Assembly (NCBI GenBank): GCA_037501455.1
Contig: CM074858.1
Location: forward strand, 17,410,501 to 17,474,500
Length of the DNA stretch: 64,000 bases
Reading direction: 5' to 3'
From: Lantana camara
Lineage: Eukaryota; Streptophyta; Magnoliopsida; Lamiales; Verbenaceae
The number at the start of each line of letters is the position of its first letter. Position 1 is the first letter of the stretch. The position numbers and the translations under genes are program-made. The notes under the pieces were generated by a model, which was given only the letters and a program-made list of their open reading frames with translations, searched no databases and was not told the DNA's origin. Positions 1 through 64,000 of the stretch are shown piece by piece.

Positions 1-801
1 TTTTTTCCTTCTTCATAGGGGTGGCTCGTAGAGGCAGAGGGCTGACCTTCTTTCTTACAGTAGGTGGCGAGAAGATGGAGCTATGCCTAACGAATGGTGG
101 AGGCGACTGGCTGGAGCGGCGGAGGTAGGGCTGAATCGTCGTCTTGGCGAGAAGATCTCGGAAGAACGAATTACTGCACCGCTGCTGAAGCTTATCGAAG
201 ATAAAGGAAAAAGAAGAAGCAGGGTAGTGATGCGGTGTTGTCGGCGAGCGAAGGTTAGTAGTGGTGGAGGCTGAGTCGCGGCGGAGCGAATTCGTCGAGA
301 GGAACTCTACTGCGCTGCTGCTGTCTGTTGAAGACCAAAAGGGGAAGGAGGAAGAATGAAGAGCAGCTAGGGTTTCACGAGATAAAAGGGATCTCAGTTT
401 CCAAATTTGCAATCAAGTCCCTCGAGTTGTCCAGTTGCGCAATTAAGTCCATTAAATTAAAAAGGAGATCAATTAGGTTTAATTAAAGGTTGTGAAATTA
501 TAAAAGCACCCCCAAGATTTAAAATAGCGACCAATTAAGTCCAATTGAATTTCTTATAATTAGAAAACGATCCCCAGTTGTATATAATTACAATTTAGCC
601 CACATAATTTAAATTAAAGAGCAATTAGACCCTAAACACATATTTTAATTAAGTCCACATATTTTCATAAGGCTGCAATCGAGTCAATTAAACTATTAAA
701 ACATGAACAAGGCAATTTAAGCACAAGCAGAGTTAAATAAATAACAATCTAATTGCACGAAAACGACATCGTATCTTGCTCCGAAAATGTGGGGTGTTAC
801 A
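1..801 (-). mobile_element. Right edge of a nested LTR element (element I), LTR 5' portion
   Basis: Read on the minus strand this block begins TGTAACACCCCACATTTTCG at 801, the same kind of start as the other long LTRs here, and runs out of the window. To its right the sequence is the LTR of element A, which in its other copy (3676-7083) continues without a break at this point. I infer that element I inserted into A's LTR. The block is AT-rich and non-coding from about 360 to 801. From 1 to 360 it is more GC-rich and purine-biased; the 63-residue ORF at 83-274 has no recognisable domain. The left end and the target duplication lie outside the window. Confidence 0.6.
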
Positions 802-1791
802 CTAACCTACCACCCAAAGCAAGTTTATATAAATCATAAATGACGTCTTAGGAGTAATTATCATGCATCAAGCTCGAAGAATTCACAAGAGATCATGCAA
901 GAATCCACAAAATTCATCAAACCCTTACTATTCACACCACATGCCATATATCAAGCAAACATGGAAGAGAACTTGCAAAATTAAGGGCAAAGTGACCACA
1001 AGAACATGGAGGACACAAATATGAATTTACCTCTTCAATTTGCTGAGAATTGATGGAGCTAGAGATCAAAGCTTGAAGAAAATGAATAATGCCTTTCTCT
1101 CTTCTCTTCTTTCTTCACTTTGTGGCTGTTTTCTTTGTCTTGGGGAGAGGGGGAGGGGGCCGAAATTCAGTAGATAAGGGAGAGAGAGGAGTGTATCTTG
1201 TTTAATAAAGTCAAGGGTTAGGCTTAATTGGGGTTAAGTGGGGCCGACAAAGCAAGACTAGTCAATAAAAGGTAGCTCTTGGCGCAAGGTGCCCATTCCG
1301 GTCGAATTTCGGAGGATCAAACAGGCTTAGAAAATTACAAAGTTGGGTTCCTTGGCTTCATCTCTTTGTTACAAGTCCAACGCATCTTTCGGAATTCAAA
1401 TCCAAATTCCCGATCTCGAGTAACGCCTCTCGGAACACAAGGTGCGCTAAATCTAGTTAGGCCCTCGTGCCCCTAACAAATCCCGCTTTTACAAAACGAG
1501 TCAAGAAACAAATAAAACAAACTCTAAAGCAAGTATAAAGCATATAAACACGTTTATAACTTACAAAATTCATGCATGGCAAGTTGTCATAAAATCGGGA
1601 TTGAAAACTGGGCTTAAACGGGGTTAAAACGAAGTAAAAAGGGGCTAAAACGTAAACTTTTAAAACATAAAACACATAATGCTCATTCAAAAGGCACATA
1701 AGTCATATAATTACATGCTTAATTAATTCAAAGTGCACCTAGCACACTCGTGACGTCCGCACCTGTAAAGTCGAAGAGTTGGGATGTTGCA
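802..1791 (-). repeat. Element A 3' LTR, 5' portion only
   Basis: This ~990 bp block is a direct repeat of about 6075-7083; both contain, for example, the shared stretch starting AACCTACCACCCAAAGC. Minus-strand reading starts TGCAACATCCC at 1791 (the other copy starts TGTAACATCCC) and stops at element I. It carries a CT-rich leader and, on the minus strand near 1030-1036, a GAAGAG|GTAAAT donor-like site that is GCAAGT in the other copy. Confidence 0.85.
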
Positions 1792-1804
1792 AACTCCCCT
1801 CCTT
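1792..1804 (-). promoter_or_regulatory. Element A polypurine tract
   Basis: On the minus strand AAGGAGGGGAGTT directly precedes the 3' LTR start at 1791. This is the expected place for the plus-strand DNA primer of an LTR retrotransposon. Confidence 0.75.
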
Positions 1805-2509
1805 AAAAGGACCTGGTCCCCAGGTCCAACCGCTCGAGTTAGAACTGCGAGCTACTCTCTCATATTCACCCAAGTTCGAGGTTCGCGATGTCCCGATGAG
1901 GGTTATCTCGAGAAAGGTCTTCTAGCGCAAGGGGTTTGATTCTTCAAGTATGGTTGAAGGACTCCTTCCTAAGTTGATTCCGGCTAGGAGCAACTCCATT
2001 TGTTTCGCACGATGACAGGGTCTAAACTAGATTCATCACCTACCGTTTGATTCACTTCAAGCCACTCAAGAGCTCGGAGATATACGAAGGGCATAGTCAC
2101 AGGACTTCCACCACTCGCACCTTCTCACCACTGTTGATCATCTTGGAATCTCGGTAGAAAGCACGACCCTCCACTTACCGTAGGACTAGAACACTCGTAC
2201 ACTCAAAGTTATCACTCGGGATGGCTAAGAAACAACACACCACATGCGCAAGTGATAAGAAAAGAAAAGAAGCCACATGCAAGTAATAGGCATACGTACA
2301 AAAGAGGTAAATAGGCAACAACGAAAGTGGGTTACCCCAAATTAAACAATGCATGAAATGAGATGCCATGAATGCAAGTACCTCATATTCCGGGTTCGAT
2401 TTGGCCTCCCTTCTAAAGCCTTTGGTTCCTTCTCCTTTGTTTATTTGCCCTTGCACGGTTGCATTCCGGAAATTTGTGCTCCGAAGATCCACAAGCGTAG
2501 CACCTTCTT
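1805..2509 (-). other. Element A internal region between gag and polypurine tract, no recognisable gene
   Basis: About 0.7 kb lies between the zinc knuckle and the polypurine tract. Short minus-strand ORFs (such as 2175-2492) show no protease, RT or integrase motif. In an autonomous gypsy element about 4 kb of pol would sit here. Confidence 0.6.
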
Positions 2510-3403
2510 AACCTTATCTAACACCTCTCGTAGGTATGATTAGTTTCCCCACAATGAGCACATGGTTGGAACTCTCTTTCGGCCCGTGGAATCTTTCAGC
2601 TCCTATGTTTCTTCTTGTGCCTTCCCTTAGTTTGTGTGTCCTGTCGTGGGGGTCTCCCTTCAACTTGTAAATTGGAGCATGATCCCAATGTAAGTGGTTG
2701 CTCCGACATATCTTCTTCCTTCCTTCTGGTCAGAATCCAATTTTCGACCTTTAAAGCTCTCCTGATGGCTTTTTTTTTTCCATGTACTTATATTCTTAGC
2801 AATTAGAGCTTCCTTTATTTCCCCCCGAAGGCCTTCCATGAAATGCCTAGTCTTCACCCGTTCGTCGTTCATGATATGAGGTACATATACTCCTAATTTC
2901 TCGAACTCCTCCAAATACTCCATAATCGACCTATTTCCTTGTTTTAAGGAGAGGAACTGTTCAAGTCTTCGTTCTCTAAGTGTAGCCGGCGTGTATCTCT
3001 TCCTAAATTCTTGAACAAATACTTCTCATGTCAAATCTTCGTTTGTGGCTTCTATGTGTTGGGAAATTCTTTACCACCATTGCTTGGCTTGTCCTTGCAA
3101 AAGTAACGTAACAAGTCGGACCATGCTTTGAGGAATGCATGGCCACACCCTAAATATTCCTTCTATTTCTATAAGCCATTCCTCCACTCCAATATCATCA
3201 CTTCCTCTGAATTGAGACGGATTAAAAACCATGAACTCCTGGCATAAGGTTGTAATTGGATCCATAGGTGGTACCACGGGTAGAGTTTGTCCTTGATTTT
3301 CTTGGAAGTGTTGGAACATGGCGGCCATAAATTCCTCGGCATTAAAAGGTGGTGGGGGGTGGGATTGATAAGGTTGAGCATGGTTTTGTCGATGTGGAGA
3401 CAT
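2510..3403 (-). pseudogene. gag: Element A gag (capsid and zinc knuckle), broken
   Basis: Retrotransposon Gag protein, which packages element RNA into virus-like particles. The N-terminal piece starts at the ATG at 3403 and runs to 3071, with a Gln/His/Pro-rich start and then the capsid pattern ending QAKQWW, typical of plant Ty3/gypsy Gag. A second in-register stretch (2660-2923) carries YLEEFEKLGVYVP and FMEGLRGEI, also typical capsid motifs. A CCHC zinc knuckle, CAHCGETNHTYERC, lies at 2521-2562. Stops and frameshifts separate these parts, so no full-length Gag can be made. No protease or RT follows before the polypurine tract. Confidence 0.85.
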
Positions 3404-3650
3404 CTTGAAATCTCAAGAATTATAATATAGGCATGTGCATGTTGATTAGTAAGTGCAAATGTCACATAATTAACTCAATTAAGAGAAATCAAGAGGAAAG
3501 GTGCACCACGTAGTAAAATAAAATCAACAAAGTATAGAATTCTCAAATTCATACCATGTCAAACCGTGATGCACATGCACACCTAGCCAAATTGTCATAA
3601 GCCGTACGACCTAGATAGATACAACACGACTCTGAACCCCGGTTTTGCAA

Positions 3651-3668
3651 CCTGGGGCTCTGATACCA
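3651..3668 (-). promoter_or_regulatory. Element A primer-binding site (tRNA-Met type)
   Basis: The minus strand reads TGGTATCAGAGCCCCAGG, complementary to the 3' end of plant initiator tRNA-Met, starting 7 nt after the 5' LTR end (TACA at 3676-3679 in reverse). It fixes the element's orientation and its LTR boundary. Confidence 0.9.
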
Positions 3669-3675
3669 CCTTAGA

Positions 3676-6600
3676 TGTAACACCCCGCACGATGGGATGC
3701 CACATCCCCGCACCTAGACCTAGTCTACATGCGAGATGGGAGCCCGCACATGAACCGGGCGTAGGCGAACGGGAGACACACCCACACACGAAAGCTAGGC
3801 GGGACTCAGAGACCACGAAAATCAATATGCAACGTGCGTGAATGCTGAAGCTTAAACATGCCAAACACAAGACTTCAAACATACAAGTAACGGGTTCAAC
3901 TAGCATAAATCCCTAATCTCGAAAATCAACATAAGCATAAGTCGTAATTCACAAAACAAACAGGTTCATACTAGACCTAGAAGCCTGTCCCGAATATTCA
4001 CATAAGTTAAACAACATATTCATGTACTTATACGTGATCAAAACTTACAAACTTAAACGAATTCGAATGCGAAATGCAAAAAGACTCCAAACTTATACAA
4101 AGACTCAAAACAGACTTCACGACCGACACACGCCGCCTAGCTCGAACTCCAAAGCGAACCTGCAAATCTAAAAACATGGGGAGGGAGGAGGGTCAGTCCA
4201 AGGACTGAGTGAGGGGTTACACACGTACACTTACTTATAGATATAGAGCATAGCACGTAGAAGCAATGTTCATGAACCCGAGATTAGTTTTTACACGCCA
4301 AAACATTTTACCATGATAATATACATATAGGGAGCTTATCAAACAAACCAAACAAATCTTAGTTCATACCTTTCTCAAGGCATAAGCTTAGGTTCATACA
4401 GACTTATCACACAAATACCGGAACATAACTTATTAAGTTAAAAGCAAAGCAAATTTTATCTTAGCTTAAGAGTCTAACCCTGATTCACGAACTTATGACT
4501 GACAAACATAATTTAGCGAAACTCGGCGGGTACGAGTGAAAAACCATCCAACTCCTTCATAACACGCAAAGACTTAAACACACGAAATCATAACACATAT
4601 ATCCACTTACACCGGTTGATGGGTGGGTTGTGCACACCCAAACCATCCACGCTTATATGTATGGGTCGTGGGTTTCATGACACTCATGCCCGAGGATTCC
4701 ATTCCCCAACCAACCTCCTGGTGGGGTCCGGGTTGATCCTATAAGTTGGAGAAGTGTATAGGGATTGCAACCGACGACCCCATGGTCGCCCTGGGTGTCC
4801 CATTACACATAACTCCGGGGACCAATACGAAAGTCACGCTTGTAAACACACAAAAATCGAAGCTTAAACCCACTAGACTCACACTTATACATAGCACATG
4901 CATATCGTACTTATCATGTCGTACGTACATATCACACCGACCTCAAAAGCGTAACGAAACTCAAAGCTAAGCGTACATAGGCTTATACATAGCTTCATAC
5001 TTTCAAACTTAAGGCAAGGCCAACATATACGTATCTCACACATATCTACATATATATAGAGGCTTATAGGTCACACGCATTCAAAAACCGGCACGTTTCA
5101 TTAGGGTATAACTATATCCTAACCTCACCTTACACCGACGAACCCAAAGACACACGATCGATTCACCCCGGAATCAACTTGACGAACAAAACACCACCCC
5201 GGGTGCACCCGAACAAAACTAAAGCCAAACACAAGACTTAGACTCACAATGAACCATATAGATGCACGGCATATGCTTACACACTTAAGGAATGCAAACA
5301 CTAAGGCAAAGTTCATGTTCTTGTGCATAATTAAGGTAAAGTGAGCAAATGAGATAGCAAAAGGTATCATTCAATCAATCAAGAGCACACGAAACACTTA
5401 ACACTTAATAACACGCTTAAAAACCACATAAGGCATCATATCATATCCATTCATATTCATATAGGAGCATATAACAAATTCAAGTCAAGTAAAAAAGGCA
5501 AGGAGGCACAAAGAGGCATCACACGTAGCACTTAAAGCAAACGAATTCAAAGCTCGCATGCATACGTCGAAATTATACCAAAACAAGTGCATACACAACA
5601 TAACACATTATTCTAACATAAAACATATCAAAATCAAGAAACAACAAGTCATAGCATAGCATATCATGCATATAAGTAAGCATATAACACATTAGGATCA
5701 AGGTCGAGGAGGGAAACGAGCAAAACGAGCAAGAAAATATGTTCAGGAACAAGGTACGACCGTACCCCAGACCCACACCCGTGGATTTTTATCAAAGAAC
5801 AGATCCGCGGCTGCGGATCTGAGTTACAGAAAGTTCCCACGCAGCAGCACCAAATCCACGGCCGTGGGTTTGCTCCAGCCCTGAAAATTCGAGGTTTTAG
5901 CCCCTAAACACACCAAGAAATCTTCCCACAGTCAAGTTAACACATAATGGCAGGTTAAAAAAGCAAAACTCATGCATTTCAAGCCATAAAATCGGACCAA
6001 TCAAGCAACAATCAAGCTAGGAGTGAAATGGAAGCAAGCTCATACAAAACCTTCAAATTCATTAATGGCAAAGTCATAATAACCTACCACCCAAAGCAAG
6101 TTCATATATATCATAAATGATGTCTTAGGAGTAATTATCATACATCAAGCTTAAAGAATTCACAAGAGATCATGGAAGAATCCACAAAATTAATCAAACC
6201 CTTAGTATTCACACCACATGTCATATATCAAGCAAACATGGAAGAGAACTTGCAAAATTAGGGGCAAAGTGACCACGAGAACATGGAGGACACAAATATG
6301 AACTTGCCTCTTCAATTGGATGAGAATTGATGGAGCTACAGATCAAAGCTTGAAGAAAATGAATAGTGCCTTTCTCTCTTCTCTTCTTCTCTTCTTTCTT
6401 CACTTTGGGGCTGATTTCTTTGTCTTGGGGGGGGGGGGGGCGGGGGCGGGGAGTGAAATTCATCTGATAAGGGAGAGAGAGGAGTGTATCTTGGTTAATA
6501 AAGTCAAGGGTTAGGCATAATTGGGGTTAAGTGGGGCCCACAAAGCAAGACTAGTCAATAAAAGGTAGCTCTTGGAACAAGGTGCCCGTTCCGGTTAAAT

Positions 6601-7083
6601 TTTGGAGGATCAAATAGGCTTAGAAAATTACAAAGTTGGGTTCCTTGGCTTCATCTCTACGTTACGAGTCCAACGCATCTTCCAGAATTTGAATCCGAAT
6701 TCCCGATATCGAGTTACGCCTCTCGGAACACAAGGTGCGCTAGATCTAGTTAGGCCCTCGTGCCCCTAAGAAGTCCCGCTTTTAGAAAACGTGTCAAGAA
6801 CCAAATAAAAAAAACTCTAAAGCAAGTATAAAGCATAAAAACACGTTCATAAATCACATAATTCATGCATGGAAAGTTGTCATAAAATGGGGATTGAAAA
6901 CTGGGCTGAAATGGGTTAAAACGAAGTAAAAAGGGGCTAAAACATAAACTTTTAAAACATGAAACAAATAATGCTCATTCAAAAGGCACATTAGTCATAT
7001 AATTGCATGCTTAATTAATTAAAAAGGCACCTAGCACGCTCGCGACGTCCGTACCTGGAAAGTCGAAGAGTTGGGATGTTACA
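3676..7083 (-). repeat. Element A 5' LTR, complete, 3.4 kb
   Basis: Complete LTR: on the minus strand it starts TGTAACATCCC at 7083 and ends GGTGTTACA at 3676, directly before the primer-binding site. It is longer than the element's internal region. It carries a palindrome cluster (5753-5867), a hairpin and acceptor-like site (about 4160-4208), and the complementary box pair (about 4131-4143 and 3794-3804). All of these recur in the other LTR families here. Short ORFs within it are not convincing genes. Confidence 0.85.
5753..5867 (-). other. Palindrome cluster in element A LTR
   Basis: Four short dyads: GGTACGACCGTACC (5753-5766), CCACACCCGTGG (5773-5784), GATCCGCGGCTGCGGATC (5802-5819) and CCACGGCCGTGG (5856-5867). 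They are GC-rich islands in an AT-rich LTR, about 1.2-1.3 kb from the LTR start. Most share the CGnCCG-type core seen in LTRs B-E but have different arms. Confidence 0.7.
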
Positions 7084-8163
7084 GAAATGGTCAAGTTTAA
7101 TATGTATGATGCTATGAAACATGTTGATGATGTGTCTTGTGCCTACAATGTTGATATCATAGACAACTTCACTAACAAAGTGTTTTCTTTGAACCATGAT
7201 GATGAATTGGACTATGTCTTGTGCCATAACTTGTCCATTGATAGAATGAGAAAATTGGATGATAAATTTAGACTTTCTGAAGATATGATTGAGATAATTT
7301 ATGCTATGGAAGCTCTCCACGTTAAAAGTTCTAAATTTGTACCTATTGAGCTTAGTCGGTCCGAATCTAAACTGTTACCTTCTGTTTTACAGGCCCCAAA
7401 CCTAGAACTCAAGACATTGCCGAACACTTGAGGTACGCTTATCTGGGTGACAAAGAGACACTGCCAGTGATCATAGCCAGTACACTCAACAGTCTGGCAG
7501 AGGAGAAATTGATCAGAGTACTTCGAGAGTACAAACAGGCGATTGGATAGACCATTTTTGATATCAAAGGACTCAGTCCTTCCACGTGCATGCATAAAAT
7601 CATTTTGGAGGAAGGTGCCAAACCATGCCGTGAAGCACAGCGAAGACTCAACCCGCCAATGATGGAGGTAGTAAAAAAGGAGATCATCAAACTCCTTGAT
7701 ACAGGTATGATCTATCCGATATCCGATAGCGAATGGGTAAGTCCCGTTCAAGTTGTACCCACGAAAATGGGAATTACGGTTGTTGAAAACAAGGATGGTG
7801 AGTTAGTTCCTACTAGAGTTCAAAATGGTTGGAGGGTGTGTATGGATTATAGAAGTCTTAATTCTCTTCCTAAGAAAGATCATTTTCCCCTCCCCTTTAT
7901 TGATCAAATGCTCGAACGTTTAGCCGGGAAAACTCACAATTGTTGTCTTGATGGTTATTCAGGATTCTATCAAATTCCTTTAGCACCGGAGGACCAAGGA
8001 AAGACGACTTTCACATGTGCATTTGGGACCTTTGTGTTTAGACGAATGCCTTTTGAACTTTGCAATGCGCCGGCCTCCTTTCAAAGGTGCATGGTAAGTA
8101 TATTTTCTGAATATGTTGAGCAAATTATTGAGGTATTCATGGACGATTTTACGGTTTACGGAA
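7084..8163 (+). pseudogene. pol: Athila pol: protease-RT linker and N-terminal two thirds of reverse transcriptase
   Basis: Starts mid-gene right at the edge of element A. The first part (7087-7431) is the linker between protease and RT. It is followed by RT motifs: DTGMIYPISDSEWVSPVQVV, WRVCMDYRSLN, DHFPLPFIDQMLERL, CLDGYSGFYQIPL, TTFTCAFGTF, RRMPFELCNAPASFQRCM and the catalytic FMDDF near 8139-8153. One frameshift near 7420 and a Trp-to-stop change near 7548 break the frame. The gene is cut at 8163 by a B-type LTR just after the catalytic aspartates; the rest of RT continues at 27906. Confidence 0.92.
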
Positions 8164-10306
8164 TGTAACACCCCAGTTTTTCAAGGTTTAAAATATGATG
8201 TATGTGTTTACTAATGTGCACAATTTAATTAATTATATATGTTTCATTATTATTTATTTTATTAATTTTATTAATTGTTTATGAATTCTTGAAAGCTTAT
8301 GCATATATGTTTGGGTTTGGGTGTCGTTTCTATTTGATTTGATTTCAGTTTTCATGGAAATTTAGCATGAGTGAATTATGTGTTCCGTGATCATGTTTAT
8401 TTGCTCGTTGCATGATTTTGTTCTTGTATGTTTGTGTTTTGTGTTCGTTTGTGTGATCGGAACCGAAAAGGGGGCTAAAGAGCATTTAGCGTACCTTGTG
8501 TTCCGGCGGCATATCTTGAGCTCGGGAACTCGGAATCGAGTTCCGTCACCTCCATTGCATTCGCATCGACGATTCGGAGATAATGGGTTAAGCCTCATAT
8601 TTTTATAAGACCATTTGGATCCCCGAATTTCAACCGAAATGAGCAACTCGCATTTAAAATGACCATTCATGACTCTACCTAAGCTATGGACCTAAATTAA
8701 CACACCTATGACCTAACCTTTGACCCTAACCCCACTTGCACACTCTCTCTCTCACCCTTATTAGCCCAAACCGAGATTCCAACCCCCTAAAACAAGATAT
8801 TTTCAGCTAAAGAAAATAAGAGAAGGAAGAAAGGAGAGAAAGAAGAACCCTTTTGCCCCATTTGAGATTTTGGGCTCATCTCACATCCATTTCGTCTCCA
8901 ATTTGAAATGTAAGCTTATTTTTATGTTTTTTTATCTCCTTGTGGTTATTTTAAGTCCAATTTTGTATAATTTCACCATGATGTGAGTTAGGTTTGATAT
9001 ATTGAATGAATAGTAAGGGTTTGTGAATTTTTTAAGATTCTTGCTTGAGATCTTGAGAATTCTTTTAGTATGAAGCATGATATATGATCCTAAGACACCC
9101 ATATATGATTCTTTGATCTTATTTTGTGTGGTAGTTGTTGCTGCTATGTTTTGAGAAGGGATGCAGGGGTGAACAGAGCCAATTTCGGAAGAAGAAGGCG
9201 CTGTTGCCATTAACGCCCGTTACTGACTTCCTGCACAAAACTGGGTAACACCAGTTACTTGGTACAGACCCTTTACCTATGCTAAACAACTCCGATTGAC
9301 ATGATTTTTGAACTCACGGAAACCTCTTGAATTCTAGAACATCCTCCAATTGGAATCATCTAAAATTCCTTTTGGTTTGTGAGTTATGACCTTGGAAAAA
9401 TTATGTCACCACTTCGCCGGAATTCTACATTTATCCAACTTAGAGCCTACATCATTTTCACCTCGCTTTGAACTATGATTCGAGCCATATGTCTTTAAAA
9501 AGCCTTGTTTGCCTAGTTTCATCTCCAATAAAAAAAACCCAATTTGGACGTCTCAAACTTCAGATATCCTCATTTCACGGAGGCTTGCCAATTGTGGAAA
9601 ACTGTCAGATTTTGCAAGATCGTGTTCGGAGTTCCTTCTTATGCTTCTTTTCCGTTTTTCTTGTAATTTCCCACCCCAATTATGACCCTAACACGTTATA
9701 TGACGTGTTATGCTCATTTGTGAAATTTATGGATTCGTTTGGCGTGTTATGTGCATGATATGAATTCACATGCCTTCATTGCTCCTTAATGCGCATGAAT
9801 GCCTTAATGCTTGGAGGGTGAATCCTGATTGCCTACTTTATCCTTCTTTTATGATTCATATGAAGTGTGTACTTTTTGAAATATACGTTATGATCATTGT
9901 TCGAAATTTATGGATCGATTTGATATGATACATGGGAGATATGAACTTGAATGATTATGAACGCTCCAAGAAAGAATGAAGTGATTGACTATGTGCCTTA
10001 ATGTATATCCATGACATGATTTATTCTCTTATGCATACCATATCACATTCATTTAATTGTGCATCTTATATGGTTCATTTGGAGTCTTGAGTCTCACGAC
10101 CACATAATGTTATCCTTGAACAGTTTGCTCTAGATGCCGGGTTCATAGGTGTTCCTCAACCCTCTTTTCTTCTTGGTATTGTCGGTAAGGTGTAACAGGT
10201 GGGTTTCTCTTCTACTAGCTAAATAATGACCAATATCCCTCAATGTGTATGCTTTAAGCCAAAGTAAGTATATATTTATATTGAGTCATTTTCTTTTACG
10301 ATTTTT
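7846..10306 (+). repeat. Array unit 1
   Basis: RT part 7846-8163, LTR part 8164-10306. It is the most diverged unit. It carries GATGTATGTG and AAAGCTTATG early in the LTR, where later units have GACGTATG and GAACGCTTATG, and its RT fragment is the genuine continuation of Athila pol. It contains a 2-site palindrome pair at 9211-9258. Confidence 0.9.
9211..9258 (+). other. Palindrome pair in B-type LTR (array unit 1)
   Basis: TAACGCCCGTTA (9211-9222) and GTAACACCAGTTAC (9245-9258). Equivalent pairs occur at 19063-19110 and 25650-25696. They lie about 1.05 kb from the LTR start, the same relative place as the palindrome clusters of the other LTR families. Confidence 0.6.
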
Positions 10307-12772
10307 ATTATAGAAGTCTTAATTCTCTTACTAAGAAAGATCATTTTCCCCTCCCCTTTATTGATCAAATGCTCGAACGTTTAGCCGCGAAAACTCACAA
10401 TTGTTGTCTTGATGGTTATTCAGGATTCTATCAAATTCGTGTAGCGCCGGAGGACCAAGGAAAGACGACTTTCACATGTGCATTTAGGACCTTTGCGTTT
10501 AGACGAATGCCTTTTGGACTTTGCAATGCGCCGGCCTCCATTCAAAGGCGCATGGTAAGTATATTTTCTGAATATGTTGAGCAAATTATTGAGGTATTCA
10601 TGGACGATTTTACGATTTTCGGAATGTAACACCCAAGTTTTTCAAGGGTTTAAATATGACGTATGTGTTTACTAATGTGCACAATTTAATTAATTATATA
10701 TGTTTCATTATTATTTATTTTATTAATTTTATTAATTGTTTATGAATTCTTGAACGCTTATGCATATATGTTTGGGTTTGGGTGTCGTTTCTATTTGATT
10801 TGATTTCTGTTTTCATGGAAATTTAGCATGAGTGAATTATGTGTTCCGTGATCATGTTTATTTGCTCGTTGCATGATTTTGTTATTGTATGTTTGTGTTT
10901 TGTTTTCGTTTGTGTGATCGGAACCGAAAAGGGGGCTAAAGAGCATTTAGCGTACCTTGTGTTCCGGCGGCATATCTTGAGCTCGGGAACTCGGAATCAA
11001 GTTCTGTCACCTCCATCGCATTCGCATCGATGATTCGGAGATAATGGGTTAATCCTCATATTTTTATAAGACCATTTGGATCCCCGAATTTCATCCGAAA
11101 CGAGTAACTCGCATTTAAAATGACCATTCATGACTCTACCTAAGCTACGGACCTAAATTAACACACCTATGACCTAACCTTTGACCCTAACCCCACTTGG
11201 ACGCTCTCTCTCTCACCCTTATTAGCCCAAATCGGGATTCCAACCCCCCAAAACAAGATATTTTCAGCTAAAGAAAATAAGAGAAGGAAGAAAGGAGAGA
11301 AAGAAGAACCCTTTTGGCCCATTTGAGATTTTGGGCTCATCTCACATCCATTTCTTCTCCAATTTGAAAGGTAAGCTTATTTTTATGTTTTTTATCTCCT
11401 TGTGGTTCTTTTAAGTCCAATTTTGTATAATTTCACCATGATTTGAGTTAGGTTTGATATATTGAATGAATAGTAAGGGTTTGTGAAATTTTTATAATTC
11501 TTGCTTTAGATCTTGAGAATTTTTTAAGTATGAAGCATGATATATGATCCTAAGACACCCATATATGATTCTTTGATCTTATTTTGTGTGGTAGTTGTTG
11601 CTGCTATGTTTTCAGAAGGGATGCAGGGGTGAATAGGACCAATTTCGGAAGAAGAAGGCGTTGTTGCCATGAACGACAGTTACTGACTTCCTGCACAAAA
11701 CTGGGTAACACCAGTTACCTGGTACAGACACTTTACCTATGCTAAACAACTCCGATTGACCTGATTTTTGAACCCACGGAAACCTCTTGAAGTCTAGAAC
11801 ATCCTGTAATTGGAATCACCTTAAAATTCCATTTTGTTTGTGAGTTATCACCTTGGAAAAATGGTGTCGCCCCTTCGCCGGAATTCTACATTTGTCCAAC
11901 TTAGATCCTACGCCATTTTCACCTCGCTTTGAACTATGATTCGAGCCATATGTCTTTGGAAATCCCTGTTTGCCTAGTTTTATCTCCAATAAAAAAAAAA
12001 CCCAATTTACACTTCTCAAACTTCAGATATCCTCATTTCACGGCGGCTTGCGGATTGTAGAAAACTGTCAGATTTTGGAAGATCGTGCTCGGAGTTTCTT
12101 CTTATGCTTCTTTTCCTTTTTTCCTGTAATTTCCCACCCCAATTATGACCCTAACATGTTATATGGTGTGTTATGCTCATTTTTGAAATTTATGGATTCG
12201 TTTGGCGTGTTATGTGCAAGATATGAATTCACATGCCTTCATTGCTCCTTAATGCGCATGAATGCATTAATGCTTGGAGGGTGAACCCTGATTGCCTACT
12301 TTATCCATCTTTTATGATTCATATGAAGTGTGTACTTGTTGAAATATGCGTTATGATCATTGTTCAAAATTTATGGATCGATTTGATATGATACATGGGA
12401 GATATGAACTTGAATGATTATGAACGCTCCGAGAAAGAATGAAGTGATTGACTGTGTGCCTTAATGCATCTCCATGACATGATTTATTCTCTTATGTATA
12501 CCATATCACATTCATTGCATTGTCGTGCATCTTATATGGTTCATTTGGAGTCTTCAGTCTCACGACCACATAATGTTATCTTTGAACAGTTTGCTCTAGA
12601 TGCCGGGTTCATAGGTGTTCCTCAACCCTCTTTTCTTCTTGGTATTGTCGGTAAGGTGTAACAGGTGGGTTTCTCTTTTACTAGCTAAATAATAACCAAT
12701 ATCCCTCAACGTGTATGCTTTAAGACAAAGTAAGTATATATTTATATTAAGTCATTTTCTTTTATGATTTTT
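10307..12772 (+). repeat. Array unit 2
   Basis: The RT part (10307-10624) keeps an open frame through FMDDFTIFG. The LTR part starts at 10625 with TGTAACACCCAAG. From about 10670 onward the LTR matched unit 3 wherever I compared them, while the RT part differs at several bases. This implies the LTR portions were homogenised or duplicated more recently than the RT portions diverged. Confidence 0.9.
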
Positions 12773-15236
12773 ATTATAGAAGTCTTAATTCTATTACTAA
12801 GAAAGATCATTTTCCCCTCCCCTTTATTGATCAAATGCTCGAACGTTTAGCCGCGAAAACTCACAATTGTTGTCTTGATGGTTATTCAGGATTCTATCAA
12901 ATTCCTGTAGCACCGGAGGACCAAGGAAAGACGACTTTCACATGTGCATTAGGAACTTTGCGTTTAGACGAATGCCTTTTGGACTTTGCAATGCACCGGC
13001 TCCTTTCAAAGGCGCATGGTAAGTATATTTTCTGAATATGTTGAGCAAATTATTGAGGTATGCATGGACGATTTTACGGTTTTCGGAATGTAACACCCCA
13101 GTTTTTCAAGGGTTTAAATATGACGTATGCGTTTACTAATGTGCACAATTTAATTAATTATATATGTTTCATTATTATTTATTTTATTAATTTTATTAAT
13201 TGTTTATGAATTCTTGAACGCTTATGCATATATGTTTGGGTTTGGGTGTCGTTTCTATTTGATTTGATTTCTGTTTTCATGGAAATTTAGCATGAGTGAA
13301 TTATGTGTTCCGTGATCATGTTTATTTGCTCGTTGCATGATTTTGTTATTGTATGTTTGTGTTTTGTTTTCGTTTGTGTGATCGGAACCGAAAAGGGGGC
13401 TAAAGAGCATTTAGCGTACCTTGTGTTCCGGCGGCATATCTTGAGCTCGGGAACTCGGAATCAAGTTCTGTCACCTCCATCGCATTCGCATCGATGATTC
13501 GGAGATAATGGGTTAATCCTCATATTTTTATAAGACCATTTGGATCCCCGAATTTCATCCGAAACGAGTAACTCGCATTTAAAATGACCATTCATGACTC
13601 TACCTAAGCTACGGACCTAAATTAACACACCTATGACCTAACCTTTGACCCTAACCCCACTTGGACGCTCTCTCTCTCACCCTTATTAGCCCAAATCGGG
13701 ATTCCAACCCCCCAAAACAAGATATTTTCAGCTAAAGAAAATAAGAGAAGGAAGAAAGGAGAGAAAGAAGAACCCTTTTGGCCCATTTGAGATTTTGGGC
13801 TCATCTCACATCCATTTCTTCTCCAATTTGAAAGGTAAGCTTATTTTTATGTTTTTTATCTCCTTGTGGTTCTTTTAAGTCCAATTTTGTATAATTTCAC
13901 CATGATTTGAGTTAGGTTTGATATATTGAATGAATAGTAAGGGTTTGTGAAATTTTTATAATTCTTGCTTTAGATCTTGAGAATTTTTTAAGTATGAAGC
14001 ATGATATATGATCCTAAGACACCCATATATGATTCTTTGATCTTATTTTGTGTGGTAGTTGTTGCTGCTATGTTTTCAGAAGGGATGCAGGGGTGAATAG
14101 GACCAATTTCGGAAGAAGAAGGCGTTGTTGCCATGAACGACAGTTACTGACTTCCTGCACAAAACTGGGTAACACCAGTTACCTGGTACAGACACTTTAC
14201 CTATGCTAAACAACTCCGATTGACCTGATTTTTGAACCCACGGAAACCTCTTGAAGTCTAGAACATCCTGTAATTGGAATCACCTTAAAATTCCATTTTG
14301 TTTGTGAGTTATCACCTTGGAAAAATGGTGTCGCCCCTTCGCCGGAATTCTACATTTGTCCAACTTAGATCCTACGCCATTTTCACCTCGCTTTGAACTA
14401 TGATTCGAGCCATATGTCTTTGGAAATCCCTGTTTGCCTAGTTTTATCTCCAATAAAAAAAAAACCCAATTTACACTTCTCAAACTTCAGATATCCTCAT
14501 TTCACGGCGGCTTGCGGATTGTAGAAAACTGTCAGATTTTGGAAGATCGTGCTCGGAGTTTCTTCTTATGCTTCTTTTCCTTTTTTCCTGTAATTTCCCA
14601 CCCCAATTATGACCCTAACATGTTATATGGTGTGTTATGCTCATTTTTGAAATTTATGGATTCGTTTGGCGTGTTATGTGCAAGATATGAATTCACATGC
14701 CTTCATTGCTCCTTAATGCGCATGAATGCATTAATGCTTGGAGGGTGAACCCTGATTGCCTACTTTATCCATCTTTTATGATTCATATGAAGTGTGTACT
14801 TGTTGAAATATGCGTTATGATCATTGTTCAAAATTTATGGATCGATTTGATATGATACATGGGAGATATGAACTTGAATGATTATGAACGCTCCGAGAAA
14901 GAATGAAGTGATTGACTGTGTGCCTTAATGCATCTCCATGACATGATTTATTCTCTTATGTATACCATATCACATTCATTGCATTGTCGTGCATCTTATA
15001 TGGTTCATTTGGAGTCTTCAGTCTCACGACCACATAATGTTATCTTTGAACAGTTTGCTCTAGATGCCGGGTTCATAGGTGTTCCTCAACCCTCTTTTCT
15101 TCTTGGTATTGTCGGTAAGGTGTAACAGGTGGGTTTCTCTTTTACTAGCTAAATAATAACCAATATCCCTCAACGTGTATGCTTTAAGACAAAGTAAGTA
15201 TATATTTATATTAAGTCATTTTCTTTTATGATTTTT
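12773..15236 (+). repeat. Array unit 3
   Basis: RT part 12773-13088, LTR part 13089-15236. The RT fragment has two single-base deletions relative to units 1 and 2 (in the GCATTAGGAAC and CACCGGCTCC stretches) that shift its frame. Unit 4 and the copy before B share both. Confidence 0.92.
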
Positions 15237-17700
15237 ATTATAGAAGTCTTAATTCTATTACTAAGAAAGATCATTTTCCCCTCCCCTTTATTGATCAAAT
15301 GCTCGAACGTTTAGCCGCGAAAACTCACAATTGTTGTCTTGATGGTTATTCAGGATTCTATCAAATTCCTGTAGCACCGGAGGACCAAGGAAAGACGACT
15401 TTCACATGTGCATTAGGAACTTTGCGTTTAGACGAATGCCTTTTGGACTTTGCAATGCACCGGCTCCTTTCAAAGGCGCATGGTAAGTATATTTTCTGAA
15501 TATGTTGAGCAAATTATTGAGGTATGCATGGACGATTTTACGGTTTTCGGAATGTAACACCCCAGTTTTTCAAGGGTTTAAATATGACGTATGCGTTTAC
15601 TAATGTGCACAATTTAATTAATTATATATGTTTCATTATTATTTATTTTATTAATTTTATTAATTGTTTATGAATTCTTGAACGCTTATGCATATATGTT
15701 TGGGTTTGGGTGTCGTTTCTATTTGATTTGATTTCTGTTTTCATGGAAATTTAGCATGAGTGAATTATGTGTTCCGTGATCATGTTTATTTGCTCGTTGC
15801 ATGATTTTGTTATTGTATGTTTGTGTTTTGTTTTCGTTTGTGTGATCGGAACCGAAAAGGGGGCTAAAGAGCATTTAGCGTACCTTGTGTTCCGGCGGCA
15901 TATCTTGAGCTCGGGAACTCGGAATCAAGTTCTGTCACCTCCATCGCATTCGCATCGATGATTCGGAGATAATGGGTTAATCCTCATATTTTTATAAGAC
16001 CATTTGGATCCCCGAATTTCATCCGAAACGAGTAACTCGCATTTAAAATGACCATTCATGACTCTACCTAAGCTACGGACCTAAATTAACACACCTATGA
16101 CCTAACCTTTGACCCTAACCCCACTTGGACGCTCTCTCTCTCACCCTTATTAGCCCAAATCGGGATTCCAACCCCCCAAAACAAGATATTTTCAGCTAAA
16201 GAAAATAAGAGAAGGAAGAAAGGAGAGAAAGAAGAACCCTTTTGGCCCATTTGAGATTTTGGGCTCATCTCACATCCATTTCTTCTCCAATTTGAAAGGT
16301 AAGCTTATTTTTATGTTTTTTATCTCCTTGTGGTTCTTTTAAGTCCAATTTTGTATAATTTCACCATGATTTGAGTTAGGTTTGATATATTGAATGAATA
16401 GTAAGGGTTTGTGAAATTTTTATAATTCTTGCTTTAGATCTTGAGAATTTTTTAAGTATGAAGCATGATATATGATCCTAAGACACCCATATATGATTCT
16501 TTGATCTTATTTTGTGTGGTAGTTGTTGCTGCTATGTTTTCAGAAGGGATGCAGGGGTGAATAGGACCAATTTCGGAAGAAGAAGGCGTTGTTGCCATGA
16601 ACGACAGTTACTGACTTCCTGCACAAAACTGGGTAACACCAGTTACCTGGTACAGACACTTTACCTATGCTAAACAACTCCGATTGACCTGATTTTTGAA
16701 CCCACGGAAACCTCTTGAAGTCTAGAACATCCTGTAATTGGAATCACCTTAAAATTCCATTTTGTTTGTGAGTTATCACCTTGGAAAAATGGTGTCGCCC
16801 CTTCGCCGGAATTCTACATTTGTCCAACTTAGATCCTACGCCATTTTCACCTCGCTTTGAACTATGATTCGAGCCATATGTCTTTGGAAATCCCTGTTTG
16901 CCTAGTTTTATCTCCAATAAAAAAAAAACCCAATTTACACTTCTCAAACTTCAGATATCCTCATTTCACGGCGGCTTGCGGATTGTAGAAAACTGTCAGA
17001 TTTTGGAAGATCGTGCTCGGAGTTTCTTCTTATGCTTCTTTTCCTTTTTTCCTGTAATTTCCCACCCCAATTATGACCCTAACATGTTATATGGTGTGTT
17101 ATGCTCATTTTTGAAATTTATGGATTCGTTTGGCGTGTTATGTGCAAGATATGAATTCACATGCCTTCATTGCTCCTTAATGCGCATGAATGCATTAATG
17201 CTTGGAGGGTGAACCCTGATTGCCTACTTTATCCATCTTTTATGATTCATATGAAGTGTGTACTTGTTGAAATATGCGTTATGATCATTGTTCAAAATTT
17301 ATGGATCGATTTGATATGATACATGGGAGATATGAACTTGAATGATTATGAACGCTCCGAGAAAGAATGAAGTGATTGACTGTGTGCCTTAATGCATCTC
17401 CATGACATGATTTATTCTCTTATGTATACCATATCACATTCATTGCATTGTCGTGCATCTTATATGGTTCATTTGGAGTCTTCAGTCTCACGACCACATA
17501 ATGTTATCTTTGAACAGTTTGCTCTAGATGCCGGGTTCATAGGTGTTCCTCAACCCTCTTTTCTTCTTGGTATTGTCGGTAAGGTGTAACAGGTGGGTTT
17601 CTCTTTTACTAGCTAAATAATAACCAATATCCCTCAACGTGTATGCTTTAAGACAAAGTAAGTATATATTTATATTAAGTCATTTTCTTTTATGATTTTT
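15237..17700 (+). repeat. Array unit 4
   Basis: RT part 15237-15552, LTR part 15553-17700. It appears identical to unit 3 in the stretches compared, including the two RT deletions, which points to very recent duplication. Confidence 0.92.
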
Positions 17701-18016
17701 ATTATAGAAGTCTTAATTCTATTACTAAGAAAGATCATTTTCCCCTCCCCTTTATTGATCAAATGCTCGAACGTTTAGCCGCGAAAACTCACAATTGTTG
17801 TCTTGATGGTTATTCAGGATTCTATCAAATTCCTGTAGCACCGGAGGACCAAGGAAAGACGACTTTCACATGTGCATTAGGAACTTTGCGTTTAGACGAA
17901 TGCCTTTTGGACTTTGCAATGCACCGGCTCCTTTCAAAGGCGCATGGTAAGTATATTTTCTGAATATGTTGAGCAAATTATTGAGGTATGCATGGACGAT
18001 TTTACGGTTTTCGGAA
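17701..18016 (+). pseudogene. Fifth Athila RT fragment, directly before the complete B element
   Basis: RT fragment of the unit 3/4 type, with the same two frame-shifting deletions, ending TTTTCGGAA at the B LTR start. It encodes parts of RT from the LDGYSGFYQIPV motif to the catalytic aspartates, out of frame in the middle. The last five bases, CGGAA (18012-18016), serve as the left target duplication of B. Confidence 0.88.
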
Positions 18017-21000
18017 TGTAACACCCCAGTTTTTCAAGGGTTTAAATATGACGTATGCGTTTACTAATGTGCACAATTTAATTAATTATATATGTTTCAT
18101 TATTATTTATTTTATTAATTTTATTAATTGTTTATGAATTCTTGAACGCTTATGCATATATGTTTGGGTTTGGGTGTCGTTTCTATTTGATTTGATTTCT
18201 GTTTTCATGGAAATTTAGCATGAGTGAATTATGTGTTCCGTGATCATGTTTATTTGCTCGTTGCATGATTTTGTTATTGTATGTTTGTGTTTTGTTTTCG
18301 TTTGTGTGATGGGAACCGAAAAGGGGGCTAAAGAGTATTTAGCGTACCTTGTGTTCCGGCGGCATATCTTGAGCTCGGGAACTCAGAATCGAGTTCCGTC
18401 ACCTCCATTGCATTCGCATCGACGATTCGGAGATAATGGGTTAAGCCTCATATTTTTATAAGGCCATTTGGATCCCCGAATTTCAACCGAAATGAGCAAC
18501 TCGCATTTAAAATGACCATTCATGACTCTACCTAAGCTACGGACCTAAATTAACACACCTATGACCTAACCTTTGACCCTAACCCCACTTGCACACTCTC
18601 TCTCTCACCCTTATTAGCCCAAACCGAGATTCCAACCCCCTAAAACAAGATATTTTCAGCTAAAGAAAATAAGAGAAGGAAGAAAGGAGAGAAAGAAGAA
18701 CCCTTTTGCCCCATTTGAGATTTTGGGCTCATCTCACATCCATTTCGTCTCCAATTTGAAAGGTAAGCTTATTTTTATGTTTTTTATCTCCTTGTGGTTA
18801 TTTTAAGTCCGATTTTGTATAATTTTGCCATGATTTGAGTTAGGTTTGATATATTGAATGAATAGTAAGGGTTTGTGAAATTTTGATAATTCTTGCTTGA
18901 GATCCTTAGAATTTTTTTAGTATGAAGCATGATATATGATCCTAAGACACCCATATATGATTCTTTGATCTTATTTTGTGTGGTAGTTGTTGCTGCTATG
19001 TTTTGAGAAGGGGTGCAGGGGTGAACAGGACCAATTTCGGAAGAAGAAGGCGTTGTTGCCATTAACGCCCGTTACTGACTTCCTGCACAAAACTGGGTAA
19101 CGATAGTTACTTGGTATAGACCCTTTACCTATGCTAAACAACTCCGATTAACCTGATTTTTGAACCCACGGAAACCTCTTGAAGTCTAGAACATCCTCCA
19201 CTTGGTATCACCTTAAAATTCCTTTTGGTTTGTGAGTTATGACCTTCGAAAAATTGTGTTGCCACTTCGCTGAAATTCTAGATTTGTCCAACTTAGAGCC
19301 TACGCCATTTTTCACCTCGCTTTGAACTATGATTCGAGCCATATGTCTTTGGAAAGCCCTATTTGCCTAGTTTCATCTCCCATAAAAAAAACCCAATTTG
19401 GACTTCTCAAACTTCAGATATCCTCATTTCACGGCGGCTTGCGCATTGTGCAAAATTGTCAGATTTTGCAAGATTGTGTTCGGAGTTTCTTCTTATGCTT
19501 CTTTTCCATTTTTCTTGTAATTTCCCACCCCAGTTATGACCCTAACATGTTATATGGTGTGTTATGCTCATTTGTGAAATTTATGGATTCGTTTGGCGTG
19601 TTATGTGCAAGATATGAATTCACATGCCTTCATTGCTCCTTAATGCGCATAAATGCCTTAATGCTTGGAGGGTGAACCCTGATTGCCTACTTTATCCTTC
19701 TTTTATGATTTATATAAAGTGTGTACTTGTTGAAATATGCGTTATGACCATTGTTCAGAATTTATGGATCGATTTGATATGATGCACGGGAGATCTGAAC
19801 TTGAATGATTATGAACGCTCCAAGAAAGAATGAAGTGATTGACTATGTGCCTTAATGCATCTCCATGACATGATTTATTCTCTTATGCATACCATATCAC
19901 ATTCATTACATTGTCGTGCATCTTATATGGTTCATTTCGATTCTTGAGTCTCACGACCACATAATGTTATCTTTGAACAGGTTGCTCCAGATTTCGGGTT
20001 CATAGGTGTTCCTCAACCCTCTTTTCTTCTTGGATTTGTCGGTAAGGTGTAACAGGTGGGTTTCTCTTCTACTAGCTAAATAATGACCAATATCCCTCAA
20101 TGTGTATGCTTTAAGCCAAAGTAAGTATATATTTATATTGAGTTGCTTTCTTTTATGATCTAATATGCTTCAAGGAGTCTATGATTTTGATTGTTAAAAC
20201 CCCTTTTTCTTTTATGAATACCTTACCTAATGTTTTGGTGAGTATTGATTGATTGCACATATGGGGGCCCGGGGCTTGGTACATATGGCGATCCGGGGTG
20301 GCAAGGGCCGACGGTGATCCTATGTGCTAGTCCCAACCAAATTACAGATTCCGGAACTCGTTAGGAGATTAGCGAGGGAAGAGGGCTGAGCGTCTTTGGG
20401 GAACTCATGACACCCGTTTGGTCAATGATTGAGGTGGTCGGGTCTTGCTAACCTGTCCACCACCCGGAGGTAGAAGGTGTAAGTGTATTGATTGAATGAA
20501 TGCATAAATGTATGAATAAATGAATAAATGAATGAACGAACGAATGAATGAATGATTGTGACTGAATGAATGATTGTGTGATCATTAATGAACGAATAAA
20601 TGAATAAATGCACACATGAGGTGGAGGTTGGAGAATTCGCCCACTCGCCGGGCTCACGTATTGACCTCATGAATGAATGAATGAATGATATTTATTGTTG
20701 TAATCCCGAGTGTTGTTTTATTTCGTTTTCACCCACTTGGGAAAATATTTCAAAAACCTCGCACGGGATTATAGCTTGCATGCGTGGGTGTTTAAATTCT
20801 TGTAACATTATATTATTAAGCCCTGTTTATACCCACCAGTTTCCTATAGACTGAACCCGGCTTTGTTTCAGTTCTTGCAGGTTTTGGAGTGCTGGGCGGG
20901 AGTTTGAGTCTATCAGGTCTTTTGGTCTAGTCCGAGTCACACTACACGCATATTGTAATTGATTGAGTTATGCATTGAATGTATGAAATATTAATGGTAC

Positions 21001-21343
21001 TTTGTGATATTCGGGATAGGCTTATAGGAATAGTTGAGCCCGTGAATTGTGAAATTTTGATTTATGATTTATGATTTATGTATGAATTTCGGGACTAGGT
21101 AATTATGTTAGTTGAACCCGTCACTTGCTGCTTATGTTGTAATTGAACTTATGATTTGCTTCCGCACGTGAATTTAATTTTGGTTAATTGCTTATTTGGT
21201 TTCGGAGTTTTAGCCCCGCCTAGCATAGTGTGTGAGTGGTCTCCCGTTCGCTATGATTCGGATTCGGGTACGGACTTCCCATTTCGTAACCGAGTTTAGG
21301 TTATAGTACGGGGGATGTGGCGCCTTCCATTTGGGGTGCTACA
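18017..21343 (+). repeat. Element B 5' LTR, full length
   Basis: Starts TGTAACACCCCAG and ends GGGTGCTACA. The first ~290 bp match the array units; from about 18310 (GTGATGGGAACC) it matches the unit 1 type (GAGTTCCGTCACCTCCATTG), so it looks like a recombinant. It contains a donor-like AAAG|GTAAGC (18763), a palindrome pair (19063-19110), TGAA-rich microsatellite stretches (about 20488-20690), an acceptor-like TTGCAG|GT (20875-20882) and the boxes GTGCTGGGCGGGAG (20889) and CCCCGCCTAGC (about 21214). Confidence 0.9.
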
Positions 21344-21351
21344 TCCTTAAG

Positions 21352-21364
21352 TGGTATCAGAGCC
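21352..21364 (+). promoter_or_regulatory. Element B primer-binding site (tRNA-Met type)
   Basis: TGGTATCAGAGCC begins 8 nt after the LTR end at 21343. It is complementary to the plant initiator tRNA-Met 3' end and sets the internal boundary of the element. Confidence 0.92.
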
Positions 21365-24300
21365 TAGGGTTGCAAAACCCGGGTTCTCGTGTCGTGATTG
21401 AGTCAGTTAGGTCGCACGACATAGGAACAATTTGTCAATATATGCATTGCATTGATTTTCTTTGCTAAATGTCACAAATTGCTGAAAATTACTTGTTACG
21501 TGTGACTCAATTTTAAATTTTGTTGACTTTTGTGCTAATTATGTGCCATGTGCAGGTACTAATTAACATGCATTTATATTTGAGACGAGTTGTGATTATA
21601 GGATATTGTTACACCATCAAACCACGGCCAATCCTCAAGATCACAACAACTCACCATGAGCTCTACTTTCAAGCATAGAGGATGTAAGGAATGGACCGAG
21701 GAGTTTATACAAGAATTCAAAAGTCGTGGTCATCCTTAATTGGGTTATGATTCGAGTGATGGAAATGGGAGATGAAAAACCCAAGTTGTTGGAATAATTG
21801 ATAGGTCCTACTAATGTTGAGGAGCATTCAAAGGGGTAGTAGTATATGAACGATGTCTACCATTCACAAGGGAAACACCTACATCTACATTATCGGGGTT
21901 AACTAATCGGATGCCTTAGGATTACTTAACTCAAGAAAGAACCAAAGGAAAACCTCAACGATATTTTATTTTAAGGTTTGGATCGGCGAAGGGGTGATGA
22001 TACCCAAGAGGACTTAAGGTAAAATAGGTTAGGGGGAAATGAGCAACGAAGATCGTCAAGGATGAGCTTCCAAGTAAATCAAGTCATTTGAAATCGAGTT
22101 TGAAGAATGATACGATTAATGAATGGTGAGTAATACCAATTGTCAAGGAAGATCTTTCGGATAAACCAAGTCATTAGGAATTAAGTCCGGGGAATAAGGA
22201 AAAGGTAGGTGGTGATTTGGGATACTAGGGATTCCGGACAAGGTAAGATTCGAATGTGGAGAAGTTAAAGAAATACAAGCAACAAAAGGATATGGAGTAA
22301 CAAATGGAACGGATAAAGAAAGACAAAGAGCTTTTGGGGGAGATTGTGAAGCCAAGTGTAAGCAATTGGAAGGCGAGCGCAGTCCACCGATTTGAACTCA
22401 TAAAGGACAAGTCAAGAGAACTTTGAACTGAGTAAACATTAAAGTGAAGATTCGGATAATCTTTGGAGATCGATACTTGGGATTAAATCGAGATACCGAA
22501 CTCTATGGATTTAGAAGACCTTGGTTTCAAGAAATTGTAATCTTGGGCCATGGGAATATGCAAGTGAATACAAGAATATTATGGAGATTTGAAGACCGTG
22601 GGAAAAATAAGAAATGGTCGATGAGTTTAACTAAAGTTATAATTAAGGAAATGAAGAACAATTTGCCAAGCTAAAAGTTTACCACCACGGTGACAAGTTT
22701 AACATATTCATGGCACGTGCATCATATGTCGCTTTAAATTACTTATTTTCCTTATCTATATGTGCGTGTACCTTTAATGAATATATTTGCTCCAATGTGT
22801 TGCATCATTAATTGACTATTACTTGCATTAGCATCATAACCCAACATGCACCGTTTTAGTGTTTACTTGTAGGGTTACTTATCCCGTTTTGATGGTTCAA
22901 CTACTATCTCAATCAGAATATAACCGAACTGAATGGAAGAGGAACCTTTTAAAGACTCGGTTGAGATGGAGATGAAAAGAGAATTTCAGAATGTAGAAGG
23001 AGTTAGAATTGACCTCGGGATGTATGGATCGAACAAGGTTAAGGAATGGTGTTTCGGGAATCAAGAGAATTAGGTAAGAAGTTGAAGGACAAAGGATTCG
23101 GGTTTCTATGGTGATCAAAAACCCTCCCTACCGGAAACTACTTGTCCAGAATTCTGATAAAAGAAGGATTGATTGAGTTCCAGATGTAAAGAAATAATCT
23201 AGTAGGAATAACCAAGATACAAGCCATGGAGGATATAAAAGCCTAAAGATGGTGATCAAAAAGGGAATAAAGAGGCCTTAATGAGTAAATCGTCGTGGTG
23301 AGAGTTAAGTTATTAAAATTCGAATTGAGGATTACCACGGGAAGAATGAGAAGGTGGTTTATCGGATATTTAACCGTCTGAACTAAAGAGTTTGAAGATG
23401 ATGTAATTATGAGAGAATATCAAAAGACATCACTAGGTACTGAAGGAATACGGATAAAGCACGACATACAAACCTTACTGAGTTGTTAGTCATTCCTTAA
23501 CGAGGGCTTCAAAGGATATTAAGTTGAAGGAAATCATAAAGTAATGAGGGATAACGGATGAAATGGGAAGGAATCAGTATTTCAAGAGATGGAGGCATGA
23601 CTTTAAGGAATACACGAGAATTGAAAAGATAGGAAGAGGTGAAGGATGATCGATGCTAAAGGTAGATGTAGAATTTTATGGCTGGTTTTGCTACTGGAAC
23701 TATACGAATTCAAGCTCTCAGGTGAGAAGGGATCATGTTTGGTTACCATATTTTATAACTTAAAGATGAGGGGTTCGAGAAGGATTAGGTGGAATTGATA
23801 AGAAAGGTAGTGAATAAGAGAAACCGGACCAATCAATATAATTGGTGACCGATTGAGAGAGAGTTATTGCGATTAGATGGTGGAAGTGGACTGTCTAGGA
23901 GATGTTACAATCTAAACAAGATGGACTATCGGCACTTCAACTGTTTTCCATTGTAAGCTGGGGATGCTATTCGAACGGAAGAATGAATTCCAGCATCCAA
24001 GAAAGGATTAATTATAATTCGTGGATGAAGTTTGGTTATGGAATGGGGATCGGATAGTTATTACAATGTCAACACACCGAGGATTCCAAAGCTTAACACT
24101 ACAAGTAAAGGGAACTCCAAGAATTAATCAAGAGCCAAATTGGATCCTCCAACCACATTAAGAATTATCAACCTTCAACCTCATTGCTACGGTGAACGGT
24201 ATAAGAAACATCCATGGCATATGCATACATGCAATTTTGATTCAAATAATTTTGATATTGTGTGCCTCGATTTCCTATCGTGATAATCGGTTTGTATGAT

Positions 24301-24435
24301 CGATGACTTATGTGCTTCCTATATATATATTACTTGGCCTTATGTCTCTTATTTGATGTTAATTGTTGTAATTGATAATTGTTGCCTCCTTCTTGATGTT
24401 TGCACTTTGATGTAATTGTTTGGGTTGTGTTGCTC

Positions 24436-24545
24436 GGGAGTATCGGAGACTCCCTTGCTTTGTTGTTTGAGAGACGGGGTTCTCTCCTTATTGTTTGAGA
24501 GACGGGGCTCTCTCTTTGTTGCTTTCGAGGGACGGGGTTCTCTCA
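24436..24545 (+). repeat. Three tandem dyad repeats before the polypurine tract of B
   Basis: Three spaced copies of a motif like GAGAGACGGGGTTCTCTC, whose ends pair (GAGAG with CTCTC). A weaker relative, GGGAGTATCGGAGACTCCC, stands just before. They lie about 50-150 bp upstream of the polypurine tract. Function unknown. Confidence 0.6.
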
Positions 24546-24588
24546 CTGTTTGAGTAAGTCATAGTGAATCCGAGTACGGATTCTTTTT

Positions 24589-24600
24589 AAGGGGGTGAGG
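24589..24600 (+). promoter_or_regulatory. Element B polypurine tract
   Basis: AAGGGGGTGAGG lies just before the 3' LTR start at 24602, the standard position for the plus-strand primer. Confidence 0.8.
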
Positions 24601-24601
24601 T

Positions 24602-27600
24602 TGTAACGCCCCAGTTTTTCAAAGGTTTAAATATGACGTATGTGTTTACTAATGTGCACAATTTAATTAATTATATATGTTTCATTATTATTTATTTTAT
24701 TAATTTTATTAATTGTTTATGAATTCTTGAACGCTTATGCATATATGTTTGTGTTTGGGTGTCGTTTCTATTTGATTCGATTTCTGTTTTTCATGGAAAT
24801 TTAGCATGACTGAATTATGTGTTCCATGATCATGTTTATTTACGCGTTGCATGATTTTGTTCTTGTATGTTTGTGTTTTGTGTTTGTTTCTGTGATCGGA
24901 ATCAAAAAGGGGGCTAAAGAGCATTTAGCGTACCTTGTGTTCCGGGTGGCATATCTTGAGCTCGGGAACTCGGAATCGAGCTTCGTCACCTCCATTGGAT
25001 TCGCATCGACGATTTAGATACAATGGATTAAGCCTCATATTTTTCTAAGACCATTTGAATCCCCGAATTTCAACCGAAACGAGCAACTCGTATTTAAAAT
25101 GACCATTCATGACTCTACCTAAGCTACGACCTAAATTAACAAACCTATGACCTAACCTTTGACCGTAACCCCGCTTGCACACTCTCTCTCTCACCCTTAT
25201 CAGCCCAAACCTTGATTCTAACCCCCCAAAACAAGATATTTTCAGCTAAAGAAAAGAAGAGAAGGAAGAAAGGAGAGAAAGAAGAACCCTTTTGCCCCAT
25301 TTGAGATTTTGGGCTCATCTCACATCGATTTCTTCTCCAATTTGAAAGGTAAGCTTATTTTTATGTTGTTTATCTCCTTTTGGTTCTTTTAAGCCCAATT
25401 TTGAATAATTTCACCATGATTTGAGTTAGGTTTGATATATTGAATGAATAGTAAGGGTTTGTGAAATTTTGATGATTCTTGCTTGAGATCTTGAGAATTC
25501 TTTTAGTATGAAGCATGATATAAGATCCTAAGACACCCATATATGATTCTTCGATCTTATTTTGTGTGTTAGTTGTTGCTGCTATGTTTTGAAAAGGGAT
25601 GTAGGGGTGAACAGGACCAATTTCGGAAGAAGAAGTCCGCTGTTGCCATTAACGACCGTTACAGACTTCCTGCACAAACTGGGTAACGCCCATTACCTGG
25701 TACAGAACCTTTACCTATACTAAACAACTCCGATTGACCTGATTTTTGAACCCACGGAAACCTCTTGAAGTTTACAACATCCTCCAATTGGAATCACCTT
25801 AACATTCCTTGTGGTTTGTGAGTTATGACCTTGGGAAAATTGTGTCGCCACTTCGTCGGAATTCTACATTTGTCCAACTTAGAGCCTACGCCATTTTCAC
25901 CACGCTTTGAACTATGATTCGAGCCATATGTCTTTGGAAATCCCTGTTTGCCTAGTTTCATCTCCAACAAAAAAAAACCCAATTTCGACTTCTCAAACTT
26001 CAGATATCCTCATTTTACGGCGTCTTGCGCATTGTGGAAAACTGTCAGATTTTGCAAGATCGTGTTCGGAGTTTCTTCTTATGCTTCTTTTCCGTTTTTC
26101 TTGTAATTTCCCACCCCAATTATGACCCTAACATGTTATATGGTGTGTTATGCTCATTTGTGAAATTTATGGATTCGGTTGGCGTGTTATGTGCAAGATA
26201 TTAATTCACATGCCTTCATTGCTCCTTAATGCGCATGAATGCCTTGATGCTTGGAGGCTGAACCCTGATTGCCTACTTTATCCTTCTTTTGTGATCCATA
26301 TGAAGTATGTACTTGTTGAATTATGCATTATGATCATTGTTCGGAATTTATGGATCGATTTGATATGATACATGGGAGATATGAGCTTGAATGATTATGA
26401 ACGCTCCAAGAAAGAATGAAGTGATTGACTATGTGCCTTAATGCATCTCCATGACATGATTTATTCTCTTATGCATACCATATCACATTCATTGCATTGT
26501 CGTGCGTCTTATATGGTTCATTTGGAGTCTTGAGTCACACGACCACATAATGTTATCTTTGAACAGTTTGCTCCAGATACCGGGTTCATAGGTGTTCCTC
26601 AACCCTCTTTTCTTCTTGGTATTGTCGGTAAGGTGTAACAGGTGGGTTTCTCTTCTACTAGCTAAATAATGACCAATATCCCTCAATGTGTATGCTTTAA
26701 GCCAAAGTAAGTATATATTTATATTGAGTCGTTTTCAAGGAGTCTATGATTTTGATTGTTAAAACCCCTTTTTCTTTTATGAATACCTTACCAAATGTTT
26801 TGGCGAGTATTGGTTGATTGCACATATGGGGACCCGGTGCTTGGTACATATGGCGATCCGGGGTGGCAAGGGCCGACGGTGATCCTATGTGCTAGTCCCA
26901 ACCAAATTACAGATTCCGGAACTCGCTAGGAGATTAGCGAGGGAAGGGGGCTGAGCGCCTTTGGGGAACTCATGACACCCCTTAGGTCAATGATTGAGGT
27001 GCTCGGGTCTTGCTAACCCATCCACCACCCGGAGGAAGAAGGTGTAAGTGTATTGATTGAATGAATGGATGAATGTATGAATGAATGAATCAATGAAAGA
27101 ACGAACGAATGAACGAATGATTATGACTGAATGAATGATTGTGTGATCATTAATGAACGAGTAAATGAATAAATGCACACACGAGGTGGAGGTTGGAGAA
27201 TTCACCCACTCGTCGGGCTCACGTATTGACCTCATGAATGAATGAATGAATGATATTGATTGTTGTAATCCCGAGTTTTGTTTTATTTCATTTTCACCCA
27301 CTTGGGAAAATATTTCAAAAACCTCGCACGGGATTATAGCTTGCATGCGTGGGTGTTTAAATTCTTGTAACATTATATTATTAAGCCCTGTTTATACCCA
27401 CCAGTATCCTATAGACTGAACCCAGCTTTGTTTTCAGTTCTTGCAGTTTTTGGAGTGCTGGGCGGGAGTTTGAGTCAGTCAAGTCTTTTGGTCTAGTCCA
27501 AGTCACACTGCACGCATATTGTAATTGATTGAGTTATGCATTGAATGTATGAAATATTAATGGTACTTTGTGATATTCGGGACAGGCTTATAGGAATAGT

Positions 27601-27905
27601 TGAACCTGTGAATTGTGAAATTTTGATTTATGATTTATGTATGAATTTCAGGACTAGGTATTTATGTTTGTTGAACCCGTCACTTGCTGCTTATGTTGTA
27701 ATTAAACTTATGATTTGCTTCACGTGAATTTAATTTTGATTAATTGCTTATTTGGTTTCGGAGTTTTAGCCCCGCCTAGCATAGTGTGTGAGTGGTCTCC
27801 CGTTCGCTATGATTCGGATTCGGATTCGGGTACGGACTTCCCATTTCGTAATCGAGTTTAGGTTATAGTGCGGGGGATGTGGCACCTTCCATTTGGGGTG
27901 CTACA
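24602..27905 (+). repeat. Element B 3' LTR
   Basis: Starts TGTAACGCCCCAG and ends GGGTGCTACA. It matches the 5' LTR along its length, with substitutions and a ~25 bp deletion near 26735 relative to the 5' LTR around 20150. It keeps the palindrome pair (TAACGACCGTTA 25650-25661; GTAACGCCCATTAC 25683-25696) and the TGAA-rich stretches (about 27055-27255). The ORFs on either strand are not genes. Confidence 0.9.
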
Positions 27906-30013
27906 TGGAAACTCTTTTGATGAATACCTTAATAATCTTGCTACAATATTGAAACGTTGCATAGAAACAAATTTGGTCTTGAATTATGAAAAGTGTCACT
28001 TCATGGTTGATAAAGGTTTAATTTTGGGGCATATTATTTCTGAACATGGTATTGAAGTTGATAAATCTAAAATAGATGTCATTAAGTCCTTGCCTTAGCC
28101 CGCGAGTTTGCAGGAAGTATGTTCCTTTCTTGAATATGCAGGTTTTTGTAGGCGATTCATCATCAAAGACTTCTCAAAGATCACCAAACCATTGTGCAAG
28201 TTGCTCCAAAAAGATGTGAAGTTCGAGATAGATGATGATTGCAAAGCCGCTTTTGACTTGTTGAAGGAAAAATTGGTTTCGGCCCCGATCATTCAACCAC
28301 CGAATTGGGAGTATCCGTTCGAGATCATGTATGACACAAGTGATTATGCCGTGGGGATTGTACTTGAACAAAAGATCAACAAGAATTCCCACGTGATCTA
28401 TTATGCCTCAAAGTTGCTAGGCAATGCCCAATGCAACTACACTACTACCGAAAAAGAGCTTTTGTCAATTGTTTATGCTTTAGATAAATTTCGTCCATAT
28501 TTGCTTGGTACTAAAGTTGTTGTGTATTCTGATCATGCAGCTTTACGGTATCTTCTCACCAAGAAGGACGCGAAACCGAGGCTCATACGATGGATCCTTC
28601 TCTTGCAAGAGTTCGATCTGGAAATAAGGGACAAGAAGGGTTGTGAGAATCCGGTAGCTGATCATCTCAGCGGGATTCCAGTACTTTTTGCTGATCATAT
28701 CAATGAAGAATTCCCAGATGAACAACTTTTTGTTGCTCAGGAAGCCTATCTGAGGTCACAGACAGGTTTCCAGACACCCTGGTATGCTGATATTGTTAAT
28801 TTTTTACCTACTGGTGCTTTGCCTGATCATTTGTCTAGGTCTAAAAAAGATAAAACTCAGTCTGATTCTAAATATTATATTTGGGATGACCCTTATTTGT
28901 GGAAAATAGGCACCGATCAAATTATTAGCCGTTGTGTGGCTGAAAATGAAATCAAATCCATAGAGTTTTGTCATGCATATGGTGGTCACTTTTTAAATCC
29001 ATAGAATTCTTGCCTACACTTTTTAAAGATGCATACTTGTGTTGTAAAAGCTGTGTTAATTGTCAAAAGACGGGAAATATAGGTCCTAGGAACCAAATGC
29101 ATCTTAATCCTATACTTGTTTGTGAAATATTTGATGTGTGGGGTTTGGATTTTATGGGTCATTTTCCTTCATCTTATGGTAATTTATACATTATACTTGA
29201 CGTTGATTATGTCTCGAAGTGGGTGGAAGCGAAAGCCACCCGGACTAATGATTCTAAAGTTGTTCTGGATTTTTTAAGGTCTCACATTTTTGTTAGGTTC
29301 GGAATTCCTCGAGCCATAATCAGCGATCGGGGTACTCACTTTTGCAACCATACGGTCGAGACACTTTTCAAGAAGCATCATGTGACCCATCGCACTTTCA
29401 CGGCCTATTATCCATAAACAAATGGCCTTGCCGAAGTTTCAAATAGGGAGATCAATTCTATTTTGGAGAAAATGGTTAGTCCTAACCGTAAAGATTGGAG
29501 TTTGAGACTCGATGATGCACTTTTGGCCTATAGGACGGTGTACAAGACTCCGATCCGTATGTCACCTTATAGATTGGTATTTGGGAAAGCTTGCCACCTT
29601 CCGGTAGAGCTTGAGCATCGAGCTTATTTGGCAATTAAGAAGTGTAATTTTGAATTGGAAGAGGTCGGCATGCATCGCAAGCTTCAATTGCAACAGATTA
29701 GAAATGATGCCCATGAAAATTCCAAACATTTCATGATGTGATGTTGTCCATGAAGAGATTCGAAGTTGGACAAAAGGTGTTGCTCTACCATACCAAATTT
29801 AGACTTTTCCAGGGCAAATTGAGATCCAGATGGGCTGGTCCATACATTGTGACCAAAGTTTTTCCACATGGAGCTGTTGAAATTGGGGAAATTATTACGG
29901 ATAAGACATTCAAGGTGAATGGGCGTAGACTTAAGCAATTTTACGAGGGATTCGAGCCACACACAGTTGAAAGGATGAATCTAGAGGATCCTCCTCTAGG
30001 GGCTTCAGTGTGA
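27906..30013 (+). pseudogene. pol: Athila pol: RT C-terminus, RNase H and integrase
   Basis: Resumes RT right after the B insertion (NSFDEYLNNLATILKRC, then NYEKCHFMV and ILGHIISEHGIEVDKSK). A TAG at about 28096 breaks the frame. RNase H follows (28108-28690): [37 protein letters not shown]. Integrase has a damaged zinc finger (CHAYGGHF with a small deletion after it; CCKSCVNCQ). Its core carries the catalytic Asp in GLDFMGHFP, the second Asp in [10 protein letters not shown], and the Glu in [10 protein letters not shown], directly after a Gln-to-stop change near 29416. The C-terminal domain has WAGPYIVTKVFPHGAVEI. No chromodomain is seen, as expected for Athila. Confidence 0.93.
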
Positions 30014-30535
30014 AAATAAGAACTCGTCGAGTCCATGACGTTAAACAAGGGCGCTGTATGGGAGGCAACCCATATTTTCCCTTCCTTTAGTTTCTTTTGC
30101 TTTTCGTTATCTTTGCTTGCTCGTTTTCTTTGCCTGTTGTAATATCTTCTCTCCTCTTGCTGTGCAAGTTAATTTGCAACTGATATAATTAGATAAGTGT
30201 GGGGGAGGCACAAGAATAGAACCGTTGTTGATCAAAGGCGATAAGAGGTGAATTAGGTATTAACCTTCTGTGAGGAAACTTGCCTGAGGTCACGGACAAG
30301 GGTCCTGGATCTTATTTGGCCAAATGGAGCCTAAACCGACCCAGACCCAGACCCAGACCCGACACTACCATTCGACCCATATTTCCCATCTGACCCGGAT
30401 CGCCCAACATATACCACAAAATGCCCCTAAACCCTAACTTTCAGCCACAGAAGCCAAAAATCCCCAATTCCAAGTTCTTCTTTCCTTCTCAGCCACCAAA
30501 ATCCAATTTCGAGAAGTCCAAACCCTAAATTAGCC
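30014..30535 (+). other. Athila spacer between pol and the Athila ORF
   Basis: Non-coding. It contains GGGCGCTGTATGGGAGGCAA near 30050, resembling a leader sequence common after pol in Athila-type elements, then a CT-rich tract, then a polypurine-like AAGTGTGGGGGA at 30195-30206. The ATG of the next ORF is at 30536. Confidence 0.6.
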
Positions 30536-32986
30536 ATGGGAAAGAGGAAGATCAACCAGCCACATAAACCGACGCTTGTCTAACGGCGGAGCCGCGTCTT
30601 CACCACCGCGTCGCACCTCCGTGAGGCTTCGCCCTCACTCATCTCCACCTCCCGCCACCACTTCTCCTCCACTTACCACGGTGGCAGACGCCTTATCGCC
30701 ACCACCTGCCTCCATTACCAGCACCGGCGATCAAAGCCCAGGCGCCGCCACCACATCACCAGCTTCATCCTCCGCTGACCTAATCTCCAGTTCGCCGACC
30801 TTCTCCGGCGAACAGCAGCAACCGATTGATTCCGCCGCCATTCTTCCTATTCCTCTGCCCCCAACCGATGTCACCGGTCCCTCAAGAAAGCGCCGCCGTG
30901 CTTCCACCACCGCCTCAGACGCACCGCCACCAGCTCCGCCGTGTCGCGCCTCCACTCGCCTCCGCAACCTGATAACATCACAGCAGGAGAACTCTTCGAC
31001 CCCTATTCTTATCCCGGACATAAATTCTAGAAGTGCTTCTCAAACAAGCCAGAATGGAGATTCTAGCGCCACCACTAGTTCTGAAGACCCGGTTGACAGC
31101 GATGAGTCCATCTTGGGGGGTGACTCCATCAACGGTGAAGTTGAGCCCCAACAACAGCCTTTCGATCCTGGTTTGGATCCAACTCAGCATTTTCGCAATA
31201 GAGGCGGTGATGTCCATATTGTTCCGGCATTGAAATTTCTAAAGGAAATTGGTCATCTCAACTTTGAGGATGAAACTCATCAAGCTCGTCTTCATCGTCT
31301 CCTGAAACGAAAGGTAATTCGAGGTAAAATGCTTCATACTCCAACTTTGGAAACCTTGAATATTCATGATAGAGTTATGGAATTGGTTGGTGTTCGTTTT
31401 TCATGATTGATTGCCCGATTATCTATGAGTTGGTATATGAATTTTTCTGCACTTTCAAGTTTGATAAGCATACCAATTTGGATATTAATTCTCCTATGAT
31501 TACTTATCGTATGCTTGGGCTGAATTTTGAGGCATCTATCACTGATATTAGTGCAGCTTTGGGTATTAATAGGAATGATCCCACTTTTGTGATGAGTGTT
31601 TGTGGATACCCTCTTGATTTTAATGTGAAAACAGCCTGGACTTTGCTAATGGGACTCCCCGGGCATGATTATTCTGATTCTAGTCACGATAGGCACATTA
31701 TTGAACCGACTTTGCGCTATTTGCATAGATTTCTTGCATATTCTTTTTTTGGTCGAACCAAAGGTGCACTCACAGTCACACAAACAGAGTTATTTTTTCT
31801 GTGGGCTATGGTGACTAAAACTAAAGTGAACTTGGATTACTGGGTTGCTACAGCTTTTAACTATGCACTTGCACCAACACGTTCACTTATTATGGGGCAT
31901 GTTATCGCTCGTATTGCTGTTTTTCACTTGGAATATCTTGACTTATTAACGCTTGATTTGATGATGCTTTTGGTCCGTGTAGATGGTATTCTTTCTATGA
32001 CCCCTGCAGGTGTCAAGGCTCGAGTACGTGTCTTCCATACGGATGCTCGTAGGCACCGTGAGTGTAACGCCCCAATTTTCGAAAGTTCAGGTAAGCACGC
32101 CACGAGCGGGTCTTCGGGAGTTGGGAGGTTTAATTTAATTATTTCATTCATTTATTTATAACTTTCATCATATTATATGCATTATATCTTTATGTATTTA
32201 TATGAACTATTATTAACATGGAAATTACGTGACTTAAGTGGTAACGTGCTAAATTGTTATTACGTGACCTTATTTGATCATTTCATAAATTTATGGACTT
32301 AATTGCATTAAATGAATTGGATTTAATGGATCTTTTGTTAGAGATGAAACTTGGTTGCATTAATTCAAATATTAGGAGGACTTATGTGCAAAATGTAATG
32401 AATCACATATATTGATGCAAAACTTTAGTATATCATCTAATTCTTCCATTTCATTCCATTACATTCCATTTCATTCAAGAGATACGCACACTCACACACT
32501 CAATACCGATTTTTACACCAAGGAAGAGAAGGGAAAGAATTCATCAATAATTCAAGCTTGGATTTAAGAAAATTGCATAATTGGATCATCATAATCATCA
32601 TAGCACCATTTCATCTCATCTCTTATACATTTCAATGTATAATATAGAAATTGTATGAATTGTGTATGAGTGGGGTTTGAGGTTTAAGGGATGAATTCTT
32701 GTGTTTTTATGATTAGAAGCATGTTTATGATCAAAAGGATTGAAAGCTAGCATGAAAACATTGAAATATATGGAAGTTGGAAGCATGTATATATATGGGG
32801 TTTTATGGACCAATTCTTGATGAGTTGATGCATATTTCATGGTTTGTTTGATGGATAAGTGAAGTATATTGTGTATTGGATGTATTGGAGTAATTGTTAT
32901 GGAGTGAATTTGCTTTTGTTGTTGATTTTGAGGTTTTGGTTCTGATTTCCCCTGTTTTTCCCCTATTTTGCTGCTGCTGCGTAGCA

Positions 32987-33141
32987 GGTCGCGACCGCGA
33001 CCGAAAATAGAACAAAATAGGTCGCGCCCGCGACCCGTTTTTGGCCTTGTTTCGAGATTTGAAAATTTGAAGGAAAATTCGGGAAAAAAATAGGTCGCGC
33101 CCGCGACCATTTTGTGAACAAATTGGGTCGCGCCCGCGACC
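32987..33141 (+). other. Palindrome cluster in LTR C (four copies)
   Basis: GGTCGCGACCGCGACC at 32987-33002, then GGTCGCGCCCGCGACC three times at 33020-33035, 33093-33108 and 33126-33141. The 16-mers are dyads of GGTCGCG around a central pair, very GC-rich within an AT-rich LTR. They follow a TTTCCCCTGTTTTT and CTGCTGCTGCG stretch. Confidence 0.9.
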
Positions 33142-34214
33142 CCTGTTGTTTTTGCATGAAAATTCGAATTTCAAACTTTAGTTACATGGTTTTCATGACT
33201 CGTTTCCGGTATGTACACACCATTGATATGCCATATAATGTATTATATTATGTGTTATCATATGTGTTATGGGATTTCATGCTTAAGCTCATAGGGGAGG
33301 TTTATGTAAGATCTTCATACTTTGATTTATATATATGGATTACTTGATCCTTGCTACATTACTTGATAAATTGAATATATTTATAACCTTTATTGATTGT
33401 AAGTTCATGATTGACATTGGTTGAATATGCCATTCGTCTTAATTGGTTCATACGCATCGAGTCTCACGTACACTTGTCCTTGTTACACAGATCACGTTCC
33501 GGGAGCCGAGGAGCACGTTCTGTAGGGTGTTTCCTTTCTTCTCTTGATCAGTAAAGGTGAGGTTTAATTTCTAAATATATAGAACCCTTATAACCCTATG
33601 TGATCTTTCGGCCAAAATGTATCACTATATCTATAATTTTCCAAAAACCTTATGGATTTTCAGTTGAATTGCCGAATTGTACCGATTGATTGATCGATTG
33701 ATTGTTTTGGCGAGTATATTGTTCACTGTGGGCCCGAGGGTTAGTGTATGAGCCAATCGGGAAAGCACCGACTGATGGGTAACTCTGCAATCGCCTCACA
33801 TTGTTGGGATGACCCCTAAATCCACTAGGATATTAGTGGAGGAAAGAGTTCCGGGTATAGGGAATCATGAACCCTATGCTCAGACTGATTGGATCGTGGG
33901 GCCTTGCAATCCCACCATCACCCGGAGGAAGAAGGGGTTATTGAAATTGTTAATTGTGCACTGTAATTGATTGCTTGATCACCTAATCATTGAATAATTG
34001 AATTATTGTACACTGTCGGAGAAAGGTTGGAAATTTGCCCTCACTCGCCGGGCCACTGATTGATTGAACTGAATTGTACTGAATTGTAAATTGATTAGTT
34101 GTAATCTCAGGCGAGTTATATCTTATTCTTGAACTTATATTGCTTCATTTTATAAAATCTTACCCGAGATTATGGCTTGCATGGTAATTGCGCTTATAAT
34201 TATTAAAACCCTCA

Positions 34215-34276
34215 CTCAGTCTTTCCTAGACTGACACATCACATTTTCAGGTATTGCAGGTCGAGTGCTAGGTGGG
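34215..34276 (+). other. Hairpin, acceptor-like site and GCTAGG box in LTR C
   Basis: CTCAGTC (34215-34221) pairs with GACTGA (34229-34234). Then come TTTTCAG|GTATTGCAG|GT and GTGCTAGGTGGG. The same order is seen in LTRs A, B, D, E and G. The downstream partner box CCCGCCTAGC lies near 34525. Confidence 0.7.
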
Positions 34277-34739
34277 ATTGAGTCGAGTTTTGCTTCTTTT
34301 GGGTCTAGCATTTGTCACTCTCATGTTTCATCTACCTTATTGATAGATTTCTACTCTTATGAATTGGTTTTGGCATCTATGTATATTATGACTTATACTT
34401 GACTAGTTTGGGTTGTGAATTATGGAAATATTGTTCTAGAATCGAAAGGGGATAATGAAGTGAATGTATATTATTTTGCTTCCGCTTTATTGTTATGTAT
34501 GGTTGTATCCATTTGAGGGTTAGTCCCGCCTAGCTAGTGAGTAGTTTTTTTTATTGTCTCCCGTTCGCAGTAGGCTTGATTCATGTATGGATCGTCCATT
34601 CCATATGTGGATTGAACTATAGTGCTACAGTGAGCTTGTTGTTGCTCCACCTCCGACTACCGAAGAGCGCCTTGCGCGATTGGAGAAATGCATTCCCGTT
34701 ATTGAGGAGCAGCTTCATACCCTCCTGACTCTCGTCTGA

Positions 34740-36109
34740 GAGATCCACCAGCGCCACTAAGCGCCGCATCACAACCCCCCCGGGTTCAGGGAAGTCCTTG
34801 GTTTTTCATTGTTGCTTTACTTTATGTTGAGGACAACATATGTTTAAGTGTGGGGGGGTCCTGAGAGCTGACAGATATATTTTTGCGAATTTTTGGATGC
34901 TTTTAGGATAATTTTGAGGGTCATAGGGGCTGATAATTTTGAGCACATCCTGTTGTTGTTATAATCTTCTTTCGGATGAATCTTTGCATGTTTTAAATGC
35001 ATTTTTATGGCTGTGATTAGTAGCCTTTAGGGCTGACTGAAATTTTAAATATGTGTAGTACGGAATTGTTTACTATGGCGTTATATCCTTTCTAGAACAC
35101 TTCTTGCAGCTTCTTCGTTGTACTGGATTGATTTTGAAAAGGAAACTGAGTTTGAACCCTTGATTGTTTACAACTTGCATGGCATAGAGCACGGTTTGTT
35201 TGACACTTGACATTGTAGGAGTTGTATGAGAATGAGCATAAAAAGTTGAACTAAACATTGTGTGTATTAAGTTGGAGCCATGCTACGAGTGAATCTTGTC
35301 TAAAGTGATTAGTTGATTTAATATCTTTTAGATTTTTCAAATATGTTGAGAAACGGTAGGTTAGTGATTGAGCTTTGCTAAATTTGACTTGATAAGCATT
35401 TAGATGTGAGGGAGAGCTTGCGAGGGGCCAGCTAGAGAAAGGTTGGTCAGTAGAACTCGCGCGACTACTCCGCTGGCCTTGGAAAAATTCCAATTAATTT
35501 AGTGCCATGAGTAGGGTCGTATGTTGCTAATTCAGCCGCTCTCGAAATTATTTTTCCAACATTTAAAGGGATAAATAACTGGAGTTTGCCTTGCTTTGCG
35601 AAAAACTCAGAAAAGAAACGAGAAACAAAAAAAAAAAAAGAAAAAAGAAAAAAAGAGTTGCTGACAGAAAAAATGAGAAAAAAATGATGAGTAGAAAAAA
35701 AAAAAAAAAAGCTCAAAATAAAGGGAGTACTTGTTTTAAAAGCTCTCTAGGGATTTAGGTTGTTTATCTTGAAGGATGAAACTTAGCTCTTCACCATATC
35801 TTTGGTATTCTTTAACATACGCGCAAAATAAATTGATATTCGATTGACTAATTACTTTATACTTGTCTCCTTCGTTTGCATTGGATTAATGGAATCAAAC
35901 TAATCATACATGATTATAATTGAAACTTGAGCTCATATGTTCTTGCTTTAGAAAGTTGATTTCAAACTTAGCTTTGTGATTGTGTTCGTTGTAGATAGTT
36001 TTTGGTGACAGCGACTGTTTCCTAGTTTACACAACGGACTGCTGCAGTTGGGATGTAGAATGTGGTTATGGCCTTGATTCCATGTTATGCTTGGGGGAAA
36101 GCATCAACT
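34740..36109 (+). other. Athila 3' non-coding region
   Basis: From the end of the Athila ORF to the polypurine tract. It holds a second polypurine-like AAGTGTGGGGGGG (34846-34858) and an A/AG-rich tract (about 35600-35710). No gene is seen. Confidence 0.6.
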
Positions 36110-36122
36110 AAGTGTGGGGGGA
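36110..36122 (+). promoter_or_regulatory. Athila polypurine tract
   Basis: AAGTGTGGGGGGA stands two bases before the 3' LTR start TGATACG at 36125. Confidence 0.8.
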
Positions 36123-36124
36123 TT

Positions 36125-37582
36125 TGATACGTTGTATATTGGTTAACATATTAAGCTTTATATTGTTATATTTACCCCATGACTTGGTCTAAATTGTAGA
36201 GAATTAATTTATTTCATGCTTCTTGATAGGAACAACTTTGGCTTGCCAAAACTTTGGACATTTATGGTAATTTTCAGCAGCAGCCGTAAAGGAGGGGTAA
36301 GGAGACAAGATATATGGGCTTTAAGAAGAAAAACAAAGAGAAGTTTGGCCCACTAGTTAAGTCCAAGTCACGCAAAGAGTCCTTGAGAGTTTTATTAATT
36401 GTAGGCCCGTTAGTTCCCCTATTCCCTCGCCTTGCCCAAATTCACAAAAGTCCACTAAGTTCCAGCCCTATTCCTAAGAAGAAGTTACGTGCGTTACAGA
36501 AGACAAACACGTTTTTGGGCACGATGGTATCACTTGAAGAGAATTGATGGCAGCCATATTATTGAGGGAACATGGGAAGAAGTGGAAAGAAAAAGGTTCA
36601 ACCCCTTTACATTACAAAAGGTCGACGTTGTAGCTGAAAGAGGACATCTCTTCTCTCACTCAAAAAAGGCAGCAGCACCTCTTATTCATTCGGGAAGAGG
36701 CTTCGAGCATCGAACAGTTTTATTCTTTTCCTTTTCTTTTCGTTTAAACACTATGTTGATTTTCCAATTTCGTTATGAGTAGCTAATTTACTTTTAGTTG
36801 GGATTTTCCAAGTGTGTTTTAAACTTTGTGAGATAATTTCTTGTGGTTGATTAATTCAAAGTTATTCGTTTTATTTTCGATTTCATGATATTGGGTTTTG
36901 CCTTATTCTTTGATTTAAGAGCTCGAATCTTAGAGTTAGCAATTCGCATACAGCTAGTTGATTTATTTAGTGGTGTTAACTGGATAATTAACAAAGTGGC
37001 AATCAACACTAGGTTGTTAAGTTCGGCTGAATTTTGTGTTGTGGAATAATTCGGTCTAATTAGACGATGTAGGAGTCCTTACTAAGTCAATTAGGGTTAG
37101 TGTTTCTTTAGCTCGTAAAGCAACTAGTTAATTGAATTCTTGAAGGAGTTTCTGATAGGGTTATTAGCTAGTTAGGGAATAGCTTTAGGAGTTTCTTCAG
37201 ATTATTCTAAAACAACAAAGAAACGAGGGAGCCTAAGGTAATTGGTAACTATAGCAAGCCTAATGTGGAATTAATCACCCAATCCGTGATCATAGTCTGA
37301 TGCATGCGTAGGAAAATCCTGGCTACTTGTTATCTACTGAATTAATCCGAGTGTCAGCTGAATTTAGTTGTTATTCGTCTGTTTATTTAAGTTAAATTCA
37401 TTTTTAGTTAAAGTCTAAAATCACAAAAACTCCCCCCCCCTTTTAATTATTCGTTTTGTTTCCTTGCATAAGAAAGATTACAATTCACCCAATCCTCGTG
37501 GATCGACCCCATTTACCACTATCTGCAATTCATTTGTATTCGGTACTTGCGATTTTATTTTTGGTGGTCTCCACGCCCTTCA
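36125..37582 (+). repeat. Athila 3' LTR, 1458 bp
   Basis: Starts TGATACGTTG directly after the polypurine tract and ends in CA at 37582, where sequence of element F begins. The typical GTGGATCGACCCC stretch of Athila/Tat-type LTRs is near 37498. The 5' LTR is outside the window. The small ORFs at 36314-36782 overlap this LTR and are not convincing. Confidence 0.8.
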
Positions 37583-39443
37583 GTTATGAATAAGAAATTG
37601 GTTAGGAATGATCATGAACTAATATGAACACCTTCATATAAGTCTAAGAACATGTTCATAATGTTCTTGAATCAAATTAAGGTGCATGTGTGCTAGTGTG
37701 TGTGTATATATGTGATTAATTTTATGTTATAAAGTGTTTAATTCATAAGAATTTGAATAGTAAATGTTTTCAATAGTAACTTTGAATTTTTGGTCAACAT
37801 ATATTCTGAATATTTTGAAATTTAATTAAAAATAATTATAAAATAAGTTTTGGAATTTTTAAAGAAGGATTCTATCCGAATTTTCCGGAAATTGACAGTT
37901 TTGTAAAAGTTTTTTAAAATGTGACCTACATTGTCAAGTTAAACACTAATTTTCATTTCAGATACTTGTAATTAGGATCATAATGTGATTAATAAATATT
38001 TGGTTAGTTAAAGAATTCATAAAACCTAATTCATTAAAGAAATTCGCTTCAACGGGGTAAAATTAGGTTTTACCGAATATTCTTTAACATGTTATAGTTT
38101 GTGTTTACTTGATTAGAATAATATGTTACTTCTTTTAAGTATAAATTATGTGTTTTACGTGCTTATTTGATTAGAGTAAAGAACCTAGTCCTAAGTCTAT
38201 AGTAGTTAATACTTTCAGGCGCAATGGAGTCCACACGACTTTGTCTGACTACCGGTATAGGTGTGGGTTAAAATATTTTCAATTGGAATCATGCCTATAT
38301 ATATGCATCTATATATATAAAATGGTTTTCAAGCCTACCTATTATTATGATTCATTACCCTATATACATATTACCGTACCATCATATCCCTCTTAAGGGA
38401 AAAATACTTTCATACCGGAATTAACGTTTTACTAGGACGATATATATATTTAAGTCCACTTTATTAAAACATTGATTCCAAGTTATGCAAGCAAAATATT
38501 GTTCTTGATTCATGTTATGGGCCCCGGCGTATCCGTAGTGAGCAATTATCCGGAAGGTATCGGGCCGCGGGTATTGTTGGTGATGCGGACTGCCACCAAC
38601 TCTTGGTAGTGGTATAGCTTGAGGTTAGCTACTCGACGCCAAGAGATTAAGAGAATACTACTTCCCAATTCGCCTTCATGGTCTCTAAGGTTTGCTCCCC
38701 TATTGACACCAAGGAGTAGCGGAGGTATTATCATACTTGGTTTTATTAAAGTATCGGTGCATTGATCAGCCCGATACTGTTTAACCAACTATTCAAGGAG
38801 TTACGGATTGAAAGGCCTAGCTTGCGGGCATTAAAGTTCATGTTACAGACGGTTCATGTTTCTACAAATATTCCAAATTACCCCTATTCCAATTTTAACA
38901 CTTATCATGAACCGTTTCATATTTGCTATATCCTATTGCTATTATTTTGGATCAAGATCTTCTTGATCATATAAATATACATACATATACATATATCTAT
39001 GGACTATTATACCCTTTCAGTTAGTCACTTTGACTACTCCTCGCCTACTTTAAAATGCATGATTTCAGCGATCGATGAACGACATCTAGGGTTATCTTAA
39101 AGCATTACGGTGTCATACATAGTCGAACAGAACTGATTCTAAGGATACATAGCTTTGAGCCTGATCACCTTATAAATAAGCTATCTTATACTTCACCCTT
39201 GCATGCCATCCTGTTATACTCTTTTGCGAACTATTTTGATCAATAATGATAATCCTTGTTCTTATACGTGATCCTCCCCGTTTATTGGCAACCTTTTAAA
39301 TCCTTCTATCTTCCGCTGCATTTAAACTTGCGCTCTATTTAAAGTACCAGACCGTTCGCCGTAGTATTCCTCACATGTTGGGTCGAACCTCCACACGGGG
39401 AGTATTGCGGTGCGGGGGATGTATTCCTAGGGGAGGCGCTACA
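37583..39443 (+). repeat. Element F 5' LTR, 3' portion
   Basis: Begins at the Athila LTR end with GTTATGAATAAG, matching 41765 in the other LTR, and ends GGCGCTACA just before the primer-binding site. It contains a GGGCCC-type block near 38520. The terminal GCGGGGGATGTATTCC is the same kind of end as in the other LTRs of the clan. Confidence 0.8.
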
Positions 39444-40244
39444 GCTTAAAGTGGTATCAGAGCTCCAGGTTGCAGAAATCTGGGGTTCATCGTTCATAGA
39501 GTCTCAGAAGTATTCTCATGTCTTTAGTACTTAAGTTCTGATAGAACACTGTTGGGCGGCCGACCAGCATGTGATTTGTTACAAATGTGGTTCTAAACCC
39601 TTCCTTAATCCAGTCAACCATATAGTTATAATCTACACCCAAAATCTTGAGTTTATTAAATCTTTCAGTTCTTTTCGAAACCATCTAATTGGTAGATTCA
39701 GTACTAATATCTACATCTCCTTCATCATCTTACTCACATTTCTAACTTATGAAAACCCTTCAATTAAATTTCCTTACTCGTTCAAGCCTCAAGTTATTAG
39801 AGACGCTTTAAGATACCAGCAGGACCGAAAATTAACTTATTGATTTATGTGCCTTTACATGCCTTACCTTTGCTAAAGATGTTATGTTTATTAATTGCTA
39901 CTACTTGGAAATTTTATCCTCGTGATCATCTGCAAATCATTCTGAACTATCATGCATTATATTCTCTCTATAAGGGTGATTGCAGTTGTAAATGTCATCC
40001 CCAAAGATGTTAAAGGTACGCCTTCTAAACACGCCAGTTACTGCTCCTGGCACTACGTATTCATTCATTGCATCTCAATTGTGTGCACATTTAAATTCTT
40101 CACCTGAACAATTACCCTATGTGGTTAAGGTAAGTTCTATTTTAGAAATCCGCCTTATTATGAATAAAGGATATAAACACTACCTAAAGTTATTATGAAA
40201 CATGAGTAGAATCTGAGAACAAATTTTCTTTAAGGGGGGTGGGT
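39444..40244 (+). other. Element F internal region
   Basis: 801 bp between LTRs. The primer-binding site TGGTATCAGAGCTCC is at 39452-39466, and a polypurine tract AAGGGGGGTGGG is at 40232-40243. No gag or pol is recognisable; a CYKCG reading near 39580 is too short to be called a zinc knuckle. Confidence 0.75.
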
Positions 40245-42605
40245 TGTAACATCCCGGATTTCGGGGCCAAGAAGAAATAGGTAAATAAAGGGTTAGAAGA
40301 AAGCCTCAAACCATTATACATTGCATTTTATGTGAACTATGTGTTTTTATGCCTCGATTTTGCCAATATCTTATTCTGAGACTCATATCACTATTCATTC
40401 ACTGAGCCTAAACCTTCACATACTCCTTATAAAAAACTTAGAAAATTAGATTTCACATTTCCCAGATTTATATCCTAGCTTTTGTTGTCCCAAGATACAC
40501 TTTGAAAATTGTTTGTCAAAAATTCCCATTAGGTCCCTAGTTACTATTCACTCCTTAATGTAGAAATTTTTTCAGACATCTTTACCTATCCAATATTGGG
40601 TTCGAATGAATCCTTGTGAAAATTTATGAATTATGAAATCAATCCCGAACCCTAATTCTCATTATAACTTCCGTAGTAACAAAAACCGGCCAAGAAACCC
40701 TAGTTTAGCCCTAATTTAGAGATTTTCAAATTTCAACGTTTTCTGTACACAATATTATAACCATAACGATTCTTGAAATTATTTTACGAATATTAAGACC
40801 TTTTCCAAAACTAGTTCAATTCCTAGCTCGTTTAATAAAATTTCCCTATCTTTCCTAAAGTACTATTCCCGGCTGTAAAAACTAACTTTTAAACCGTGGC
40901 GTTTAATATCCAATATTATACTCAAAATAATCCTCAAATTATTTTATGAATCATGAACACTTTCTCAGAAATTAAATCTCATTCTAGCATCGTTTTATGT
41001 ATTTTATTATATTTTTCAAAATTTCGAACCCTTACTACTTTAACTTGAAACGCTTAAACGCTAACTGTTTATAATCATCGAAAAGCCCTTTCGATCCTCT
41101 TTCTTTTGAAACTTTTACCATTTCAACCTATAATCTAAATATTCTTTTACGTTTTTATTACTATTTTCACCCTATTTTAGATTTCTTTTATTATGATGTA
41201 ATTTTTACATCAAATAAGTATACATAAGCTCCTACATCACCTATACGCTTGTCTATACACGTAAGTACCCTACAAAATAGACCTTGCTACCCTAGAGACA
41301 TGAGCCACTACTCTAAAGAATAGAAATTTCCCTTAAGCCCCCCAAATCCATACCTATAAATACCACCCCAACATCATTTTCAAGAACTACACAAATCTCT
41401 CATTTTTTCTCACTAGGTTCGGCCACCCTAGCTCTCTCTAAGGTATGAGTCTTTTTATTTTATTATTTCATGCTTTATAAGATGTTCTTAGGGTATTATT
41501 AATGTAGCATGCTTAGAATTAATCAAATTATGCCTTTAGGAATCTATTTTATGAAATATATGCCTAAATTGTTAGTTTCATGTACAATGTGCTTACATTA
41601 TGAATTTTATTTAAATAAATGCTTGAATTAGGATATAATATAATCTGAGTATATATTTAAATATTTATGATTTTATTTTATTAAGTTCAAGCCTGGAATA
41701 ATTTATTGAGAATTATTTTTATGATTAAAATTACATAAAGTGCTACATTTAAGTTTAATCACATGTTATGAATAAGAAATTGGTTAGGAATGACCATGAA
41801 CTAATATGAACACCTTCATATAAGTCTAAGAACATGTTCATAATGTTCTTGAATCAAATTAAGGTGCATGTGTGCTAGTGTGTGTATATATGTGATTAAT
41901 TTTATGTTATAAAGTGTTTAATTCATAAGAATTTGAATGATAAATGTTTTCAATAGTAATTTTGATATTTTGGTCAACATATATTCTGAATATTTTTAAA
42001 TTTAATTAAAAATAATTATAAAACAAGTTTTGAAATTTTCAAAGAAGGATTCTATCCGAATTTTTCGAAAATCAACACTTTTGTAAAAGTTTTTTAAAAT
42101 GTGACATACATTGTCAAGTTAAGCCCTAATTTTCATTTCAAATATTTGTAATTAGAATCATAATGTGATTAATAAATATTTGGTTAGTTAAAGAATTCAT
42201 AAAACCTAATTCATTAAAGAAATTCCCTTCAACGGATAAAATTAGGTTTTACCGAATATTCTCTAACATGTTATAGTTTATGTGTTTACTTGATTAGAAT
42301 AATATGTTACTCCTTTTAAGTATGAACATTATGTGTTTTATATGCTTATTTGATTAGAGTAAAGAACCTAGTCCTAAGCCTATAGTAGTTAATACTTTCA
42401 GGCGCAATGGAGTCCACACAACTTTGTCTGACTACCGATATAGGTGAGGGTTAAAATATTTTCAACTGGAATCATGCCTATATATATGCATCTATATGTA
42501 TAAAATGGTTTTCAAGCCTACCTATTATTATGATTCATTACGATATATACATATTACCGTACTACCATATCCCTCTTAAGGGAAAAATACTTTCATGCCG
42601 GAATT
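40245..42605 (+). repeat. Element F 3' LTR, 5' portion
   Basis: Starts TGTAACATCCCGG after the polypurine tract. It contains a TATA-like CTATAAATACC (41354-41364), a CT-rich leader and a donor-like CTAAG|GTATGAG at 41443. Similarity to the other LTR copy ends at 42605. Confidence 0.8.
41354..41444 (+). promoter_or_regulatory. Likely LTR promoter and leader of element F
   Basis: TATA box CTATAAATACC, then about 80 nt of leader rich in CT, then AAG|GTATGAG, which fits a 5' splice site. This would make a short first exon inside the LTR. Prediction from sequence only. Confidence 0.5.
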
Positions 42606-42916
42606 GATTAAATTAGTTTTTATTATGTAAATTGGTTTTACATAATTTATTAAAAATCATTAGTTGATTAAAATTTATCTTTGTGATAATTTAGTACGAA
42701 TTATGTTAATTTGTTTAACAATAACTTTAATTTTATGAATTCGTTTCATTTGGACTTATGATAATTAAACTATATGAAAATCTGGAATCATATTATGTGA
42801 TGATTATGAGCTTAGCGAAGTTATCGAACATATAATGTGAATGAAGAAAATTCTAGTTAATTTAATTATTTAATTATGTGCCTAATTAATTATTCATTTC
42901 TTGTATACTTAGAGAC
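42606..42916 (+). other. AT-rich stretch before copia gag
   Basis: Very AT-rich, no gene and no LTR or primer-binding site recognised. It may be the copia 5' untranslated region, but the copia 5' LTR is missing here. Confidence 0.45.
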
Positions 42917-44132
42917 ATGTCTTCGAAACGCTTGGCACCTGAGACTTTAGAAAAACTCGATGGGTCGAACTATGACATTTGGCATAAGAAAATCCAGTAC
43001 TACCTTCATTACCGCAAAGTTATGGACCCCTTATCCACTAGTAAGGTCGCACCTACTGAACCCAAGAAGGATGCCACTGAGCAGCAGATCAATGAGTAGA
43101 AGACTAGCTTAGCTGTGTACTAGGAATGGCTAAAAAAGGATCGTAGTGCACATTATGGTATGTTGAGTAACATGCACGATGACCTAATTGGAGAGTTTGA
43201 AGTTTATTCCACGGCTAAGGAGATGTGGGATCAACTTAAGATCAAATATGGTCAAACATCCGAGATAAGGTTACATACCTTGCATTTGAAATGGATGCAA
43301 TATACCATAGATTCTAGTCGAACCAAAAGTGAGTATTTGTGCACTATGAGTGCAATGGTTTGTGATCTTAACGCTGCAGGAACTGACATTCCTGAAAATA
43401 CTCAGGTTCTGAATGTGATTAGTACACTTCCAAATGAACCTGATCATTGGAAGAACTGAAAATTCCTTATGACTCATAGTGATCACATTAGATCATTTGC
43501 TAAAATCTCGAAGCACCTGGAGATGGAAGAGGAGCACATCAAATCACTTGGTCACTCTAAAGTTACGCTTGTCGCCGGAGGGGGAAAACCTAAAGGCAGC
43601 AAGTTCAAGCGAGAGAACAACTCTAAGAAAGGAAAACGTCCTTCTAAGACTAACAGACCAAAGGGTGGCGTGACCAAAGTGGGAAAAACCTAAACAAAAG
43701 AACATGGCACGTTTGAAGTGCTACAATTGTGGAAGGAATGGTCACTTTGCTCGGGATTGCCCCGAACCAAAGAAGGTACCTACTTCTCAATCTTCTCTTG
43801 AATTATATGTTTGTGCACATGCATTAGTTGCTAATCATTTTCCAAATTGGATTGTAGATTCGAGAGTAAGCAAACACATAGTGCGAGATCGAGCTGGTTT
43901 CCGAGAGTTTTTTCGTTACCCAGTGGGAACTCAAACAGTCGTTTTAGAAAATGGTAGCGAGAAAGACGTCCTCGGCATAGAGACATACCATCTGAAGCTT
44001 CGTGGAGGAAATACGTTGTTTTTTCATGATGCTCTCTATGTATCGGGCGTGCGATTTTCTTTAATTTCAGTAGTCTCTTTGTTGAGCCTTAGTTTTTCCT
44101 TTAATTTCAATTCTACTGGTTTAGAAATTTTG
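42917..44132 (+). pseudogene. gag: Copia gag, zinc knuckle and protease start
   Basis: The ATG at 42917 begins a copia-type Gag (LDGSNYDIWHKKIQYYL; then MWDQLKIKYGQTSEIRLHTL, LHLKWMQY and NVISTLPNEPDHW), broken by stops at about 43097 and 43457. A Lys-rich region is followed by the zinc knuckle CYNCGRNGHFARDC (43719-43760). The protease start reads WIVDSRVSKHIV, where the usual DSG/DSA active site has become DSR. The sequence ends within the stretch before integrase (FSFNFNSTGLEIL) at the edge of LTR D. Confidence 0.9.
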
Positions 44133-44376
44133 GGGTATAATTGAGGAAAATGGAAGTTAAGTGAAGAGTTTATATATGGGTTCCAAAGTGTAGATTCTTG
44201 ATGATCAATGAGGGATATGAGTGTTTATGTTGGATTTTATTGTATATTAATCATGTATACATGTTACTTCATGTTTTAGATGCATTTGGTGATTGAAATT
44301 ATGGTTGTGTTGATGTTATGATTTTGGTTCGAGCATTTTCCCCTGTTTCTGCTCTGTTCTGCATTACCTGGATAAC

Positions 44377-44598
44377 GGGAACGACCCTTCCCGTCCCAGT
44401 TCATTCTGGGAAAGGCTGTTCCCAACCCCTGACAGCTGGCACGCGAGAATGGGAACAGCCCTTCCCAGTTTAGCCTGTGGCCAGAACGACCGTTTTCATC
44501 CTCAAAATGTTCAAAATCTTTACAGATGCGCGGGATCGTTTCGGGGAGCCGGGAACAGCCCTTCCCATTTCTAGTTCAAACCCGGAACGGCCGTTCCC
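44377..44598 (+). other. Palindrome cluster in LTR D (six copies)
   Basis: GGGAACGACCCTTCCC (44377), GGGAAAGGCTGTTCCC (44408), GGGAACAGCCCTTCCC (44451), AGAACGACCGTTTT (about 44483), GGGAACAGCCCTTCCC (44551) and CGGAACGGCCGTTCCC (44583). All are variants of one dyad, GGGAAC-nn-GTTCCC. They follow TTTTCCCCTGTTTCTGC, as in LTRs C and E. Confidence 0.88.
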
Positions 44599-45541
44599 AT
44601 GCTCCAGGGGATTTTCTGGATTTTCTACATAAAATTAACCTTTACAAATCGGTTTTTAAGGCCATAAATGATCGATACGTGTTATTATATGCTCATTTTA
44701 AGATTGAATATGATCATATAATTCCATAATTGTCAATGCACGTCATATTATTCATGAAAACGCCGTTCGTCCTAATTAGTTTATACAAGTCGTGTGTCAC
44801 GTACACTTGTCTTTGTTGCACAGACCAGCACCCCAATGACGAGGAGCGGGCTTCTTAGGCCGTGTCTTTGCTTATATTTTGTCTGTACATGTGAGGTTCA
44901 ATTGCTAGTTACCTAGAACCCGTATAACCCTTACGTGAACTTTCGGCCAAAATGTATATATATATCTATTATCTTTCCAAAAACCTTCAAATGATTTAAA
45001 AGCAAGCCGTGTACCGTGTTACCGTGTTATATTGACCGTGTTTTGGCAAGTTACCGTGTATTGTTCACTGTGGGCCCGAGAGTTTGTGTTTGAGCCAACC
45101 GGGAAAGCATGGGCTGACGGGTAACTCTTACACTTCTCTCATACCATGGGGATGAACCCTGAATCCACCAGGAGGTTTGGTGGAGGAAGGAGTCCCGTGC
45201 GTGGGAGTCATGTTCCCGACGTACACCGTGTTACCGTGGATGGTTCGGGCCTTGCAAACCCACCATCATTGGAGGAAGAAGGAGTCACTGAAACTGCTAC
45301 TTGTGCACTGTAACTACTTGCATGACTATTTAATTAATTGAAAGTATCGTGATTGTACACTGTCGAAGTAAAGGTTGGAGAATTGCCCTCACTCGCCGGG
45401 CTACTGATTGATTGATTGAAAATGATTAAAGTGTTTAACTTGATAGTTGTAATCTCGGGCGAGTTCTACGTTATTCTTGAACTTATATCCGAGGTTATGG
45501 CTTGCATGTTATCTGCGCTTATATATAAACAATGCCCCTCA

Positions 45542-45801
45542 CTCAGTCTTTTGTAGACTGACACCCCCACTTTTCAGATTTTGCAGGTTGTGTGCTAGGC
45601 GGGATTTGTGTCGAGCCAAGTCTGTCGTTTGGGGTCTAGCACGTGTCCATTTCCATTTTGATGCATATATATTATTATCTACGGTTTTATAACATGTTAT
45701 GTATTTTGAAGATGATAATGTATTGATATATGGACATATTATGCTTCCGCTTTATTTTGTTATGCATTATGGTAATTGGTTTGGGGTTAGTCCCGCCTAG
45801 C
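45542..45801 (+). other. Hairpin and long-range complementary boxes in LTR D
   Basis: CTCAGTC (45542-45548) and AGACTGA (45555-45561), then TTTTCAGATTTTGCAG|GT, then GCTAGGCGGGA (45594-45604). 186 nt further on is its exact reverse complement TCCCGCCTAGC (45791-45801). It is the clearest copy of the module shared by the LTR clan. Confidence 0.75.
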
Positions 45802-45854
45802 TAGTTAGTCTTTTGTTTTCTTGTATCCCGTTCGCTATAGCTTAGTTCATATAT

Positions 45855-48800
45855 TGTAACATCCCGCATCTCTGAAGCACGACCCGATGACGTTTATGGG
45901 TAAGTCCTTCTACTTGAATGTTTAATTTATTAATTATGTGACTTATATGATTAAATGAGAAATCAATTCGGTATGCTAATTATTCGTATTAATTAAGAGT
46001 AATTGTTAATTTAAATTATTTCGTACGTAAACCTCAACCGTTTAATTTAATTTAAGTTTATTTCATGAATAATTTCTAAAAATCGATTTTTTAATACCTT
46101 ACGTTATTTAACTTGTTTAATTTGTACGAAAGGTTTTCTAAACTTAAATTGGATTAAGAACTAATTGGTAAATTCTTTCTCGTTTTAATTCGTAAAATTA
46201 TTTCGAAATTGTAAGTTTATTTTCTTGTACTCGGGTTTTATTTTACGATTTTTCAACACGTCGGCTTCGGGTTAAGTATACGAGATCGTACGTGAACCGG
46301 TCATACCCCTTTTTCCTCTCTCTCTCTTCTCTCTCTCTCTCCTCTCCCACTCTCTCTCCCGCGGGCACTATACGCGGCTTCGGTTACGAGCCCTTAACTC
46401 GGTTGTTTCTCGATGGAATTCAACAAATGAATAGTCCATTTCGAAGATCTCGGCAAGACCTACGCAAGAGTACCAATTTCGTGGCCTAACGACGACCGAC
46501 AGCGGAGATATCTCCATTTTTCAGGCGCGGCTGGAGAGGTGGCGGAGCCGCCACTTCGCCGGCGGTTTCCGACGGTATTTCTTCGACACGCGCCTCAGAC
46601 CCCGAAAGAGGACCTCCCGACGTTCCGGTTGACGTCGGCGGCGTGTCCATCGGGGCGATGGCGGCGGTGCGAGTTACTGTAGCAATGGGTTTTGCTGCCG
46701 TTTTTCGATGGGGCTTGATGTTTTCCAAGGTTTTCGACCATCCCGAGTCCATTTCTGGCATCGATTTCATTGGATTCTAGCCGTAGGTGGTGGTTCTGGC
46801 GTGGCGGCGGTGGCGCGACTTTGGGTGGCAATTTGGAGCTTTTCTGACGAGTATTCGGCAATGGGATCTTCAGAGAAGTTGCTCAACCGACGAGGCCGAA
46901 CTTTTCATGCAGGTGGCGGTCCAAGAATCGGCCATTGGAGGCTGATTGCGGCAGCACAGCGGTGGTGCAACGGCGGGGGTAGCTCCTAGGATTTTTCCCG
47001 GCGAATAGCTTAGGGGTTTCGAAAAGCTGGTCACGGGTAATCCAATACCTCTTACGGATTCGATTTTCGTTCACCGGTTTGAAAGTAATTTGATTTTGAA
47101 GATTTGAGGGTTTTCGTGTTCTTAGATTTGAAATTCGAGAAGATTGGTTTTGATTTTCCAGAAATTGATTGAGGAATTGGAAGGAGCACGAGGAGTACTT
47201 ACACGGGTGATTTTTCAGGATTTTCCCGCACGTTCCGGCGGTGGCCGAACGGCCGCCGGCCATTGTTCCAGCCGTTCTGGCGGCCTTCGGACAGATCGTT
47301 CTTCTCATCGCGGTGAGTCTAATGCCGCTTTCCGTTCGTCAATCGGACACTCGGTTTATTTTCTATGAATTTATTTGTATATTTGGAAATTATTTGATTT
47401 AATTGTTTAAATGAATTTAATTACGATTAGCTTGATTTGTTGATTTATATGAACTCCGATGTATACGAAATCATACATTTAATGAAATGTGATATGTATT
47501 GATGCTTTGGATTGTAAATTGAACCCCGTTATGCCAAATTTGTATTATTTGTTAATTGTTTAAAATGGAATTTGTTCTTGCATGTTCGATAAATTAATGA
47601 ATATGCATTACATGGTATTTGAAAATATGTAATGAGTTATGAATGTATGAATTCATGATTGTTGTTTATATTAGTTTCGTTTCATGCCATTAGATTTAAT
47701 ATAGCCCTTGTAGAAGGGATGTTTGTGTAATTTTAGAATATGTAAATTGTATGACTTGGATTAGTTAACCATATTAATTGTGAAACAGTTATGCTAATTT
47801 TGATTAAGCAAAAGATGAACTATTATGTCTCGGACACTAAACTTGAAATTTAGTAATTAATGTTAAATTGCTTAAATTGAATACGAAATCGTTTATAAGA
47901 TAGTTGAATAACAATCGGTTATACATTATATGAATTATATGAACCTTGTAAGGTTGAATGATTTAAGGGGGACTTGATATATGACCTTGTGGGTTTTAGT
48001 GAAATTCGTAACATGTTAGTATGTGAATTTTGTGTGAAATGTGATATATGAGTTAAATGAAGCTTGTATGGTTCAACTAGGAACTTTTGCACCTAAGAAA
48101 TGATTTAATTGCACAAGTATGAATTGGATATGCGATAAGTAAATTAATATGAAACAATTTAAATTGCTTTGTCTTTTTATTTCTATTGTTTGCGTTAATT
48201 GTTCACATGAACGTGTCCTAATATGTAATATGATTTCTCTGAACCATATAATGAGTTGTTTTGTATGTAATTGATATAAATTTACACCCTGCTTATGTGG
48301 TTGCATTTCGTAAGTGTTTGAGCTTGTGTCGTGCGTCTCTGTGTGGTTGTCTAAGTTTGAGTCTGAGCTTTGTAGTCTATTTTGTGTGTTCAGTCGGTAC
48401 AGGTGCACCCGGGGTGGTGACAAGTGGGTCGTGCAGGTTCCGGGGTGGACCATTTGCTGTGTCTTCAGCTTTGTCTGGTACCAGGTGAGGTTAGGATATA
48501 GTTATACCCTATTGCAACATGCTCGTTTTGAATGCATGCGACTTATAAGCCTTTATGTATATGTAAAATATGTGCGAGATATGTATTTTGTTGGTTTTGT
48601 CGTAAGTTTGAAAGTATGAACGCTATGTATGAGCCTATGTATGCTTAAGCTCCGTTTTGATATGTTTTTGAGGTAAGACTATGTGTGGTATGTACGTGAT
48701 ATGCTAAGTACGATATGCATGAGATATGTCTGTCTGTCTGTCTGTAGAGGGCTTAAGTTTTGCTATATGTTATGTGTGATATGTCCTGCTTAAGGAGGGC

Positions 48801-49925
48801 CCAAATTCCATGTAAGGGATGTACCGGAACCCACCTGAGATTAGGTTGGGGGATGGAGTCCGAGGGTTGGAGAAGCATTGAGCACTCCCCTCATCTGTTT
48901 ATGGATGGCTAGGGTCGCGCAACCCTTCCATCACACCTACCTGGTATCTATTGTTTTGTTTTGTTTATTCCGTGTTTAGACTCGTACCCGCCGAGTCTGT
49001 CCGTTTGTCGTAAGTTCGTGAAACGGGGGTAGATTTCTAAATTAAGATAAAATTTGGTATACTTTTAAACTAATAAAATATACTCCGATATGTGTGCTAA
49101 GTCTGCATGAGTTTGAACGTATGTCTTGAGTTTTGTATAAGCTAAGTTTTGTTCGTTATGTTCTGATAAGTCACCCCTTATATATATTATCACGAGAAAA
49201 ATATTTTGGCGTGCAAAAACTAGTCCCGGGTCCACGAACATTTAATTTAGAACGTGATGTGCTCTGTATATATGTATAGTGTGCGTGTGTTAAACCCTCG
49301 CTCAGTCTTTGGACTGACCCCTCCTCCTTTATGTTTTTAGTGTGCAGGTTTAGCTTTGGGTTCGCGTTGGAGTTCGTGCTAGGCCGTGATGTGTCGTGTC
49401 TGTTGAGTTTGTGACTGTTTGTTTAAGTATGTTAAGTATTTTGTTCTGAATTATGATTTGTAAATTTCGTATAAGATATGTTATGTACAGGTTTGTATGT
49501 ATGATTTGAACGTATCAATTCGGGACAGGTTAGGACAGGTGCTTGGATTAGATGAACCCGTTTTGTTGCATGATTTTTTGGGTCAGGTTTCTAGGGCCAG
49601 TTGAACCCGTTTCGTTGTATGATTGTTCGGGACAGGATAGGACAGGTTCGATCATTTAGTTGAACCCATGTAATTGATTTTGATGTATGTTTGATGCTGT
49701 CACCCTTATGTATGAAAAGTCTTTGAAAAGTTGGCATTTCGTATTGCTTCCGCTGTCATGTTTTGCATTTTTTCTTCTGTACAGGGTTAGATACCACCAA
49801 GCTAGTGTGTGTGTTTTTGTTTGTCACCCGTTCGTTGTGACTTGGTGTGTGTGCGGACTTTTCATTTCGTACACGTGTCGGGTCATAGTGCGGGGGATGT
49901 GGCACCTCACGTGCAGGGTGTTACA
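45855..49925 (+). mobile_element. Solo LTR G, 4071 bp
   Basis: Starts TGTAACATCCCGC and ends GGGTGTTACA, flanked by TATAT (45850-45854) and TGTAT (49926-49930), a 5 bp duplication with one change. There is no internal region. The GC-rich part at about 46300-47300 has ORFs on both strands with low-complexity products and no domain; I read it as leader sequence of the LTR, not a gene. It has CTCAGTC/GACTGA (49301-49317), TGTGCAGGT (about 49340) and GTGCTAGGCC (49376), a TGTC microsatellite (about 48728-48744), and is related to LTR A. Confidence 0.88.
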
Positions 49926-50001
49926 TGTATGGATTGTCCGTTTCATATGTGGATTAGGCTATAGTGCGGGGGATGTGGCACCTTGCGCTTCAGGTGTCAC
50001 A

Positions 50002-51843
50002 AAGGATAATATAATTTCTTTAAATGAAGGAGACAGTGGGATTATTCCCATAATCCCAGATAGTGGAAACTTGTTTGCTAATGAACATTAATCAGAGTAT
50101 GAGGTAGGTTCAAATGTTCAAGTTCCCACACCACCAAGGGATAGTGGGAGTGATTCGATACCCCGAATAGACAAGTAATCAAGGCCTTGCAACACGAAGA
50201 AGTGAACGTGGAAGAATTCCTCGACGATACTTTCAGTTTGAAGAGGAAATATTTCTATGCACCCGTTTAGAAATTGAGGAGCTTTCTTCCTTTGTGGAGG
50301 TTATAAATTCACCGAATAGTGCTGAGTGGATGGATGCTATGAGAGATAAGATGGAATCAATGGCTAAGAATAAGGTTTAGGATTTAGTTGACCATCCACA
50401 TAAGCGTAGATCAATTGGAAACAAATGGGTTTTCACGATAAAACATAAAGCGGATGGTTCAATTGATAAATTCAAAGCTCGACTAGTGGCGAAAGGTTTT
50501 TGCCCAAATTGAGGGTATAGACTATGAAGAGACTTTTTCTCCTGTAGTGAAACTTGCCTCTATTCGCCTACTCCTAGCCCTAGTCACCCATTTGGATTTA
50601 GAGTTGTTCCAAATGGACGTAAAGACTGCTTTTCTCAATGGTAAACTTGAGGAAGAGATTTAAATGGATCAACCTATTGATATTGTATCAAAAGGTCAAG
50701 AAGGAAAAGTTTGTCGCCTAAAGAAATCCATATAAGGTTTAAAGAAATCTTCCAGATCATGGTACATGAAATTCCATGAAGCTATTTCTGAGTTTGGCTT
50801 GAACATGGTAGATGAAGATCATTGTGTATATGTCAAGAAAACTATAGAAGGGATTATGTTCCTTTCTTTGTATGTTGATGACAACCTTTTAGTTGGGAAC
50901 AATAAGCAGATGATCAATGCTACTAAGAAGTGGTTGTCCTCTGTTTTTTAGATGAAGGACATAGGTGAGGCAAGGTATGTCCTTGGCATTGAAATAATGA
51001 GAAATTGTTCTAAGAAACTTCTTAGCTTGTCTCAAGAAACTTATATTAAGAAAATCTTGTAACGCTTTCGAATGCATTATTCCAAACCCGTTGATACTCC
51101 TATTGAGAAGAGTTTGACCTTAAGGCTTGATCAATGCCCTAAACCAGATAAAGAAAAAGAGCAAATGAACAATGTTCCTTATGCTAGTGCCATAGGGAGC
51201 TTGATGTATGCCATGTTATGTACAAGGCCTGACATCTATTTTGCGGTTAGTTTGGTGAGTCGTTATCAAAGTAACCCAGTACCTGTTCATTGGCAAGCGA
51301 TCAAGAGAATCATGTGATACCTTCGCGGTACCAATGACTTAGTCCTTTGCTATTAGGGTGGGGACTTGAGACTGAAGGGTTATTCGGATGCTAATTGGGG
51401 AGGTAATGTAGATGAATCTAAGTCCACCTCCGGATACTTTTTCATCCTTGGTGCAGGAACTATATCATGGTGCAGTAAGAAGCAAGACTGCATAGCCTTA
51501 TTACCATGGAAGTAGAGTATGATGCATGTTATCTTGCCACGCAGAAGGCGGTCTGGCTGAAAGAGTTTCCAAAGGACCTCAACCTCACCTCGGGGGTTGA
51601 TGAACCTAAAGAAATAGGATGTAACAATAGGGCCATCATCCAATTTGGAAAGGATCAAAAATTCCATCGAAAGACCAAGCATACTAAGAGACATTATCAT
51701 TTTGTATGAGACGCCATACAGAAGAAGGAAGTTGTCTTCAAGTATATATCCACTAATAAAATGATTGTCTATTCATTAACTAAATCTATTCCTAGGGATG
51801 CTTTTAAAACTTATATGTTAAGCCTAGCATTACGAAGGGTTTA
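50002..51843 (+). pseudogene. pol: Copia reverse transcriptase and RNase H
   Basis: Copia-type [52 protein letters not shown], and the catalytic LYVDDNLLVG (50872-50901) still intact. RNase H part: KGYSDANWGGNVDESKSTSG and ISWCSKKQ. At least nine stops and several frameshifts interrupt it. The piece starts in the spacer before RT (50002); the integrase core that should precede it is missing. Confidence 0.92.
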
Positions 51844-52873
51844 GTGTGTTGGATCAATTTTATTATGTACTGGACATTTCTTTTGTATTGAGCATTATTG
51901 AAATAAAACCGTTCTTTCTTTATCAATGCTTTTGTGTATACAATTACTTTATTAGGCACATAAAACTATCACGAGGCTTTTGATTCATTCTGTCACACGA
52001 AGAATCGCCCTAATGCATAAGTTTCGATTAGGATGAGACTGAACCATGTTAACACTAGGTGTGTGTAACATTGGATTATTATCTTACTTGCGTTGTAGAG
52101 GATAATAATGATCAACTTAGTAGTCGCCTTAGCAAGTCTAAGATGAGAATCCAGAAGAGTCGAATGTGAAATTTTATCTTTTCATATTAAAGCCTTAAAG
52201 CTGAATTTAGAACGGTAGATGAACACTGAGTGTGTTTGATCGAGAGGTTCAAGTTAGATTTTTTAAGTAAAAATTTAGACTATGAATTCGCATGGCATAG
52301 ATACGTAACATGCTTACCATAGTGGGAGTTATGCCATGACACACATATCATATTGTGTTTGCTCTTTGACGAACGTTACAAAGAGTGACAATCGATTCCC
52401 TTCCTTTATCACTGTGTGACTTTGCAGACTTTTGTGTCCATATGACCGATGCTCTTTGACCTAGAACTATGACTTGAAGTCGAAGTTTGATAATGCTACT
52501 TTATTGGGTTTTTCCAAGGACTAAGATACATATAGTCCAGCAGAGCACAGTAGGAAAGCAGTCTAGCTAAGATGTATTGTCATGGTGTTTCGGGAATAAT
52601 CATTTGTCTTCACCATGTTAGCCCAGGTGACTCTTTACGTTATAGTCATATAATATCGATATAGCATAAAGTGACATTATATGCTATTGGTGATGACTAA
52701 ATTGATTTGGGCCATCGTAGATGTGAAAATGTTATGTTAGTTGGATGATGACTTAATATAACATTATTTGTTACTTTTTGGTCGCACACCCCAGTTCTTG
52801 AATGAAACGTAAGAGAGGTATTTTCATAAAATTATTTTGTATAATTAAGTGGCTTATGTAGCCGAGTGGGAGC
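51844..52873 (+). other. Copia 3' region with polypurine tract
   Basis: About 1 kb between the end of RNase H and the 3' LTR, without a gene. AGTGGGAGC (52865-52873) just before the LTR is the likely polypurine tract. Confidence 0.6.
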
Positions 52874-53152
52874 TGTAGTTAAGAAGTGGGGTCCGGCCAC
52901 ATCTCTAAAGATTAGGGAGCAGTACTCGTAACTGCTGTGGCACTTCCCTATAGAATAGGAATAGGTTTACGCAACCCTATTGTATTCTATATATAAGACT
53001 TATCTATGAGATAATTCTAACACAGAACAGAATACAGAAAACTCTCCTAGAAAATTCTCTACGTAGTCCATCATCGAAGACTAGAGATTTAGGGCGTGGA
53101 AATGATGGTGACTCTTGTAGCCACCTAAAGAGAAGATTATAGTAAGATTACA
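52874..53152 (+). repeat. Copia 3' LTR, 279 bp
   Basis: Starts TGTAGTTAAG after the polypurine tract and ends ATTACA. A TATA box CTATATATAAGAC near 52988 and a short leader lie in the expected order. The right edge coincides with the start of MuDR-like coding sequence. Confidence 0.65.
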
Positions 53153-53947
53153 GTGGGCTTAAGGCAGTAATCAACTCGCTTTCGCAAAAGTTTAGTCCGT
53201 TTATGTGTACCTACAGCATAATTATCAAATTCTTCATCAGAGTTCTTAGCTTCACAACTATAATCAGATGCATAATTAGACATTTCACTAGAGCCAGAAT
53301 TATCTTCCAAATTAACATTGTCAACATTCTCAACATCAAATTTAGGTATAAATAAACTGTCATCGGAGTTGTAAACATCCTCATCAGATAAATCAGGGTC
53401 ATCTCTTCTTTTACTACTGCTACCATCATTGCATCTTCTACCCTTACCAAACATCTCTTTTGCTTTATTCTTTACTTTTACCACCAATATTGTCAGCAAC
53501 CAAACCCTTACCCTTCCCAGCAGTTTCATTCATTGAACTAACAATATTGTTGACATTTAGATTACCAGTCATCCCATAAATCTGAACCCTAGCATCCATA
53601 TTCTCAACCCTCACAGCAGAATCCTTAGCATTTACATTTACAATGGCATGCTTTAAATTAGAAACAACAAACATATCAATCACTGCACAATCAAAGTTTC
53701 TTTCAAACATTCTCAAAATATCTCCATCAGTCTCAACAGATATCTTACCCCTACAATGTAATGTAGACACATGTATCCTCAACAAATCGTCATCACCCAA
53801 ATAAAATAAACCCTTAATATCAGCACAAAAGTCAAAATAACTGTACTTATCTGGTTCTACATCATACAAGCTTGCTATTTGGTCATCATAATGAATAACT
53901 AACGTGTATGTCTTGTCTCCCATTGTACCTGAAAGCGAGACAAACAC
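53153..53947 (-). pseudogene. MuDR-like (MULE) transposase, N-terminal part
   Basis: Minus-strand coding sequence with the N-terminal region typical of plant MuDR-type transposases. The first exon seen reads TMGDKTYTLVIHYDDQ and GDILRMFERNFDCAVIDMFV, followed by an acidic linker (DDPDLSDEDVYNSDDSLFIP) and HKRTKLLRKRVDYCLKP, where it is cut by the copia LTR. A TTTCAG before GTACAATGGGAG suggests an intron in front of this exon. A frameshift near 53475 splits it. The catalytic DDE domain and zinc finger are absent. Confidence 0.7.
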
Positions 53948-54692
53948 AAGAACATGGTAAAGGGTTTAATCATTTAGAAATTGTACTCTTTCATGAAAAA
54001 TGTTTAGATTAACACAAAAATATCTTGATTTCGACGTTAAATCTAGTTATTGTTAAGGGACACAAATCAAGCAATAATATAAAGAAAAAACAAGACGTAT
54101 CAAGACATAGAGTGTTTCCTCACTGATGCTTAAAATTTCAAACTAAAATGTTCAAATAAACACAAATATCAGTTCTCTTCGACGTCAAAACAAGAAATTT
54201 TTCGAAGGAAAAAAAATCTTACAAAAACCCTTATGAAAACGATGCGTGTTGAGCTCGAAACTAACCTTAGTGTCTTCCCACCATGAATCCAAGCAACGTA
54301 CACCCTATCTCATAGATTACAATAGCCATCCTTCGAAGAAATTACAAATTTCCAGAAGCAATCAACGAAAATGGCGATTTGGTCCTAGGGTTTTCTTGTG
54401 CGGGAAGGAACACTTAGGAATTTTGGGATCTGATGTTATTTTGTCTTGCTTTGGAGATAATACAGATAAATGGAAGGGTATCTATGTCATTTAATATTTT
54501 AATTACAAATAGTTTTATTTTGGATTAAAAATAAGGAAAACCGTCAGGGACATTTAGGAATTTTCTTATTTTCGGTCTGGTACCTCAAGCCAAACACGTT
54601 CTACAGGCACTAGTATGTAATTTTTCAAATAAGAGGTTGTGCGTTGTAATTTCGCCTATTGTGAGGGTACCCAGATGTAATTCACCCTAATA
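53948..54692 (-). other. Upstream part of the MULE remnant
   Basis: Non-coding sequence between the MULE transposase exon and a possible element end at about 54692, where the minus strand reads TTAGGGTGAATTACATCTGG. Without the other end, a terminal inverted repeat cannot be confirmed. Confidence 0.35.
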
Positions 54693-54792
54693 TGTATCAT
54701 GTATAGTTAAAAAATGTAACTAATATTATTTCTTTTGCAATATTTAGACATCCAATCAATCTCTTTGTTTTCTTTTTCTCTCTCCAATACTT

Positions 54793-55620
54793 TTTTTTAG
54801 TCCAAAACGAAGCAACCCAATAGAGGAAGAGTAGCCTCAAGCTAAGACTCATTCAACTCCATTGGTGGACAATCCTAAATCCAGTAACCATCTTGAATCT
54901 TGTGGCCTATCCTCACTAATTTAGCCATCATGATGTTTCTTTCTCTCAAGATGTGCTCAATCTGAACTTCCTCGAGCCTGAGGAGAAAACTTCGATAATC
55001 AAATATTATATTTCTCATTGAGTGCTCTTCATAATTCTTCTTTCTTATCCGTTTTACCTACTTCTTCGAATCAATTTCCACATTGATCTTCAGAATGCAC
55101 CTCACCCGAGTTAGCTTTAATCACTCACTTAAGCCTAATAACCTGGTCACTTTTTTTGTAACTCTACCAAGATTCATAACGTATCTTAGCACCCATCTTC
55201 CACTATCATCTCGAATGACGCCCCTAATTGAAGCATTGTTGGTGTGCCTATGAACGCTTCCATCTAAATCTAGTACCACCCATTCTTTCTCGAGTTTACT
55301 TCAAGGCAACTCAAGATATGTTTTCTTTTGCCTGTATTTTTGTCCTCACTAATTAGTACCAAAGACTCAGGTAACTTTTTTGTATGGTGAAGAGTGACGT
55401 TTCTAGGCTTCAACAATCCGTGCTTTCCGAAGATTCCAGAGCGTTGAGATCAAGACAATCCACCCAGGATATTCTGGTAACATGTTGCTCTAAATTTTAA
55501 TTTTAAAGCTCTCTTTTAGCCAGTCCCAATAATTGAGGATGCCAAAGTCGATTTTTTATAGTTCAGAATGGAAACTCCAAAGCTCTCCGTAGTACAGGAT
55601 GTTCAAAATATTTATCCCTT
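54793..55620 (-). pseudogene. LINE 3' end with plant-type RNase H domain, decayed
   Basis: Read on the minus strand, 55210-55300 gives EWVVLDLDGSVHRHTN and RGVIRDDSGRWVLRYVMNLG, the start of the RNase H domain at the end of many plant LINE ORF2 proteins. Further on (about 54840-54990), VQIEHILRERN and KLVRIGHKIQDGYWI match the end of that domain. Upstream (55400-55480) VLISTLWNLRKARIV resembles the zinc-finger region before it. Frameshifts and stops are many. An A-run near 54793-54800 on the minus strand may be the LINE tail. Confidence 0.65.
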
Positions 55621-55745
55621 TATAATATAATAATAATTAGTAAAAATAATGTATGTTGCATATTAAATATATGATTTATCTAAAATTTTTAATTTTTAAA
55701 ATATTAAAATAAAATTATTTAAAAATATCAAATATTTAAAATTTA
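55621..55745. other. AT-rich stretch, nothing recognised
   Basis: Almost pure A/T, target site of LTR E. No gene. Confidence 0.6.
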
Positions 55746-58691
55746 TGTGACACCCCGACTCTTCGGCCGTACAGGTATGACGTAATTGCTCATTTAAATT
55801 ATTTATTCATGTGATTATATGTTTACTTTCTATTCTTTTTTAATTATTTGAAGCTTTATTTGAACGTTTATGCTTCTTTTGTTGGTATTAGCTCCGTTTT
55901 TTATCGTTTTCAATTCCGATTTTGTGCTTATTTGCCACACATGAGATATACGTGTTATGAACTTGTTAATATAACTGTTTTATGATTTTGAGTTTGTTTG
56001 TTGAGCTTTTGGAGTGTTTGTTTCGTTTGGAACCTAAAGGAGGCTAAAACTTTTTTAGCGCACCTTGGGTTCCGGGTGGTGTAACTCGAGCTCGGAAATT
56101 TGAATTTGAATTTCGCCACTTCCATTGACTTCATTTCGATGATTCGGAGTCAATAGACTAAGACTTGAAATTTTCTAACCTTGTTTGATACTCCGAAATT
56201 TGTTCGAAAACTCACCTCGTGCCTATATGACTACCTTTCACCAAATTGCACATAAGTCCCTCAAATCGTGACATATTACCCTCAAACTTGGTCCCACCAT
56301 CCACCAACTCAATATAATATCATCCTTTTCTTCCTTCATCTCGGTTCACACAAGGAAAAAGGGAGAAATTTGCAGCAAACTTGGAGATATACAAGCCATC
56401 CCGTCAGTATTCACCAAGGGAGAAATTTGAGCTCATTTCTCCATTTTCCTCCATCATCTTCAAGGAGTAAGTGTATATTTGTTATTACCATGCTTATATG
56501 ATCATTTTAATCCATAAAAATTAGTTTTTGAGCTAAGTTTGATTCATTTATGAGCATGCATTGAATAGTAAGGGTTTAACTCATTCTTGATGATCTCTTG
56601 CTTTTCTTTGGATGATTTCTTAAAGTGATGATGTATATGTGATCTCTTATACCCCTCTTTGATTATATGGCTTCATTTTTGTTGGAAGATGAATGTATTG
56701 CATTTTGCCATTGATGAACTCTAAGTTCTTGCATGAGTTAGCTTGATATATGTTGCTTCTTTGTACTCTTTTTCTTACTCGATGTTTTGGGTAAAATTGT
56801 GGCTTGCTTTTGCTGCATATTTGATGTATTTTCATGGTTTGGTGTTGTTGCTTTGAAGTGCTGCTGCGTGCCCTGCCCTTCCCCTGTTTTTCTCCCATGT
56901 TCGAACAAAGCTGCTGCTATTTTTTTTTCCATGAACGAAGGCCAACACGACCGTGTCTGTTTTGAATGTGAAATGGACGAGGCCATATTAGAACTTTGAC
57001 TTTGGTAGGATTATTTTTATAAAATCGGACATGGTCGTATCCATTTTGTACTAAAAGCCAACACGGCCGTGTCCGAGGTTCGAGATTTGGCCTCTGAATT
57101 TATTTTAATCGGACACGGCCATGTCCATTTTGAACTAAAACCTGACACGGCCGTGTCATGTGAGGGCAGCGGCTATGGTTGTTCGTTTTGTGATTTCGAT
57201 GCCTTTACTCGTGCTTTCGTGCTTCTTTTATGATTGTATGTAATGATAACTTGTTATATTATGTGTTATACGCATTGTATTGAGTTTATGATTTCATATG
57301 ATATGAGTTTTCCGAGTATGACTTAAATTAGTACGTCTATGCATTCCATTTGTGTTCATCACATTCATAAGCATCGTCGGGTGTCGATTTGGTTCATATT
57401 TGAGTCTAAGTCTTGGGTCTTGCCATTTTGTGTTTCAGAGCCTCTTCCGGACGTGTAAGAACCCGAGGTTTAGGTGGTTGGTTGCCCATTCTGATTCTAC
57501 TTCTGCTCTCTTTTGTTATAAGGTGAGCTTTAGGAACTTTGTATTAGTTATTGACTTACGGCCTATTATGTGTTGTTTTACACCCCGTGTGTGAATATAT
57601 ATATATCTTATATACATTAAATACGCATGTTTAAGCTATGATTATGGCCTTATGGAAATGTTTGAATCTTATGAAACGGTATAAGTATGAGCATATGTAA
57701 GCTTAAGCTTTTGAATTTTTTTACGTTATGTTTGAGCGAGTTGTGCCCTGAAAGATGGGATTATGATCTGATATGGTATGTTGGGCCCTGGGAATTATGG
57801 GAAATGAATGCCCAGGACGGCAAGGGCCATCGGGTTTGGCCTGTGCGTGGTTCCCTTTGAGATATTCACGTGGGACTCTTGGACGTTGGGAAGGCGTGGT
57901 ATCTTGAGCCCTCGGTTGTTAACCGAGGAAGGAATATCGTGGGTTAGCTATCCCGTATGTTTTTGTATTACATGTGGAGAGGGTTTGATTCCCGAAATAC
58001 CAAGGATGTGGGGATGGATTTGTATTTACGAATTCGATTTTTATGTTATGTTTTGAGGAGTTAGTAGAAATCCGTTCTCACCGGGCGTTTGTTTCTGTTG
58101 TGTATTGTTGGTTATGGATCAAGATAGGATTTCTTTTATGTGTATTACTTTATTCGTTTGCAAATGATTTGGTATGAAAAACCCTTGCCTCGATTCATGA
58201 CTATCCTTTGGATATATGCTCTGTTATATTTATACATGTGTGGGTGTACGTTTCGGCCCTCACTCAGTCGAGTTATAGACTGACCCTTTCCTTTAGCCTT
58301 ACAGGTTTGCTCGAGCTAGGCGGGGAAGTACGTCGTGTCGAGTCGTACTTACCTATTTAGGTCGAGTCTGCATCTACTTTTGCATCTTTTGAATACTCTA
58401 TCTTCTAGTACTTATATATGAATCCGAATACTTGTATTTCTGGACCTTAGGGTCAATGTATATATATGTTAATGTATGCTTTCGTTGAGCTCGTTTTGGA
58501 TCCTGTTTGTTGCTTTCGCTTATTTGTTTACTGCTTTATGCGCTCTGGTTGTGTTTTAGCCCCGCTTAGCCTAGTGTGTAAGTGTAGGTCCTTGTTCGCT
58601 TAGACTTGGGCTCATGTATGGAGATCCATTTCGTATGTGGATTCGGGTTTAGGTGCGGGGGATGTGGTGGCCCACCGTTCCGAGCGCTACA
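55746..58691 (+). mobile_element. Solo LTR E, 2946 bp
   Basis: Starts TGTGACACCCCGAC and ends GAGCGCTACA, flanked by a perfect 5 bp duplication ATTTA (55741-55745 and 58692-58696). It holds a donor-like AGGA|GTAAGTG at 56467, five palindromes (56944-57157), CTCAGTC/AGACTGA (58263-58283), a TTACAG|GT acceptor-like site (58304), GCTAGGCGGG (58315-58324) and CCCGCTTAGC (58561-58570). No internal region and no gene. Confidence 0.92.
56944..57157 (+). other. Palindrome cluster in LTR E (five copies)
   Basis: Variants of GACACGGCCGTGTC: 56944-56957 (core GA instead of GG), 57028-57041 (decayed), 57060-57073, 57112-57125 and a perfect copy at 57144-57157. They follow CTTCCCCTGTTTTTCTC and CTGCTGCT, as in LTRs C and D. 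Confidence 0.88.
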
Positions 58692-58734
58692 ATTTAAATA
58701 TAGTAATGAGATCTCATTTGAAAGTTAATTATTT

Positions 58735-61540
58735 ATTTTTATTAATTGATTAATTACAATACTAAATTGTTATTGATAATATGTACTAATTATCTTTTAG
58801 GTTAAGTATAAGCATCATCCAAACCTCCTAAGTCCATGCCATGACTTCTTCCATGGTTATTGTATATCTCTTTCTCGCCACTTGCATGATAGGGCCCTAT
58901 CTAGTCGTCTTTGCTCTAAGTCCTGTCGACAAACTCTCACTTTTCCTCTGTACTTCTCAATTGCATATTTAATATCAATTAATGTCGCCATTACTACGTT
59001 AGGTTATGTTCATAATCTATTAATGATTAATATTTCTTAAACACGATCATTTGTGCATGAATGTAGAGAAAGATAATTGTTTAATAATAGAAATTTTTTT
59101 TTTGAGATTGTATTCATCACCCTAGTACAGTTATATTAGATTTATCAGGAAATAGTACAAGTTTAGCCTCAGAGGGTGCTAATCGTTGCATTGTGTGCAC
59201 CGTTATTTTTATTAACCTTTTTTGTCCCAAACTTTTAGAAATATTTTTAGGTTTTGTTGTTAATTTTTTGATGTAAAAGATATGTGCGCTTATAATACGA
59301 AATTGTGATTGGTAATATATACTAATTATCTTTTAGACCAAACCTATTAATTTCATACCATGACTTCCTCCATGGTGATTGCCTATCTCTCTCTCAACCA
59401 CAAGCATGATAGGGCCCTATGTAGTCGTCTTTGCTCTAGGCCCTCTCGATTAACTCTCACTTTTCTTCCGCACTTCTCAATCATACACTTAACATCAATT
59501 AATATGGTCATCACTACATTTGATTGATAGTGTGCGTAATTCTCGATCTTTTGTACGTTCATGGCCTCGTTTAGTGCTTTAATTGATAATATATTGGAAA
59601 AGATTAATGTTTTGTTATCTTTATTGTAGAATCGAGGCTTGAAGGCGAAATCGGTGTAAACTTGGTTGTTTTATAAATTCACACAAAAAGGGAGAACTCT
59701 TATTGCCTTGTTGCACTTTGCTGCGGTTGAGCATGACTGCCACTGACTTGCTGCGTGAAGAATGATTATTTGGAGGCAATTGGAATGCATGCGTGCATGT
59801 GAGTAGACTTTGACAGGTTAATTTGTGAACTTAGTTAATTTGGTTGGTGGGCCTGGTGCTTGGGCCGTGTTGCGTAAGAAATTATGGGAGAACCCAATTT
59901 GCTTTGTGATGGGACGGCTGCACATTGTGGATTTAATAATGGGCCGAGCGTGTACTTTGGAATTAAGTGAAGTTGGATCAGTTGGTGAACTTGGGAAATG
60001 TAGGCATGCTAATGGCTTTGTCGTGTGGCTGAGGTCTTACTTTTGTAGAAGATTGATTGGAGTGCACGATTATAGTTTATTGGAATTGGCTCTAAATTTG
60101 TGGCTGAACATTTGGAATTATTTGGAGTGGCCCAACTTGGAGAGCAAGAAATTGAGTTCAATGGTTTTGAGAAATAGGAGTCCGTGTGGGATTAGGAGTC
60201 GCGGACTTATATATTTGTTTTGGGACGTAACTTGGAAGCCAGATTTTGGACTTTTGGGCAACAACTTCGAAGCACTTGGCGACGCGACTCCGAGGAGCAA
60301 AATTCTCCATCACGAATTCTTTTTTATTTTAATTTCTTTGTTTTTAGTTTGATATTAAAGAATTCCTTTTCGCTTTTGTTAGACATGTTGATCATGCGTA
60401 GCTAATTTCATAAAACTTAGATAGGGATTTTTTATTCAATTAAAACATCATGAGATCTAATTATATTATATTTTAATGCAATTCAAGTATTTGTTAATTC
60501 TCTGATTGTCGTGTTTATTGTGATTTGTTTGCTTAGTGATAGGGCCCGATCATCTAAGTAGATTTAATTGCATAGTGCCATTCATGATGCATGAAGTTTA
60601 TGTAATGCTTGATTGATGTTTGTGGCGCATTAATAGTAGCATTTATAAAGTCGAATCTGATTTCGTTAAGGGAATTAATAATCGAATTTAAATCTTGCAC
60701 GTGTCGTGACTTGGTTAATTCGGGTTAGTGTTTTCATAGCTTTTAATGTTGTTGGTTTATTAAATCCTGTCGAGTGTCCTAGGGATTGTGAAACTGATTA
60801 GGGAAAATAGTTATCGAGTGTCTCTAGTCTATTCGATAGATTAAGTGAAAACGAGGCGGAGTCGAGTGTCTCTATCTGCTATAGCTAACCTATTTGAATT
60901 ATTTGAAATTATCCTTGCATCCTTTATTGATGCAACAACTAAACTAGCTAGGTGTTGTAGCTAGGTGTTGTTTCCTCTCACTGATTTACTCCTATCTCTT
61001 AACGTCTACTAGTCGAGTTCTCTTAGTTGATAGTTTTAATTAATTGTTTTGTTAGTTTAATTTTAATTAGTTTAGTTGAGTCCAAATCCCCCTACTTTTA
61101 CTTGTTATTTCTTGTGATTTTTCCTGCGTATTTAATTGAATTAAGTTCTCCCAATCTCTGTTGTTCGACCCATTTGCACTATAGTCCGTATTAGTCGTAG
61201 ACCGAAATTATAATTATTTTTGATAGATTCAACACCTGTCATTGATTATGTTCATAATCTATTAATGATTAATACTTCTTAAACATGATCATTTATGCGT
61301 GCATGTAGAGAAAGATAATGTGTTTCGTTTGATAATAGAAATTTTATTTTTTGAGATTATATTCATCACTCTATTACACTTATATTAGATTTATACAGAA
61401 TAATACAATTTAGCCTCAAAGGATACAAATCGTTGCATTGTGTGCACCATTATTTTCATTAAACATTTTTAATCCCAAACTTTCAAAAATATTTTTAGTT
61501 TAGTTGTTAATTTTTGGAAGAAAAAGATATGTGTGCTTCA
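58735..61540. repeat. Tandem duplication of a ~0.54 kb non-coding repeat, second copy split by LTR H
   Basis: Copy 1 is about 58735-59269; copy 2 is about 59270-59524 plus 61242-61540. Shared marks include CATGATAGGGCCCTAT (58887 and 59407) and, near the end, TCGTTGCATTGTGTGCACC (about 59182 and 61430). The copies differ by many substitutions, so the duplication is old. No coding potential is seen. Confidence 0.8.
59525..61241 (+). mobile_element. Solo LTR H, 1717 bp
   Basis: Starts TGATAGTGTGCG and ends ACACCTGTCA, flanked by a perfect 5 bp duplication TTGAT (59520-59524 and 61242-61246), and interrupts the second copy of a known repeat exactly there. The end and the TTCGACCCATTTGCAC stretch resemble Athila/Tat-type LTRs, unlike the TGTAAC clan. 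The 175-residue ORF at 59825-60352 shows no domain. Confidence 0.88.
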
Positions 61541-62362
61541 CGTGTGCTGCTAGTAGGGTCCACCACTTATGTTTTGGGTTATACATGACCAATTTAAAGG
61601 GAAAAATCACTTGTACATCAGTTAGCATTGTACAAACTAATCTCAATAATTTTTCCTCCGAATATGGTTAGAACTGATAACATTCCCTTTAAAACACAAG
61701 TAGTAGGCTATACTAACGGCGTTCATGAACTGCTCATGTCTTCTCCATCTCCATTCACAAATTATGTTATCCCACAACTCCTATATAGGATCTTTATATA
61801 AATATGAGTGATATAATGTGAATTAATTTGTTATCTTCTAATTCGTTAGATATCTCTTATTATGATAACATTTCAAATTGTAGCCCTTGAAACGACAAAA
61901 ATTGACAACTTATTTTTTCAAATTTAATACAATTAATTAAAATGTTTGGCGACTATACAAAGATAGTATCAAAAATAAAAACTTATATATATTATCAAAT
62001 GTTGAAAAACACATGGTTTTGCACAGCAAAATATTTTAAAATTTTTCCAAAAGTAGATCTAAAAACTTGCAATGTTCGTATCGTATCTTAAGAAGGTTTC
62101 AAGAAACTCATGGGAATTGAAGCTTTCTAATGATGCTCATACCGCCTATCAAACACCCTACACGCGGAATGTCCTTCGAACGACCTTCGATTAGATCCCA
62201 AGTAGGTAATCGCCCAAAGCGTATCCACACAAGTCATAGAACACGATCAAGCTACTGAGAATACTAGTTTTGTGGCTTATGTTTGGCTAGGATTTACTTT
62301 GAAAATTTTTCTTTTAATTTTTCTCAAAAATAATTAACGCTTCAAGAACGTTTGTCTCAAGA
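61541..62362. other. Unassigned spacer
   Basis: About 0.8 kb between the repeat and the CACTA end. AT-rich, with a TATA-like TTTATATAAATATG near 61795 but no gene after it. I recognise no element here. Confidence 0.5.
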
Positions 62363-62386
62363 AACTACTAGAAAATTCGGCTTTCA

Positions 62387-63120
62387 TGACACTGAAAAGC
62401 GTCTCTATAAGCCGATATTGTGACACTTTTCTTGTTGTGATGCAGACCTAAAGCGTGACATAAGTGACCGCCTTATTAGCTTATGGTGACGCTTTAAAGT
62501 GTCACAACATATTATCTGTAACGGCGCTTGAAAGCATCTCGAAATCGTGTATTTAGTGACGCTTTCTGGTGTCATTTTTGAAATCCCAATGACCATAACT
62601 GACTGGGTATGATGGCGCTGGAAAGCGTCGTAAAAACCTTTTTTGAGACGCTTGCAACCGTCGCATTATGCCCAATATTACGACGCCTCTGGGTGTCTCT
62701 ATATAGATATTGAGATACTTGCTAGCGTCTCGAAAGCGGTGTAATATGACATGTTATGACATTTCAAATTACTTTTATGATGCTTCTTAGTGTCTCTATA
62801 TGTATATTGCGACGCCTACTAGCATCTCGAAAGCGGTGTAATGTGACACGTGTTAACGTCTCAATTTATTTGTTAAGACACTTTTTTTTTTGCGCAAATC
62901 ACGGGTATTATGACGCTTTTTAGCATCTCAAATATACTGTTATGACACCTAGTATTGTCTTGAATTACCATTATTATGACGCCTTTTAGCATCTCAATTA
63001 TATTGCTGTGACGTCTGTTATTGTCTCTAATTGCTGTTATCATGACGTTTTCGAGCATCTCAAATAACTTATTGTCCCATCCATCAATTTCTCAAAACAC
63101 GGTTATTATGAAGCTTTTAA
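62387..63120. repeat. CACTA subterminal repeats
   Basis: About 20 degenerate copies of a short dyad, GACGCTTT-n-AGCGTC and relatives (for example GTGACGCTTTAAAGTGTCAC near 62484, GGCGCTGGAAAGCGTC near 62614, GACGCCTTTTAGCATCTC near 62977), spaced roughly 30-40 bp. In En/Spm such repeats bind the TnpA protein. The first copies are best preserved. Confidence 0.8.
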
Positions 63121-63600
63121 TTGTCCCAATCGCATGAATTAAAAGGCAACACATAACACATGAAATAGAAATAGATAATGTAATATTGTCATTTCTCATA
63201 AAACACCATAAAAATAACAGGCTTGTAATTAACCAAGTATTCATATACCCAAAATAATCCACAACATATACAATGGCATTTTACCGCTATTCACAGACCC
63301 GAATACAAAGACATTTTAAAGCTGTCAAGTACCATATTCAAAGGCATTTTATACCTGTCAAGTGTTTCACAAGTAATTCTTAATCCGAATTACTTCTGAT
63401 ATTTTAAAGCTGTCCCCAAAATTCACCCAAATATGCAGCCTAAGCAAAACTATAAGCCACTTCAAGGCAAACATATAAGTCCCATATCTCCTATCAGATT
63501 CCAAGTACAAATACTCCCCTTCATGCACAGCTTAAAAACACAAATATATAAGTCCAAAAAGTCAAAAACTAACTTATCATTTGGATCCAAACTTCACTGC
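63121..63600. other. Inner part of the CACTA end, non-coding
   Basis: Between the subterminal repeats and the last exon of the gene. Four imperfect copies of a phrase like CATTTTAnnnCTGTCAAGT occur around 63275-63415. This would be the 3' untranslated region of the minus-strand gene. Confidence 0.5.
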
Positions 63601-64000
63601 TACTCATCCTCCATCAATACCTATATGTAAAAACAAGTATACTCCGTTAAATTATGCTTCAAATTAAAATATTTATAGGCAGTAGCATTGTAGTATTACC
63701 AGATTTCGAGGCCACGCAACCACCTCACCAATTGCATCGCCTATAGTTTTAACTTGTGACATTGGTTGAACTAAATCCTCATCAGACTCCACCGCCACAT
63801 GAATGACGACTTCACACCAATTTTTTCCCAATTGAACTTGTCCAATTCATTTTGATGGATCTAAGCTTTGAAGACGACCGACCGCCACAACTTTCAATGA
63901 ATCAAACACGCTATGCAAGGAAACTTTTCCTCCAATCTGGTATAAATCACAAAGGTGGAATCACTTAATATCATTTAGTTTGTTAAATGCATTGGAGAAA
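63601..64000 (-). pseudogene. CACTA transposase-associated gene, 3' end
   Basis: On the minus strand the main exon reads KVVAVGRLQSLDPSK, then a stop, then QLGKNWCEVVIHVAVESDED and KTIGDAIGEVVAWPRNLV. This matches the C-terminal region of plant CACTA proteins (VGxV...VGDAxGxxxAWP pattern). A donor after the last residues (GT at 63699-63698) and an acceptor ACATATAG at about 63622 outline a 79 nt intron, followed by a short last exon that soon hits a stop. The in-frame stop means this copy is probably dead. The N-terminus is outside the window. Confidence 0.7.

Follow-up and report, generated by a model that had tools for sequence, protein, structure and literature searches.

Within a few tens of kilobases of the Lantana camara genome, several LTR families carry clusters of short dyads whose centre is largely shared and whose arms are particular to each family. 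This raises the question of what such sites are, and how symmetry can be kept while the arm sequence changes.

Dyad clusters in the LTRs of the window

We located dyad clusters in five LTR families, A to E, in the window, i.e. the whole 64-kb stretch of DNA analysed. The four class C dyads, GGTCG-CG(A/C)CCG-CGACC, are all perfect, and five of the six GGGAA-CGnCCG-TTCCC-like sites of family D have one or two mismatches. Family E has five recognisable sites of the form GGACA/TGACA-CGGCCG-TGTCC/TGTCA, the dyads of family B (GGTAA-CGCCCG-TTACC) are decayed, and the three dyads of family A have mixed arms. The relevant features are as follows.

4193..4213, minus strand: conserved hairpin of LTR A
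5752..5869, minus strand: A cluster, GGGTACGGTCGTACCT, CAGATCCGC-AGCC-GCGGATCTG and ACCCACGGCCGTGGAT, with dyads at 5752, 5803 and 5854
9209..9259, plus strand: B couplet (GGTAA-CGCCCG-TTACC, decayed), dyads at 9209 and 9244, 35 bp apart
19061..19111, plus strand: B couplet of a further tandem copy, dyads at 19061 and 19096, 35 bp apart
25648..25697, plus strand: B couplet of the copy with the best preserved dyad (GGTAACGCCCATTACC), dyads at 25648 and 25682, 34 bp apart
32063..34629, plus strand: solo LTR of class C (GGTCG arms), target duplication GTGAG at 32058-32062 and 34630-34634; ends and duplication placed by eye
32949..32957, plus strand: CCCCTGTTT anchor of the class C cassette
32987..33141, plus strand: class C dyads (GGTCG-CGMCCG-CGACC) starting at 32987, 33020, 33093 and 33126, two couplets, 33 bp apart
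34211..34234, plus strand: conserved hairpin CTCACTCAGTC..GACTGA of LTR C, probably in R (25,784 genome matches, 0 for the control)
44340..44348, plus strand: CCCCTGTTT anchor of the class D cassette
44377..44598, plus strand: six D-type dyads starting at 44377, 44408, 44451, 44482, 44551 and 44583, couplet spacing 31-32 bp
45538..45561, plus strand: conserved hairpin of LTR D
55746..58691, plus strand: solo LTR of class E with a matching 5-bp target duplication, ATTTA; ends and duplication placed by eye
56881..56889, plus strand: CCCCTGTTT anchor of the class E cassette
56943..57158, plus strand: E dyads at 56943, 57027, 57059, 57111 and 57143, including two couplets 32 bp apart, and a very weak dyad at 56969
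58259..58283, plus strand: conserved hairpin of LTR E

Further B dyads lie at 11704, 14168 and 16632. Measured from the LTR start, the offset is 0.92-1.08 kb in C, 1.20-1.41 kb in E, approximately 1.05 kb in B and 1.21-1.33 kb in A; no LTR start was found in the window for the D cluster. The arrays lie upstream of a TATA-like stretch and the conserved hairpin. In LTR C the TATA-like stretch, recognised by eye, is directly 5' of the hairpin. The two central bases of CGNNCG are mostly GC, CC, AC, GT or GG; the exceptions are one-sided cores in the D and TGACA arrays. The core is CGGGCG or CGGGGG in TGACA arrays and CGnCCC at many D sites; CGGTCG and CGCAGCCGCG occur in the A cluster.

The original prediction, that five families carry dyad clusters about 0.9-1.4 kb from the LTR start, is confirmed, with offsets of 0.92-1.41 kb where the start is known, and the similar stretch said to precede clusters C, D and E is CCCCTGTTT, at 32949, 44340 and 56881. 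Other details need amendment: the A and B dyads fall outside the predicted span of 32987..57157; the B arms given as TAA..TTA are only the inner part of GGTAA..TTACC; and the proposed centre CGnCCG is the usual one, subject to the exceptions in the A, D and TGACA arrays.

Abundance of the sites and comparison with chance expectation

A template scan of the window recovered 44 sites, whereas 40 block-wise dinucleotide shuffles gave 23.3 and never more than 39. We then counted exact 16-mers with matched arms in the 1.27-Gb genome of the source plant, CGGCCG-centred sites being counted on both strands. Class C yielded 9,555 matches (2 for the reversed pattern), class D 52,658 (0 for the reversed pattern) and the CCAAA class 2,115 (0 for the reversed pattern). 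The single swapped combination that was tried, a C left arm with a D right arm, had no match in the genome. Exact matches from one array can fall on both strands.

The dyads are also concentrated in position. Across 64 de-duplicated loci (61 genomic and 3 from the window), 103 GC-rich dyads fall in the 300 bp past the anchor, where block-wise shuffling of bases gives 7.4, and the next highest 100-bp bin contains 10, against 2.0. For arm pairing we used the 100 loci listed of 594 anchor matches, all from contigs C1 and C2 (8 from search output, 60 as 4-kb pieces and 32 as 401-bp pieces), 91 of which differ in the 100 bases past the anchor. Among 111 unique 16-mers selected from these loci by their core, with non-clan anchors retained, 52 have at least four of five arm pairs (permutation mean 11.6, maximum 26 in 2,000); a recount including the window clusters gave 53 of 116 (mean 11.7, maximum 22). 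Just 34 of the 100 anchor-found loci hold at least two such sites, one reason being that many anchors lie outside LTRs of this clan.

A chance origin of the dyads is ruled out by the shuffles, reversed controls, arm swap, permutations and positional concentration.

For relatives outside the source genome, a search of viral_contigs with one 16-mer returned 64 stretches with a single match each, which we take as chance; a two-site pattern had no matches, and an integrase-chromodomain search gave 11 pattern-matching stretches, none of which was confirmed.

Different arms on homologous LTRs

Of the 78 pairings of arm classes, the classes being assigned by hand from their arms, 39 have LTR flanks that can be aligned, some of them at only about 60% identity; the single-locus CCACA class showed flank homology with no other class among the 78 pairs compared. 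A GGTCG-type locus (L116) and a GGGAA-type locus (L070) are 85.6% identical over 843 bp downstream and 70.4% over 879 bp upstream. As flanks are homologous across arm classes, the arms seem, judging from these alignments, to have been replaced wholesale on a single LTR scaffold.

Array layout was examined in sites preselected for at least four of five arm pairs. The arms are the same in 106 of 121 neighbouring dyad pairs, and the spacing is 31-35 bp in 59 of these pairs, 41-44 bp in 13 and 72-76 bp in 15, while spacings off whole helical turns (46-50, 68 and 106-107 bp) also occur. The 31-35 bp spacing of couplets is seen in window families B, C, D and E as well as in four arm classes. At locus L113, adjacent dyads have different yet symmetric arms, CTCCC..GGGAG and GTCCC..GGGAC.

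Arm symmetry between and within families

We examined arm covariation in sites picked by core alone at a fixed offset from CCCCTGTTT, again with non-clan anchors kept in the set. The score was 0.719, as compared with 0.254 in shuffled data (0 of 500 as high), although the rows are related and few independent arm changes are therefore counted. At the homologous offset 79.4% of arm cells are paired, against 49.0% in shuffles, and slid versions of the alignment scored 0.042-0.286. Two of the five covariation measures did not exceed shuffles: changes on both sides (5 vs 5.0) and further pair types (14 vs 12.2, a value reached by 78 of 500 shuffles). One alignment placed B and class-C-like sites badly and was used by eye only.

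The matched arm change sits between families, not inside a class. With classes again assigned by hand, changed arm pairs in class C comprise 59 broken, 33 of G.T type and 5 compensated; the corresponding counts are 37, 6 and 2 in class D, 65, 11 and 2 in CCAAA, and 19, 2 and 2 in TGACA. Since changes within a class are mostly one-sided and uncompensated, there is no sign of symmetry repair after insertion and no support for purifying selection on single insertions. Class C decay comprises 41 C>T and 38 G>A changes, and this equality gives no sign of G.U tolerance.

The prediction that symmetry persists while arms change between families is therefore borne out by the arm swap and the covariation score, and the expected excess of palindromes over shuffled controls is present, both past the anchor and in arm pairing. 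Compensatory arm change was found between families and mostly fails within a class. The suggestion of a dimer site or hairpin under selection for symmetry fares likewise: symmetry between families is as expected for either, and compensation within a class is rare.

The host elements

Class C belongs to the Ty3/gypsy chromoviruses by its domains: stretches L167 and L170 contain Retrotrans_gag, Ty3_capsid, RVT_1, RT_RNaseH, SH3_Tf2-1 (the C-terminal part of the integrase) and Chromo, the last with a profile score of 25.9 bits against a cut-off of 25.1. Reverse transcriptase and RNase H precede the integrase, whose core was recognised by eye only, and the chromodomain lies behind it. In L169 the tRNA primer site (PBS) TGGTATCAGAGC is found past the 5' LTR at position 172, and gag starts about 0.2 kb beyond it; in L170 the chromodomain frame, and with it pol, ends within tens of bases of a purine-rich run immediately 5' of TGTGACGCCCC of the 3' LTR. 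An extra VANC-like gene is absent from both ends of the coding region in the class C stretches read. The clan, which we presume to be of Tekay/Del type, has LTRs of about 2.6-3.4 kb. The A element of the window looks non-autonomous by eye, consisting of LTR, PBS, gag and LTR.

Possible roles of the arrays

The arrays, their symmetry, the arm differences on homologous LTRs, the spacing and the copy number are direct observations. With little more than even confidence, we propose on sequence grounds that the arrays are distal U3 DNA operators for a homodimeric protein, most likely host-supplied, with a CGG half-site and family-specific flanks. An array would lie some 1-1.5 kb 5' of where transcription probably starts, each site being a 16-bp inverted repeat N5-CG-NN-CG-N'5, usually with CGG and/or CCG at its centre and often in couplets 31-35 bp apart. 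A homodimer would contact the inner CGG half-site and the family-specific outer bases; dimers separated by some three turns of the helix would occupy one face of it and might act jointly, and once bound they could switch the LTR promoter or LTR silencing. Families would differ because, on the shared scaffold, symmetric sites carrying other arms have taken the place of whole arrays. The matched-arm genome counts, the arm covariation, the couplet spacing, the flank homology and the concentration of dyads past the anchor support these operators, and so does arm sharing between neighbours, which independent hairpins do not need, though it could stem from tandem amplification instead. The asymmetric cores often seen in D and TGACA arrays count against them, as do the spacings off whole helical turns and the mostly uncompensated changes within classes. 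A broader proposal, possible but doubtful, is that the arms form a family identity code of constant CGG core and variable flanks, read by fast-diversifying dimeric proteins (host regulators or Gag/integrase-chromodomain); a single host protein family would then be the reader in Ty1/copia Sireviruses and Ty3 chromoviruses alike, which would explain why CGG-CCG logic arose in each.

Two observations lean towards the DNA level: couplets are spaced close to whole turns of the helix, and C>T and G>A changes are equally frequent in class C decay. Action at the RNA level, which we consider unlikely, would have dyads in the 3' U3 of genomic RNA form hairpins or site-site pairs for packaging, dimerisation or small RNAs. 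Predicted RNA folds do beat shuffles (z of -5.38, -4.86 and -2.97; none of 200 shuffles folds as well in C and in E, and 2 of 200 do in D), the class C fold is predicted to pair separate sites, and identical arms would allow any site to pair with any other; moreover, excerpts of PMC10760457 and PMC5311732 describe maize Sirevirus palindrome regions as hot spots of small RNAs that are predicted to be strongly structured. However, decaying class C sites have no excess of C>T over G>A, a weak test as copies decay largely neutrally after insertion, the main spacings are near whole helical turns, and a hairpin does not require a conserved CG..CG core. It is more improbable still that the palindromes have no function, having arisen by template switching or quasi-palindrome correction and spread in tandem, with arms set by the seed palindrome of each family. 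Same-arm neighbours fit tandem duplication, uncompensated decay within classes fits too, and the upstream and downstream flanks of the cassette differ in identity, a pattern of mosaic LTRs, so that the cassette could hitch-hike. Against this stand the similar core, position and couplet spacing across arm classes, the symmetric yet different neighbours at L113, and the CGG-CCG signature in unrelated Sireviruses, as given in part of PMC2829016.

It is very unlikely that each family encodes a protein of its own that recognises the arms of that family and opposes silencing, in the manner of VANC. Family-specific non-coding arms and concerted change inside an element do resemble VANDAL targets as described in excerpts of PMC5735166, and arm specificity might conceivably reside in the integrase, chromodomain or Gag of a chromovirus. 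Yet neither L169, between PBS and gag, nor L170, between chromodomain and purine tract, has room filled by an extra gene, part of the clan is non-autonomous, as is the window A element, and the same excerpts do not describe VANC motifs as palindromic. The close VANC parallel of the original prediction is thus not supported.

If the arrays are operators, each arm class has thousands, or even tens of thousands, of almost identical sites within one genome, which together spell out a legible code of the protein that governs each retrotransposon family. The way in which plants or elements distinguish such families would then become a direct binding question.

Comparison with known systems

We recognised no literature description of the present arrays among reports on palindromes in Tekay, chromovirus or other LTRs, and six dyad motif strings had no match in literature text. 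The LTR of tobacco Tnt1, a Ty1/copia element, is much shorter than the LTRs here. Its BII boxes are promoter boxes bound by defence-induced DNA-binding factors, and the relevant sections of PMC3316501 describe no arm code with a common core. VANDAL/VANC resembles the present arrays in having short family-specific motifs, repeated in non-coding DNA and diverging in concert (excerpts of PMC5735166 and PMC10398659). In the former, VANC21 sites form arrays of a nine-base motif that always has the same orientation, the VANC protein is encoded by the element itself, and the main text has no word beginning "palindrom"; here, in contrast, each site is a dyad, and no such gene was found in the class C stretches read. 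A system reported in 2016 (Genome Res 26:226, as cited in parts of PMC10760457 and PMC5311732) also has a variable palindrome region in its LTR, to which many small RNAs map, but belongs to another superfamily.

The palindromic repeated motifs (RM) of Sireviruses are a closer match than VANC. According to sections of PMC2829016, these are clustered short palindromes in the upstream part of Ty1/copia Sirevirus LTRs, before the TATA box, with many copies per element, a family-specific sequence and a CGG-CCG signature in 12 of 13 elements; they are called Sirevirus-specific and are absent from the classic elements of that study. The present arrays share the clustering, family-specific palindromes and CGG-CCG signature upstream of a TATA-like stretch. 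However, class C is a Ty3 chromovirus and not a Sirevirus, and 4-6 bases separate CGG and CCG in RM (counted from Table 3 of PMC2829016), whereas here the two abut (CGNNCG) inside 5-nt arms. The dyads here also often form 31-35 bp couplets, and their arms differ wholesale on homologous LTRs. The parallel hints at a possible common reader across two superfamilies. Family-specific CGG-CCG palindromes in LTRs are thus of a known kind; their presence in Ty3 chromoviruses, the abutting core, the arm turnover and the recurring couplet are new.

Dyad clusters in the window and across the genome

According to the original prediction, five LTR families each carry clustered short dyads with a common CGnCCG centre and arms that differ between families; all five clusters were found in the window. 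The typical dyad is a 16-bp inverted repeat in which two complementary 5-nt arms abut a CGNNCG core. Class C has four perfect sites of the form GGTCG-CGMCCG-CGACC, class D six GGGAA-type sites (five with one or two mismatches) and class E five recognisable sites of the GGACA/TGACA type. Class B is represented by a decayed couplet, that is, two neighbouring dyads 31-35 bp apart, GGTAA-CGCCCG-TTACC, in several tandem copies, and class A, read on the minus strand, shows a mixture of arms, among them the 22-nt CAGATCCGC-AGCC-GCGGATCTG. By eye, the C and E clusters lie inside solo LTRs flanked by 5-bp target duplications. Scanning the window with a simple template returned 44 sites, whereas 40 local shuffles gave 23.3 on average and 39 at most. 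Other structures of the window are as follows.

8075-20215, tandemly amplified ~2,464-bp unit, by eye a part of LTR B joined to a reverse-transcriptase fragment; related copy near 24513-26801
1796-7083 (-), by eye LTR A followed by a primer site, nothing but a gag-like stretch, and a further LTR; perhaps non-autonomous, with gag alone
42917-51900, disrupted Ty1/copia-like element carrying a zinc knuckle and a Pol beta-barrel domain, split by LTR D (by eye)
45855-49925, LTR of a different family, 4.07 kb long, nested within LTR D (end by eye), with a GC-rich dyad GTGGCGG-AG-CCGCCAC at 46539

The source genome (1.27 Gb, 378 contigs) was sampled through the anchor, a short conserved sequence preceding the C, D and E clusters. 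The pattern CCCCTGTTT-N10-CG has 594 matches genome-wide, against 144 for the reversed pattern, and our sample consists of 100 listed places among these matches (8 from the pattern search, 60 fetched and 32 short pieces), in whose choice the arms played no part. After removal of duplicates, 64 loci of 3 kb or longer remained (61 from the genome plus the three window clusters). In these, the 300 bp past the anchor contain 103 GC-rich dyads, compared with 7.4 in base shuffles; the next highest 100-bp bin holds 10 against 2.0, with a slight excess in a few further bins. The classes with perfect arms in the 100-locus sample include GGTCG (12 loci), GGGAA (7), CCAAA (5), CTCCC (4), TGACA (3), GTCCC (3) and GTACC (2).

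Arm symmetry and its covariation

Selecting by core alone at an offset of 26-28 from the anchor retained 42 of the 100 loci, with 31 distinct 16-mers, 23 of which have at least four of five arm pairs. Paired cells amount to 79.4%, compared with 49.0% in shuffles, and the covariation score is 0.719 against 0.254 when shuffled (as high in 0/500), a significance that is overstated because the rows are related. Sliding the partner by 1-3 columns, a control that preserves this relatedness, lowers the score to 0.042-0.286. In the same set, neither pairs changed on both sides (5 versus 5.0) nor further pair types (14 versus 12.2, reached in 78/500) exceeded shuffles. When all CGNNCG cores near the anchor are taken, at least four of five arm pairs are found in 52 of 111 unique 16-mers (mean 11.6, maximum 26 in 2,000 permutations).

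Exact genome matches, which are lower bounds for repeats and exceed the number of distinct sites since a self-complementary site registers once per strand, number 9,555 for the class C 16-mer GGTCGCGNCCGCGACC (reversed control 2), 52,658 for the class D 16-mer GGGAACGNCCGTTCCC (control 0) and 2,115 for the CCAAA-class 16-mer CCAAACGNCCGTTTGG (control 0). The single swap combination counted, with left arm C and right arm D (GGTCGCGNCCGTTCCC), has none. The expectation of compensatory change was borne out in part: arms covary at the homologous offset, but within one arm class most changed pairs are uncompensated, so that selection on individual insertions is not demonstrated.

Apparent arm replacement on a shared LTR scaffold

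We compared 970 bp before and ~1.2 kb after the cassette in 78 pairs of arm classes. Alignments of at least 300 bp were obtained in 39 pairs at 59-86% identity, the weaker of them close to the detection limit of the comparison. A GGTCG-type locus (L116) and a GGGAA-type locus (L070) are 85.6% identical downstream (843 bp) and 70.4% identical upstream (879 bp), and class C matches the CCAAA class at 77.3% over 929 bp downstream. Where flanks align across arm classes, arm replacement seems to have affected all sites of an LTR while the scaffold was retained. Such replacement could have proceeded by selection, by cassette exchange or by regrowth of the array from a new seed. One LTR may also carry adjacent dyads that differ in their arms, each symmetric, as at L113 (CTCCC..GGGAG and GTCCC..GGGAC).

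Position within the host element

A second clan-wide feature, the hairpin CTCACTCAGTC-N2-12-GACTGAC, has 25,784 exact genome matches and none when reversed. In the window LTRs, hairpin CTCACTCAGTC..GACTGAC occurs at:

34211 (+)
45538 (+)
58259 (+)
4193 (-)

It lies ~0.9-1.5 kb downstream of the dyads and, by eye, 20-45 nt after a TATA-like stretch. The hairpin probably marks the 5' end of the transcript, which would make the arrays distal U3.

Class C elements are chromoviruses, with primer site TGGTATCAGAGC, gag, reverse transcriptase, RNase H, integrase (whose C-terminal part is matched by a profile and whose core was identified by eye) and, directly ahead of the purine tract and 3' LTR, a chromodomain. 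From their features we take them to be Tekay/Del-like. These coding data come from four 3-kb stretches of two copies, both broken by insertions and neither read end to end, and in the copies read there is no space for a further gene at either end of the coding region. The 3.6-kb internal stretch adjoining an AGACA-type LTR (L134) contains no long frame. A second, different dyad array, GAGAGACGGGG..CTCTC, occurs at 24469-24544 (three in the window) and several times in L134 near 3400-3530; as it directly precedes the purine tract and LTR start, it probably lies in the element's 3' untranslated part.

Array layout and candidate mechanism

In 121 successive dyad pairs within arrays (91 loci), spacing is 31-35 bp in 59, 41-44 bp in 13 and 72-76 bp in 15, and 106 of the pairs have arms with no more than one base difference. 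The modal spacing is 33 bp in class C, 32 in D, 32 in CCAAA and 34 in TGACA, and window families B, C, D and E all have 31-35 bp couplets. At ~31.5, 42 and 73.5 bp for three, four and seven B-DNA turns, whole helical turns come close to the main spacings; spacings of 46-50, 68 and 106-107 bp fit poorly or not at all.

The arrays are best read as putative sites for a dimeric DNA-binding protein, which would contact a CGG half-site with flanking bases that vary by family, because the dyads are symmetric with free arms, arms are identical inside an array, centres are orientation-free, spacing is helical and dyads are concentrated in U3. A role at the RNA level, which we consider less likely, would draw on the predicted folds of C (z -5.38) and E (z -4.86), each equalled in 0/200 shuffles, and of D (z -2.97, 2/200). 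The decay of class C, with 41 C>T and 38 G>A changes, gives no sign of G.U tolerance, in a test that is weak because copies drift largely neutrally.

Comparison with known systems

Cotton repeats contain comparable CG-rich palindromes. A literature search, with most subscription journals outside its coverage, found no publication describing the present arrays. Sirevirus LTRs contain palindromic repeated motifs that lie ahead of the TATA box, are family-specific in sequence and bear a CGG-CCG signature (PMC2829016), and the maize Sirevirus palindromes are hot spots of small-RNA mapping (PMC10760457, PMC5311732). These are a closer match than the VANC proteins first proposed as a parallel (PMC5735166, PMC10398659). 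The present arrays follow the logic of the Sirevirus motifs described in PMC2829016, but differ in superfamily. The palindrome logic is therefore already known; what is new here is the chromovirus host, the abutting core, the couplets and the arm turnover on homologous LTRs.
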